Assembly: GCA_004335835.1 (NCBI GenBank)
Contig: RWJK01001567.1
Span: 62,001-126,000 of the forward strand
Length of the DNA stretch: 64,000 nt
Direction of reading: 5' to 3'
Source of the DNA: Scenedesmus sp. ARA3
Lineage: Eukaryota > Chlorophyta > Chlorophyceae > Sphaeropleales > Scenedesmaceae
In this document: positions 1 through 64,000 of the stretch, in pieces
Layout: the number at the start of each line of letters is the position of its first letter
Numbering within the stretch: position 1 is the stretch's first letter
Notes under the pieces: generated by a model
What the model saw: the letters and a program-made list of their open reading frames with translations, nothing else
What the model was told of the DNA's origin: nothing
Database searches by the model: none
Program-made: the position numbers and the translations under genes

Positions 1-3000
1 AGACAGCAGCAGCGGCACTCAACAGCAACAGCAGCGGCAGCGGCAGCTGGGGGCCTGCTGGGCCAGCAAGCAGCAGCGGGGAGCAGCAGAGTGGCTTTGG
101 CAGCTCTGCTGGCTCACCTAGTAAGGTCACTAGGCTGGGCAGTGGGGGTGTGGTTGGCCGGCGTGGTGCACTGGAGCGGCCGCAGACAGTGGGTGCTGCT
201 GATGTGGACAGTGCAGAGCTGGCACCGTTGCCGGACCCAGAGGGCACACTAAGGTACGGGGCAGGTGTTTGTGGCATTGCACGCGCTTGCTGCTCATCTG
301 TATGAGGCACATGGTGATGATACCTGCTGACGGTGCTTGGAGTTCTCTGTTAGACCAGACAGCTGTTGTTAGAAGCGCAACCAGCTAATGCGATCTGACG
401 AATAGGTTGGATTGCTTTTCGGCTGCTGTAATTGCAGGCAAGTCATTGCCAAGTGCCAGCAGTCCAACACTGCAGCGCGCAAGGAGCTGGACTGGCAGGG
501 CCAGCTGGAGGCGCTGACAGATGCTCGGCGGCTGACTGCACACCATGCAGAGGTGTGCGGCCAGCAAGCAACTGTACAGATCCCCAGAGCAGCGTGTAGA
601 TAGGACCACAGTGCTGTGCCACGCACGAGAGCAGCCTGCTGCATGCAAGCTGCTGCAAGCATACATAGGTGTGTTCACATCACATTCTCAACCGGAGTAG
701 GGTGTGAGAGCGACCTTGCCTGTGATTTCCGGGTACTAGATGTTGAGACTGCGGTGTTTATTGTTGACCTGCAGGTGGTCATGGCAGCGTCGCATGAGCT
801 GGTGCTGGCAGTGCTGCCTGCTGTGGACGAGCTGCGCAGCACCACTGCTCGTGTGGCACTGCAGCTGCTGCAGGAGCTGCCTGCGGTGCTGGGCCGCTCG
901 CTGGAGCGCGAGCTGGAGGACATTGTGCCGGTGCTGCTGAAGAAGGCTGGGGAGCTGAGCACAGCAGGTGCGTTGCATGACCATTTATACAGCGCATGTA
1001 GTAATGTGCTGGTGCATGCACATGAATGCCTTCTGTACAATAACACCCAGAACATGTTGGCAGTGGTTGCGGGACGGTGTAACCAACCATGCTAGCCGAA
1101 CCGCAACCCGTGTCTGCTTTTCATCCAGCGTCTTGTCCATTGAGCAATGCAACTGTCGTCTAGCAGGAGCTGCATAACTGTATACTGTCGAGCAGTGCCA
1201 AAGATGCCAGCGCTTGACAAGGGTTTGACGCCGTATGCTGTTTGCCGTTGCTGCCAAATTCTTGCCTGCAGGCCGCGACAACTTCCTCGCTGCTGAAGCT
1301 GACAAGGCGCTGTCAGCCATCCTGGCAGCCGCCAGCGAGGCGCGTGCACTGTCAGCGCTGCTGGCCAGCGGCGTCATCCACAAGAGCCCGCACGTGCGCT
1401 GCAGGGCTGCTGCACACCTGGATGAGGTTGCTGCTGCAGGGCAGGGGCTGGAGGCGTTGCTGCGCGGCAACAACTGGAGCCTGCTGGACCGCGTCTTCAA
1501 GTGAGCGCTTGCGGCTTGCCGTGTGTGCAGCTGAGCATTGCGCTACGAATTAAGAACACAACTTCAAAGTAGCTTGTGAGATCAGTGCAGCAGCAGCCAG
1601 CACAACCAGCGCATGTGTGCGGGTGACTTAGGTTGGCCGTTCGTCTATGGAAGCATGCTGGTTGGCTGAACTGCAGCTGTCTTTTGCATGTTGTGCCGCA
1701 GGGCTGCTGCTGTGTTCCTGCAGGAGGGCTCGCTGGACACGCGCACGTACGGCAAGCGGCTGCTGTGGGCAGTCAAGGCAGCACTGCACGGCAGCCGCTC
1801 AGATCTGGACAGGCTGGTGACAGGTGAGGAGTTGTGTACTTCAGACAGAAGGTAAAATTGTACTGTGCGCAAACAGCTCAGCATGGTGTGTTACTTGAGG
1901 CGCAGCTGCCTGGCACAAGTCAGCACTTGATCCTGTAAACATGCAATTTACTGTTGGGAATTGTGCTGAAATGCAGTAGAGACCACTCACGCACCTATGC
2001 TTGCATGTTGTATGCTGCACGTCCTGCAGGTGTCACTCCTGATGCCTCACAACGGCGTGTGGTGGAGGTGCTTGACGGCCTCACTGCAGCGCCACCACCA
2101 CCCAGCAGGGGCAGCGGCGCACCAGGTGCGACTGCATGCATACGGCAACGTCTGGCAGCAGTTTGCTTGCACGTATGATGCTGCTATCACTTCTCGCACC
2201 CTGATGCATAGCTTATGTCGTGTAGCAGGGCCGTGGTAGCATCTGAAGCTGTTGTCATATTGCCGTGATTCTTATCAGCATCACAGCTGTTGAGGTACTC
2301 GAGCTCAATGTTTATTGTGGTCTTGTTGCTGCCACAGGTTCCCGGGCAGCATCGCGCGGCCCCACCACACCAACGTCGCCGTTGTACAGCAACAGCAACG
2401 GCAGCAGCAGCCCTGTGCCTTCACCAGCATCAGCAGGCATGCCGCCCAGCAACAGCAGCAGCAGCAGCCCGGCTGGCGGCAACAGGGCCTACAATAGCCC
2501 TGGCAGCACCAGCAGCAGCACTCCCAGCAAGGCGCGCAGGGCGCTGATGAGCGGGGGCAGCAGCAGCAGCAACATCAGCGGCATGACTGATGGCGCACGC
2601 AGCAAGCTACAAGTGCAGGGTGCAGGCGCTGGCAGCTCTGGCGACGGCAGCAGCAAAGGCCGTCGCTCCACTGGCGACTGTTCTGCGGGCGCCCCTCTAG
2701 GCAGCAGCGGCCGCGGCAACGGCAGCTTCAATGGCAGCGGCAGCGGCGGGAACATCAGCTGGCAAGCGGCGGCAGCAGCAGCCGTGCCTCGTGACACAGC
2801 AGGCCCCATGGGCCCTGAGCTTCAGGAGGCTGTGGATCAGGTGCGCCTACTGCTTGTTGTGTTGTCATACAGCAGCTGTGGTTGTTTAGCGCATATTTGT
2901 GCAGTTAATGTGGCGCTTTCTACACAGCGATAGCATACATCTTGATTGCATGTGCGGCCTCATGACTCCATGGCCTACGTGTGGTTGCTGCGCAGGTTGG

Positions 3001-4130
3001 GCTGCACCTAGCGTCTAAGGACTGGAGGAACCGCAGCGACGCGCTGGCAGCGCTGTCAGCGCTGCTGCCTGCACTGCCTGAGGTGCCGAATGGGCCCCTT
3101 GAGGAGCTGCTGGGGTCACTGGTGGCACGCCTGGCAGACAGCAATGCCAAAGTGAACGTGCAGGCGCTGCAGGTGCGTGGGGTATTGTGGGTAAAGCTGC
3201 TGATGTTCAACCTGTAAGGCAGCATGCCATGTGCAGCATGGTGGTGGTGTAGATGGCAGGGGCAGTTACCAAACAGTGGCAGAAAACAGGCGCCGTCGCT
3301 TCGGCTACGGCTAGCTGGCATGCGATTTGCAGAGCTGCTGTGTGCCGCACAAGCATTGCAAAGCTAGCAGAAATTGCAACCCCAGCAACGTGACCTCACG
3401 CCCTCATGAAACAATGACATGCTGGCAGCAACACTAACACATATCATGCTTGCAATGCATCGCAGGTGGTGGCTGATGTGCTGCCAGTGGTCAGGGCCCG
3501 CTGCCTGCTGGTGCTGCCCAGCTTGCTGCAAGCCCTGGCAGCCAACCTCGGCAGCTCCAACGACCGCGTGCGTGCCGCAGCAGCAGCAGCGCTGGATGCG
3601 CTGGCAGCAATTATGGAGCCGCCGCTGCTGCTGGGTGGGCTGGGCGGCGTGATCGGCAGCAGCAGCATACGCGGCAAGCAGGCGCTGCTGGAGCGGCTGT
3701 CAAGCCTTGCACCACAGGTGGGTTGGGAATTGGACAGCATGCACATGAGATACAATACGAATCCATAAAAATGGGAGTCAGGGTTACGCCAGAGGGCGGA
3801 TTTCTGCAGCTGCACAGGCAATCTTGCTTGCAGAGCCGCAGTAACACCAGCCCCTTAACTCATCACAATGTGTGCTGATGCTGCACGCTGCAGGTGTATC
3901 GCTACCAGCCGCAGCTTGTGGTCAAGCAGGTGCTGCCAGCAGCCTTTGCAATCGCTCTGGAGGCCAAAGGAGACTTGCGGCCAGCGACAGCGCAGCTGCT
4001 GGGCGTGCTAGCTCAGCTCATGGGCGGCTCTGCACTGCTGGCGCAGGCGGCGGGCGTGAGCGCTGCTGTTGAAAGCAGGGTGCGGGACTTCCTGCCAATG
4101 GGTGGCGCAAGGGGCAGCATGTACTCGTGA
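1..4130 (+). CDS. TOG/HEAT-repeat microtubule protein, TOGARAM/crescerin-like, 5' end outside the window
   Basis: Probable exons are 3-253, 438-552, 775-967, 1272-1500, 1702-1823, 2030-2125, 2338-2840, 2996-3172, 3466-3717 and 3894-4130; the phase closes through all of them, giving about 725 residues of an incomplete protein. Order: Ser/Gly-rich linker; a helical-repeat domain (exons 438-1823) with the typical Trp and Arg at its start (LDWQGQLEAL) and a segment like TOGARAM TOG3 (DNFLAAEADKAL, then SPHVRCRAAAHL); a Ser/Gly/Pro linker (2030-2840); a second TOG domain (2996-4100) opening with KDWRNRSDAL. Family knowledge: TOG domains bind tubulin, and TOGARAM/crescerin proteins regulate axonemal microtubules. 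CLASP is the main alternative; two TOGs separated by a long linker and an end right after the last TOG favour TOGARAM. There are no junction duplications in this gene, unlike its neighbours. The TGA stop lies inside a GTGAGT motif. Confidence 0.75.
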
Positions 4131-6457
4131 GTGCGTTCTGCTGCCAAGGTTGTCCTGTGCTTGCAGAGGGCACTACGTCAGCTGTGCTGTTGCTGTGTTT
4201 TGGTGTGGTGCTTTCAGGCAATAGCATTGTGTGGTGCTTTCAGGCACGTGGCAGCCAGCAAGGTTCACGCAATGCTTCGTTGGAATCCGGGAGTGCAGAT
4301 GATTGCGGTGTCAATGCACTCTGCTGGATGTGGGCCGTGCGATGTTTGGCACCTTGTTGTACATCGCTTGGTCATTGTCTTTTGATGCTTGTGCAAAACT
4401 TGGGTGGCCTTGCTGCACTGTGCCTTTGCTGTGGGTGGTGCTCCTGTTGCACTATGAATCATCGGTGCAAGCCTAGCACAGGCAGCAGAAAGTGTTTTGG
4501 ATGGTTTGTCAGTAAGAACTGCGCTAAGTGATCTGTGTGGGTTGGCTCGCTGGTTGGCAGCCAGGAGCACCCGCAATCCCAAGACAAATCAACCACTCAG
4601 ATCTACGAGCAGAGTCTACTATTCCTGGCTGAATTGCATGCCGCCATGGACACGACTTGCCACTGTGGTGTGTTGTGCGGCAGCACAGAGCTGCTGAGTG
4701 ACGTGACTCTAGCAGTGTTTGTTGGCGGTGCATTCTGTGGGCCGCTGTGTTCCTGCTGAGAAGCATTATCTGAGCCCCAGGCACGATTGGCACTCGCTTT
4801 TAGAACCAGCCCTGCCTAAAACAATTGGGGGCGGCACGAACAGCCTTCGAGCTGTAAACTGGCAACACTCATTCCTGAAACACGAGCGCAGGCAACCGTG
4901 GTGGCTGCTGCAGCTGCAACTCAGCACAGCCAGCGCTCTTGCATTCCAGCACAGCTGTGTCATGGGCGTAAGTAGAGTGTGGCTGGTATCAGGGGTTGGG
5001 CTTTGTCACAGGCTTCATGTTGGTGTGGTTCTTGTAGGGTAACCTTTTGTGAATACGACCGCAGCCGTCCCTGTCATCATTTCTTGTGAGGTGTTGCCCA
5101 GTGGTGCGTCTCCTCCCTGGACGGTGTGGCATGATGTGGTGCTTTGCACCTGTCCCATTGTGCTACGTCAGCTGCGCTTGAGGGTGTTCAGAATGCAGCT
5201 GGCAGCCCAAACAGGTCGACCAGTTCTGTTTGATTTTTGATGTGGCACTCTCCAGCATTGCTGTCGGAGCATTGTTTGCTGGCTGGCTGCAGTGTCACAA
5301 AGCGAGCACAGCAGGACTTGCTGCTGCTATACAGACGTGTGTGGTGCTGGCTGTGATGGAGTACTTTTTTTGTCTGTGTGGCGTGGTATTTACCCTGAGA
5401 TCTGCAATTGTTCAACAGTTCTTGTGGTGGCCGCCATGATGACAATTCTTCTGCAATTGCTGACACACTGGGCCCCCGCATAGCTTCAGAGAAAATGCTG
5501 CGCATTTTGCAGCTTACGAGACGAGCATAGAATCAGGCCTTGAGATTCATTTAACATGTTTGTGGTGCTGATGTGTTTGCATATGCATGGCGTTGCCACG
5601 CCTTACCCACAGCAGCCTGCTGGGATGCGGCTGCATTGCCGTGAAGTTCATCTTCGTTGTTGTTGGCAATAACTGTTCCTACTTGATGGCTGGCACCCAT
5701 GTTTGGTGTTTGCGCCCTCTGGTTTCCTGAGGTAGGCATAGACATCCAGAGTCCCAATGCAGTATAGGGCTAGCGTTGTTGATGAGTTCATTTGTACGGT
5801 AACACAGTTCTCTGCAGCGTAACCAAGGATAGATGCTGGCCTTGGGCTTATTGGGCTAAGTGAGTGAGTGAGTGAGTGACTACCCAGTAATCTCTGCAGC
5901 TAGTTAAGGCTAAGAGGGTAGGTACGCCTGCATGCTGCTGGTGGTGTAACCAGAGTCATCATTGTCTGACTCAGCAATACTGTGGCTGTGTCGCTAGCTG
6001 GGTGTCGTACCCCTCAGCAGGTTCATAAGCTCAGTAGCGTGTGATATGCACGCACAGTTGGGAGGTCATGCCCTGTACACCTCAGCTCCCGTTTTGTCAC
6101 TTGCAAACTTGACATGCATCCAAACCCTCCCCCTACCAGTATGCAGAGCAACATCAATCACAACAGTCAAATGTTTATCAGAACCAGTTTCAAGCTTTGC
6201 TAAACCAAGTGCGGTGCTACTTCTGCTGGCTTCTTTTGGTTCTTCGGCTTGACAAGCATATCACTGCTGTCGCTCCAGCAAATCGGTTTTGTCAAAACAA
6301 CCTTCAAAATGTTTACGTTCAAGGTGCCGGATCATTTGACTGTAATTACAAGTCACACCATCAAGAGCAGAGCCTGAGAAGCGTTGAAGGCGGATCAGCG
6401 ACCATTGTTGAGTTTTTGAAGGTACAGCAATAGTTTTGGGAAGCAGCCGTGCGCCGA
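4131..6457. other. 3'UTR and intergenic stretch
   Basis: No convincing coding exon. The open frames are short and lack the Ala/Gln codon pattern of the flanking genes. The proximal part is presumably the 3'UTR of the TOG gene: a TGTAA lies at 4853. There is a short internal direct repeat (GTGTGGTGCTTTCAGGCA at about 4203 and 4229) and a (TGAG)5 microsatellite near 5860-5879. Confidence 0.5.
4853..4857 (+). terminator. candidate poly(A) signal TGTAA for the TOG gene
   Basis: TGTAA is the usual chlorophyte polyadenylation signal; this is the first clear one after the stop at 4130, implying a 3'UTR of about 730 nt, long but normal for green algae. Position-only evidence. Confidence 0.4.
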
Positions 6458-9400
6458 ATGGGCACCAGGTAAGGCAACCAGCAGCACACACCTGAGCTGG
6501 CAACAACTAGTCCCAGCAACCACTCCGAGCGTGCACACCGTGACGCGTGTTTGCTCACCTCAGGTGCCCATGCCACCGGTCGAGACGGCCGGTGCGGGTC
6601 TCAGCTCGCAGCAGTAGGCTGGCCTGTTCAGGGTCATGCAGCAGTTGCCTGCTGCTCTGCCTGGCTGGTTTGAGCTGTCTGCTGCTCTTACGAGGTGGGC
6701 ACACCCATGCTGGAGAAGCAGAGCAGTAGCAGAATACTTTTATAGATGATGCTGAGGAGGCAGTGAGAAGAAGGAGGCTTGGAAGCTACTAGCCAGCAGC
6801 AGGTGCCAGCGCCAAACAGCGGTAGCTCTGTCTCAAACAGTCAATGAAACTCGCAGGAACATGCACCTCAGCAACTTCTCAAGCAGCAGCTTGGCATGCC
6901 AGCAGGGGCGTTCACCTGCAGCTGTCTTGCCTGCTGTTCACGCAGGTGTAGCATCTCAAGTGGCATGTGGTGCAGTCAACAACTGCAATCCGCAGACTGA
7001 GCAGTGCGACCCGATAACAGGAGTTTGCTGGTGAGGTCAACAACATACCCGTCATGTCTGAAGTCAGCATGCAACAGCGCCACAGCAGCAGCATGCCTTG
7101 GCAGCAGCTTTGCAGGCAGCGGACGATGCGCATGGTTGTCAAAATGAACTAACAAGCCATGCGGTGCATCGCTGCACCGGCCACAGCCGCAGCAGGAGCC
7201 TGCCAGTAGCAGCGCTGGATTGGCGGGGAAACACCTCTGCAACAACTTGTGTCTGTCTGCTGCTGCAGTGCTGTGGGCGCCGTGTCGTCTGCTGGTGGCT
7301 GCTGCCCCGAGAATCAAGTAGCAATCGGCAGCATCTGCTGGTGAGCCCTTTTTGCTGAAGCCTCTGGCTGCTACAGAGGCGCCTATAACAAGCAAACTAC
7401 ACAGCAGCAGTATGTGCTGTCCTGCAAGGACGTGTAAGCTGGTCAACTTACTGCTTGCAGGACAGCATACAGCTCTGCCAAACCTCTTCGTTCTCTGACT
7501 CGCCCATACCCAGCAACCAAACACACTGCTGCATGTGTGCTTGTTTGATTGTATGTTTCCTTTCCTTCCTTCCACCATGCAGCCCCAGGGGCTTGCTGTG
7601 TGGCCTACCAGGGCAGCAGTCCTGCTGCCAGGCGCCTAGCATCTGTGTGGGTGGCACGCAGTGCGCAAACCTAGGCACTGCAGGAAGCCTCTTCACTCCG
7701 GATCAGATCGCCACGCAGCAGCAGCTGCAGGCAGCGACGCCGGAGTGCCAGGGAGACACGATTCTGATAAAGGGGCGCTGCTGCGCGCCAGGCAGCGTGT
7801 GCAATGGTGGGTGCTGCGTGCAGTGTGCTGCGTGCGGTGCGGTGGGGCAGCAGTGCTGCAGCAGTTACTGTTAGTGGAGGTTGGTTGCTGGTGCTTGGAT
7901 GTGACAGCAGGTGATGTAGCAACGGCAATAGAAGCCACTTCACCAGGCACTGCTGGTGGTTCTGCTTGCAGGAGCTGGTCGTGCTTGCAGGCTGTGGCCC
8001 TTTTTGTCAGAAAAAAAGGTCCTGCTTGCAGGAAGCTTGAGGGCACATGACCCTGTGCAGCGCCAGCACTTTGCTCTCGAGTGCTGTTCCCACTGCGCCT
8101 GACCGGCAGCAGCTCCACATTGCATGTCATTCGTAAACTGTAGTGTGTGCCTGTGTGCGTGTGATGCGTGTTGCAGGGGGGTGCTGCAGCAGCACAGAGA
8201 CGTGCTTCCGCGGCCTGACCTGCTGCAACCTGGTGCAGCAGTGCGGCACCAGCTGCTGCCCTGCTGAGCAGGTCTGCTTGGGCGGCAGCAGCTGCTGCCC
8301 CACCAACCAGGTCTGCAGCAACAACGTGTGCTGGTGAGTTGGGTGCCGGATGCACAACAAGTTGGCCTTGTTTGGCTAGCACAGCGCCTGAAGCTAGCAG
8401 CAGGAAGACCAGCAGCAGGCGCTGCTAATCAACAATCAGCTGCACCCTTTGCTGCATGCATCCTATTCTAAATAGCACGAGCATCAGCGTCAGCATCAGC
8501 AGCAGTCTGCCGAGTCTGCAAGGGCACACCACACAAGTGCATGTCTTCCTGACCCCTGCTCTGCTGCCTGCCTGCCCGCCTGCCTGCCTGCCTGCCTGCG
8601 CAACACTGACATCCATCCATCCTCGCAGCCCGACCGGCACGCAGTGTGTCAACGGGCAGTGCTGCCCCAACACCAACGTGTGCGGCTCATCTTCAGCGCT
8701 GGTGTGCTGCTCTAGCCAGGAGCAGTGTGACCCCATTGGGGGTCAGTGCTGCCAAATCGGTGGCGTGCTGCCTGGTGGTGGCTGCTGCACTCCCACCAAT
8801 GTGTGCGGGCCCAACTGCTGCCAGCAGGGGCAGCAGTGTCTGAATGCCAACACGTGCTGCAACACGAAGGATATATGTGGTGGCAACACGTGCTGCCAGG
8901 CTGGTCAGCAGTGCCTGGACAACTCTGTGTGCTGCAATGCAGGCCAGGTGGGTGTGTGGCAGCTGGCATGTGATTGCGTGCGATCTTACGCGATCTTGTG
9001 TGCTAGTGTGGGGGAGTGCTATATGACGAGGTTGAGTCGAGCTCGCAGCGCAGTTGTATCAGCTAGTGTGTTTCTAGCTACGCCAGGATGCTGGCATTGC
9101 TGCTTCTGGTGTTGCCACCAGTGATGCAAGTGCAGCGCGTTGTGTATGCTGGGCTGGTAGATACATGCTGCAAATGCACAGCTCTCAACCAAACCTCATC
9201 TTGCTGCTGTTGGTGCTGCCGCAGGTGTTGTGCTCCGGCAGCTGCTGCTCCGGGCAGTGCGTAACGGGCCTGTGCTGCGACCCCAGTCTGCTGCTCGCTG
9301 CTGCTAGCTTTCTGCCAAAATCGATGAGCACCAACTTGACGATGCACTGCTGCTGCTGCTGCTGCTGCTGCCACAGGTGTTGTGCTCTGGCAGCTGCTGC

Positions 9401-9827
9401 TCCGGACAGTGCGTTGCGGGCGTGTGCTGCGACCCCAGCCTGGTGTGCGGCAGCACCTGCTGCGCGGCCGGGCAGCAGTGCATGAACGGCAACATGTGCT
9501 GCTCCGCGGGCCAGGTGTGCGGCAGCACCTGCTGCCCCTCCGGCAATGTGTGCATCAACAACCAGTGCGCGCCGGCAGGCAGCACGCCCTGCGGCGGGTC
9601 CATCTGCGCCCCGGGTGAGAGTCATTCGTTGGATGTTTAGATACATTCGTTGGATATGATTGATGTTGTATGGTGATGCGACTTGACGCGAGCTTGATGA
9701 CGGTGTAAGAGAAGCACATGTAGAGTATGCTGCGTTGATGTGTGGCTGTACAGACGTGTTGCTGCTGCTTTGGCGCGGCTTCATTGTTTATCAGCTCGGT
9801 ACCTGTAGCTTACAGGTTTGCTGCTTC

Positions 9828-9870
<43 letters not shown>

Positions 9871-10627
9871 AGGGCAATTCTGTGCTGGCAGCCAGTGCTG
9901 CCCTTCTGGCACTACCATCTGCGGCGGCTCCTGCTGCAACACAGGTGAGTGGCGCAAGCTTGAAGTGCAGATCTGTGGGACCGGCTAGCGCATCTGCTTG
10001 CTGCTCTGCATCCTTCTGCTGGCAAACACATCTGCAGTGCTTTGTGATGTGCGGCCGAACACACCTTTTTTGCCTTCTGCTCCTAGCAACTCGGAGCATT
10101 GTTGATGAATGCTGGTGCTGCTGCTGCTGCTGCCTGCAGGCAACTGCATCAACAGCGTGTGCGCATCCTCAGGCTCCTTCTCCTGCGGAGGCACCATCTG
10201 CTCCTCAGGCAGCCAGTGCTGCGGCAGCGTCTGCTGCAGCGGCGGCCAGTCCTGCGGCCCCAACAACCAGTGCTGCACGCCTGGCCAGTGGGGCTGCGGC
10301 GGCGGCGGATGGGGCCAAGGCAGCGGCTGGAATACCGGCTGGGGTAGCGGCGGTGTAGGCGGGTTCCCGGGGGTGTGGGGCGGCGGCGTGCGGCCGGGCT
10401 GGGGGCGGCATTTGTTGGCCGGCGACGAGCAGCAGCAGCAGCGGGATGATGGTGAGCAGCAGGAGCGGGAGGTGATGGTGGTGCATACGGCTGCTGATGA
10501 GGGTGTGCAGCATGGATTCCTGGGGCGGCAGCTGCTGCTAGAGAGCCAGGAGAATGAGCGGCATGCGCACCCGGTTGCTGCTGCTGCTGCTGCGGGGGTT
10601 GTGCAGGAGGGTGAGGCGGATAGCTGA
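6458..10627 (+). CDS. modular Cys-rich secreted or membrane-anchored protein, function unknown
   Basis: Exons: 6458-6468, 6564-6694, 6946-7030, 7269-7340, 7583-7806, 8177-8333, 8629-8947, 9377-9614, 9873-9944, 10140-10627 (598 aa). From 6946 on the model is strong. The first two exons are inferred from matching phases and because they supply a hydrophobic stretch (SCLLLCLAGLSCLLLL) usable as signal or anchor; an alternative ATG is at 6861. The body is built from short modules of the type CC-x(3-5)-Q-x-C-x(2-4)-N-x-CC, with well over 60 Cys, very many as CC pairs. The C-terminal third turns into Gly/Trp-rich sequence and then a Gln/Glu/Arg-rich tail. The pattern suggests an extracellular, disulfide-dense wall or matrix protein; it is not a clear granulin, EGF or STIG1 domain. 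I do not recognise a named family. Introns often cut a Cys codon as TG|C. Confidence 0.75.
8568..8600. repeat. (CCTG)n microsatellite in an intron
   Basis: CCTGCCTGCC repeats with a few interruptions, just upstream of the exon at 8629. Confidence 0.8.
9225..9290 (+). repeat. decoy copy of the 5' edge of exon 9377
   Basis: The acceptor CAG and about 66 nt are nearly identical to the start of the exon at 9377 (same VLCSGSCCSGQC reading). The copy then runs into diverged CTG-rich sequence with no donor, so it is a truncated duplicate inside the intron. Confidence 0.8.
9831..9872 (+). repeat. (CTG)n tract ending in a 3' splice site
   Basis: About 13 CTG units lead directly into the CAG acceptor of the exon that starts at 9873, in place of an ordinary polypyrimidine tract. 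Confidence 0.85.
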
Positions 10628-12360
10628 GTCCTGCTGTCAGCGTTGGACATGTTTTGGAGCGAGTGGTGTGCCCGCTTGGACCTGCAGAGTCAGCAGCGTG
10701 GTGCTGGGCTGCACTAACCTGACATTGTGTGTTAGCATGTCCGCATTTGATTGTGAATGGCTGTGATGTACATGACCTGACCTCATCAATGTAGTGGGGC
10801 AAGATCAGTGGTGTCTGTGGTGACCTGTTTGACTGTCTTTGACCTGTTTGACTGGGTTTGACCTGTCACTGACAGCTGTATGAGTTGGAGGCAGCTGTTG
10901 CGAGACTCACACCTGGACCATGCAGCTGCGGCATTATGTGATGCGTGTGATGATAATGCGTCGGCGTCGGTTGCCTGCCTGCGGCATCGCGTCTTAATTT
11001 TGTCCCTTTGATGCTCTGATGATGCCTGGTGCATTGTCCTTGTGTTGCTCTGTGCACAGGCTGTTGCATCCGTGGTGGGTGCACGGCACATTGCTGCAGC
11101 CCTGTGTCGCTGTTCGCCTTGTTTCAATGCACCTGCATGTGTACTTCCACAGCTGCAGCAGTACTTCTGCACAGTGCTAAGTGACACAAGTTGATGTGGT
11201 GCGCACCTCTATTGTGCTTGGGCCATATGTGACCTCAAGTGTGTATGCGACATGGCCTTTTCCTGTATATGACAGACAGAAGCGCAGCAGCTGCAGTTCA
11301 ACTGACATCAGCGGTTTTTGGTCTTGCAGGGAGCGCAGCTAATCTGCGTCAAGACTGTGCTTGCACGGCTGCCAGCGCAGCGGTGCTGCAGCTGTTTCAG
11401 TGCCTGCACACCCTGGTCATGGTGGTTATGACGTCCTCTGTCTGGTTTTGTCGTTCAAACCTTGGTCAAACGTGTATTTTTGGACTGTTCACAGCAAATC
11501 TGCAAAATCCATGTTAACAGCAAATTGTTTATTTTTTCTGGTGTGACGTGGGCCTTTCCGGCAGCTTGCGGCAAGGCACTGCGTCCCTGGCAGGTGTAAA
11601 ATGACGAATTCTAGACGAAGCCAGGCTGCCGAAGCACGCTGGTCATGCACAGCTGCGCACCTTCAAGCAATGCTGAGCCAGAAGACCCCCGCCAAAGTCT
11701 CCTGGCACTCCTATGTGTGCTGCTTATGTAGGCACGGCTGCCCGGCACCATAGCATCATGCGAAGTTGGTGTGCTGCTAGGGTGTAAGAGAGTGTTGCTG
11801 GCATGCACGGCCCAATAATGTTACTGCACTCTGTTAAACGCATTGATTTGAGTTCTGTGGCAGTGGCCACTTTCAATTTGGCCTTTCCCACACCTGCAGA
11901 GCAACTGTTCCTCATGGTGACCATGGTGACATGTGGCAGTGCAGAAATACATGTGTGTCTAGCACACCGTTCGCAACCAAGTCATGACCTTTCGTGAAAC
12001 AACGTGACGCGTTTTATATCGTTCGAGTGTTTTCTGTGTTTTGGCTCTCTTTCCTGCTGTGATCGGGACATGCCAAACCCTTGCTCGACGCAGGACAGTC
12101 CAGCAACGCGATGCAGAGGGCCACACTGGCTGCCCAAGCCTGTCAAAAGACCCGTAACATGCTTTACAAAACTTCACTTGTGGGCATTGCTTACGAACCT
12201 CCAAGCGATGTGATCACTGCTGCCTGTACACAGCTGATTGTGCTGAGTCCGTTCCTGGTGCCTCACTCCCTATTCACTACGCCCACCTCTGCACATGCAG
12301 AACTAAGATGATTGAGTCTGAGTAGATCAGCGCTGGGACGGCAGACGTGGCGTGTGCAGT
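10628..12360. other. 3'UTR and intergenic stretch
   Basis: No coding exon supported. Near 10800-10880 a short motif (TGACCTGTTTGACTG) is repeated imperfectly. The first clear TGTAA is at 11595. The VPS39 promoter must lie in the last few hundred bases; no TATA-like box stands out. Confidence 0.5.
11595..11599 (+). terminator. candidate poly(A) signal TGTAA for the Cys-rich gene
   Basis: First clear TGTAA after the stop at 10627, about 970 nt downstream. A second one is near 11785. Confidence 0.35.
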
Positions 12361-15300
12361 ATGGCTTTTGAAGCATACGAGCCCAGCGTAGTTGTTGACG
12401 AGTTTGCGCGCAAGATCGACTCGCTGTGCGTCTGGGAAGACAACCTTATCGCTGGCTTGAGCGATGGCAGCCTGCTGTTCTTCCAGGAGCAGCAGCAGGG
12501 CAGTGAGCAGGGCTCTAGCAGGCGCCTCAGCTCATGGCAGGTGACTCGAGTGCAGAAGAACTTTGGGAAGCGGGGTGTGCAGCAGCTACAGGCTCTCGAG
12601 AACAAGCCGTACCTGCTGAGCTTGTCAGGTGCGCAGCAAGCAGCCTGCAGCAGCAGCAGCGGGATGCTTTGCAAAGGCAGCAGCAGGAGCGGTGTCACCA
12701 GGCACAGCAACAGCTGCATGCACTCTGGATGCTAGAGGCTAGACCGCAATATCAATGGGGTCTTGTTAAGCCTTGAGTAGTTTTGACCACAGGAGCAACA
12801 GGCTTTTACGTCCGATGCTCTCTCTGATGGCAGCTGCGGTGCATGCACCCCTCCACCCGCTCACCTTTGTTGTCAGTTCTCAACCAGCACTACCTAAGCA
12901 TCACCAAGATGGTGTTATACAGCAGCTGCGGCCGCACACATAGCTACTGTAGCATCAGCACTATCGCAGAAGCCAGTTGTAGCGCGTGCAATCCAAGTGC
13001 AGCACAACGCATGCAAGCCCCAAACCTCACAACCACACTACACTGTATACTTCCCATTGTTGCAAGAAAAGACGCCACAGTGAGCACAAGTGCTGCTGCC
13101 ATTGGCACTATACCAACTGCTGCTGCTGCTGCTGCCAGATGATGGTGTGCAGCTGCACCGCCTGCCGGAGCTGCAGCTGGTGTCTGCTGCCAGCCGCACT
13201 GCACGCGGAGCAGCAGCGTTCGCATGGGATGAGGGACGGCAGCTGCTGGCAACAGCAGTCAAGAAGAAGGTGTGTGTATGTGCTGTGGTTGATGAGATTG
13301 TATGCATCTGCTGTTTGTGGAAGTAGGCGGTTGGCGGCAGGCGCAGTGTAGTGTTGCACTCAGCGGTTGCATGGGACGAGGGAGGGCAGCTGCTGGCGAC
13401 AGCAGTCAAGAAGAATGCGTGTGTGCTGCAGTTGTTAAGTTTGTAAGCATCTGCTGTTTGTGGCAGTAGGCGGTTGTCAGCAGGCACAGTAGTATTGCAC
13501 TCAGCATTCGCATGGGACGATGGCAGACAGCTGCTGGCAACAACAGTCAGAAAAGATGGTGTGTGTGCTGCAGTCGGTCACGGCATTGCTGGTTGCTTGT
13601 GGCGGCGGGTTGACAGGCGACAGCAAGCTTTCGGACAACTATAGCTGTACAGCAGGATGTGCCCTTTTGTTGCAGTTGTGTTTTGCTGCTTGATCTGCTG
13701 CCACATCAGCAGTCGGCAGCGCATCAGCAACCACCCTCACACATACCTCACTTTTTGTCACACTTTTTCACCGCCGCGTCCTGGGTCACACTTTTTCCAG
13801 ATCATCAGCCACCAGCTGGACATCGGTCACACTTTCCTGGAGATGACAGAGTACGAGCTGCCGGAGGCGCCCTGCTGCATCACATGGGTGGGGCCCAACA
13901 TACTGCTGGGTGAGCAGAAATTTAAAGTATGTTGATAGGACAAGATGTGTCGCAGCTGCTGCTGTTGCTGTGATGGGCAGCAGCACTGCTGCATCACATG
14001 GGTGGAGCGTAACATACTGCTGGGCGAGCAAAGTGTCACAAAGCACCGTTTCATGTTTATCATCGCACAGATTTTGTGGCAGCTGCTGCTGTTACTGCTG
14101 CATTGACTGTGATGGGCAGCAGCACTGGCGCCTCACCCGGTGGGGCCCAACATACTGCTGGATGAGAAGTCAGTAATTGCAGACTATGTGTCAGGCCCTG
14201 CTGCTGCAATGGCAGGGCACGCTGCTGGATGCTCTCCACTTACATATCACGCCTTGCTTTGTTCTTGCAGCTGCTCCAACCGTGTAACATGTTACATGAC
14301 GCGTCATATAACACAATTAAAATGCATGTGTTTGGGTTATTTCTGCAGGCACGCTCAAAAGCTACTGGCTGATTGTGCCAGCAGCCAGCCAGGCAGTGGA
14401 GGTTCTGCCAGGCACAGTAGTGATGATGTACCAGCCGTATAATATGTTACCAGACATGTCATATAACATAAACACACTGCTATATTGTGTTACTTTTGCA
14501 GGCACGCCCAAGAGCTACTGGCTGATTGTGCCAGCAGCCAGCCAGGCAGTGGAGGTACTGCCAGGCACAGTAGTGATGATGTACCCAGCCGTATATTATG
14601 TTACAAAACATGTCATATAACACAAACACGATGTTACATGTTACATTGTGTTACTTTTGCAGGCACGGCCAAGAGCTACTGGCTGATTGTGCCAGCAGCC
14701 AGCCAGGCAGTGGAGGTACTGCCAGGCACAGTGGTGATGATGTACCCTGCTGTACAACCGCAGCTGCTGTTTGCAGCCGGGAGTCATGCGCCAGTGCTGA
14801 CTCACCTCGCATCAGGTGAGGCACGGCAGCATGCATACTGCATTTGAAAATAGCCATATGTCATGATTGAGGGTGTGGAGTGCCTGTACTGCTTGGGATT
14901 TTGTGGAAAGACACTGTGGCTATGATGTTCCCTGCTGTACAAACGCTGCTGCATGTTGCAGCAGGATTTGTACCGTTCATCTGCGCTGAAATAAGAAGCA
15001 CCCACTGCTCTGCTGCAGGCGAGGCGCTGGTCACCAAAGATGCCATCAGTTACTTCCTGGGCCCTGATGGTAAGCCCTCGCGCAAAACTACACTCAGCTG
15101 GAGCGCGCCGCCGAACGCGCTAGCAGCTGGGCGGCAGTACGTTGCGGCGCTGCTGCCGGGCTGTGTGGAGGTCAAGAGCATCAGCAGGGCAGGTGCAGCC
15201 ACAGCTGCACAGGTGAGAATGTGTTATTGTTGCTATGTTTATCAAACATCTTCTGTTGCATCAGGTGAACAGTTGTTATTTTTGAGTTGTTTTGCATTAC

Positions 15301-15550
15301 ATGTGTGACCATCTGTGGAGGTGAAAAGCATCAGCAGCAAAGGCCCGGCAGCAGCTGGCTTGCTGGCTTGCTGGGTTGCACATGATGCGGCAACAACCCT
15401 GCAGCAGCAGCAGGACCATAGAAAGCCACTGTTTTTTCACAATAGCGACACCTATGCTGTTGCTGTTGCTGCTGTCATGTGCTGCTCACACCCTGCAGAC
15501 GCTGCTGCTGCCAGGCTGACTGTTGCCGCATCCACCACCCCCTAAAGCAC

Positions 15551-15584
<34 letters not shown>

Positions 15585-15714
15585 TGTCCAAACGCTGTAG
15601 ACGCTGCTGCTGCCAGGCATGACTGTGGCTGCCCCCACCCCTCAAGCACAGACAAAACCTTACAGCCGTTGCTTCTGCCAGGCATGACTGTGGTCGCACA
15701 CACCTTGACATGAC

Positions 15715-15762
<48 letters not shown>

Positions 15763-15931
15763 ACTTTCCATATGCTACTCTACCTGCTGCAGACGCTGCT
15801 GCAGCCAGGCATGACTGTTGCTGCCCCCACCCCCTCAAGCGCCGGCTGCCTCTACATCGCCTCAAGCACTGACAAAAGCATCCGGCAGCTGCTGCCAAAC
15901 ACGAATGTTGCAGCAATTATTACCCTGAAAC

Positions 15932-15981
<50 letters not shown>

Positions 15982-16475
15982 AATCCCCGCAGACGCTGCT
16001 GCTGCCAGGCATGACTGTTGCCGCACCCACCCCTTCAGGCGCCGGCTGCCTGTACATCGCCTCAAGCACAGACAAAGGCATCCGGCAGCTGCTGCCGGTC
16101 CCTTTGGAGAGGCAGGCGCGTCTGCTGGCCGCTGCCGGGGACTTCCAGGGAGCACTGGAGCTTCTGTCACTAATGGAAGATGAGGAGGCAGCAGCAGCAG
16201 CAGCAGCAGCAGGGAGTGAGGCAGAGGGTGATGCGGCCGGTGGAGGCAATGCAGCAGCAGCAGCAGCAGCAGCAGCGAAGAGGCAGCAGCTGGAAGATGT
16301 GCTGCGGCTGCGGTTTGGCTTCCATCTGTTTGAAGGTGGGTTTGGTGCAAGTATGCGGTGCAATGTAATGGCAAACAAAGTCTGTTCGTTCAGGAAGCAG
16401 AACTTTTACAGTTCTGTCTGTGCTATTCTGTGCTTGACGCGGCAGCTGCTGCTGCCATTCTCCCTGCCTCACCTC

Positions 16476-16508
<33 letters not shown>

Positions 16509-16651
16509 ATGCAGCCGGCGAGCCTGACGAGGCTCTCACTCAGTCCAGCATGTGCTCAGAGCCAGACCCGCTGCTGCTGCTGCGGCTGCTGCTGCTGCTG
16601 CTGCTGCGGCGGCGGCGGCGGCGGCGGCTGTACCCATCACATCACATCACT

Positions 16652-16683
<32 letters not shown>

Positions 16684-16850
16684 TGCCGCTGCTGCTGCTG
16701 CTGCCGTCCTCCTTACCTCACCTGGTTACTGCTGCTGCTGCGGCTGCTGCTGCCATGCAGCCGGCGAGCCTGACGAGGCCCTCACTCAGTTCAGCATGTG
16801 CTCTGAGCCAGACCCGCTGCTGCTTCTGCTGCTGCCGTCTACATCACCTC

Positions 16851-16942
<92 letters not shown>

Positions 16943-19900
16943 AGCCGGCGAGCCTGACGAGGCTCTCACACAGTTCAGCATGTGCTCTGAGCCAGACCCG
17001 CTGCTGCTGCTGCGGCTGTACCCTAGCCTTGTGCCCGAAAAGTTCCTGCCGCTGCTGCCAAGCAGTGCATATGGGGAGCCACTGCCTGACTTGGCAGCAG
17101 GAGCAGCAGAGGCTGGCAGCAGCAGCAGCAGCGGCAGCAGCAGTATGAGACGGAAGGGCAGCAGCAAAGCTGACGTGTCGGGTGCAGTGGGTGTGGTTGT
17201 GCCGTACTTGCTGAGTCATCGGACGCGGCTGCTGGCTTCGTTGGAAGAAGCTGCTGCTGCTGCGAGCAAGCAGCAGCAGCAGCAGCAGCAGGGGAAGGAT
17301 GTCAGTTCTGCTGCTGCAGGCCTGACTAACGGCGAGGCAGCAGCAGCAACAAGCAGCAGCAGCAGCAGGCAGCGTAGCAAGCAGGAGCTTGAGCTAGTGG
17401 CAGCAGTCATAGACACAGCCATTTTGCGAGCAATGCTGCTACAGCCGGATAGCGGAGCGCTGCTGCGGCTGCTGCAGCAGACAAACTATGTGGATTTGGA
17501 AGATGGGGAGGCGGTGCTGACGGCTGCGGGGCGTTACGCTGAGCTGGCGGCGTTATACCAATATAACAGGTCAGTAGAGGTGGCCACATTCTTTGAGAGT
17601 GAGCGCAGACCGCAGCCGCAGCAGTCGCAGGCATCACATCAAAGCACACGGGGCACAGTTTGCTTCCTGATCAATACTTTAAATGCGGGCCACTGTTTTG
17701 AAAGCCATATGCGTTGGGCCTGGAAATGTGCTTGTGCCTTTTGTGTGCATGGCTTCGCTGATCATTGAAACCTAATTGTATTATCAATATATCATGAATG
17801 AATAATAATTCCTTAATTCGTAAAACAAAGAGACATTGTGTGGTGTTTGTGCCTGCAGGCGTCACGCGCAGGGCCTGGCGCTGCTGCAGCAGCTGAGTCA
17901 GGGGCCTGAGGGCATGGCTGTTCTTTGTCACAACTCTTTGCAATATATTTCATTCCAATAGTGACAGACTGTTTTGGTGTTTGCCTGCAGGCGTCACGCG
18001 CAGGGGCTGGCGCTGCTGCAGCAGCTGAGTCAGCGCCCTGAGGGCATGCTGGTGCCGCCCAGCGGAGCAGCAGCAGACCTGAAGGGGCTGCCTGGCGTGT
18101 GGGCGGCAGTTAGGTGCGTGTACTGTGTTCAAAAACAAACGGCCATCTGCTTTCCATCATGACTGCTGTTGCGCCAGCCTGCCTCCAAGTGGAGCAGCAG
18201 CAGACCTGAAGGGCCTGCCTGGCGTGTGGGCAGCAGTCAGGTGCGTGTACTGTTTGCCTACTAGATTGTGAAGGCGTGTGATGCTTGTCTGATGTACAGT
18301 CAAGGGGTTGCTGATGGTAGGTGCTGCTTTGGCTTCGCCGGCTTGCCATGCTCCAAACTGGCAGGCTTGACAGGTGCCATGTGTGGCAATTGGCCAGTTG
18401 GCGAGTGCAATGTTCTGTTCTAGCCTGCCTGCCAGCGGAGCAGCAGCAGACCTGAAGGGGCTGCCTGGTGTGTGGGCGGCAGTCAGGTGCGTCACTTGTC
18501 ATGTCTGGTGCAGCGGTGGTGGTGGTAGGTGCTGTGTTGGCCTTGGTGTGCTTGTAATGTACTAAAGTGACAGGCCTGCCTGCATGTGGGCGGCAGACAG
18601 GTGCGTCACTTGCTGGTGATGGCCAGAAGGCAGCTGGTGTTTGTGAGTGCTGCTCTTTGTAGCCTGCCGCCCAGCTGAGCAGCAGCAGACCTGAAGGGCC
18701 TGCCTGGTGTGTGGGCGGCAGTCAGGTGCGTGCAATGTTTGCCTACTAGATTGTTAAGCCGTGCGATGCTTGTCTGATGCATCGTGAAGGGGTTGCTGAT
18801 GGGAGGTGCTGCTTTGGCTTTGCATGGGTGGTGGGTGGGTGGGTGGGTGGGTGCTGGCTGCTGGCCCTGAGGCGGGGCTGGAAGCACAGGGCAGTCTGTA
18901 CAAGTTCACATTGCACCTCTCACAAGCCAACATGATAGTCAAGAAAATGCTCTTGTGTTTTGCAAAAATCGAAAGAAAAAAAATTGAAAAAGACAAAGCT
19001 TCCTCTTGAAATTCTTGGATGCGTGTCACCCCTTTGCGCAGGTACCTGATTGGGATGCAGCCGCAGGACCTGCAGCTGCTGGTGCAGCATACGGGCTGGG
19101 TGCTGGGCGCTGACCCCGAGGCGGGGCGTTGCAGTCCAAAACACGCTTGATAAATGACAACTCAACTGAAATTTATCTGCTGTTGCACCGCTGTGCAGGT
19201 ACCTGATCGACATGCAGCCGCAGGACTTGCAGCTGCTGGTACAGCACGCGGGCTGGGTGCTGACCCTGAAGCGGAGCACTGCAGTCAACAACACGCGTGT
19301 TGAGCAAAAACTTGAATGAAACTTACCTGCTGTTGCACCGCTGTACAGGTACCTGATCAGGTTGCAGCCGCAGGACTTGCAGCTGCTGGTGCAGCATGCA
19401 GGCTGGGTGCTGGCTGCAGGTCACTCCACACACACCTTGATATGACTAACAAATCACTGATACCAATCAATGACTTGCTGTATGTTATTGCTTTGCAGGT
19501 ATCTGATCGGCATGTAGCCGCAGGACCTGCATCTGCTGGTGCAGCACGCCGGCTGGGTGCTCCTCATATACCCATGACAAGACACGAGTCCACGAACATT
19601 TGTATTGTTGTGCCGCAGGTACCTGATCGGCATGCAGCCGCAGGACCTGCAGCTGCTGGTGCAGCATGCGGGCTGGGTGCTGGGCGCTGACCCTGAGGCG
19701 GGGCTGGAGGCGCTGCTGGCGATGAACCCCCCGCTGAAACCCGACTTGGTCATGCCCATTATGCAGGTAGGTGGTTATTGTATGCAAAACGTTTGTGTGT
19801 AGAAACAAGGTTCGGTGTGTGGAAAAGGTTGTGTGTGTTTTTTTTGTCGTTGCATGGTTGGTGGTGCAGTGAAGTAATGTGCTGGTAAAGGTGCTGGTGA

Positions 19901-22078
19901 GTATCGCTATGGTGCTACTATCATCAGCGAAGGTTCAAGGGTCTGGTGTGACTCTGTTGCCTGGCTGTTGATCCCGAGGCGGGGCTGGAGGCGCTGCTGG
20001 TGATGAACCCTCCGCTGAAACCTGACCTGGTCATGCCCATCATGCAGGTAGGTGGTTATTGTGTGCAGAATGGTTTGTTTGTTGAAACAAAGTGTATGGT
20101 GTTGGTTGCGTGTGTTTGTGTTTTTGCCTGGTTGACGGTGGATAGCTCAAAGCAGTGTGCAGGTGATGGAGCACACCAGTACTGCTGTAGTGCTACCATG
20201 ATAGCCAGGGGTGTGCAGGTCTGGTGTCACTCTGTTTGCCTGGGTACATCCTGAGGCGGGGCTGGAGGCGCTGCTGGCGATGAACCCTCCGCTGAAACCC
20301 GACCTGGTCATGCCCATCATGCAGGTAGGGGTGTTTGTTTGCAGGACGTCTGGCTTGACGAAACAAGGTGTATGGTGTTGGTTGCGTGTGTTTGTGTTTT
20401 TGCCTGGGCGCTGGTTCAAAGCTCGAAGCAGTGTGCAGGCAAAGGTGCCCGCCAGCGCCGCTGCGGTGCTGCCATCATTGGCATGGGTTTGCAGGTCTGG
20501 TGTCACTCGGTTTGCCTGCCTTACGCCTCAAGGCAGGGTTGGAGGCGCTGCTGGTCATGAACTTCCCACCAGGGAGCCTTTTGCACTGTGAACTTCCCAA
20601 CCCAGAAAAGCATGTGGCCACCTACGCGGCAGCGTACAACTGATCACTACTGGAGCAGGCACACATCTGCAGTGCGGTGTGTACCTTGCGCCAGCACTGG
20701 ACCTGGGCCTAGTATCACCCACCAGATGTTGTCTACGGACTTTTCACCATGAACAGTAACGCATTAGCACTGTGAACTTCTTGCCCTGCAGGAGCATGCG
20801 CCCACCTACACTGCCGTGTATCTGGAGTCCGCACCTGACCTGGGGCTGGTGACACCAACTGTTATGCACTGTGAACTTCCCACCATGAAATCAAAACACT
20901 GTGAACTTCTTGCCCTGCAGGAGCATGCGCCCACCTACACTGCCGTGTACCTAGAGTCAGCACTCGACCTGGGGCTGGTGTCACCAGCCGTTACGTACTG
21001 TTACCCGCTCACCATGAACTCCATGACACTGTGAACTTCTCGCCTTGCAGGAGCATGCGCCCACCTACACTGCCGTGTACCTGGAGTCGGCACTTGACCT
21101 GGGGCTGGTGTCACCGGGTGAAGTTCACAGCGAGCTGCTGCTGATCTACCTGCACATGGCCCTTGAGGAGGAGCGGGAAGGAGAGCAGAGGTGAGCCTGG
21201 TGTCTTTGGTGTCACTAGTTACACTAGTTACACTAGTATACTGTAAGTCAGGCTGCATGATGCGTGCCGCAGACCGGCTATGGCAGGGTCGGCAGCGCTG
21301 CAGCTTGTACTCTGTAATTTTGCACATCTTGCTTTCACAATATGTGCCGCTGCCACTCATGGGCCAGCTTCCCATTTGGCGTCGAGCACGCAGACGGTTT
21401 CTTCTGATTTCATATGTGCTTGCTTCTGCTGCACCAAAGGGCCACATCCGAAGCTGTTGTCGGCACCTGCCCAAAACCTCATTCAAAGTCCCTTCCCTCT
21501 TCCTTCAAGCGTGCTACCCTGCTGCCTTCTTTCCAACTCCTGCTGCGCTTTTATGCACATGCAGCTCGGCCGCACATGCCCAGCAGCTATCCCTGTCAGA
21601 CCTACTTGTCTCAATGCCCAAGCAGCTGCTGAAGCTCTTCCCTGACACCATTACTGATTTGCGTATGCATCCGCTGCACTAACAGCCACATCCCAAGCTG
21701 CTGTGGTCCACACAAAAGTCTACCGTAACAGCAAGTCCCTAGTGCTTGACTTTGGTACATCTCTAATGTGTGCCGGCCTGCTTCCTGCTTCCTGCTGTGC
21801 TGTCCTGTGTGCAATGTAGCTCTGCGGCACATGCCCGGCAGCTATCCCTGTCAGACCTGCTTGTCTCAAGGCCCCGGCAGCTGCTGAAGCTCTTCCCTGA
21901 TGACAAGGCGCAGTGGGGTGCCCCAACGCCCCGCGCCTCGCAATCCGGCGGCGCTGCTGCTGCTGCTGCTGCTGCTAGCTTTGCAGCTAGCCCGGAGAAG
22001 CAGCAAGAGAGCACGGCGCAGCAAGATGCCGCTGCAGCAGCAGATGATGCAGCAGGAAAGGAAGCACCTGGTCGGCCT

Positions 22079-22110
<32 letters not shown>

Positions 22111-24098
22111 CAGCAGTGCGCTGGCGGATCCCAACCACCCGCAGCACAGAAGTGACGCGTACCAGCGGCTGAGGGAGCTGGTGTATGCCTCGGAGCACAT
22201 TGACCCTGAATATGTGCTGGCAAAACTGGGGCAGGTGAGATGGTTTTCACATGACAAGCATATGATGCATTTGAATATATATTATTGAGTACAATAGTAG
22301 GTGTTTATGCCACACATCGATCCTGAGTATGTGCTGGCAAAGCTGGGCCAGGTGAGACGCTACAGCATACAGCTGGTGCATGCATGCCTTGTGTTTGTTG
22401 GTTTGGTGTGTGGTGCCTGTTGTTGTGAGAGCTGGTGTATGCCTCGGAGCACATCGACCGGGAGTATGTGCTGGCAAAGCTGGGCCAGGTGAGATGATGG
22501 AGATACTATCATGTGAGGTGGCACAAGAAAATAAGGAATGTTGGTTCAGTTCAGTGACCAGCTCCACGCACCTCACAACTGCGTCATATCGACACACCCG
22601 CCCACTTGCCATGGTGACACCGTCACCTCTTCTTGGTTGTGTTGCGCAGGGCCAGCTGCTGGAGATCCGTGCGCTGATGCTGGAGCGCTTAGGCCGCCAC
22701 CGCGAAGCCCTATCCTTGTATGCTCATGACCTGGCAGCCATGCCGCTTGCTGAGGCCTACTGCGATCGCGTGTATGAGGCAGGCCTTGCAGCAACAGCAG
22801 CAGCAGCAGGAGGAGGCGGAGGATCTGCTGCAGCAGCAGCAGCAGCAGCTGACGGCAGTTCAGAAGGGGCAGAAGTTGAGGCAGAAGGTGCTAAGTCTGG
22901 CAATAGTGGCAGCAGCCCTTGGAGCATTCACCGCCGCATCCCCAGCAGCAGCAGCAGCAGCAGCCGCGGTCCTGGTGGTGGGCCGGGTGGTGGGCTGGGC
23001 GGCCAGTTTCCTGCAGGCAGTCCTGCAAGCACCGGCCGGCTGGCGGGCGCTGCTGCAGGGCCTAGCTGGGGCAGGGTGCTGCCGGGCAAGCTGCAGCAGC
23101 AGCAGCAGGCGCGGCAGCAGCAGCAGCAGCGTCGGGGCCGGCGGGCGCTGGGGCAGGGTGGCGGGCGGGGGTGGGCTGCGATGCCGTTTGGCTCGCGGCC
23201 GCATGACATCTACATGGAGCTGGTGGATGCTGTGCTGCAGGTGAGCATCATGTTTTCCCTAGTTCAATGCGCACTGTTAGCTTGTTTCAATCAATGAAGC
23301 TTGTTTTGGATAATGAAGCTTGTTTTTGGGGTAGGGTTCACAGCCGCATGACATCTACTTGGAGCTGGCGGATGCTGTGCTGCAGGCGGTGTTCAGCCAT
23401 TCCTTTTTTTACTCATACTAGTAAACTGTGTTGCATTGGGTTTTCAAGCTTGTTTCTGGGGATTGCAGTCACATGCCATCTACATGGAGCTGGTGGATGC
23501 TGTGCTGCAGGTGGGCGGCAGCTTTTCTGCCTGGGTTGATTGTCATCAATGATGCTATATATCATTCTCTGAATAGCAAGTAATTGCTCACCCACCCAGC
23601 ACAGGCTCTCTCCTGCCGGCCCAGCACTTTGCTGCTGTGTTGAGTCGTGCATGTGCCATTTGAAATGCTTGCCACCCCAGCTGCCTGCACTGACGCTCTA
23701 CTGCTTGCTGCTGTACTGCAGGGTCCAACCAAGCAGCAAGGCAGCAGTGCAGCAGCGGGCGCTGCTGCCGGGCAGCAGCAGCAGCAGCAGCAGGTTGTGG
23801 TTGACCAGAGCGCCTGGCAGCAGCTGGCGCAGCTGCTGTCAAAGAAGGTTGACCGCATCAACCACCTGCAGGTGCGTTTGAATATTAGGATCTAGCTGTG
23901 GGGTTGGGGTTTGGGTTTTAGGCTACTTGATGGCTGGGCGGAGTCAACCAAGGTCATGTTGCGTATTGGCAAGCGCTTTTCATGATAGGTGCAGGGTGCT
24001 GCTGTGTATTGGCCTCTTAGCCCAGTGATGGGAGTTGAACTGTGCATCTACCCAAGCATCTTGACATGCATGTGCTGAACTTGATTCACCCTAGTTCA

Positions 24099-24155
<57 letters not shown>

Positions 24156-24243
24156 AACAGGTGTTGCAAGTGCTGCCGCAGCAGCTGCCACTATCTGACG
24201 TGGCGTCGCTGCTGTGAAGCATGCTGCTGCACAACACTGACCA

Positions 24244-24276
<33 letters not shown>

Positions 24277-24721
24277 ACTACTGCTAACAGGTGCTGCAGG
24301 TGCTGCCGCAGCAGCTGCCTCTATCTGATGTGGCGCCGCTGCTGTCGAGCATGCTGCTGCACAACACGGAGCAGAAGCGCAACCTGTCAGTAGTGCATGC
24401 GCTGCGCAGGGCAGAGAACCTCATGGCCCGCGAGGACCTGGTCAAAGTCAAACAACGGTCTGTTACTTTGACGTTTGACCGCGCGTGCTGCATCTGTCAC
24501 AAGCGTATGGGGGGTGCAGTGTCAGTGGCTTGGCCAAACGGGTCTCTGGCGCACTATTTGTGTTATAAACGCAGCGTTGCAGAACAGCAGGGGCAGAAAG
24601 GGCAGCCGCTGTGGGAAAGTATAGGCGGGGCTGCAGCAGTAGCTGCTGCGGGGCCTTGGGGAGCGGCAGCTGGAGGTGGCAGCAGCAGTGGTGGCGGGAA
24701 TAACAGCAGCTGGGGCCAGGC

Positions 24722-24753
<32 letters not shown>

Positions 24754-24815
24754 CCGATGGGGAGCACGAGGCAAGTGGTGGTTGGGGAGGCTTGGTAGCT
24801 GCTGTGGCGCACTAG
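12361..24815 (+). CDS. VPS39: VPS39/VAM6, HOPS (class C Vps) tethering subunit
   Basis: Exons: 12361-12628, 13139-13269, 13801-13909, 14663-14815, 15019-15212, 15993-16335, 16945-17569, 17991-18113, 19619-19766, 21051-21190, 21820-22234, 22650-23240, 23722-23871, 24291-24815; they join in phase to 1304 aa. The N-terminus (MAFEAYEP, WEDNLIAGLSDGSLLFF) and the next ~300 residues fit the CNH (citron homology) propeller of VPS39; then clathrin-type helical repeats (YLLSHRTRLLASLEE, YAELAALYQYNR, ALMLERLGRHREALSLYAHDL); the C-terminus has the Vps39 zinc-binding end (CCICHKRMGG, WPNGSLAHYLC). Family knowledge: HOPS tethers late endosomes and vacuoles through Rab7. The protein is about 400 aa longer than the animal one because of Ala, Gln, Ser and Gly-rich loops written with GCN/CAG/AGC codons. 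Almost every intron holds duplicated exon edges. The ATG at 12361 starts the first conserved block. Confidence 0.93.
13340..13560 (+). repeat. two decoy copies of the 3' edge of VPS39 exon 2
   Basis: Two diverged repeats of the exon segment reading FAWDEGRQLLATAVKK plus the start of the intron, after the real donor at 13270. Copy 2 has changed its splice junction (AAGAATGCG) and copy 3 carries further substitutions. Confidence 0.85.
13980..14170 (+). repeat. two decoy copies of the 3' edge of VPS39 exon 3
   Basis: CCITWV-like and W/VGPNILL-like segments recur at about 13987-14034 and 14129-14165. The GTGAGC donor of the real exon is mutated to GCGAGC and ATGAGA in the copies. Confidence 0.85.
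14349..14600 (+). repeat. two decoy copies of the 5' edge of VPS39 exon 4
   Basis: Acceptor plus the segment reading KSYWLIVPAASQAVEVLPG occurs at 14349 and 14502, then a third time as the real exon at 14663. Spacing is about 153 and 161 nt. The copies stop at the MMYQP/MMYPA region and run into intron sequence. Confidence 0.9.
15310..15350 (+). repeat. decoy copy of the 3' edge of VPS39 exon 5
   Basis: VEVKSISSKG-like sequence repeats the end of exon 5 about 150 nt downstream of it. Confidence 0.6.
15482..15895 (+). repeat. four or so decoy copies of the 5' edge of VPS39 exon 6
   Basis: CAGACGCTGCTGCTGCCAGG-type starts, followed by a reading like MTVAAPTP, occur near 15497, 15600, 15680 and 15790 before the real exon at 15993. 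The copy at 15790-15895 is the longest and extends to RQLLP. CTG tracts separate the copies. Confidence 0.85.
16505..16830 (+). repeat. two decoy copies of the 5' edge of VPS39 exon 7
   Basis: Acceptor plus a segment reading GEPDEALTQ-(S/F)-SMCSEPD is present at about 16508 and 16758, before the real copy at 16945; each is preceded by CTG-rich sequence. Confidence 0.9.
16852..16944 (+). repeat. (CTG)30 tract ending in the CAG acceptor of VPS39 exon 7
   Basis: Thirty uninterrupted CTG units followed by CAG; the exon begins at 16945. This is the longest pure trinucleotide tract in the window. Confidence 0.95.
17856..17915 (+). repeat. decoy copy of the 5' edge of VPS39 exon 8
   Basis: Acceptor and RHAQGLALLQQLSQ-like reading, about 134 nt before the real exon at 17991; it diverges after GPEGM. 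Confidence 0.85.
18175..18730 (+). repeat. about four decoy copies of the 3' edge of VPS39 exon 8
   Basis: GAAADLKGLPGVWAAV-like segments followed by GTGCGT donors recur near 18190-18240, 18430-18487, 18580-18602 (short) and 18670-18726. The true donor is the first one at 18114. Confidence 0.85.
19042..19562 (+). repeat. four decoy copies of the 5' edge of VPS39 exon 9
   Basis: CAG plus YLIGMQPQDLQLLVQHAGWV-type readings begin at about 19042, 19199, 19349 and 19499, spaced 157, 150 and 150 nt; the real exon starts at 19619. The copy at 19499 has an in-frame stop (GCATGTAGCC). Confidence 0.92.
19960..20570 (+). repeat. three decoy copies of the 3' edge of VPS39 exon 9
   Basis: EAGLEALL-x-MNPPLKPDLVMP segments followed by the GTAGG donor recur at about 19975-20047 and 20250-20325; a poorer copy is at 20530-20570. 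The true donor is the first, at 19767. Confidence 0.9.
20793..20990 (+). repeat. two decoy copies of the 5' edge of VPS39 exon 10
   Basis: Acceptor plus EHAPTYTAVYLESA reading at 20793 and 20921, then the real copy at 21051 (spacing 128 and 130 nt). A more decayed relative lies near 20605-20640. Each unit ends with a CACTGTGAACTTC motif. Confidence 0.9.
21553..21655 (+). repeat. decoy copy of the 5' edge of VPS39 exon 11
   Basis: Reading SSAAHAQQLSLSDLLVS repeats the start of the real exon at 21820 about 265 nt earlier. Confidence 0.88.
22310..22495 (+). repeat. two decoy copies of the 3' edge of VPS39 exon 11
   Basis: HIDPEYVLAKLGQ plus GTGAGA donor recurs at about 22314-22352 and 22430-22491; the true donor is at 22235. 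Confidence 0.9.
23337..23515 (+). repeat. two decoy copies of the 3' edge of VPS39 exon 12
   Basis: DIYLELADAVLQ-like and AIYMELVDAVLQ-like segments at about 23341-23388 and 23468-23511; only the second keeps a GTGGGC donor. The true donor is at 23241. Confidence 0.88.
24098..24290 (+). repeat. CTG tracts and one decoy copy of the 5' edge of VPS39 exon 14
   Basis: (CTG)n then AACAG plus the reading VLQVLPQQLPLSDVAS at 24161-24236, followed by a second CTG tract and the real exon at 24291. The decoy has an in-frame TGA at the position of LLSSM. Confidence 0.9.
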
Positions 24816-24906
24816 CAGCGTTTTTTGGTAACTTAATGTTTACTTTGTTAAATTTGAATGTGAAATCCAGTCGGACATATGTGGTCCGACGTATAGTTGA
24901 GCTGCG

Positions 24907-24911
24907 TGTAA
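24907..24911 (+). terminator. candidate poly(A) signal TGTAA for VPS39
   Basis: About 92 nt after the VPS39 stop and before the next gene, whose ATG is only 328 nt downstream of that stop. The 24816-25143 interval must hold both the VPS39 3'UTR and the oxidase promoter. Confidence 0.5.
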
Positions 24912-25143
24912 CTTCGCGCCTTCTGTTGGGCTGCATCCAAGGTTCGGCAGCTGCGGCCGACGTTACGCTCACAAGTGGGTGAGACGGGCACTTGCTTCCA
25001 ACGCAACTGCTGACCTTTATTGAAGTGCGTGCTGTCCACGGTTGCAGGCTAGTTAGGTCGCAAGCAGCGTTGAAAGTGTAGGCAGCTGCAGCTCGGCAAA
25101 TCAGTTCACCCACTGCAAAAACCAAATCATCGCATTGGCAAGC

Positions 25144-28100
25144 ATGTCTCGCAACACTTCAATACTCCGTTTGATTGTAGTTGTAGCAGGCCTTCTGCTG
25201 GCATGCAGCCATGCAGCTGCGCAGCAGACAGCAGCAGACAATACAAGCAGCAGCAGCAGCAGTCAACCCCAAGTCTTGATCATTGGAGCAGGAATGGCAG
25301 GAGTAGCAGCAGCTAGAGATCTCACGGATGCAGGCATCAAAGTACTGCTGCTGGAGGCAAGGGACAGGCCAGGTACGGGCACCCTGTAAGCACAAGCAGA
25401 CTATGCATAGTATGCTTGCAACAATCGTATGCTGTTCACAGTGCCGCGGCCCTGCCAGCAGGGCAGAGCTGAAGCCTGTTCACTCAAGCCATGCTTACAA
25501 CAAATGGTTGTAAAATCATCAAACTGCAATGCCGTGTTACTTTCGTTTGTAACAGGTGGCAGGCTGCATTCAGTCAAGACCAAGGCAGGTGAGTGTGCCA
25601 CCTCGGATAGTACTGCCGCTACTGCCTGCGATGCAGCTGCCAGCAAGAAATGCTTACAATTTTGACTTTAAACCTGTTGCAGATGAATGCTGTAACATTC
25701 AAACTAGGAGTCGGTGCTCATGGTGCTTTTGGCGGTGCTGGTGGTGCTTCAGCTGATGCTTTGGCTAGCCGGCACTGTGCTGCGGGGTGCCCTCCTCCTG
25801 CTGCTGCATCTGTCCTGCAGGCGCTGTGGACAATGGCGCAACATAAATCACAATGGCACATTGCACATGAGCGCTTTGTCTGCCGTCACTGCTTTTGCCA
25901 CCTGTCCTGCAGGCTCTGTTGACCTCGGGGCGATGTGGATTCACGAGGCAGGCCCAGGCAACGCGCTGTATGACGTTGTGACAAAGCAGCTGGCCATAAA
26001 CATCTCACAGCCGCACAACTACCAGAGCGCTTCTTTATTCAACCCTGATGGGAGTCCCGGCGCTGCCATGAACTATGCGGTGCGTTAGCAGCAGGTTTCT
26101 GTCCAGCTGTGTTGTTAATGAGCCGGCATGTATGCTTGCACCCACATACACTTTTGGCACAATGTGTCATTGGACTGCTTTGTGCGTGTGCGTTAGTAAG
26201 TGTAGGACCTTGTGACAAAGCAGCTGGCCATAAACATCTCGCAGCCACACAACTACCAGAGCGCTTCTCTGTTCAACCCAGATGGGAGTCCCGGCGCTGC
26301 CATGAACTATGCGGTGCGTTGGCAGTTGGTGTCTTTCCCAGCTGTCTTGTTAACACAGGGTGCTGTTGTCTTGCATGAGCTGACATGTGTTTGCACCCAC
26401 ATGTGTACTGTTGGCACGATGTGTCATATAAACTGCGATGTGTGTGTACGGCTGTAAGTGTATGACCTTGTGACGAAGCAGCTGGCTATAAACATCTCGG
26501 CCGCACAACTACCAGAGCGCCTCATTGTTCAACCCTGATGGGACTCCTGGCGCCGCAATGAACTATGCGGTGCGTTGGCAGTTGGTGTCTTTCCCAGCTG
26601 GCTTGGTGAACACAGGGTGCGATTGTTTTGCATGACCCGGCATATGATTGATGTGTCTTCAGACTGCTCTGTGCGTGTATGTGTACACCCTTGTGACAAA
26701 GCAGCTGGCCATAAACATGTCTAGGCCGCACAACTACCAGAGCGCTTCGCTATTCAACCCTGATGGGACTCCTGGCTCTGCCATGAACTATGCGGTGCGT
26801 TGGCAGTTGGTGTCTTTCCCAGCTGTGTTGTTAACACAGGGTGTGGCTGTCTTTGCATGAATTGGCATATGCTTGCACCTACATCTGCTGTTGGCGCGAT
26901 GTGTCATTGGACTGCTTTGTGCGTGTACATATGTATGTGTATGACCTTGTGACGAAGCAGCTGGCCATAAACATCTCGCAGCCACACAACTACCAGAGCG
27001 CTTCTCTATTCAACCCTGATGGGACTCCTGGCGCCGCAATGAACTACGTGGTGCGTTGGCAGTTGGTGTCTTTCCCAGCTGTGTTGTCAACACAGGGTGC
27101 GGCTGTCTTGCATAACCCGGCAATAGCTTGCACCCGCATGTGTGTTGGGACGATGTGGGTAATAGACTTTTTGTGCGTGTACATACGTACGTGTACAACC
27201 TCGTGACAAAGCAGCTGGCAAATAACATGTCTCGGCCACACAACTACCAGAGCGCTTCTCTGTTTAACCCTGATGGGACTCCTGGCGCCGCAATGAACTA
27301 TGCGGTGCGTTGGCAGCTGGTGTCTTTCCAAGCTGGCTTGGTGAACACAGGGTGCGATTGATTGCATGACCCGGCATATGCTTGATGTGTCTTTAGACTG
27401 CTTTGTGCGTGTATGTGTATGACCTTGTGACGAAGCAGCTGGCCATCAACATCTCACAGCCGCACAACTACCAGAGCGCTTCTCTGTTCAACCCTGATGG
27501 GACTCCTGGCGCCGCAATGAACTATGCGGTGCGTTGGCAGTTGGTATCTTTCCCAGCTGTCTTGTTAACACAGGGTGCGGCTGTCTTGCACGACGCGGCA
27601 TGTGTTTGCACCCACATGTGTACTGTTGGCACGATGCGTCAGTAGTTTGCGATGTGCGTGGACATATGTAAGTGTATGACCTTGTGACAAAGCAGCCGGC
27701 CATACACATTTCACAGCCGCAGCACTACCAGAGCACTTATCTCTTCAACCTTGATGGGATTCCTGGCGCCGCAATGAACTATGCGGTGCGTGTCTGGTCA
27801 GCAGGTGCTGTGCTTGCATCGTGGTATGCAGTTACAGTATACAGTGTGCTCCGCTTGGCGTAAGAGCATGAACCACAATGAGGAGGCTAAAAGACGCTTG
27901 GGCCCTACTGAGATGTTACATTACATTACGTTAAACAAGGTAAAGAAAGGGAAATGGTTATGTGTATGCACAGAGTGAGGACGCCTCATGTACACTGCCA
28001 CATGCTTGCATTGACAACGCGCTGCCCCTGCCTGCCTGCTGCTACCGGCCGTCGCTTGCTCAGCACCCCAACAGCAGCAGCAGCAGCAGGGGTTGTGCAG

Positions 28101-31100
28101 GACATGCCACTGTATAACTTGACACAGCCGTGGATAGAGGGCACTGCATGGAGGCCTGGCCAGCAGCCATTTGCCAGGACACTCGTGCATCAAAATTTCC
28201 AGGTAAAATTGTGGCGCAGGCAAAGGCAGCCGACCAGGCGTCAGTGCTACAATGGCTGTGGCTGTTTGACTGTTGAACATGTTGGGAATGGTAATAGGGC
28301 GCTGGAAGGAGGCCTGGGCAGCAGCCGTTTGCCAGAACGCTGGTGCACCAGAACTTCCAGGTGCGGTTGTAGCACAGGCAAACGCAGCGATGCTGCAATG
28401 GTTGTAGCTATTTGACATTGTAACATGTTAGAAATAGTAATAGGGCACTGCATGGAGGCCTGGCCAGCAGCCATTTGCCAGGACACTCGTGCACCAAAAC
28501 CTCCAGGTAAAATTGTGGCGCAGGCTAAGGCAGCCGACCGGGCGTCAGTGCTGCAATCCTTGTAGCTGATTGACATTGTAAGATGTTACGAATAGTAAAA
28601 GGGCACTGCATGGAGGCCTGGCTGAGAGTCATTCGCCAGAATACTTATGCACCAAAACTTCCAGGTGTGATGATAGGTAGTTATGTGGCTCCTGGCAGCA
28701 AATGAGACGCCTTGCCTGCAAAATTTTGGCGACACATGCGTTGACATTGCTGCCATGGCGCACCTGATTGCTGGTGAAAGCACGCCCTGCACATTCTGCT
28801 GCTGGTGCTGCTGCTGCTGCTGCTGTGCATGCTGAAGAATGCTGAAGATTGCCAGTGTGATTCTGCTGTCTTGTGCCTGCCGCTGCTGCTGCTGCTGCTG
28901 CTGCAGACGCTGCTGAATGCCAACGTGACGCAGCTGAGCACGCTGCGCTACGGTGACGCCAAGACGGTGCCTGCTGTGGACGTGCTGCTGCAGCCTGGCT
29001 TTGATTCTGTTGTCAACAAGCTGCTGCCAGGCCTCAACGTCAGATACAACAGCAGTGAGTGGGCCTGTTTGGATGCTTTGTGTACAAGCTAGCTGTGGAC
29101 GTGCTGCTGCAGCTGGGGTTGGATTCAATTGTCAACAAGCTGCTACCAGGCCTCGACGTCAGATACAACAGCAGTGAGTGGGCACACACGGTCATGCTTC
29201 TGCATGAGCTAGCCGTAGCAAAAGCCGGTCACCAGGCCCATGCCTTTCTTTGTCTCTGCTGTCTGCAGCTGTGACATCCATCAGCCAGGATGCGCAAGGC
29301 GTCGCAGTGACACACACTCGCGCTCGTGCTGACACCTATGATGCACTGCACTTGTTACACCTGCATTGCAGCTGTGACAACCATCAGCCAGGATGAGCAA
29401 GACGTTGCAGTCACACTCACTCGCGCTGACAAATTTGATGCACTGCTCCTGTTACACCTGCATTGCAGCTGTGACAACCATCAGCCAGGATGCGCAAGGC
29501 GTTGCAGTGACACTGGCAAGCGGCGAAACCCTTCGCGCCCCGTACGCGCTGGTGACGCTGCCGCTGGGCGTGCTGAAAAAAGGGACAGTCAAGTTCCAGC
29601 CGCCGCTGCCTGCAGAGAAGCAGGCGGCTATCGCCAGCATGGTGAGTGTAGACACGTGCCATTTGTGGCCGCAGGCTGCTGCTGCTGCTGCTGCCCCTGG
29701 GTGTGCTCAAGGAGGGCAGTGTGAAGTTCCAACCGCCACTGCCTGCCGAGAAGCAGGCAGCAATTGGCAGCATGGTGAGTGTGTTAGGCATGCTTGTTTA
29801 CAACCGCACACTGCTGCTGCTGCTCTCAGCAAAAAGGCCTCTTGACCTTAACACTTGCATCACTGCTGCTGCTGCTGCTGCCGCTGCTGCTGCTGCCGTT
29901 GCTGCTGCTGCTGCTGCTGCTGCCGCTGCAGGGCATGGGTGTGCTGGACAAGGTGGTGCTGGTGTTCCCGCCAGATCAGATTTTCTGGAGCAAGACTACA
30001 GACTTCCTGGTCTTTGCCCGCAATGACAGCAGCGGCAGGTGGTGAGTGAATTATCTTAAACTTTTCTAATGACCTGGAGTTATGAGTGCATGAGGCTGGG
30101 CATTTGTTCCGTGTACCGCATACCACCTTTTGCATGATGCCACGGTTCTGTCCCTGTGTCGCATTACTGCTGCTGCTGCTGGATCAGGTGCAAATGGCTC
30201 ATCAATAACAGATGTGTGCTGCTGCCGCTGCTGCCAGGTCAAACTGGCTAAACTACTACAAGATGTGGCGCATGCCGGTGCTGGTGGCGCTGAACCCCGC
30301 TGACACAGCGCTGCGCCTAGAGGCGATGAGCAATGCGGAAGTGATTGCTGATGCCATGGCGGTGAGAAGACTGTGTTTGATCTTTAGGTCTGTTGTTGTG
30401 TGTTGGTGGCGCTCAACCCTGCTGACACCGCGCTGACCCTGGAGGCAATGAGTGACGAGGAAGTGATTGCTGATGTGATGGTGGTGGTAGTTGTGATTTT
30501 GTTGTTTGGTGGGTTGTTGTGGTGTGCTGGTGGCGCTCAACCCCGCAGACACGGCCCTGCGACTGGAAGCAATGAGCGACGAGGAAGTGATTGCTGGTGC
30601 GATGGCGGTGAGTGGATTGAACTTGGGGCTTTTGCGTTGGTTGTAAGGTTTTTATGGTGTGCTGGTGGCGCTCAACCCCGCTGACACGGCGCTGCGCTGG
30701 CATTGAGCGACGAAGAAGTGACTGCTGACGCCATGGCGGTGCGTGGTGTTGGCAGCTTGTGAAGTTGTTGTGGTTGTTGGGTTGATACGGTGTGCCGGTG
30801 GCGGTCACCCCTGCTGGCATATTGCTGATTTTGGAGATGATTGCGTGATGTGGAGGTCGTTACAGAAGCGGCGGCAGCAGGAGGCCTCGATAGCACTCAG
30901 AACAATAACACTTACCAGCTGCTGCTGCTGCTGTGCTCAACCCCGTACGCCCTACGCCTGATGTACGCCAACAGCAGCAGGAGACAACGGCAGCAATGCT
31001 GCCGGATCTAACAGCACAAAGGCAGGTGGCATCCCTGAGCCAGTGCAGGCGTATGTCACGTGCTGGCCACACCACTGATTCATGTTGCTGCTGCTGCACC

Positions 31101-31345
31101 CAATTCTGCAGGCGCTGCGCCTGATGTACGCCAACAGCAGCAGCAGTGCTGCCGGCGGCTCCAACAGCACAAAGGCAGGTGGCCTCCCTGAGCCAGTGCA
31201 GGCGTATGTGACGCGCTGGGCTGCAGACCCATACGCCAGGGGTGCCTACTCCTACTACGCAGTGGGCAACCCCAAGAACATCACAGGTGCGTGTGGGTGT
31301 GGGGCCCACAGGGTGCGGCACCCATCTGTTAGGCTGTGTGCATGA

Positions 31346-31380
<35 letters not shown>

Positions 31381-31994
31381 AGTGGGCAACCCCCAAAACA
31401 TCACGGGTGCGTGTGTTGCACCCTGCTGTGGGACAGCTTGCGCATGTTCTGCTGCTGCTGCTGCTGCTGCTGCAGACGCCCTCGCGGAGCCCCTTAGGCC
31501 GGCGGCTGTTTGCTGGTGAGGCGGCCAGCCCCAAGCCAGCCAGTGCTGCTGCCGCTGTTGCTGCCGCTGTTGCTGCCGCTGGTGCTACTGCTGCTCACAC
31601 TGCTGCTGCTTACACTGCTGTTGCTGTTGCTGCTGCAGATGCGTTAGCTGAACCCGTGGGCCGCCTATTATTTGCTGGTGAAGCAGCCAGTCCCAAGCCT
31701 GCCACTGTGCTTGGCGCTTATCTTTCCGGAAAGAGGGAGGCAGCGCGGCTGCTGACGCTGCTGCAAGGAGGCAGTACACCAGGCAGTACAACTGGCAGTA
31801 CAACTGGCAGTACAATCAGCAGTACAACTGGCAGTGCATCTGTTACAACTGGCAGTACAGCTGGCAGTACATCAGGCAGTACAACTGGCGGTACAAATGG
31901 CAGTACAACTGGCAGTACATCTGGCGCTAGCAGTACTGCCGGCAGCACCGAGGCCTCCTCTGCTGTTGTGAATGCCACAGGGGGGCCGCTGTGA
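25144..31994 (+). CDS. secreted FAD-dependent amine oxidase, polyamine-oxidase type
   Basis: Exons: 25144-25372, 25556-25588, 25913-26079, probably 28101-28202, 28907-29054, 29469-29641, 29932-30041, 30238-30361, 31112-31286, 31639-31994; about 538 aa in phase. A signal peptide (hydrophobic LIVVVAGLLLACSHAAA, residues 10-26) precedes the FAD-binding GAGMAG (residues 48-53) and the ...LLEARDRPGGR motif. Then VDLGAMWIH, the middle YALVTLPLGVLKKG and VLDKVVLVFP (its Lys matches the conserved flavin-facing Lys of the family), and C-terminal RLLFAGEAASPKPATVLGAY, the second FAD motif. Family knowledge: these enzymes oxidise spermine/spermidine or other amines, releasing H2O2; substrate cannot be read here. 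The tail is a Gly-Ser-Thr repeat, suggesting O-glycosylation and an extracellular site. The exon 28101-28202 is the weakest call. Introns are packed with decoy exon edges. Confidence 0.9.
25800..25850 (+). repeat. decayed copy of the 5' edge of oxidase exon 3
   Basis: A CTGTCCTGCAG acceptor followed by GCGCTGTGGACAATGGCG resembles the real junction at 25913 (CTGTCCTGCAG then GCTCTGTTGACCTCGGGGCG). Confidence 0.55.
26200..27785 (+). repeat. seven decoy copies of the 3' edge of oxidase exon 3
   Basis: After the real exon end at 26079 the segment reading LVTKQLAINISQPHNYQSAS through GAAMNYA, plus its GTGCGT donor, recurs seven times, ending at about 26313, 26569, 26794, 27050, 27304, 27528 and 27785. 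Spacings are 234, 256, 225, 256, 254, 224 and 257 nt. Most copies still read open across about 110 nt; one has lost two residues (26459-26569). No copy has a good acceptor in front of it. Confidence 0.95.
28298..28666 (+). repeat. three decoy copies of the 3' edge of oxidase exon 28101-28202
   Basis: The segment reading WRPGQQPFARTLVHQNFQ recurs near 28298-28361, 28444-28507 and 28602-28665, each followed by GTAAAA, GTGCGG or GTGTGA. The repetition itself supports the idea that 28101-28202 is a genuine exon. Confidence 0.85.
29090..29176 (+). repeat. decoy copy of the 3' edge of oxidase exon 28907-29054
   Basis: VDVLLQ through VRYNSS with the GTGAGT donor is repeated once after the real donor at 29055. 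Confidence 0.9.
29268..29425 (+). repeat. two decoy copies of the 5' edge of oxidase exon 29469-29641
   Basis: Acceptor plus reading VTSISQDAQGVAVT (29268) and VTTISQDEQDVAVT (29370) precede the real copy at 29469; spacing is close to 100 nt. Confidence 0.9.
29675..29775 (+). repeat. decoy copy of the 3' edge of oxidase exon 29469-29641
   Basis: LPLGVLKEGSVKFQPPLPAE-type reading with ATG|GTGAGT donor repeats the end of the exon 132 nt downstream. Confidence 0.9.
30398..30840 (+). repeat. four decoy copies of the 3' edge of oxidase exon 30238-30361
   Basis: VALNPADTAL through EVIADAM-like readings at about 30400-30480, 30527-30610 and 30660-30738, and a poor one at 30795-30840. The true donor is at 30362. 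Later copies have deletions. Confidence 0.9.
30937..31060 (+). repeat. decoy copy of the 5' edge of oxidase exon 31112-31286
   Basis: LMYANSSR-like sequence and ...SNSTKAGGIPEPVQAYVT-type reading in shifted frame, upstream of the real exon; it is disrupted by small indels. Confidence 0.8.
31342..31410 (+). repeat. (CTG)n plus decoy copy of the 3' edge of oxidase exon 31112-31286
   Basis: After a CTG tract, GTGGGCAACCCCCAAAACATCACG repeats the exon end, followed by GGTGCGTG. Confidence 0.8.
31448..31550 (+). repeat. (CTG)n plus decoy copy of the 5' edge of the last oxidase exon
   Basis: CAG then GACGCCCTCGCGGAGCCCCT, reading on to RRLFAGEAASPKPA, is a copy of the true start at 31639. It contains a TAG/frame break relative to the real exon. 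Confidence 0.85.
31771..31950 (+). repeat. 12-nt coding repeat for a Gly-Ser-Thr-rich tail
   Basis: Imperfect GGCAGTACAACT units encode GSTT/GSTS/GSTA repeats at the C-terminus of the oxidase. It is a low-complexity, probably O-glycosylated extension after the second FAD motif. Confidence 0.85.
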
Positions 31995-32021
31995 GTGTGT
32001 ACTGTCAGGCAGGAATAAGGC

Positions 32022-32120
32022 TGGGCTGCTGCTGCAAGAAGGCAGTGCAAACAGCAGTAACAGCAGCCTCGCAGTTGCTGCGGCCACCACTCACTGCTGT
32101 TTTGAATGCCACCGGAGGGC
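32022..32120 (+). repeat. copy of the end of the oxidase gene after its stop codon
   Basis: CTGCTGCAAGAAGGCAGT and GTTTTGAATGCCACCGGAGG-type sequence repeats the last part of the final exon, stop-region GTGAGC included. The duplication thus continues past the coding end. Confidence 0.7.
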
Positions 32121-32482
32121 CGCGGTGAGCGCTTTGTGCAGCTTTTTGAGATGCACAACATGTTGGCAGTTGGGTTGGGGGCATCATGGGTCTGCTGTGA
32201 AGAGCTGGTAGTACTGTGCAGCTTCCTGGGATGCACAACATGTTGGCAGCTTTGTTGGGAGAAAGATGGGTGGTGGTGGCAGTGAGTTTGGTGATGACGT
32301 GTGTGGGTGCGTGCATTGTGTCAGTGATGATGAACACATTGCATCGTCAATGATGATGCACGGCTTTCAGGCCCACAGGAGACTGGTAGGAGAAGCAGGG
32401 GTTGCTTGCTGTTGTTGTGATTGTTTTTGCTGTTGTTGAGGCAGGACAGCTTGCATGCTGCTGCAGTAGGCAACATTGCATG

Positions 32483-32487
32483 TGTAA
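32483..32487 (+). terminator. candidate poly(A) signal TGTAA for the oxidase
   Basis: First TGTAA after the stop, implying a 3'UTR of about 490 nt. Confidence 0.45.
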
Positions 32488-33773
32488 AAGCTAGTGAGAG
32501 GGGCCGCAATTGCATGGTAGCGCCCGTGCCTCACTTTCAAGTGCAGGCTACTGTAGCAGCATTGTGCTTACACACTTTTGAAAGGCCGCCTGTGCACACT
32601 GTGTGCCAACCAGTGTGGCCACGCCATGGTGCCGCTGTTTGAACAAGGTTTAGGCTATAGGCTGACCCCAAACCCTGATCCATGACGCACGTGGTGCTCA
32701 GCTGCTTGATGCAGCCGGCATGTTGCCTGTGGCAGGGGCTTCATGAAGCATCATTGCTGCTGCTGCGGCACACGTATTGGTTTTGGCCGCCAAGTTCGTG
32801 CATAGAATGCATGCATTGCGTAAGAGCATTTGCCACAGCTGCATGCATGCAGGCGTAGGCAGGCGTGCTGTGCACAGGACGGCGTGCTGTGCACATAGTT
32901 CCTCGCAGATCAGTCATGCAGCAGCACACTGCAGCATGCACAGAAATTGCTTTCTCGGCCTTTGTGATGGGCTGCACTTGCAGCTGTAGCGCAGCATTGT
33001 GTGTGGTCTCCTAGGTGCAGATCATCTAGGGTCTGTGCAGTGTCCATGCAAGAGCTGACAGCGGTAGCAGGATGCCAGTTGTTGCTAGCGGCATTGTCAT
33101 TGAGCAGCAGTGCTAGCTTGTGTAGGTTGCTCGACTGCTCGCTGCACTACAGCAGCAGCATCAGTGGCAGCAATGCATTGCCATGCGCCTGCAGTGACGA
33201 CAGAGCAGTAGTCTGTGCATTTCTGCTGGCGCCAAATTGCCTGAGGCTCTCTAGCCAAACCCCATTGGTTGCTGTGGCCAGCTGCGCAGCACGCATGTCG
33301 TCGGGTTGTGTGAAGCATGACAGACAGTCTCCACAGAACTGGTGGACTGTACAAAACGGCCTAGCCAAGTAGCTATACTGCTGTAGGAGTCCACAAGGCG
33401 CTCTTGGTTCTCCTGCCATTCAGCTTTGCATTGCACAAGCAAAAGCTAGGTGAGGGTGTAGAGCTGTTGTTGATCCATTTTTGCATCACAGGGGATGGTG
33501 TGCATCTACAAGCTTATTAGGCTTTGCTGTTGTGTGTGTTGCAGTTGGTAGGTGTTGTTGTTGTGGCAGAGGTAGGCGTTGTCGTAGTTGGCATTCATTA
33601 TAGTTTGCCTCTCAGGCTCTCAGCCTTTTGGGTGGCAGCAGCCATTTGTCCTGATTGGTCAATCACGGGTGTATGTGCCTGCAAGCATCGCTGCCATCCC
33701 AGCCATATGTTGCAGAGGTGAGTTTGCTTTCACGTTGATTGCGGGCTTTATTTGTGGACTGCCTGCGCCCCAC

Positions 33774-33855
33774 GACTGTTGTGGCAGTGACAACACTGAC
33801 GTCAGTTGCCCCGGGGCATTGCTGACGTCTTGTTCTCACTGCCACAACAGTGTTG
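33774..33855. repeat. inverted repeat (hairpin 1)
   Basis: Left arm ACTGTTGTGGCAGTGA...GACGTCAG...TGCCCC pairs with GGGGCA...CTGACGTC...TCACTGCCACAACAGT. The arms are about 38 nt with few mismatches and almost no loop. Confidence 0.9.
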
Positions 33856-33899
33856 TGTGCAAGCAGCTGCACTGCTGTGCTGACACAGTGCTAGCACAC

Positions 33900-33993
33900 A
33901 CGCCAGGACTCTGTGTGTGGATTGCCAGCACCCAACAACTCAGTTGCAACTCAGCTGCTGGGTGCTGGCAATCCAAACACAGAGTCCTGGCGT
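33900..33993. repeat. inverted repeat (hairpin 2)
   Basis: ACGCCAGGACTCTGTGTGTG...TTGCCAGCACCC pairs with GGGTGCTGGCAA...CACAGAGTCCTGGCGT. The arms are about 45 nt with roughly four mismatches. Confidence 0.92.
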
Positions 33994-34007
33994 AGAGTAG
34001 TAGCCCG

Positions 34008-34244
34008 CTCTAAGTGGCCCGCTTGCCATTTTAAAGACAACGGGCTGCTTGTGCAGCTCAATCACAGGTCGCTTTTGAGGTGCAGTACACTCAAACGGTT
34101 GACGTAAAACAGCTGCATTGCTGTGCTGACGGGCTGACGTAGCTTGGACAACATAACGTCAATGTACTGTGCTTCTAAAGCGACCAGTAGTTAAGCTGCA
34201 CCAGCTGCCCATTATCTTTGTGGTGGCGAGCGGGCCGCTCAGAG
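34008..34244. repeat. inverted repeat (large imperfect hairpin 3)
   Basis: CTCTAAGTGGCCCGCTTGCCA at the left pairs with TGGCGAGCGGGCCGCTCAGAG at the right; internal segments (GGTCGCTTTTGAGGTGCAGTA against TACTGTGCTTCTAAAGCGACC, and AACGGTTGACG against CGTCAATG) extend the pairing towards the centre. Confidence 0.8.
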
Positions 34245-34261
34245 ATGTACATTATGTTATT

Positions 34262-34650
34262 GACGTCATGCTGTCAATGCCATGTGACTCGGCATTAAAT
34301 TGCTGAGGTTGTCAGCACCACAATGCAGCTTGGGCCACGTTGACCGTTTGGGCAAATGTAACGGGGTCAAACCCAGCCGTCGGCAGCTACGGCTGATTGT
34401 GATAGGCTTGCTGGAACAGTGCCACCATTGCTGTAGCCCTTGTGTCATACGAAGGAAAAGATCGTTGTCGTTACAGCACGAGCGCCCTGATTGCTATTTA
34501 TTGGGCTGGCTGCTGAAGCGTGTGTCAATGACGTCATGTTGTCAGGTTATGTTGTCAATGCCAAGTCAGCTTGACAGCAGCACGGTGCAGCTGGTTCCCG
34601 TTGACCGCTTGAAACATTCAATAGACTCAAACCATTTGCACCTGCTGAGG
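34262..34650. repeat. diverged direct repeat, two copies
   Basis: The block TGACGTCATG...TGTCAATGCCA...CAGCAC...TGCAGCT...CGTTGACCG...TTG occurs at about 34262-34385 and again at 34526-34650. Confidence 0.65.
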
Positions 34651-35103
34651 CTGACAGGTTCGTTGAAAGTGCATCTCGTGTAAACCTGCAGGAAAGTGTG
34701 CTGTAGTTGACAGCAGGGGCTGCGTGTGCTGCTACAGCCGCTTTCGAAACGCTCAGGTAAGTTTCGAGTTATTATTGCCATCGGTTCTACACATGATTCG
34801 TAAGCATTGACTCGGTTGCAGCACCGTCCTAGGGCTGTCTGCAGGGAGGCTGCCACGCATGTCTCGCTATTCGCAGAAATGATCGGGCAGGTCCTTGTCA
34901 TCAGGCTAACAGTTTGACCAACTAACCAACTACTGTCTTGTTTTGTGCTGTAACGGCGCTCGGTCCATCTACCATATCAGCCAGCTCAGCAGCAGCAGCA
35001 GCAGCAGCAGCAGCTTGGCAACAGTAGCAGCAGCAACAGCACACTGAGCACTTGAGGCCCCATCGCCCTCTTTTAGCACTCACTGACCACACCTCAGCAC
35101 ACA

Positions 35104-35140
<37 letters not shown>

Positions 35141-35142
<2 letters not shown>

Positions 35143-36494
35143 GGGCTCAGGCCGCGACAAGAAGAAGAAAGCCAAGGAGAAGAAGGATGGCCCAGCAGCA
35201 GGTGCCGGCAAGGGCGCTGAAAAGACAGAGCGCAAAACAAAAGCCAATGAGCTCAAGGAGCAGCGCAGAACAGATAAAGCACTGGCAGGGGATGAGGACG
35301 ACATTGATGCGCTGCTGGCCAAGTTTGCACTTGAGGAGAAGCAGCTGAAGGCAGTGCAGGTGGGCAGAGGTTGTAGGGTTGTGCTGGGAAGCGGGGATGG
35401 CATAAAGCGCTTGCAGGGACGAGGATGACATTGACGCGCTGCTGGCCAAATTTTCACTGGAAGAGAAGCAGCTGAAAGCAGGGCAGGTGGGCAGAGGTTT
35501 TGGTTTTTTTTTTGGGAAAGGGGGTGACATAAAGCGCTTACAGGGGACGAGGACGACATCGATGCGCTGCTGGCCAAGTATGCACTTGAGGAGAAGCAGC
35601 TGAAAGCAGGGCAGGTGGGTTGTGCAGTAGCGAGTTGGTTTGCACATGCTGTTGGCGTTGTGGTGGCAGGTGTGCTCTGCGCTTTTGATGCGCTGCTGAC
35701 CAAGTGTGCACTTGAGAAGAAGCAGCTGAAGGCAGGGCAGGTGCGCTGTGGCAGGATGGAGGCTGCATTCAGCACTGATGGCGGCGTGTTCTGTGTTATG
35801 CCGTAGGGTTGGTCATATAATGTAGAAACAGTCCCAATGGAGGAGCGGCAGCTGAAGGCGGTGACAATGCAGTGCGTGGGTGGGGGCATGGGTTTGGAGG
35901 TTGCACGGATAAGGCGCTGGCAGGGGATCAGGACAACCCATCCAGATAGTATTGCTGCTGCTGCTCTGCTGCTGCTGTGTTGTGCAGGTCATCAACGACT
36001 GCGAGCCGCCCTCAGCGCGTGTCAACGCATCCTTCGTGCCCTACGTGACACAGGTTGGTTAGTTGATAGATTGCTGAGCCAGCCGCCTGATTGGCTAGGT
36101 GCGACTGTTGGTTTTAGTGTCGCATTATATGTTGAATCGTAAGTTGCAGCATCACAAATCAGCAGCGGGGAATGCAGCAGCAGCAGCTTCCAGGGAGAAA
36201 CTGCACCATACAGCAGTTACGTGCAGCAGTGACAGCAGCCTCTTGTAGCAGGGCTGCGCGCAATTGAAAGCCTCATTTCAGGCGTGTCATTGGCATGCTG
36301 CTGCTGCTCCTGCTCCTGCTGCTGCTGCTGCTGCTCCTGCTGCTGCTGCTGCTGCAGCGTGGCACGGACATCATCATGTTTGGCGGCGAGTTCAGCGACC
36401 ACGTGAAGGACAAGGTCTACGTGTACAAGGACCTGTACAAGTTCAGCACAGACAAGCAGCGCTGGAGCCAAGTGGTGACCAAGGGGTGAGCGGG

Positions 36495-36527
<33 letters not shown>

Positions 36528-36738
36528 GTGGTGGTGTTGCTACGGCTTTCAAGGTGTTGATAGTGCTGATGGGGCTGCGGGTGCTGAATCCGGGGCCAGC
36601 AGATTGGTTGCTGCTGTTGCTGCCCTTTGTGGGTGCAAGGATCATGTACAGGACAAGGTCTACGCAAGAACTTGTACAAGTTCAGCACTGACAAGCAGCG
36701 CTGGAGCCAAGTGGTGACCAAGGGGTGGGTGGTGGTGG

Positions 36739-36785
<47 letters not shown>

Positions 36786-36935
36786 GTGCTGGCGATCGTG
36801 CTGCTGCTGCCAACGATGGTGCCACTGCTACTGCTCGTGTGGAGCGCAGGGACGGTGGAATTGCAGCTTTTGTTTGGTTGCTTGATTGCTGCAGAGCATG
36901 GTGGTGACCGAGGGGTGGGTGGTGACGCTGCCGCC

Positions 36936-36976
<41 letters not shown>

Positions 36977-39381
36977 AGGCCGGGCCCGCGCTGTGCGCAC
37001 CAGGCCTTCATCCACAAGAGCTTCATGTACGTGTGGGGCGGGGAGTTCAGCTCGCCCAACCAGGAACGCTTCATGCACTTCCGGTGAGCAGGCTTTGTGT
37101 ACTGTTATTTTGATGTTATCTTGTTACTTTATGTGTTATGTTGATTGTCACAATTGCCAATCATTCATCCACAAGAGCTTCATGTATGTGTGGGGCGGCG
37201 AGTTCAGCTCACCCAACCAGGAGCGCTTCATGCACTTCCGGTGTGAGATCTTTGTGTACTGTTATTTTGATGTTTATTTTGTTACTTTATGTGTTACTTT
37301 GGCTGTTAACATCATGCATTCATATACAAGAGCTTCATGTACGTGTGGGGCGGAGAGTTCAGCTCACCCAACCAGGAGCGCTTGATGCACTTCCGGTGAG
37401 GAGGGCCCCTGCCGTGTTACATAGCGTTGTTGTAACAATGTTACATTGTTATGATGTCATTGCGGTGTTGGATGCTTCTTGTTGCCAGTAGGCACAGTGA
37501 CATGCCCGCCTGTGCTAGCTTTTGACATGTGGCAGCTGTCTCCTGTCTCCAGCAATATCTGCAAATGTAACATAAAGACAATCGCTCGCCTTGGGTTGAT
37601 GCCACTAGCACGACCATGAAGAAATAGTTGGTTCTCCTGCGTGTGCTGATTACTGTCTGCTGCAGCGATTTGTGGCGGCTGGACCTGTCCACCAACGAGT
37701 GGGACCAGCTGCCACTCAAGGGGCGCCTCACAAACCCACTTGCTGCTGAAACTGAAGCCACACATTAGCTGTACTTGTTACATTTCTGTTGCTGCAGCGA
37801 TTTGTGGCGGCTGGACCTGTCCACCAACGAGTGGGACCAGCTACCACTCAAGGGCGGGCCCTCAGCACGCAGCGGGCACAGGATTGCGGTGCACAAGGGG
37901 CGCGCACTGCTGTTTGGAGGGTTCTATGACAACGGGCGCGACGTGAAGTGAGTGATGCCTGCAATTGTGGGTGTTTGGCGGCATGCTCTGGGATTTGTGG
38001 CGGCAGGATTGTGTTAACCTCAGAGCAGGTTTCTGCTGCAGCGCTTGTAGGGTTCTGCAAGCTATCCAGTGTAACATGCAACACGCTCGAAGCCGTCTTC
38101 TTGCATGTTGCCGTATCTAATGAAGCGTCATATGTACTCGTACTGCGTGTGATTCTTCTCCAGGTACTACAACGACCTGTGGGCCCTGGATCTATCTGCG
38201 CTGGCCTCGACCCCACTGACTAAATCCCGAGATAACGTGACAAATTTTTGATTGTCCGATGTGTCGAGATCAACACTGTAACATATTATGCGGGTACTAC
38301 AACGACCTGTGGGCGCTGGACTTGTCGGAGCTAGCCTGGCTCCCGCTGGGCAGCCCGGGGCAGCACACCTGGGCGGCTTGCGCCAAGCTCGTGCAACTTA
38401 TGTAGTGGATCATGCAAAAGAAACTGCTGAATGTACTGCATGTGGTTACCTTTGCAGGTACTACAACGATCTGTGGCAGCTGGACCTGTCTGAGCTGGCC
38501 TGGACCCCACTGGGCAGCCCGGGGCAGCACCCCTGGCCTGCTGCGCGCAGCGGCTGCCAGATGATGGTGGCTGGGGATGTGCTGTACATGTACGGCGGCT
38601 ATGTCAAGGTGGGCTATTATCCTTGGGTTTTGCTTTGTCATTTTATTTGTCGGCTGCCAGATGATGGTGGCTGGCGACACCCTGTACATGTACGGCGGCT
38701 ACGTCAAGGTGGGATGTTATCATTGTTTAGATCAGGCAGAAGACTTTAGATAGAGTTTGCTGCCAGATGATGGTGGGCGGGGATGTGCTGTACATGTACG
38801 GCGGCTACGTCAAGGTGGGCAGCTATTGTACTTTGGATATTGTTGTGCTATTTTATTTGTTATATCTGTTACTTTATTTGTCGGCTGCCAGATGATGGTG
38901 GCTGGGGATGTGCTGTACATGTACGGCGGCTACGTCAAGGTGCGCTGCCACAATGATTTTCAGCAATGTCCATAGGATTACGTGTACGTTTCCTGATCTG
39001 CTGCGGCGTGGTTTGAGCTGCTGCTTGGATGGCTGGTATGTCTGTGTCAGACAGCAGGCGCGGTCGTCTCGATGTGTCTTGCTGCATCGCGTCACGCAGG
39101 ACGAGAATGACAAGGACAATGAGCTGGAGCATGGCAAGGCATGTGTATCAACTTTTGCTGGTGTCACAGCACCAAGTGTCTCAGTCTTTTGCTGCGTCAC
39201 GTCATGCAGGACAAGGATGACGAGGACGAGGACCTGGAGCACGGCAAGGCGCACGCCTCACTCTTTTGCTGCATTGCGTCATGCAGGACAAGGATGACGA
39301 GGACGAGGACCTGGAGCACGGCAAGGCACATGATGACATGTGGGCGCTGGACCTCAAGAGCCACACAGTGAGTGGCCACAA

Positions 39382-39413
<32 letters not shown>

Positions 39414-39566
39414 ACGATGATTGGGACCACCAGGCGTCGGTATGTGTACTGCCACAGGTTTGTAGCCTGCTTTTCCTTGTCTTGACGTGCCAAGCGTGGT
39501 GTGGCAAGGCACATGATGACATGTGGGCGCTGGACCTCAAGAGCCACACAGTGAGCCACCACAGCT

Positions 39567-39600
<34 letters not shown>

Positions 39601-42528
39601 TGTCTGCAGCACATGATTGTAGCACCATGCTGGCATCCGTGTTTGACCGCCGGTTTGTAACCCGCTTTTATGTGCCCTGGCAGGCCAACTTTGGTGTCGG
39701 GAAAGTGGGCATGGTGCCCGCAGCATGCCAGCTGCGCTCTTTATACTTGCAATTTAAACTATTGTTATAACGTTACTTTCAAACCTGTGCTGCTGCTGCC
39801 CTGCTGCTGCAGTGGGAGCGCATCAAGAAGGTGGGCATGGCGCCAGGCCCCCGCTGCTCCTTTGCCATGGTGCCACACAAAGCCAGGTGCGTGGCCTGGG
39901 CTGGTTTCTGTGGCTGAACGTTGCTGAAAGGGAGTGCTAGTTGCGCTAGTGTGCTCCGTTGCAATGGTGCCGCACAAGGCCAGGTGCGCTGAGGGGGCGA
40001 GCTGACACTGTTCAAAACAAAATTTGAAGTGCTGTCACCTACTCCTGTGCAGTGGTGCTGAACAAAGCCAGGTGCGCTGATGTTGCTGGTGTTGCCAAGG
40101 TTACGGCTGACGGTTGTTTGCTGCCAGGTTGGTAGGAGGGCAGTTCAAGAAAAGTGCAAGGTTTGGCTGCTGCCTGCTGCTGCTGCTGCTGCTGCTGCTG
40201 CAGGGCGTTCCTGTTTGGCGGCGTGAGTGACAACGAGACGAAGCGCGGCGAGGACCTCAGCAGCGAGTTCCACAACGACCTCTACACCTTCAACTTCAAC
40301 AACAGGTGCGGCCTCAGATGTTTAGTTGTTTTGTTAATTTGTTGTTATGTTTGTTATTTTTGATGCGGCCTGCTCGCCTTCAGCTATGACTTCCACAATG
40401 ACCTCTGCACCTTCAGCCTCAAATATAGGTGTGTAACGGAACTACACAGGGTTTTGAGAAAGAGTTGGAGCAGGGTTGAGCAAGGCAGGTCAGGTCGAGA
40501 TGTGCACAGGCGTTTATTCAAAATTGCATTGGTGTACAGCTCTCACTTGCCCGTTTTGCACTGTTTCCTGCGCTTGCGGTCTGCTGCACTGCAGGCGCTG
40601 GTTTGCTGCGCAGCTACGGCCGCCAAAAGACTACAAGCAGCAGCAAGATGCAGCAGCAGCAGCAGCAGACGGCCAACCACCAGCAGCAGCAGCAGACACA
40701 GGTAGCCAACAACAGCAGCAGCAAGCAGCAGCGGCCAGTAGCAGCAGCAGTAGCAAACCAGCTTGCGGCGCCGGCAGCAGCGGCGATGTCAGCCGGGAGA
40801 TGGCAGCGCTGATGGATGCTGGCCAGGACAAGAACTCAGCTATCTACCAGGCTGCGGTGCGCATCCAGTCTCGCTTCAGGTGAGAAAGAGCTTGGTAATG
40901 GACACTCGCGCGGTGGGATGCAGGCAGAGTTGCATGCAACCACATGCAGGAGCTGCTGCCGCTGAAAATGTGCAGCACAGCCGTGATAGCAGCTGCGGCA
41001 TTTGCATCAGAGGTTTGGCAGCTCTGATGGATGCTGGCCAGGACAAGAACTCTGCCATCTACAGGGCTGCAGTGCCCATCCAGTCTAGGGTCAGGTGAGA
41101 AAGGGCTTGGTGATGCACATTCACGCAGTGGGATGCAGGCAGAGATGCATGCAACCACATGCAGGAGCTGCTGCTGCTCTGGTGTGTAGGCAAGGAAAAT
41201 GCAGCATGCCCATGTCAGCAGCTGCAATCTGTTGAGTCAGAGCTTTGCATCATCATCAGTGTTGGCAGCATGTTGCCAATCCAGCCATGGCGATGCGTTG
41301 CCTGCAGGGCCTACATGGTGCGCAAGGCGTACAAACCGTACCAGCTGAAGAAAGCTGATACCTTGCTGCACCTGCTGACACTCAATAAACAAATGATCCG
41401 GATTCCAAATGGTTTGATGCCAACGCAGGGGCTACGTGGTGCGCAAGGCCTACAAGCTGTACCAGCTGGAACACTGCTGACACTTGGCAGTGTTCTTGAA
41501 ACTTCTTCTATTCCTTTACTTAAGAATACAACCCTTCTGCTCCTTTTGTGTGCAGGGGCTACGTGGTGCGCAAGGCGTACAAGCTGTACCAGCTGGGCGG
41601 CGTGGTCAGCGAGATCCTGTACAGCCCGGCTGCCTACGGCCTGGACATGAGCGCAAAGAACATGCCCAAGCCGCGCGCACGCATCAGCCCCCAGGTGCGC
41701 GCTGCGGCTGCTGTTACAGACATAGGTTCTGCACATTCAATCAAATTTGATCATGAAATGGCTTGAAATTGTGGTGTATCTCGGTTGTAAGTTTGCAGCC
41801 TACGGCCTGGACATGAGCGCAAAAAACATGCCCAAGCCGCGCGCACGCATCAGCCCCCAGGTGCGCGCTGCGGCTGATGATGAGAATGTCAACAGTATAC
41901 ATTGAAATGCTGTCAGCAACACACTTCATTGACACATGTGCTGCTGGCAGCTGCAGTTTGAACATGCCCAAGCCTTGCGCACACATCAGCCTTGAGGTGC
42001 GCGCTGCCGCCAATGACAGTCCTGCAATCGGGACTGGACATCTGTGATCTGCGGCTGCCTGCCTGCCTGCCTGCCAACTGGCCATATGCTGACCCACTGT
42101 TTATACTGCCCGCTGGCTTGCAGGATGCTGTTGCCCATTTATAGCCTGCATGTTGGCTCAGACGCCTGTCACCTCTTACACCTGCCTGCCTTCCTGCCAG
42201 CATGCACAATCGCCTGCCGGCTGCTTGCCTCAAACATATCTTCATCATGAGTCGTTCACTCGTCAGCGCCACCATTGGATCTGTGAGCTTGCAGGTTGCT
42301 GTTGCCGGCAACACGCTGTGGCTGCTGGGCGGCGTGGTGGAAGTCGGGGAGTCAGAAATAACATTAGATGACATGTGGAGCCTTGACCTGGTCAAACTTG
42401 ATGGCTGGCAGCTGGTCAAAGAGAACACGGTCGGGGAGGAGGTCTTCAAAGCAGCAGCAGCAAAGGCGGGTGCTGCAGGCAGCGACGACAGCGAATGGGA
42501 GGATGCATCTTCTGATGAGGAGGATTGA
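35141..42528 (+). CDS. KLHDC4: Kelch-repeat protein, KLHDC4-like, with an IQ motif
   Basis: Exons: 35141-35359, 35988-36053, 36358-36485, 36979-37083, 37798-37947, 38458-38608, 39287-39367, 39813-39886, 40204-40305, 40595-40879, 41556-41694, 42295-42528; 577 aa in phase. The N-terminus is Lys-rich (GSGRDKKKKAKEKKDG), as in KLHDC4, followed by DDIDALLAKF, CEPPSARVNASFVP, then Kelch blades recognisable by GG pairs: IIMFGGEF, YVWGGEFSSPN, LLFGGFYDNGRD, YMYGGYVK, FLFGGVSDNE, LWLLGG. Between the last blades lie a Gln/Ala-rich insert and an IQ motif (IQSRFRGYVVRKAYKLYQ). The tail is acidic (DDSEWEDASSDEED). Family knowledge: KLHDC4 and its yeast relative Kel-type proteins are conserved but poorly characterised; a nuclear/nucleolar role is likely from the basic N-terminus and acidic tail, which is inference. 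The start is the first ATG after CAG repeats in the 5'UTR. Confidence 0.9.
35416..35870 (+). repeat. three or four decoy copies of the 3' edge of Kelch exon 1
   Basis: GDEDDIDALLAKF through KQLKAGQ plus GTGGGC-type donor ends at about 35486, 35614 and 35740 after the real end at 35359: spacings 127, 128 and 126 nt. A fourth, poor copy is at about 35837-35870. Confidence 0.92.
36290..36357 (+). repeat. CTG/CTC tract ending in a 3' splice site
   Basis: CTG units with CTC interruptions end in the CAG acceptor of the exon at 36358. Confidence 0.85.
36630..36978 (+). repeat. decoy copy of the 3' edge of Kelch exon 3 and long CTG tracts
   Basis: NLYKFSTDKQRWSQVVTKG-type reading at 36630-36726 repeats the exon that ends at 36485; a short third copy of the junction (GGTGACCGAGGGGTGGGTGG) is at 36900. 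CTG tracts at 36739-36790 and 36944-36978 flank them, the latter ending in the acceptor of exon 36979. Confidence 0.88.
37158..37400 (+). repeat. two decoy copies of the 3' edge of Kelch exon 4
   Basis: FIHKSFMYVWGGEFSSPNQE-type segments with CCG|GTGAG/GTGTG junctions at about 37160-37242 and 37320-37398; the real exon ends at 37083. Spacing is about 158 nt each. Confidence 0.92.
37660..37735 (+). repeat. decoy copy of the 5' edge of Kelch exon 5
   Basis: CTGCAG acceptor and RDLWRLDLSTNEWDQLPLKG-like reading, 132 nt before the real exon at 37798. Confidence 0.9.
38163..38390 (+). repeat. two decoy copies of the 5' edge of Kelch exon 6
   Basis: GTACTACAACGACCTGTGGG starts at about 38163 and 38294; the real exon starts at 38458. 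Confidence 0.92.
38647..38942 (+). repeat. three decoy copies of the 3' edge of Kelch exon 6
   Basis: CQMMVAGDVLYMYGGYVK reading plus GTGGGA/GTGGGC/GTGCGC donors at about 38650-38708, 38760-38816 and 38884-38940. Confidence 0.92.
39099..39262 (+). repeat. two decoy copies of the 5' edge of Kelch exon 7
   Basis: CACGCAGGACGAGAATGACA (39090) and CATGCAGGACAAGGATGACG (39203) precede the real CATGCAG junction at 39286; both read D-x-D(D/N)-E-D-E-LEHGKA. Confidence 0.9.
39387..39600 (+). repeat. decoy copy of the 3' edge of Kelch exon 7 with CAG tracts
   Basis: KAHDDMWALDLKSHT plus GTGAGC recurs at 39506-39552; each copy is followed by a GCAGCA tract (39388-39412 and 39569-39600). Confidence 0.9.
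39950..40080 (+). repeat. two decoy copies of the 3' edge of Kelch exon 8
   Basis: TGGTGC(C)GCACAA-GCCAGGTGCG-type segments at about 39964-39985 and 40052-40077 repeat the end of the exon at 39886. Confidence 0.8.
40381..40430 (+). repeat. decoy copy of the 3' edge of Kelch exon 9
   Basis: DFHNDLCTFSLKYR-like reading followed by GTGTGT, repeating the end of the exon at 40305. Confidence 0.8.
41020..41100 (+). repeat. decoy copy of the 3' edge of Kelch exon 10
   Basis: ALMDAGQDKNSAIYRAAVPI reading with AG|GTGAGA junction; the real exon ends at 40879. Confidence 0.92.
41307..41475 (+). repeat. two decoy copies of the 5' edge of Kelch exon 11 (IQ exon)
   Basis: CAGGGCCTACATGGTGCGCA (about 41307) and CAGGGGCTACGTGGTGCGCA (about 41427) precede the real copy at 41556. 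Confidence 0.9.
41795..42005 (+). repeat. two decoy copies of the 3' edge of Kelch exon 11
   Basis: AYGLDMSAKNMPKPRARISP reading with CAG|GTGCGC at about 41797-41861, and a diverged one at 41960-41998. Confidence 0.92.
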
Positions 42529-43475
42529 AGAGGAGCAGGTCTGCTGTAGGACAGTTTTCAATTAGTTGACTGCTGGCATCGAGCAGCGCAACTTCAGATG
42601 AGGAGGCGTGATGCGGATCATATGATATGAAGTCGCCCGCTCTAAGTACACGGCAGGGTTCCAGCAGTTTTGTAAGATCATGCTCAGCAATCAGACGAAA
42701 GCATGACAGGTCAGAGCAGGGTGTGGCACCTACACACGCATGCAGGCCCAGTGCACATTCCTGGCCCTGGCTGCACCTACTGTGTGCGCCTTGGGTGCTA
42801 ACTTAGTGTTTGAAACACGGCGAACAGTCAGAATGTTGACGCCGTTTTATGTGCACACGTGGTTGTTGTGGGGCCAGCGGCAGCCAGCCTGGCCCAGCAG
42901 GTTCAGCCAGCTAGCTCTGGCTGTGGCCACCTCTGGGTAACACGCAATCACTGCTGCAGCCATTGCTTGGTCCTGACAGGTGTGAAGCGGCTGCTGCGTA
43001 TGCACAGGCTCCCTGGGCCACGTGCCATGCGCTAGGAAGTGTTGTTGGTCGTCAATGCAGCGACACCGAGCGACATGTCTTCTGCCGCTGCTTAGAGCAG
43101 CTGGCATTGTGCCAAGTGACAGTGGCTGTCATGTCAAGCCCTAAGCCGCATCTTTGCTGCAGAAGGCGCGCCAAGCAGAAGAACTGCATTTGAAAGCGTT
43201 CGAGCCTGATGTTATGCGTATTCAAGAAGCTAGTAAATGTGCAACAGCCGTCCGTGGACTCCTTCTGTTCTCGTGCTGCGATTGCTTTGCTCCGACATCA
43301 AGGTGTTCAGCACTTATAGTTCAGTCCCCAACCACCTATAGCTAGAGTTCCTGCAACTTGTGAAGTGTGTTCGCAGCAATACAGCGGGCTGCCCTCACCC
43401 AACGAGCAGCAGCAGCAGTAGCAGCAGCAGCCTCTCCAGCAGCAGCAATCATCTTTCAGCTCATCAGCTGCAGCC
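42529..43475. other. intergenic stretch between the Kelch and SLX9-like genes
   Basis: No coding exon supported. It contains a TGTAA at 42671, and a 13-nt match (CGCCCGCTCTAAGT-like, near 42634) to the edge of hairpin 3 at 34004. Confidence 0.5.
42671..42675 (+). terminator. candidate poly(A) signal TGTAA for the Kelch gene
   Basis: About 143 nt after the stop codon. Confidence 0.5.
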
Positions 43476-44072
43476 ATGGTCAAAAAGAAAGTCGGAGGCG
43501 CGCACAGATACAAGGCCCTACAGGCAGCAGGCGGCAGCAGCAGCGCAGCAGATGCAGACGCAGCAGCAGGGCCCAAGCCTCCGCAGCACCTGCAGAAGAA
43601 GATAACCAGGAAAGTCAAATTCTTCGAGAAAGTCGCCCAAAGCAGCGCCTCAGCCGCGCTACACGCCAAAAAAGGCGTAAAAAAGAAGAGAGGCAAGGCC
43701 AAAAGTGCACTGCCAGACCTACGGTCACTTGCAGGAGAGCTGGAGCAGCTTGCTGGCTTGCAGGAAAATGACAACCAGCAGCAGGGGCAGCAACAGCAGC
43801 AGCAGCAGCGCTCTGGAAAGGGCACAAAAAGCAGCATAAAGCGCTCCAAGGCTCGGCTAGCAGTTGGAATCTCTGAGATGCAGCGGCTGCAGCAGGTGAT
43901 GCAGCACCCGATGTATAAGGCAGACCCCATCCAGGCGATTACCAACCACCTGAATGCCACTATGCCTGCGGCGCCGCAGCCGCCGAAGCAGCGGCAAGGG
44001 CAGCAGGGGGCTAAGAAGAAGAAGAAAAGCAGCAAGAGTGGTGGCGGAGGCGTGGCAGACATGCAGCCGTAG
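43476..44072 (+). CDS. SLX9: SLX9-like ribosome biogenesis protein, intronless
   Basis: A single open reading frame of 198 aa from ATG to TAG. The N-terminus (MVKKKVGGAHRYKAL), the block ITRKVKFFEKV, the middle LPDLRSLAGELEQL and the C-terminal block RLAVGISEMQRLQQVMQHP followed by NHLNATMP match the layout of the SLX9/FAM207A family. The protein is strongly basic with a Lys-rich end (KKKKKSSKSGGGG). Family knowledge: yeast Slx9 acts in 40S subunit maturation and export from the nucleolus. Two Gln/Ala-rich inserts are typical of this genome. Without introns it is the only gene here that could not carry the intronic exon-edge copies. Confidence 0.8.
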   Translation: MVKKKVGGAHRYKALQAAGGSSSAADADAAAGPKPPQHLQKKITRKVKFFEKVAQSSASAALHAKKGVKKKRGKAKSALPDLRSLAGELEQLAGLQENDNQQQGQQQQQQQRSGKGTKSSIKRSKARLAVGISEMQRLQQVMQHPMYKADPIQAITNHLNATMPAAPQPPKQRQGQQGAKKKKKSSKSGGGGVADMQP

Positions 44073-44330
44073 CCTATTGCTAGCAGCAGCAGCAGCAGCG
44101 GCAGCTGGAGTGTCAGCAGCAGGGCTGTCGAGTGGTGCGATGCACATCAGTGCGTAGGCAGCGAGGAATGTACCAGATTGACTGCTGCACAATCGTTTGG
44201 CACGCACCGCTGGAAGAGTCCGTTTGCGCACGCAGCAGGCGGTGGCTTCAACAGTGCGCTGCACTGACAGATGGCATCTGTGCTCCCACAGCAGTTGTGG
44301 CATGCTTGCAGACCACAGCAGAGTTCAGCT

Positions 44331-44335
44331 TGTAA
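44331..44335 (+). terminator. candidate poly(A) signal TGTAA for the SLX9-like gene
   Basis: About 260 nt after the stop. Confidence 0.5.
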
Positions 44336-44792
44336 CAATGTGCATTCGGCGTGCATGTCTGGCGCGGCAGTCTTGTTTTGCAAGCCGTGTGCAGCAGAAG
44401 TGATGCTGCCCTGAGCAGCGTCAAGCAGCATGCCTCACTCAGTGCACAGATTTTGCTATGAACGTGCATGCATTTGGTGCCGATTACTGCCACCACCACC
44501 CATCTGTGCGGTGCATGGTGGTGGCTGTCATGTTGACAAGGACAGCTGCATTGCTCAACATGAAGGATTTGGCCAGCAAGACTGTACATCTTGTTCTATG
44601 GTGTCCACTCTCAAACCTTCAGGTTTTGGGTTCAGGCGATGCTTGCACCCTGTTGGGGCTCACACCATGCAAGATGGTGCCAGGACCTACGTGTAACTCT
44701 CCTCTCTGTAAAGTGCTGAACGGCCCAGGCCCAAGTATCATCTCATTCAATGACTTCAGAAGTTCTGTGGGGTATGTGCTACTAACAAGTTG

Positions 44793-44797
44793 TTACA
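44793..44797 (-). terminator. candidate poly(A) signal TGTAA (minus strand) for the TPR gene
   Basis: Reads TTACA on the plus strand, about 840 nt past the TPR stop at 45636. Confidence 0.3.
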
Positions 44798-45424
44798 CTG
44801 TAAGCCTGACATGGAAATATATGGACATCTGCGAGACGCTACGTCGTGTGCTGGCATCAAGCATATGGTGCCAGCACGAGTACCACCTCCTGCTGCACAC
44901 ACCATCTTGACAGCAGCCCAGAACACTGCTACTGAAAGGAACAACGGTGTGGTACCACGAAGCAAATGCGCTTCTCTGCAGTCAACCATTTCAAAATAAG
45001 CGTTGGCAAAGCCTGCGGCAGAGCACTGCTCCGATATGTTGGCTAACAGCTGTCACATGTGCCCGTGTTGATTGTGCTAGTGGACACGCCTCTGCCGCTG
45101 CTCTTGCGGACCATCGCCGGTGCATTTCTCCACCTGTGCTGGTCAACAGCAAAAGCTCCCACAACAGTGCTGTACACCTGCGCATGCACCAACTCAAACA
45201 GGTCCCAACAGCTGTAGGAATCACGTTGCCCCAGGTGCCATCACGTTGCCCCAGGATATGACATCCTTGCCTGCTCTTGCAAAATCAACGAGCTTGATCA
45301 TCAAGCACACAGAAAGGCAAATACACACAACTTTAAAGGTAAAAAGAAATGCCAGGACAAGCTAGTGGCCTCAGTCCCCAGCACACCTCGCCACCAGAAC
45401 CCGCCCCAACCCAGGCCCTGTGTA

Positions 45425-45468
<44 letters not shown>

Positions 45469-45635
45469 GCTGCTGCTGCTGCTTCACACCGTCAGCAGAC
45501 AAACGTCCCCATCCAGCAACATGGCCACACCGCATGTACGGCACCACACGTGCATGCCGCTACCATCACCAGCCCTCACAAACGCACCGACATCAACCAA
45601 CCAACCAATCACGCTCAGGCTTAGCCTTGCAAGCT

Positions 45636-45833
45636 TCACTTGCGCTTGGTGCTGCGCTTGTTGCCTGCCGCCTTGCCTCCGGCCTGCTTGCCCGCCTGCT
45701 GCCCTGTAGGTGGCCTGCCTGCTGCTGCGCCTGCGCGCTGGCTCTGCCCAGCCATCTGCAGCTTGCCCTTCAGCAGCTGCTTGCGCAGCTCCTCAGCACC
45801 CGCCTCATCACCTGTTTTTATTCCAAACAAATA

Positions 45834-45868
<35 letters not shown>

Positions 45869-48800
45869 GGATGGTCGAACGAGCTTGGTTTTGATGCTGC
45901 GCTGTGGTCACATGATGCTTGGGCATAGAAAGGCTCCAGCGCGTGGTGCACCTTCACCCCTGCCATCTGCTGCATCAAGCTCTTGGGAATAATCCCCCTA
46001 TGGGCCTCTCGTTGGCTCCTGACTGGGGTTCCCACTCCTCGTTTGAGTGGAGCATGTAATGTATTGTCACAACAAAATGCAACATGTAGCATAACAAGTA
46101 ACAACAATGTAACAAGATAAAGCGTACCTGTCTTGTTTTTCAGCTCAATCACCAGCGCAAAGAAGGGCTCAAGTGCAGGGTGCACCTTGACTCCTGCCAT
46201 CTGCTGCATCAGGCTCAGCGCCTTCTCAGCCCACACAAGCGCGTCACCCCACCTGCGCAGCAGCAGCAGCAGCAATCATGCTAAGTTTGTTATTTGTTCA
46301 GCAGGCTGACGAAGTGGGGCCCAGAGTCAAGCATTCCTCTGATCCAAGACAGCTGAAGCTAGCTTGTGTGAGTCAGCATCACTACCCACAACAACCGATG
46401 CATGCCACAACCGCTGCAGGAAAGCATACAAAACAACGCAGAACGGCAAAACTCACCGCTGCGCCTCTCCCAGCACGTCAGCCAGGGTGCGTGCCAGCAT
46501 CACGCCGCTCTGGTTGACCGGGCCCNNNNNNNNNNNNNNNNNNNNNNNNNNNNNNNNNNNNNNNNNNNNNNNNNNNNNNNNNNNNNNNNNNNNNNNNNNN
46601 NNNNNNNNNNNNNNNNNNNNNNNNNNNNNNNNNNNNNNNNNNNNNNNNNNNNNNNNNNNNNNNNNNNNNNNNNNNNNNNNNNNNCCCAGCACGTCAGCCA
46701 GGGTGCGTGCCAGCATCACGCCGCTCTGGTTGACCGGGCCCTCGCTCTGGCGCTCGTTGATGCTGTACAGCTGCTCAAACAGGGAGGCGGACGTCTCCAG
46801 GTTGCCCGCCTGGCGGTGGCAGGTGGCCAGCGCGGCCATTGCGGAGGCTGCATTCAAAAATAAGGTGCAGGTGACATTGCAGACAGCATTTAGGCAGACA
46901 CACTGGCAGCAGCCAAAGGGTGAGAGGCAGGATACCAAGAAAGAGGTCTCCTGCTTGCCCGCCTGGCGGTGGCAGGTGGCCAGCGTAGCCATGGCAGAGG
47001 CTGCAATTAAATAATAGGTGCAGAGGCACAAAATGCGGCAGACAGCAGGTAATCAGAGGTGCAGGACAGTCAGGCAGACGTCTCCAGGTTGCCCGCCTGG
47101 CGGTGGCAGGTGGCCAGCGCAGCCATGGCAGAGGCTGCAGCAAGGTGGACATGATGCAGAGGCACAACAGGCAGCAGACATCAAGCAGTCAGAGGTGCAG
47201 GAGAGTAAGGCAAAGAGGCTTGGTGGGTTGCCCGCCTGGCGGTGGCAGGTGGCCAGCGCAGCCATGGCGGAGGCTGCAGCTGGAACATGAATTGCATTAG
47301 TCATGCAGGCGCAAGGCGGCAGCTGCACATTTGCAGCACTGATGCCAACAGAGTCATGGTATGAGTTTTCAGCTGGATTCACTCACAGGCCTCGGGGGTC
47401 CCCTCCCGAAACTTGTCCATGGCCAGGGTCCACTACTACTTGCTAGTGGGCATGTTGGTGTGCACTGATGCCAATGAGTTCAGTGGTGATAAGTGAAGCT
47501 TTATGGGTGGAATGTATGTACTCACAGGCCTCGGGCGTCTCCTCCCCAAACTTGTCCACGGCCAGGGCGTGTGCGCCCTGCAGCACCTCCACGGCGCGGT
47601 CAAAGGCCTTGGCCTTCATCTCAAGACGCGCCAGCTCAATCTGCAGAGAGCATACAAAAGTGGATGGTTTCACTTTGGTGGAAGCGAGCAGCAAGCAACC
47701 TTTTAAAGTGCCAGCAACGGCAGTACATGCATACAAGCACAGCCTCAGCAGCCATCTGCACTCCACAAGCAAGAAGCATACCAATCCCACCACTTTCACG
47801 CACTTCAAACCCTTAAACAATCAAACATGCTCAGATTACGCACCTGCACGCGGATGCTGGCGGTGTGTGCGCGCGTGCTGTCAATCGCCAGCATGGCAGC
47901 CATCTCAGGGCTGCTGGCCTGCTTGGCTGCTGCTGCTGCTGCTGCCGCCGCCTCCTCACTGCCCGGCTTGAGGCCCTTGGCCACCTCCTCGGCCTCCTTG
48001 TCATCAGCAACCTGAAAATAACAGTTAAATTACAGTGTCACGACAGTGGTTGGTAACAGCTGGGCAAGAATGCGGTGTAAAACTGGATAGCAACATCACT
48101 GCATACAATTGAGAATGATCAGGACGATGAGAGGTGCAAGCCCTTTTGGATGTGCAAAGGATGAGCACAAAATGTGATACTGTTGCACTGTTATATAACA
48201 GTCTCACCTTCTTGATTGACTCGATGCTGCCATTCAGCAGCTCCCTTGCAGCATCACGGTCACCCAGCTGGTCAAGAGCATCCACGAGGTTACCACGTGC
48301 CAGTGTTGTGGTGGCGTGTGCTACGCCAAAGTGCTGCAGGGCCACGTCCATGGCCTTCTGGTGCAGCTGCTTGCCCTGCAAAAGCAACACAAGTAACAGC
48401 TTTTGAATAGTGGTGCGACAGCTGGCCAGCCAGTAAGAGGTGTGTGCCACGCCAAAGTGCTGCAGGGCCAAGTCCATGGCCTTCTGGTGCAGCTGCTTGC
48501 CCTGCAAATGTAACACAAGTAACAGCTTTTGAATAGTGGTGCGACAGATGGACAGCCAGTGGGAGGCGTGTGCCACACCAAAGTGCTGCAGGGCCATGTC
48601 CATGGCCTTCTGGTGCAGCTGCTTGCCCTGCAGGAAAAGTAACAAAGTAACAGCGTTTGAAATGTGGGCGCGACAGACGGTGAGGTGCAGGCAAGCCGGT
48701 GACCCAGCTGCAGCAACGACACTATGACCAGGGTAAGGAAACCCCTGTGTATACAAAAATCCTGGTCGTTCAACATGTACAGCAATTGTTTGCTAACGGT

Positions 48801-49951
48801 AACAATCAGGGGAGCTGCATCAGCACGAGCTATCATCTGCTGCTGCCGCACCTCCTCGTGCAGCTCCTGCTTGCGCAGCACCGCGCCCATGTTGTTGGAC
48901 AGCTTGATGTACAGCGCGTGCTGCCCGCCGGCCTCAGCAGCGTCCAGCGCAACCTGCAACCAAGATAAAGCACAATGCAGAGGATACATGTGAGATGTTG
49001 TTGGACAGCTTGATGTACAGCGCGTGCTGCCCGCCGGCCTCCGCAGCGTCCAGCGCAACCTGCAACCAAGATGAAGCACAATGCAGAGGATACATGTGAG
49101 ATGTTGTTGGACAGCTTGATGTACAGCGCGTGCTGCCCGCCGGCCTCAGCAGCGTCCAGCGCAACCTGCAACCCAGATGAAGCACAATGCAGGGGATACA
49201 TGTGAGATGTTGTTGGACAGCTTGATGTACAGCGCGTGCTGCCCGTCAGCCTCCGCAGCATCCAGCGCAACCTGCAATTAAGATCAAGCACAATGCAGAG
49301 GATACATGTGAGATGTTGTTGGACGGCTTGATGTACAGCGCGTGCTGCCCGCCGGCCTCAGCAGCGTCCAGCGCAACCTGAGGATGAGCGGAATGACATG
49401 ATAGGCTATGCATGTGAGTAGCCTGCCAATTTTGAGGTGTTGCACTGCAGCTCACACGCCAGCTTTGACACCACCTGCCCCAGCAGCGTGCTCTGCGGCC
49501 CATGTATCATCAGCCCGTGTATCAGCAAAAGCCGCTGCAGACAAAAGCAAGCGCTACATTGTTTTAACCCTTTAATGCTGCCACACCACAGCTAGCTGTG
49601 CAGCACTGCAAAAGCTGCTGCGCTCACCTGCAGCGCGCCTGTGGCGTCCACCAGCTTGTCACTGGCATACAGCTGCTGGGCAAATCGACGTTTCAAACAC
49701 ATGTGTAGCACGTTACTAGCGCTGCCACCTGCCTTACCTGCAGCGCTTCCTTTGCGTCCACCAGCTTGTCACTGGCGTACAGCTGCTGGGCAAGTTGACA
49801 TTTCGAACACATTTGTAACATGTTACTAACGCTGCTACCTGCCCCACCTGCAGCGCTCCCTTTGCGTCCACCAGCTTGTCGCTGGCGTACAGCATGTCAG
49901 CCAGGCTGCTGGCCACCTCTGCAATGATCTCCGGCCGAGCAAGCCCGGGCT

Positions 49952-49990
<39 letters not shown>

Positions 49991-52900
49991 AGTTCAGCAT
50001 CATGAGCATCATGAGCCAGGCTGCTGGCCACGTCCCCGCAATGATCTCCGGCCGCGCCAGCCCAGGCTGCGGCAGCAGCAGCAACAGTGTGACACTTGGT
50101 GCGTTATAGAAATGCCATGCAACAGGAGCAGCAGCAGCAGCAGCAGCGGCGGCAGCGCACGATGCTGCAAGCAAGTCTGCCCTCGTGCTAGACCACCCGT
50201 CTGGACATCACAAAGACCAAGCATGTTTGACTCTTTGTGCTTACACTGTCTTCAGCTGGTGCCAAGACCCACACAGACCTGCGTTCAGCCAAACTCAACA
50301 ATCAACGCTGCACTGGACCTATTAAGCTCACAACATGCCGCACCTTGGCTGTGACTGCCTCCATCGCCTTGCGCTGGAACTTCTCTGCCGCGTCCTTGTT
50401 GTGCTGCACGTTCCATGCCACAGCAGCCTGGCGCATCAGCTGCTCAGCCTCCTCCTCGGCAGGGCTCAGCTGCGGCTCTGCGCATATACAAGTGCATATA
50501 CAAGCAGATTAGAAACAAAAAATGTCCGGGAAAGTCAAGAGCAGCACTGATGCAAGGCGCATCAGCTGCTCAGCCTCCTCCTCGGCAGGGCTCAGCTGCA
50601 GCTCTGCGTACAAAATATGAGGATCACAGATAACAGCATGAGAAAGGTGGAAGCAGCAGTTGTGGGAGGCGCAACAGCGGCTCAGCCTCCTCCTCAGAAG
50701 GGCTCAGCTGGGGCTCTGCGTACATAGTAGCAGACAGGTGGACAAACATAGTCTGTGGTGAGGGTGCCTGAAACAGTGCGTCGGCTACTCAGCCTCCTCC
50801 TCGGCAGGGCTCAGCTGCGGATACACAGTTGAAATGAGGATACAAATGAGTGCGATGGACGACTAGATTGCAGCAGCGGTCCTGGAGAGGGTTGCACGCA
50901 ATGAGAGGCGAAAAAATGATGCTCCCCTAACACGTGCCCCCCGACCCTTGACTTGGAAAAGTAACACAAAGCAACAGCATTCAAATGCGCACCCTCAGCC
51001 GCCTGCTGCTCAAACAGCACCACGTTGCCATCATCATCCAACATGCCGATGTCTTGGCCCGAATCGTCCAGCACACGGCAACCAGCACCCCACAATGAAA
51101 TTTACACAAAAGTAACATCATTAAAATCCTCACCCTCAGCCGCCTGCTGCTCAAACAGCACCACGTTGCCATCATCGTCCAGCATGCCGATCTCCTGGCC
51201 CGCATCATCCAGCACACAACAACCAGCGCCCACACTAAAAAGTAACACAAAAGTAACATCATTCAAACGCGCACCCTCAGCTGCCTGCTGCTCAAACAGC
51301 ACCACGATGCCATCGTCGTCCAGCATGCCGATTTCCTGGCCCGCATCGTCCAGCACACGGCAACCAGCACCCCACAAAGAAATAACACAAAAGTAACATC
51401 ATTCAAACGCGCACCCTCAGCTGCCTGCTGCTCAAACAGCACCACGTTGCCATCATCATCCAGCATGCCAATTTCCTGGCCCGCATCGTCCAGCACGCGG
51501 CCGTCTGCGTGCAGCGTGCCCAGCGTGTTGCCTGCCTCATCAACAACGGGCAGCGTCTCGCCCTCTGCCAGCTCAATCAGGCCCTCGCCATCCTGCAAGC
51601 AAGCACAATCAGATTATGTTGTTGTCAATATGCTGGATTAGAAGAATCATCAGCCTTTCCTCCCACTGGCAGGCTCTTGCTTTAGGCCAGCATGAGGCCG
51701 GCTGTATCCTGCAAGCTAGTCAACAAGGAAACACAGCAGTGCATGATGGTGTGTCAGCAGGTGCAGCGTGCCCAGCGGTGTTGCCTGCCTCATCCACCCA
51801 TGGCAGCGTCCCGCCCTCTGCCAGCTCTATCAGGCCCTCGCCCTCCTGCAAGCAAGCACAGTCAGAATAAATGCTTGTCAGCATGCTAGATTACAAGAAT
51901 CATCAGCCTTCCTAACCACTGGCAGGCACTTGCTCCTAGCCAGCATGATGAACTCTGCATCCTGCAAGCAGATGGACAAGAAGACATATTGCAGTGCACA
52001 ATGGCTTGTCAGCAGGTGCAGCGTGCCCAGCGTGTTGCCTGCCTCGTCGACCACAGGCAGCGTCTCGCCCTCGGCCAGCTCAATCAGACCCTCGCCGTCC
52101 TGCAAGCAAGTTGGTCAACAAGAAAAACACAGAAGTGCATCATGGCTTGTCAGCATGTGCAGTGTGCCCAGCGTGTTGCCTGCCTCATCAACCACTGGCA
52201 GCGTCTCGCCCTCTGCCAGCTCAATCAAGCCCTCGCCGTCCTGCAAGCAGGCAAGCAATATGTGTGTGAGGTGCTATAGTACAAGCACCATATGCTTTTC
52301 ACCACTGGCAGGCTCTTGCTCTTCGCCTGCATGAGGCCCGCTGCATCCTGCAAGCTAGTTAACAAGAAGACATATTGCAGCGCATCACGGTGCGTCAGCA
52401 GGTGCAGCGTGCCCAGCGTGTTGCCTGCCTCGTCAACCACAGGCAGCGTCTCACCCTCTGCCAGCTCAATCAGGCCCTCGCCATCCTGCAAGCAAACACA
52501 GTCGAATCAAATGCGTGTAAGTATGCTAGAGTACAAGATTTCTCCTTTCCAACCACAGGCAGGTTTTTGCTCTTGGCCAGCATGATGCCCGCTGCATCCT
52601 GCAAGCAAGTTGGTCAACACAAGAAAACACAGCAGTGCATCATGGCTTGTCAGCAGGTGCAGCGTGCCCAGCGTGTTGCCTGCCTCGTCCACCACTGGCA
52701 GCGTCTCACCCTCTGCCAGCTCAATCAGGCCCTCGCCATCCTGCAAGCAAATCAGGCAAAATGATATTGAGATTCAACGCAGCATTGCCTGCCTCGTCCA
52801 CCACTGGCAGCGTCTCGCCCTCTGCCAGATCAATCAGTCCCTCGCCGTCCTGCAAGCAGATGAGCAGTGCAAGCATGTTGATAAAACATAGTACAGATGC

Positions 52901-55100
52901 CCAACCCATCGACCACATGCAGGGTCTCCCCTTCAGCCAGCTCAATCAGCCGTTCGCCGTCCTGCAAGCAAGCACAATAAGAATAAATGCTTGTCAGTAT
53001 GCTGGATTAGAATAATCATAAGCCATTCCAACCACTGGCAGGCTCTTGCTCTTGGCTAGCATGATCAACTCTGCATCCTGCAAGCAGATAGAACGGCAGA
53101 CATACAGCAGCGCATCATGGCTTGTCAGCAGGTGCAGCGTGCCCAGCGTGTTGCCTGCCTCGTCAACCACTGGCAGCGTCTCGCCCTCTGCCAGCTCAAT
53201 CAGGCCCTCGCCATCCTGCAAACAGATGAAGCATGACGCAGCAGAAGTGTGTTAGGGCAGGTAGATGCCTCGGCCGCTACAGGCAGGCTCTCTGCCAGCT
53301 CTATCAGACCCTTGCCGTCCTGCAAGCAGGCACAGTCAAAGTGAATGCTTGTAAGCATGCTGGAGTTGAGCAATTAGATGCATCAGCCTTTCCAACCACG
53401 GGGCAGTTGTTGCTCTTCGCCAGCATGATGCCCGCTGCTTCCTGCAAGCTCAAACTCACCTCGCCATCTGCCTCCTCTGCTGCTGCTCCCTCGGCATCGT
53501 CAGCAGCTGCTGCCGCTGCCTCCTCTGCAGCAGGTGCTGCTGCTTCAGCTGCTGCTGCTGCCTCCGGCACTGCAGCTGGCTCTTCAACTGCTGCTGCTGC
53601 TGGCTCCTCTGCTGCTGCTGGTGCTGCGTCCTGAGTAGCTACTGGCTCCTCTACTGCTGATGATGCTGGCTCCTGTGCTGCTGCTGGTGCAGGTGTGGCT
53701 TCTGCTGCAGGAGCTGCTGCTGCTGCTGCAGGTGCAGGAGTGACAGGTGCTGCAGGCTCATCAGCCACCTCTGCTGCTGCTGCTGCTGCTGGGGCTGCTG
53801 CCTCAGGCTCTGCTGCTGCTGCTACTGGTGCTGCTGCTGCTGCTGGTGGTGGTGCAGCAACCTCCTGTGCTGCTGGAGCTGCTGGTGGTGCTGCAGCAAC
53901 AGGCTCTACTACTGCAGGTGCTGCTGCTGCTGGGGCTGCTGCTGCTGGGGCTGCTGCTGCTACAGCGGCAGGCATAGCTGCAGCTGCAGCTGGCACGCCG
54001 TTTGCAACTGGCGCTGCAGCAGCCTCAACCACAGGTGCAGCAGCGGGTTTCGGTGCTGCAGGCTTCGCTGCTGGTGCTGCTGGCGCGGCTGCTGCCTTGG
54101 GCTTAGCCACAGGCGCTGGTGCTGCGTCTGTGGCGGCAGGAGCTGCTGCTGCTGCTGCTGCTGCAGGTGTTGCTGCTGCTGCTGCCCTCCTGCTTGCTGC
54201 GCCACCAGTTGAGGAGCTGCGTGATGCAGGCCTGCTGCTGCTGCCAGTGCCTGAGCTGCTCCTGCGGGCTGTGCTGCTGCTGTGGGTGCCGGCTGCCTTG
54301 GCTGCGCCACCACCGCTGCTGCTGGTCCTGCAAGCGGGAGCAGTACAAAGGGCGAAGTGCAAGAAGCAGTACATGGCGGTACAGTTGAGCGGTGAGCAGC
54401 AGGTGGTCATGCTTAAAGTCAGGTGGCTATTGCCAGGGCCGTGTGCAGCATCTGCATGTTGATAGCTGTTTAACCAGGATATGTTAGAGCTGATTGTGCA
54501 GGGAATGGGTGCTATTTGTGGCTCATGCAGCTGCTGCAGCAGCAGCCGCCAGCTAGCCTGACAGCCTGACGCAACCTGACAGCAATAGCTGCCAATTTTC
54601 GCCCAAAACATATGCCCCATTGGCGCAGCTGCAGGTTTCAGACCGCGTTCAAGACGTCTGCTGCAGATAGTCCAAGTAGCTGTGTTAAGGAGTTGACTCG
54701 ATGCACTGCAATTGCTGTAAAATCAGGGTCCCCACCTGGTTGGTGCCTTGGCGCTGCCTGCCTTTGCAGCTGGCCTTGCAGCTGCTGCTGGCCTGCTGGA
54801 TGCTTTCTTAGCCGGCTCGGGTGCTGCTTTCTTGCCTGACATCATCACTCCCACGCCTGCTGCAATCACGGTGACCGCTGCTACTGCCGCACCAGCAATC
54901 AGGCCTACATTGGGGCCGGACTTGGCCTGCTTGGCGGCTGGCGCCTTCTTAGCAGCGACGGGAGTCGGCTTGTAGATAGGTGCAGGGCGAGGTGCAACTT
55001 CAACAGGCGTGAGGGCTGCATCTGGTGCGGGTGCGACCGCTGGTGTGTCGTGTGCCAGAGGCTGCTGCAGTGCAGCAGGGGCTGGTGTTGAGGATGCCAT
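45636..55100 (-). CDS. membrane-anchored TPR protein with Ala/Pro-rich region, function unknown
   Basis: Minus-strand exons, 5' to 3': 55100-54736, 54327-53460, 51592-51415, 50477-50344, 49949-49848, 49534-49475, 48953-48852, 48375-48208, 48011-47844, 47640-47526, 46847 to 46457 (across a gap), 46252-46128, 45811-45636. If the duplicated gap flank is counted once, the phase closes at 911 aa. Residues about 66-87 form one transmembrane helix (GLIAGAAVAAVTVIAAGVGV) after a Pro/Ala/Lys leader. Then come about 290 residues of Ala/Pro/Glu low complexity, a Gly/Asp repeat block (LDDAGQEIGMLDDDGNVVLF) and a long TPR array of kinesin-light-chain flavour (ALDAAEAGGQHALYIKLSNN, LARGNLVDALDQLGDRDAA, AFDRAVEVLQGAHALAVDKF, ALATCHRQAGNLETSASLFE). 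The tail is basic. I do not recognise a named orthologue; a plastid or endomembrane anchor with a soluble TPR face is inference. The donor of exon 49534-49475 could lie about 30 nt further on. Confidence 0.75.
45930..45995 (-). repeat. decoy copy of the 3' edge of TPR-gene exon 46252-46128
   Basis: SLMQQMAGVKVHHALEPF-type minus-strand reading repeats the exon 5' half about 210 nt downstream in gene sense; it is followed by diverged sequence. Confidence 0.85.
46526..46684. other. assembly gap (159 N) flanked by identical 57-nt sequence
   Basis: Positions 46469-46525 and 46685-46741 are identical. The gap lies inside a coding exon of the minus-strand TPR gene, whose frame closes if one copy of the flank is removed together with the Ns. 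Confidence 0.95.
46945..47280 (-). repeat. three decoy copies of the 5' edge of TPR-gene exon 11
   Basis: Minus-strand ASAMA-x-LATCHRQAGN readings with a CTGCAG-type acceptor at about 47002-46950, 47137-47085 and 47275-47225; the real copy begins at 46847. Confidence 0.9.
47384..47430 (-). repeat. decoy copy of the 3' edge of TPR-gene exon 10
   Basis: Minus-strand KFREGTPEAC-like reading and GTGAGT donor repeat the end of the exon at 47526. Confidence 0.8.
48425..48632 (-). repeat. two decoy copies of the 5' edge of TPR-gene exon 8
   Basis: GKQLHQKAMD-(L/M)-ALQHFGVAH minus-strand readings at about 48504-48440 and 48631-48565; the real exon starts at 48375. Spacing is about 128 nt. Confidence 0.92.
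48985..49379 (-). repeat. four decoy copies of the 5' edge of TPR-gene exon 7, about 106-nt period
   Basis: Acceptor plus VALDAAEAGGQHALYIKLSN (minus strand) ends at plus positions of about 49061, 49167, 49272 and 49378 besides the real one at 48953; spacings are about 108, 106, 105 and 106. Units are nearly identical, including the intronic ACATGTATCC segment. Confidence 0.95.
49625..49795 (-). repeat. two decoy copies of the 3' edge of TPR-gene exon 5
   Basis: YASDKLVDA-(T/K)-GALQ minus-strand readings at about 49680-49627 and 49790-49738, each with a CAG|GT donor. Confidence 0.9.
49950..50070 (-). repeat. (CTG)n on the minus strand and decoy copy of the 5' edge of TPR-gene exon 5
   Basis: (CAG)n on the plus strand at 49951-49987 reads (CTG)nCAG on the minus strand and ends in the acceptor of exon 49949. 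A copy of the exon start (GLARPEIIAGTWPAAWL-like) lies at about 50068-50012. Confidence 0.88.
50555..50822 (-). repeat. three decoy copies of the 5' edge of TPR-gene exon 4
   Basis: ELQLSPAEEEAEQLMR-type minus-strand readings at about 50604-50556, 50717-50678 and 50822-50788, shortening with distance. Confidence 0.88.
50990..51365 (-). repeat. three decoy copies of the 3' edge of TPR-gene exon 3
   Basis: VLDDAGQEIGMLDDDGNVVL plus FEQQAAEG minus-strand readings end at about 50993, 51133 and 51275 besides the real end at 51415; spacings are about 140 nt and the donor GTGCGC or GTGAGG is kept. Confidence 0.93.
51762..53320 (-). repeat. about nine decoy copies of the 5' edge of TPR-gene exon 3
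   Basis: CAG acceptor plus DGEGLIELAEGETLPVVDEA (minus strand) recurs with 5' ends near plus 51845, 52099, 52240, 52487, 52742, 52848, 52960, 53218 and 53318. Several extend to GNTLGTLH and then leave the exon without a donor. Intronic parts repeat too (the MLAKSKSLPVV-like reading near the end of exon 2). Confidence 0.93.
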
Positions 55101-55628
55101 TGAGACGATTTTTGAAATGTAGACGTCTGGATATCCAAGGCAGCGATGCAGGGCTGCCAGTGGCACGCAATTGAATGGTGGGCGACAGGCAACTAGGGTG
55201 ATGGGTGGGTCAATGTTGCACGTTCTTGCCCTGTCTGTGCGAAGAAACACCAACGCACTGCTGGAATCTTCCTTGCATGTGAATGGGCTCACTGGTTCTA
55301 CCACCTCGCGCAAAGCCCGAAGTTAACTTTCCTCATGTCGCACACCAGATTGCTGTTCGACTGCTGTTGTGTGCTTATTTGTGGTAGAACGTGTGAACTG
55401 TATCATCTTAAAGATTGAAGTACAGCCTACTGTTGCTTCGCTGCTACCTTCCGGGACAGGCACCATCAGCCAGCCTCTTTTTCCAAGCACGCGCGGCCGT
55501 AGCTGTGCAATTTCACTGCTAGTTTTAAACAACTTGCAGCTGTGCTGCCTCATATGCAGCTGCAATCAGCAGCACCAGCTGCTGCAGCAGCAGTAAGCAG
55601 ACAGTCGAAAGGCAGCAGCTGCAGCAGC
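55101..55628. promoter_or_regulatory. shared divergent promoter region
   Basis: About 530 nt separate the start of the minus-strand TPR gene (55100) from the start of the plus-strand gene at 55629; both promoters must fit here. No TATA-like element stands out. An in-frame upstream ATG at 55554 could lengthen the plus-strand protein by 25 residues. Confidence 0.5.
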
Positions 55629-57077
55629 ATGCCCGGCAGCAAACCGATCGTGCTGTTTCTGTCTCTCGAAGACTGCAGCGAACAACTGCTAAAGGGCGTG
55701 CACGGCCAGCTACTGCATACTTTAGATGATCACTGCACAGTGAAGCTCATCACTACTAAAAAGGAAGCTAGAGCAGCTTTGGAGGATCCACAAGTGCGGG
55801 TTGCAATTGCAAACGATAAGATGGCAGCAGTGGTCACCAAACCCTTCCTGCAACGAGGTGAACAAGCAGGAAGCTTTCTGCTGCGTGCACTGCAAGCAGA
55901 GCAACAGCCTGCTGCTGTTGTCACTGTAGCTGTTTGGGGTGCAGCAGCGCTGCAGTCCCATGCCCTACCATGCAGCTGAATCGCTGATGCTTTATCTTGT
56001 ACATAAGGTGGCTGCTTCTGCTGCTGCTGCTGCTGCTGCTGCCGCTGCTGCTGCTGCTGCTGCTGCAGGTGGCACTGTGATCTACGCGGCCTGCTTTGCC
56101 AGCCAGACCTGCAGCGCTGACGTGGACGCTGCCTTCAAGGCAATGGGGCTGATGTGGCGCCACGGCTCCTACTACAGGTGCGCTTCAAATCATGTTTTAT
56201 GGTGCTCACTCTATTTAGTTTCTGGCCTGGGACCTTGTACCCACCCTTTCGTAGCTCTTGGCGTCTGAGATGGTGGTGCCAGGAGCCACAGGTGTTCGCC
56301 CCTCTCTCAAAGCAATGGGGCTGGTGTGGCGCCACGGCTCCTACTACAGGTGTGGCAGGCTGTGCATGTTGATTGTGCATATTGACGGTGCGTGCCGACT
56401 GAAGCATGTAACAGGACGTACAGTGTGGTTTTAATGGTTGATATGTGCTGCTGGATGTAAGTTGCCGGCCAGCACGTTCTTTGCAGCGCTGCAGATGCAG
56501 CAGATGCGACTTGGTTTCTGTATCAAAGGCGACAATTATGGCAGGATGCTTTGCGCAGGACTCAACGTGCCAGCACACTGTTAGCAGTGGCAGCTCTGCT
56601 GCTCAGCTGGACTGTGGAAGCAACCTTCCAGCTGCTTATCACTCAGGACGCTGCATAGTGACGGCTAAGCAACGTACTAGCAGGCTACCTCCCACTTGTC
56701 ACTGACAGCTGCTTGCTGCTGCTGGCACTGATTGCACCCTGTGCAGGTCAGACTTCTACCCCACAGCAGCAGTCAGCTCACGCTTCAGCAGCAGCAGCAG
56801 CAGCTTGCCGCTGCCGTCGCGCTACAATTCAAAGGCAGTGCTGCTGCAGCACGTGCACCCCGAGCATCGCTGCTACTGCCCCACCAAGCGCTCGTTAATC
56901 CAATCACCGGTGCACCCTGCAGTACCAGTAGAAGATTTGTCAGAGGCAGCCGTGGCCTTTGCACCGATTGGCAGCAATGGCTGGGTGGGATATATAGGCA
57001 GTGTGTCATCTACATTGGATACCAGTGCAATCATGCTGGCGATGGTGCATTGGGCCAGCAGGCAGCAGCAGGTCTGA
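55629..57077 (+). CDS. conserved protein of unknown function
   Basis: Exons 55629-55857, 56069-56177 and 56747-57077 join in phase to 222 aa. Strand/helix alternation in the first part (PIVLFLSLEDC, VKLITTKKEARAAL, VAIANDKMAAV) is followed by GGTVIYAACFAS, a KAMGLMWRHGSYYRSDF motif, SRYNSKAVLLQHV and the end FAPIGSNGWVGYIG plus SAIMLAMVHWA. From memory this order resembles an uncharacterised family frequent in fungi (GSYHR..., YSQKAVFL..., GYVGDVN, VILAM) with a glutamine-amidotransferase-like or ThuA-like fold; no catalytic Cys is evident. No signal peptide, so presumably soluble. The start could instead be 55554 (in frame). The CAG acceptor of exon 2 follows a (CTG)n/(GCTG) tract. Confidence 0.7.
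56305..56352 (+). repeat. decoy copy of the 3' edge of exon 2
   Basis: KAMGLVWRHGSYYR reading with AG|GTGTGG donor repeats the end of the exon at 56177. Confidence 0.92.
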
Positions 57078-57768
57078 GGCCATTACTTGAAGCGTCTTAC
57101 ACTGCGGCTGCGGAGCGCACCTGGCTGCAGATGTAGCTGCGAGGTTGGTGTGTCGTTGCGCTAGTAGCAGCGAACAGCAGCAGTTGCTGCTGCTGCAGGT
57201 GGCTATTATTCTAGCTGTGCAGGTGCTGCCATACATACACCTTCATTGCTGCAGCTAACCAGCAGTAACTCACTGTCATCATCATCTCAACCAACTACAG
57301 CAGCAGGAGCACAGTTGATTTGCTTGCGTGTGTACATGCATCTGCACTCTGGTCTGTGATGAGTTATCAGTTCGGCAGTACAGCACTGTGGCGCTCCTGC
57401 TGCAGGCGCGGGACCGTGCGCTCACGCACAATCGACACGCACAATGCATCTATGCAGTTTTGGTCTGATTAGCGTACTGTGTCATGTTACTTCAGCAGTT
57501 CTGCAAGTTGCATGTTGCAGCGGCCTGCTGCATGAGGTGGCAACTTATTTCGCTGCTGTTTTGTCTGGTTGTGGTGGGACCTGGCAGAGATTGATACATG
57601 TGTATTGGCTACAGTATGGTACCCTTTGGCAGGTTGCACACAGTATGCATGGCAGCAGCAGCAGCAGCACTGATCAGGAATCACCCAAGGTGGTTTGGGA
57701 GTGGCTCCCTCCTCTGGGTTGACCTCTTGCTAGAGAAACGTGTACTTGATTGATTGATTGGTAGCAGC

Positions 57769-57815
<47 letters not shown>

Positions 57816-59274
57816 TGTGGCTGCCTTCCGAGTTGCATCCCGTGATTTGATGTCAACTGCTGGACCGTGTTGTGATGTCTGTAGTTCACCTGATTGGTTA
57901 GCCTGGGTCAGCAACGCACAGCAGTCCTTGTGAATGATTGGCCATGAGTGCCACCCAAATGCCACAACATATGTTGTGTGGCAGTCAAAACCATCACTGT
58001 TTGATGCGCCTGCACAAGCGGGTTATCTTTCAGGCAATTAGAATGCCTGCTTGCTGCACCTGCCCATGCTGTGGTGTGATGCAGGGCTTGCTGTCACGTT
58101 GCTTCATTCGTTAGTTGAATGTTGTATGGTGCTCTTTGGTACGCATGTGTCTTGTGTATATTTGACCTGCGCTGCCTGGGCAGGTTGCAACAAACCAGGT
58201 ACACTGGTTTGTAGGTACTGTTACCAAATTTCAATGCAATGCAGTAGCAGTACATTGCTCATGAGCAGCATTGGAATGATTAGTCCATATTTGCATTGAG
58301 GGAAAGGCATGTCCAGGGCGCATACACTTTCATGCGAGCGGCGTAGCTTGCCTGTGAGCCTTCGTCTTGATTAGATTCCGCAGCACAACTGTCACAGTGT
58401 ATGTTCATTGAGTAGACGCTGCATTTGATTTGAGCTTTGAGGCCTGGAGAATGAGCAACGTTGGAAGTTGGCTTCCAGACATTTGGTGGTGGGGTGGCCT
58501 GCAGAATGGGTTGTATGGGCCCCGCAGCTACCTTGACCATTCTGCATAATGCAAGTATTGTTGACGCAACGGTGCATTCACAACACTGCCTGTGTTTCTC
58601 TGTCTGTGCCGGCCTAACTAGCTGGAGTTGCTTGCAGTGCAGGGGCATGCAGTGGTGGACGTGTTATTTGAGAGACGCTAGTTGCATGCGGGGTCCTGGC
58701 AACATATGAGGCACGACGAGATGCACACATGGTCTGAGACACCTGGTCTTTGCAGTGGGTAACATTGATGGTTAACATGATGATGATGATGGTCTTTGGA
58801 TGCTGGGTATGCATACCCCGACTTGGCGTGTGGCTGTAGGCCTGGCAGGCAGAGGTTTGCCGCTGATTCTCCAGCAAGCGCGTTGCTGTTTTTTTGTGTG
58901 AGCCTTGATCGACTAGCGTCTGCTTCAGCATTGCTGGTGGAACACATCATCTCGGAAATGCAATTGCGCTGCAACCCACCTTGTGCAGCTCTTGTACAGC
59001 TACAGCGTCAAACCTCGCCCTTTTGCTGTCTTCATGCGCTTGATTCAACTATATTCAAGACAGGTATTTATTCAGCGGACATTTCCGCTGCCTGTCATGC
59101 GTCAGACAGGACGTACCGCCCCGTCACTCACCATGGGCACTGACACAAGAGCGGGCGGGCACCTATGCGAAGAGCAACGCATGCCTGCACGACTCCATCC
59201 GACAAAAGAATTGTTGAAACAAATTCAAAGTTATTGAATCAACAGCAATAGCACATACACGCACAAAGCACACC
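57078..59274. other. intergenic stretch
   Basis: No coding exon supported. A (CAG)n tract of about 43 nt is at 57771-57813. A small GATT repeat (TTGATTGATTGATTGG) sits just before it. No TGTAA was spotted close to the stop at 57077. Confidence 0.5.
57771..57813. repeat. (CAG)n microsatellite
   Basis: About 14 CAG units, not attached to any exon I can support on either strand. Confidence 0.9.
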
Positions 59275-59572
59275 ATGCGTTCCGCAGTTGCGGTAATCCT
59301 GCTGCTTTGCGCGGCAAGCGTCTCAGCATACCCACTCATCTGGGCGGGCATCTCACAAGACTGCGCTGCGATTCCAGCAAACGGCTATGGCCCACACGAG
59401 GCGCCCGCGGCTGACGAGTGAGCAGTACATGCTGGGCGCAGCAGTACGGCAGAGGGCTGTGATCGACAGGGCAGCGATAGCCGCAGTCAGCAGCAAAATA
59501 TTTCGACGAGCAACATAGCAGCAGACGTGGCTCGCAGCCGCGTGCAGCCAGTAAAATCATCAGCTGCAAAAG

Positions 59573-59614
<42 letters not shown>

Positions 59615-62308
59615 ATGCTGTACATGCCAGACGCCAGGGTGCTGCACATGCAGCAGAGCTGGCAGCCCGGCGCAACAACAGCAAAGCAACTCAAATTTGA
59701 CACTTTAAACACTTGCCACGTGCAGGCAGACTGTGCTGACCATGAAGAGGCTGGGCAGCAGTGTGGTCAAGATGTGCCCAGGCTCCCTGCACAAGATCTC
59801 GGTGCGATGCGTTGCAGGCTGGCAGGAACACCACAGCAGCAATTGCACACACCAAGCATGCGCCGCCAGCTACTCTCAACTTGTGCATGTACTTCACAGC
59901 AAGGGTAGCGCATCACGCAGGCTGTCCAGGTGTATGGTGTGAAAATGACTGTATTTGACCTGCACTGAGTTATGCGCATTGCTTAGACCTGCGGCACCAC
60001 CACAAATAGCTCCGCCGATATCCCTCCAAGTGTTGCAGTCTGGCTCCCCAGGTGATGCTTCAAGCTAAACACATGCGTGCGCTGACCGTTGCTGCTGCGT
60101 GTGCGTGCATCTGCTGCAGGCGGCCTTCCCAGAGGCTCGCCAGTTCCTCATGACCACCAGCCAAGGCACGTTCGGCGGCGCCACCACAGCATGGTGAGAC
60201 ACTGCAACAGTTTTGTGTTTTATTGCAGCTGTGCACATACACACAAACACATGAATTAGGTACAAGTGCAGCGCGAGCTCGCAACGTGCCAGGGCACATT
60301 CGGCGGCGCAACCACCGCATGGTGAGACACCGAAAACAGCTTTCTTTTTCTGACTGCAAGGCATTGCATGTCCGTTGTCTGCTGATGCTGGCCTGCTACT
60401 TACCTATCGATGCATTCTCTCACTCTCATTGCTTCTTCACTGCTTCTGCAGCCCCAACCGCGCAGTGAGCCCAGGACCAGTGCAGGTTGGAGAGACTGAG
60501 CTGACGCTGCCCTGCGATGCCTCAGGTGGGTGGTGCTGCATACCATATGGCGTATGGCATACGCATATACTATATGGCATGTGGCATATGGCATATGGCA
60601 TATGCATATACCATATGGCATATGGCATACGCATGTACTGTATGGCACGCGATGGTGCCATGTAGTAGCATTGTGGTCATTGCAATGCTGCATGTGGAAA
60701 CAGCAACTGGCAGCTAGGCAGTCAACCCAGTGCCACTCCGCACAGTGAGCTACCACCAAGCAGAAGCACACACGCCTAAATCATGTTGAACTGTTAAGCA
60801 CACGCATCTGATATACATCGGCCACTAACAAAATTGGCACACTGACCACATGCCGATTTCCCTGTCAACTAGAGCATGCAGACGACCTGCAGTGACCAGA
60901 ACTCCATACTGACCACGTGCCGGTTCCTGCTGTGTGCCTATTCAATGCAGGTACTGTGCGGCTGTCCATGATCAGTGTTGCCGCCGCCGGCAGCAGCAAG
61001 CAGTACAAGCAGCTGAGCGCCAGCGTGCCAGTCAACCCGTTGTCGGCATGCCCGGCATCACCCTGCCACGCAGGTAAGCATATATGTACATATGTATAGC
61101 ATATGTATACAAAAGCACAGCCCGGGTGGCTCACTTGCTGTAATTGATAAGTTTGCTATCCAGACTCTGCAGATGCTTCGTTTGAACATGCCTCGTTGTA
61201 GCAGGGAGGGCAGCAGCCGCAGTGTGAGCAGCAGCAGTGCAACGTATGTCAAGCCTTGTCCCTTTCATATAATCTGCGCTGCCACGTCTCTTTTGCCAGC
61301 ACACCACTCTACACAACACATATCCATGTCTGCAATCTTTCCCACATGCGCACAAGGATTTAGAACTTAGATTTAGAACGAGAGGTCTTCTGGCTCAGCT
61401 TTGCTGGAATGTGCAATTTCGCATCCACTGCGGTCCGCGAGGACTCGGAGGATGTGTAGATTTGTTTTTTATACAAGATGCGCCATCCCTCCCAGCATGA
61501 CGACAACATCTGTCTGCTTGTCTCTCAACTTCTCCTTGCAGCCGCCTCCTCAGCCGCCGCCGCACAGGCTGCAAAGCTTGAGAATGGCGGCCTCAACCTC
61601 AACGGCACTGTTGCAGGCCTGCAAAAGCCTGACGCAGCAATCAGCGTGCAGCTCCCTGCAATCCCTGTGGCAGCCCCAGCCCCTGCTGCTGCCAGCAACC
61701 CCTCAGCTGCACCCGATGCTGCCGCAGCAGCACCTGCAGCAGCAGCAGCAGCACCGGTGAATGACCTGCTGCATGGGCTGGCCGGTCTGCTGAAGCTGCC
61801 GCAGCTGCCGCAGCTGAATGCTGGCCAGGATGATGCAGCAGCAAAGTCCTCCGGCCCCAACCCTGCGCAGCTGCTGGGCATGCTGCAGAAGATCAACGAC
61901 GCAGCAAAGGCGATCAGCGGCGGTTCAGCGGCCGCCGGCGGTTCAGCGGGCGCCCAGAACCCTCTGCAGGTGCTGGGGCAGGTGAATGCCACGCAGCTGC
62001 TGACAGTTATGAAGGGCCTCGGCAAGTTGATGCCGCGGGAGGGCGCCGACGGTTCGCCAGCTCGCGTCGACATCGCGAACGTGATGGAGTTCGTGCAGTC
62101 CGTGGGCAAGATTCTTCCCGGCCCGGGCGCGGCGAGCCAGTCAGATGCCGGCGCGCCGGATCTGCCGACCGCGGTGCTGAACGTGGTGAAGTCCATGGGC
62201 CGGCTGCTGCCTTCCGACAAGCCTGCTGACCTGGCATCGATGCTGAACTTTGTCAAGTCGGTTGGTGACCTAATGGGCAAGTTGGCAGCGATGAGGCCAG
62301 CACAGTAG
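59275..62308 (+). CDS. secreted protein of unknown function with Ala-rich linker and helical C-terminal domain
   Basis: Exons 59275-59417, 59726-59801, 60120-60193, 60452-60525, 60951-61073 and 61542-62308 join in phase to 418 aa. A clear signal peptide is present (MRSAVAVILLLCAASVSA, residues 1-18). The N-terminal half has paired Cys and reads KMCPGSLHK, then FLMTTSQGTFGGATTACPN, then VGETELTLPCDASGTVRLSM; this order recalls Reeler or similar beta-sandwich extracellular domains, but I cannot assign it. An Ala/Pro linker follows. The C-terminal 170 residues are amphipathic repeats of the kind LLGMLQKINDAAKAI, VMKGLGKLMP, FVQSVGKILPGPG, VVKSMGRLLPSD, FVKSVGDLMGKL, spaced 35-45 residues: five related helices. 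Likely exported or anchored in the cell wall, by inference. Confidence 0.7.
60279..60324 (+). repeat. decoy copy of the 3' edge of exon 3
   Basis: Sequence reading QGTFGGATTAW-like (GGGCACATTCGGCGGCGCAA...GCATGGTGAGAC) repeats the end of the exon at 60193 with its GTGAGA donor, about 129 nt downstream. Confidence 0.92.
60538..60662 (+). repeat. CATATG-rich tandem repeat in an intron
   Basis: Imperfect copies of CATATGGCATATGGCATA and CGCATATAC, AT-rich in a GC-rich neighbourhood; self-complementary because CATATG is palindromic. Confidence 0.85.
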
Positions 62309-64000
62309 ATGGCCTGCTGCTGCATGGTGTGGTTGCAAGCACAGCAATTTAAAGTGCTCGTTAAATGTTAAAGTTGCAGGGTACACGGCTGATGCAGTGT
62401 ACCGTAGCAACAGCGTGCTGCAGCAGCGAACTGTGTGGGGCGGGTGGGAGAACTTGCTATGTGGGGGCAGAAACGAGCGGCGGAGGATGCAGCTGCAGGC
62501 AGGAAGGCGTGGTACAACGTGCATGTTTAGTGTAGGCTGTGTCATACTTAGAACAGCAGCAAAGCAAGATTTGCTGCTGTTGTGGTGCATTGTAGGCTTC
62601 GTGTGTTGTGCCGTTGTGCTGCAGGCACTCCAACCAGGTGTGGCAAAAGTTGGCAGCACTGCATTCAGTTCAGGGTTGAGGTAATAATAACAATAATAAT
62701 AGTCTTCTTGTAAGCCATACCTTGTCATCGGCATCGGCAACCGCGCCCCGTACGGAGCGGAAACTACGACTATTATTGCCTCTCTATTGGTGAGGGGTAG
62801 GGTTGAGGTACATGGTTCGGTACCTTGCCCGAGGCTTGTGACGCCCGTAACATAGCAGCTTGCAGGCACAGCGTGCATGCAAAAGCAAGAGTCCAAATGT
62901 GAATGTCCTTGTTGGCCAGTTTGGCTGCTGCATTGCTGCCTACGCCTGCAGCGCAACCAGCTGCTGCGTTGCTTTGCGCAACCAGCTGCTGCTGTTTTTA
63001 TCTGCTGATGGCCCTCCAGCTGGGCCTGACACCAGCTACGGTCTCTAAACTGGACCAGCAAACAAAACAGCAAACAAAACAGCTCAACAACACCACAGAT
63101 CAGCAGGATGCTTCGCGGTTTGAAAATTTACGCTGGGGCAACAACAGTGGGAAAGGGAAGGTGGTCGCCGCAACACAGGCAAGGTGCCATGCCTGTCATG
63201 CTTGACATATGGGTTCAGCCTGCACTTGGAGCCATTCGAACATAGTAAACATGTTCAGCAGGAGTACTACGAGCGTGTTGGTTGGAATTCTGCAGCGGCA
63301 TTGGCAACTCAGTTTCAGTGCCAGCTGGTCTGCAGACGACCGTCACGGTCTGCCCACCTGCTGCTTACACAGCAGTTGCGAGCTGCAGCTCGGCCATAGC
63401 TGCAAGGGATGTATGTAAGCTGCAGATATACACGATGACAGACGTGTTGCTCCCCTGCAGCACAGGATGCCTTGATTGAAGAAGTTCGGGTGAACCTCAT
63501 GCTGCTGTTGTAGTAGACAACGATAAAAGCAGCTACCGGGCATGACCAAAGCATTCGGTCAGATATAACTGAAACTGTGTTCAAGATTCAACGTCTACGC
63601 GGGTTGCCTAGCAATGGCAAGCCAGTTACGGGCGGGATGTCAGCCTGAACAGCTCGCTGACAACCCTAGGGCTGTCACCTATTGAGAGCTACGGGTGTGA
63701 CGACGATCAAAATAGCGATGATTAAGGCACCACTTCTTATTATGGCTGTAGTTGTGCTCACCCACGTGCATGTGATGGTTGACTTGTGCCCGTTCTTTCA
63801 TGGGTGGTCCCATTCTAGTGCGCAAAAAGTCTCTCACAATGGGAGGGTAGCTTCATTTGGCCAGCAGACTACGATGAACACAGACTTTACTGTTTTTCTT
63901 TCAATTAAGCAAGACTGGCTCTAGCGAACAGAAGCGCCGCATTCAAACCCTACCCATCAGCATCTGACTGCTTTAGTGCGAAGCTGCAAGTGTGGTCGAA
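62309..64000. other. 3'UTR and intergenic stretch to the window end
   Basis: No coding exon supported. TGTAA occurs at 62709, inside the small element described at 62672-62811. Several short open frames (for example 62903-63205) lack homology or codon support. Confidence 0.5.
62672..62811. repeat. small insertion-like element flanked by 12-nt direct repeats
   Basis: AGGGTTGAGGTA is present at 62672-62683 and again at 62800-62811. Just inside lie AATAATAATAGTC on the left and GACTATTATT on the right, an inverted pair of about 10 nt. The size of about 115 nt and this layout resemble a tiny MITE with target duplication. Confidence 0.5.

Follow-up and report, generated by a model that had tools for sequence, protein, structure and literature searches.

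Local arrays of exon-edge copies at splice junctions in the introns of four Scenedesmus genes

Unequal crossing-over and concerted evolution are familiar from tandem families, in which homology drives both the exchange between members and the change in their copy number. For introns, a related case is the RdRp gene of potato, in which a single tandem duplication over an intron–exon boundary gave rise to a new intron by way of a cryptic donor (PMC4974935). The same source describes Rogers-type intron gain as the duplication of an exon segment that contains AGGT, and introners are reported to insert their own copies into many genes (PMC9860276). Among the algae, PMC5966456 gives a mean intron length of 462 bases for Tetradesmus obliquus against 230–302 bases in three other Sphaeropleales, and attributes the larger genome of T. 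obliquus to its non-coding regions. In the titles and abstract openings of the open-licence literature, no report of dense arrays anchored on splice junctions was found beyond the potato case, which is no proof of their absence.

In contrast to a tandem family, what is homologous in the DNA studied here is a fragment of a coding exon that lies within introns, and only one member is functional, by virtue of its position, while the rest look neutral. The window, i.e., the whole stretch of 64,000 nucleotides from Scenedesmus sp. ARA3 that was analysed (bases 62001–126000 of its contig, in an assembly of 87.27 Mb and 1567 contigs), holds four long genes whose introns carry dozens of arrays of such exon-edge copies (hereafter decoys). 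They are like the potato RdRp duplication (PMC4974935) in that the 3′ side of an intron and the 5′ side of an exon are directly duplicated together with their splice signals, and unlike it in their number, in the unchanged protein and modelled intron number, and in the lengthening of introns that already exist. With Rogers-type gain, as described in the same source, they share tandem duplication near splice signals and an unaltered protein, but the units here take in part of the intron, and the models show no additional intron. As with introners, the copying of sequence reshapes introns at scale, but the copies here are local; introner elements themselves were rejected as a candidate, since two array queries against the 87 Mb assembly had no match beyond their own locus.

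The four genes (A, B, C and E) were modelled by hand from in-frame exons and spliced, with 44 introns in total. The model of gene A is based on the open frame, the splice signals and a weak CNH match (E 2e-10), and that of gene B on alignment to the relatives P0121, P0122 and P0125 at 49–59% identity, the start of its exon 4 being uncertain. The protein of gene C is 99% identical to T. obliquus P0001 and that of gene E is 98% identical to T. obliquus P0241 (OEZ85_014298), so the source genome is probably T. obliquus or a very close relative. A first-pass automatic gene finder called decoys exons, and other gene predictors are likely to be misled by them in the same way; wherever a hand model existed, the output of the finder was set aside. 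The window gave no matches in Rfam and tRNA scans. The genes and their arrays are listed in Table 1.

Table 1. Positions in the window of the four hand-modelled genes and of arrays of exon-edge decoys in their introns
Feature	Position	Strand	Remark
Gene A, VPS39/VAM6-like (CNH domain), 14 exons	12361..24815	+	copies in 12/13 introns
Two acceptor-edge decoys upstream of A exon 4 (14663-14815)	14349..14662	+	
Three donor-edge decoys downstream of A exon 8	18114..18725	+	all from exon position 63
Four acceptor-edge decoys upstream of A exon 9	19042..19618	+	intron tails differing
Two donor-edge decoys downstream of A exon 9	19767..20324	+	internal fragment at 20531-20562
Two clear acceptor-edge decoys upstream of A exon 10	20792..21050	+	two more diverged at 20609-20719
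Gene B, flavin amine oxidase, 10 exons	25144..31994	+	copies in 6/9 introns
Seven donor-edge decoys downstream of B exon 3	26080..27785	+	six from exon position 55, one from 64
Three donor-edge decoys downstream of B exon 4	28203..28664	+	all from exon position 38
Three donor-edge decoys downstream of B exon 8	30362..30738	+	all from exon position 41
Gene C, KLHDC4-type Kelch protein, 12 exons	35141..42528	+	copies in 10/11 introns
Two acceptor-edge decoys upstream of C exon 6	38164..38457	+	one GG instead of AG
Three donor-edge decoys downstream of C exon 6	38609..38939	+	
Two acceptor-edge decoys upstream of C exon 7	39100..39286	+	
Donor-edge decoy of C exon 10	41016..41094	+	
Gene E, TPR protein, 12 exons	45636..55100	-	copies in 7/11 introns
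Nine acceptor-edge decoys upstream of E exon 3 (51592-51415)	51593..53319	-	
Three donor-edge decoys downstream of E exon 3	50993..51414	-	
Four acceptor-edge decoys upstream of E exon 6	48954..49377	-	period 106, all end at exon position 65
Two acceptor-edge decoys upstream of E exon 7	48376..48627	-	
Three acceptor-edge decoys upstream of E exon 10	46848..47273	-	

First of all, the duplications are direct and local. The self-BLAST of the window (pairs less than 2 kb apart and of at least 40 bases, simple repeats excluded) gave 124 same-strand local pairs against a single inverted one; the same-strand pairs cover 19,087 of the 64,000 bases, nearly all of them within 12.3–53.5 kb, and bases 1–8000 contain none. 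When every exon was then compared by BLAST with its two flanking introns, an exon edge being counted as reached within 5 nt, 108 exon-derived copies were found in 35 of the 44 introns of the four genes. Upstream of the exons, 51 copies reach the 5′ edge, i.e., the acceptor, two are internal and none extends to the 3′ edge. Of the downstream copies, 48 run to the 3′ edge with the donor, seven are internal and none reaches the 5′ edge. That is to say, 99 of the 108 copies reach the expected splice junction, nine reach neither edge, and not one is a copy of a whole exon. The duplication of mutually exclusive or cassette exons, which needs both splice sites, was discarded on this last count.

These numbers bear out the sequence-only reading, which had described copies in nearly every intron, with acceptor and 5′ part but no donor upstream of an exon, with 3′ part and donor but no acceptor downstream of it, and with almost no whole exon among them; the density is even higher than claimed, for instead of some 30 arrays the edge-reaching copies form 43, of which 28 have two or more decoys. 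The duplicated unit has a median length of 133 bases (5–95% range 97–255), of which the exonic part has a median of 65, and 29 of the 99 unit lengths are divisible by three. The view that the copies lengthen introns holds as well, the median intron being 600 bases long with copies (n = 35) and 204 bases without (n = 9).

According to the neutral explanation offered in the same reading, tandem duplications arise anywhere, those that cross a single junction survive because they only lengthen the intron, and what follows is neutral decay. Copies with one edge only, the absence of whole exons, the longer introns and unit lengths that are mostly not multiples of three all agree with it. The comparison with random placement proposed along with it was run for the four genes: among 134 tandem pairs (minimum length 40 bases, maximum distance 2.5 kb, E no higher than 1e-5, without simple repeats), none lies in intron sequence only. 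In the placement model, the observed unit lengths were laid uniformly over the exons and the decoy-free introns, and exon-internal and multi-junction events were purged, which leaves 33% intron-only and 67% one-junction arrays. With zero intron-only cases in 43 arrays, P = 3.6e-8 if the arrays are independent; detection is imperfect, visible homology being present in only 107 of 218 junction-flank pairs, and if half of the intron-only arrays are allowed to have been missed, P is about 1e-4 by hand arithmetic. A neutral filter alone is thus insufficient. Events over two or more junctions should make up 14% of the junction-crossing ones without purging, and none was seen (P 0.001, or 0.011 when present intron lengths are used), so some purging is supported too.

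The sequence of the decoys bears on the same question. Decoys and resident exons differ at 0.054, 0.050 and 0.173 of the sites at codon positions 1, 2 and 3, respectively, with 13 indels in 7,053 sites. Over all 108 copies the pN/pS is 0.194 (95% 0.157–0.238, bootstrap over arrays), whereas copying followed by decay, as in the neutral explanation, predicts about 0.5, a value reached in 0 of 2000 bootstraps; 21 of the 108 decoys have no replacement change at all, yet their pS is 0.185. Changes private to one decoy are spread evenly over the codon positions in arrays of at least four decoys (22/778, 24/795 and 24/788 at positions 1, 2 and 3), so that decoys seem to decay neutrally, as the neutral explanation holds. 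In arrays of at least three decoys (49/1351, 43/1368, 62/1358) and of at least two (66/1879, 64/1896, 105/1890), there is an excess at position 3, which is read as unshared allelic variants, each met once. Mutation bias or coding constraint within the decoys, as the cause of the position-3 differences, is disfavoured by the even changes of the larger arrays, although the smaller ones show this excess. Variants common to several decoys, counted in arrays of at least three, are mostly synonymous (39 against 4 replacement), and the private variants of the same arrays are 88 synonymous and 99 replacement, which is more synonymous than neutrality alone gives. In summary, decoys once made look free of constraint, and their ancestors look functional.

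A toy simulation with 3 decoys was run 60 times for each setting: copying and decay gave a pN/pS of 0.45 and 0.56, three settings with role swaps gave 0.53–0.77, and decoys derived from a diverged functional source gave 0.11 and 0.19. The simulation and the observed value favour exchange with diverged functional haplotypes. Gene conversion within one chromosome, by which the resident exon overwrites the exon parts of its decoys and spares their intron parts, would explain the near-absence of shared replacement changes as well as the loss of homology past the junction described below. However, if a decoy were a snapshot of the resident exon, synonymous divergence would be about twice the replacement divergence and not about five times, as observed, and role swaps stayed above 0.5 in all three simulated settings; concerted evolution confined to one chromosome is accordingly quite unlikely as the explanation. 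In the 87 Mb assembly, the protein of gene C matched its own place and two weak Kelch relatives only, and a single DNA stretch from A, like one from E, matched itself only, so the divergence of the haplotypes is read from the decoys rather than seen directly, and would be roughly 0.15–0.19 at synonymous sites. In gene C, the first donor decoy of exon 6 (38651–38708) has T as in P0001 where the exon here has V, and the decoy of exon 10 (41016–41094) has R as in P0001 where the exon here has Q; both residues may be ancestral states.

The ends of homology add a further line of evidence. On the exon side, breakpoints lie within 3 nt of each other in 67 of 119 decoy pairs from the same array, compared with 470 of 4732 pairs between arrays, as expected if each array stems from one founding event. 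On the intron side, 25 of the 68 unit pairs that are at least 95% identical over 40 nt of exon lack detectable homology in the adjoining 45 nt; the neutral explanation predicts that intron flanks are copied along with the exon edges. The outermost decoy has no homologous tail in 15 of 28 arrays, whereas 24 of the 84 other units lack one (Fisher p 0.022), at a flank z cut-off that gives 46/535 positives on unrelated flanks. For example, the outermost decoy of E exon 6 has an exon part that is 98.5% identical, its AG is kept, and its intron tail is without detectable homology (z 2.4), a pattern that contiguous tandem duplication does not produce by itself and that exchange inside the exon segment can. 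Taken together, the shared variants, the pN/pS and the homology bounded by the exon depart from copying and decay and have the character of concerted evolution. In a mosaic-site test, 13 of the 21 site pairs in B exon 3 were incompatible (permutation p 0.39), and informative sites were few in the other arrays tested, with three in A exon 9 and one in each of two more. The neutral explanation is therefore incomplete: its one-edge copies, missing whole exons, lengthened introns and late decay stand, and as the entire cause it is unlikely, given the missing intron-only arrays, the low pN/pS and the intron flanks without homology.

The other possibility raised from the sequence is that the decoys are regulated alternative sites, kept to tune splicing or exon recognition. 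The splice-site scores of decoys and real sites do not differ as groups (p 0.32 for acceptors, 0.55 for donors), and AG or GT is intact in 91 of 99, both of which, like the lack of intron-only arrays in the four genes, would suit such a role. Compared with their own real site, though, only 15 of the 51 acceptor decoys score as high, and 31 of the 48 donor decoys. AG in 46/51 acceptor decoys and GT in 45/48 donor decoys is near the neutral-decay expectation, about 0.91 by hand from a pN of 0.046; private changes in the larger arrays are unconstrained, shared replacement changes are nearly absent, and the presence of decoys differs from gene to gene. Moreover, the use of a decoy would add a stop and/or a frameshift in 94 of 99 cases, which is also in keeping with the neutral explanation. 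Regulation of this kind finds no backing here, and we consider it very unlikely.

Since the use of decoys would break the frame so regularly, it is the outer sites, beside the complete exon, that should make the functional mRNA, as the conservation of the proteins also suggests. The gene models keep one intron at each array. Searched over 300 nt or as far as the real exon, none of the 51 acceptor decoys has a donor at or above the lower quartile of the real sites' scores, and five have one at the laxer 10th-percentile cut; exon definition, i.e., the pairing of sites across the exon, would from these acceptor decoys be the simplest rule by which the outer sites are selected. On the donor side, 22 of 48 decoys have an acceptor-like site upstream at the lower-quartile cut and 42 of 48 at the laxer one, so the argument from the missing partner is weak there. 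Exon definition in these genes would contrast with the intron definition suggested for Volvox and Chlamydomonas with their short introns (PMC4378016). The proteins of C and E align to those of T. obliquus without decoy segments, save for an insert in P0001 at intron 7, which reads as an effect of gene prediction. P0001, which comes from another assembly, contains WERVKKWERIKK; this resembles a tandem copy of the edge of exon 8 and looks like a decoy that was predicted as an exon. The exon-versus-intron BLAST found no copy upstream of C exon 8 in the present genome, so arrays probably vary between strains.

Similar copies occur beyond the four genes. A sample of 227 kb from the same contig and 13 other contigs, from which a 39-base stretch of a fourteenth was excluded, contains 189 direct against 6 inverted local pairs, with at least one pair on 12 of the 13 other contigs and a coverage of 0–31% per stretch. 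The gene models there are automatic and noisier than the hand models (19 genes and 222 introns, 40 of them with copies); among their 60 copies, 22 lie upstream and reach the 5′ edge, 23 lie downstream and reach the 3′ edge, 12 are internal and three are contrary, one of these being a whole predicted exon of 46 bases. Of 89 arrays, 52 touch a predicted exon, six look coding and 31 do neither. Twenty of these 31 were judged by eye: 13 seem to have a splice site beside coding-like sequence that the gene finder had missed, three look non-coding and four are ambiguous. Some arrays are thus non-coding, though probably only a minority. No copy was found in any of the 16 predicted introns of the gene model at 781–10358, from which it follows that genes differ strongly in copy load; this copy-free model is left unaccounted for by the explanation preferred below.

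The like pattern on other contigs also tells against an assembly artefact, in which divergent haplotypes or reads would have been chained serially. Such an origin would fit the synonymous divergence, which looks allelic, and the exact 57-base repeat that flanks the N gap at 46526–46684, where the duplication is probably an assembly scar. Nevertheless, the copies carry private mutations, their junctions link the interior of an exon to the interior of an intron at shared breakpoints, and the apparent copy of the exon 8 edge in T. obliquus P0001 is found in another assembly; for the arrays as a whole, an artefact is highly improbable.

What fits best is an exon-anchored exchange with diverged functional copies, coupled with splicing by exon definition, to which we give a probability of about one half. 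An array would be founded by one illegitimate tandem duplication over a single splice junction, with a typical unit of 133 bases, about 65 of them exonic. The protein would remain unchanged, splicing picking the site that adjoins the complete exon; the extra edge, which has a splice site but no partner across an exon, would for that reason be ignored, and the intron would merely become longer. Any duplication that took in an entire exon and its two sites, or that interfered with the coding sequence, would be purged. Amid fast-changing introns, the duplicated exon segment would form a conserved island of homology, so that unequal exchange between exon edge and decoy becomes possible, and unequal crossing-over or conversion between a functional edge and a decoy on the other chromosome could add, remove and swap copies. 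With every such exchange, an exon edge that had been functional would be stranded as a decoy, along with the intron tail that belonged to it, and would then decay neutrally. The mutation pattern suggests that the decoys are retired functional exon ends, left as harmless intron filler by recombination within exons.

More tentatively, and with some doubt, the edges of coding exons may be recombination anchors that pump retired functional alleles into introns: haplotypes whose introns can no longer be aligned would exchange only inside exons, each unequal exchange would turn the exon edge of one haplotype into a decoy, and the introns would become neutral archives of coding alleles that the species once carried. 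If so, intron growth, and part of genome size, would follow from allelic diversity and exon-definition splicing and not from transposons. To the open question of how introns lengthen where transposons play no part, this genome contributes a dense, local route that can be verified in the sequence. The arrays are also natural tests of splice-site choice, in which the competing sites are about equally strong but the conserved protein results from the outer ones alone. If the copies are indeed retired alleles, a single assembled genome would keep a readable record of past coding variation.

Exon-edge copies are absent from the predicted introns of the first gene model listed below, whose firmer portion is putatively TOG/CLASP-like, and this copy-free model adjoins genes that are full of such copies. 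Repeat-like open frames, which are rich in cysteine and interspersed with CTG runs, were also observed.

Before exon 3 of the TPR gene E, a second and more diverged kind of acceptor decoy, which reads DAAGIMLAKSKNLPVVGK, alternates with the main kind. In exon 10 of the same gene, an N gap is flanked on both sides by an exact 57-base repeat, and it is likely to be an assembly scar separate from the arrays.

Features of the window and their positions
Feature	Position	Strand	Remark
Predicted gene model	781-10358		firmer portion 781-4126
Cysteine-rich frames	7700-10600	plus
Genes B to C	25144-42528
12-base coding minisatellite	31770-31925		gene B last exon; Gly-Ser-Thr-Thr repeats
Small open frame	43422-44072		downstream neighbour of Kelch gene
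N gap	46526-46684
Second decoy kind	51593-53450

The small open frame contains MVKKKVGGAHRYKALQ..., and a sequence similar to it is joined to the KLHDC4 end in P0002, a Scenedesmus sp. PABB004 protein, which reflects either a fusion or a gene-model error. Since a 131,036-base contig is given for both P0002 (KLHDC4) and P0122 (amine oxidase, the same strain), it is suggested that the neighbourhood of the amine oxidase gene B and the Kelch gene C is conserved with Scenedesmus sp. PABB004.
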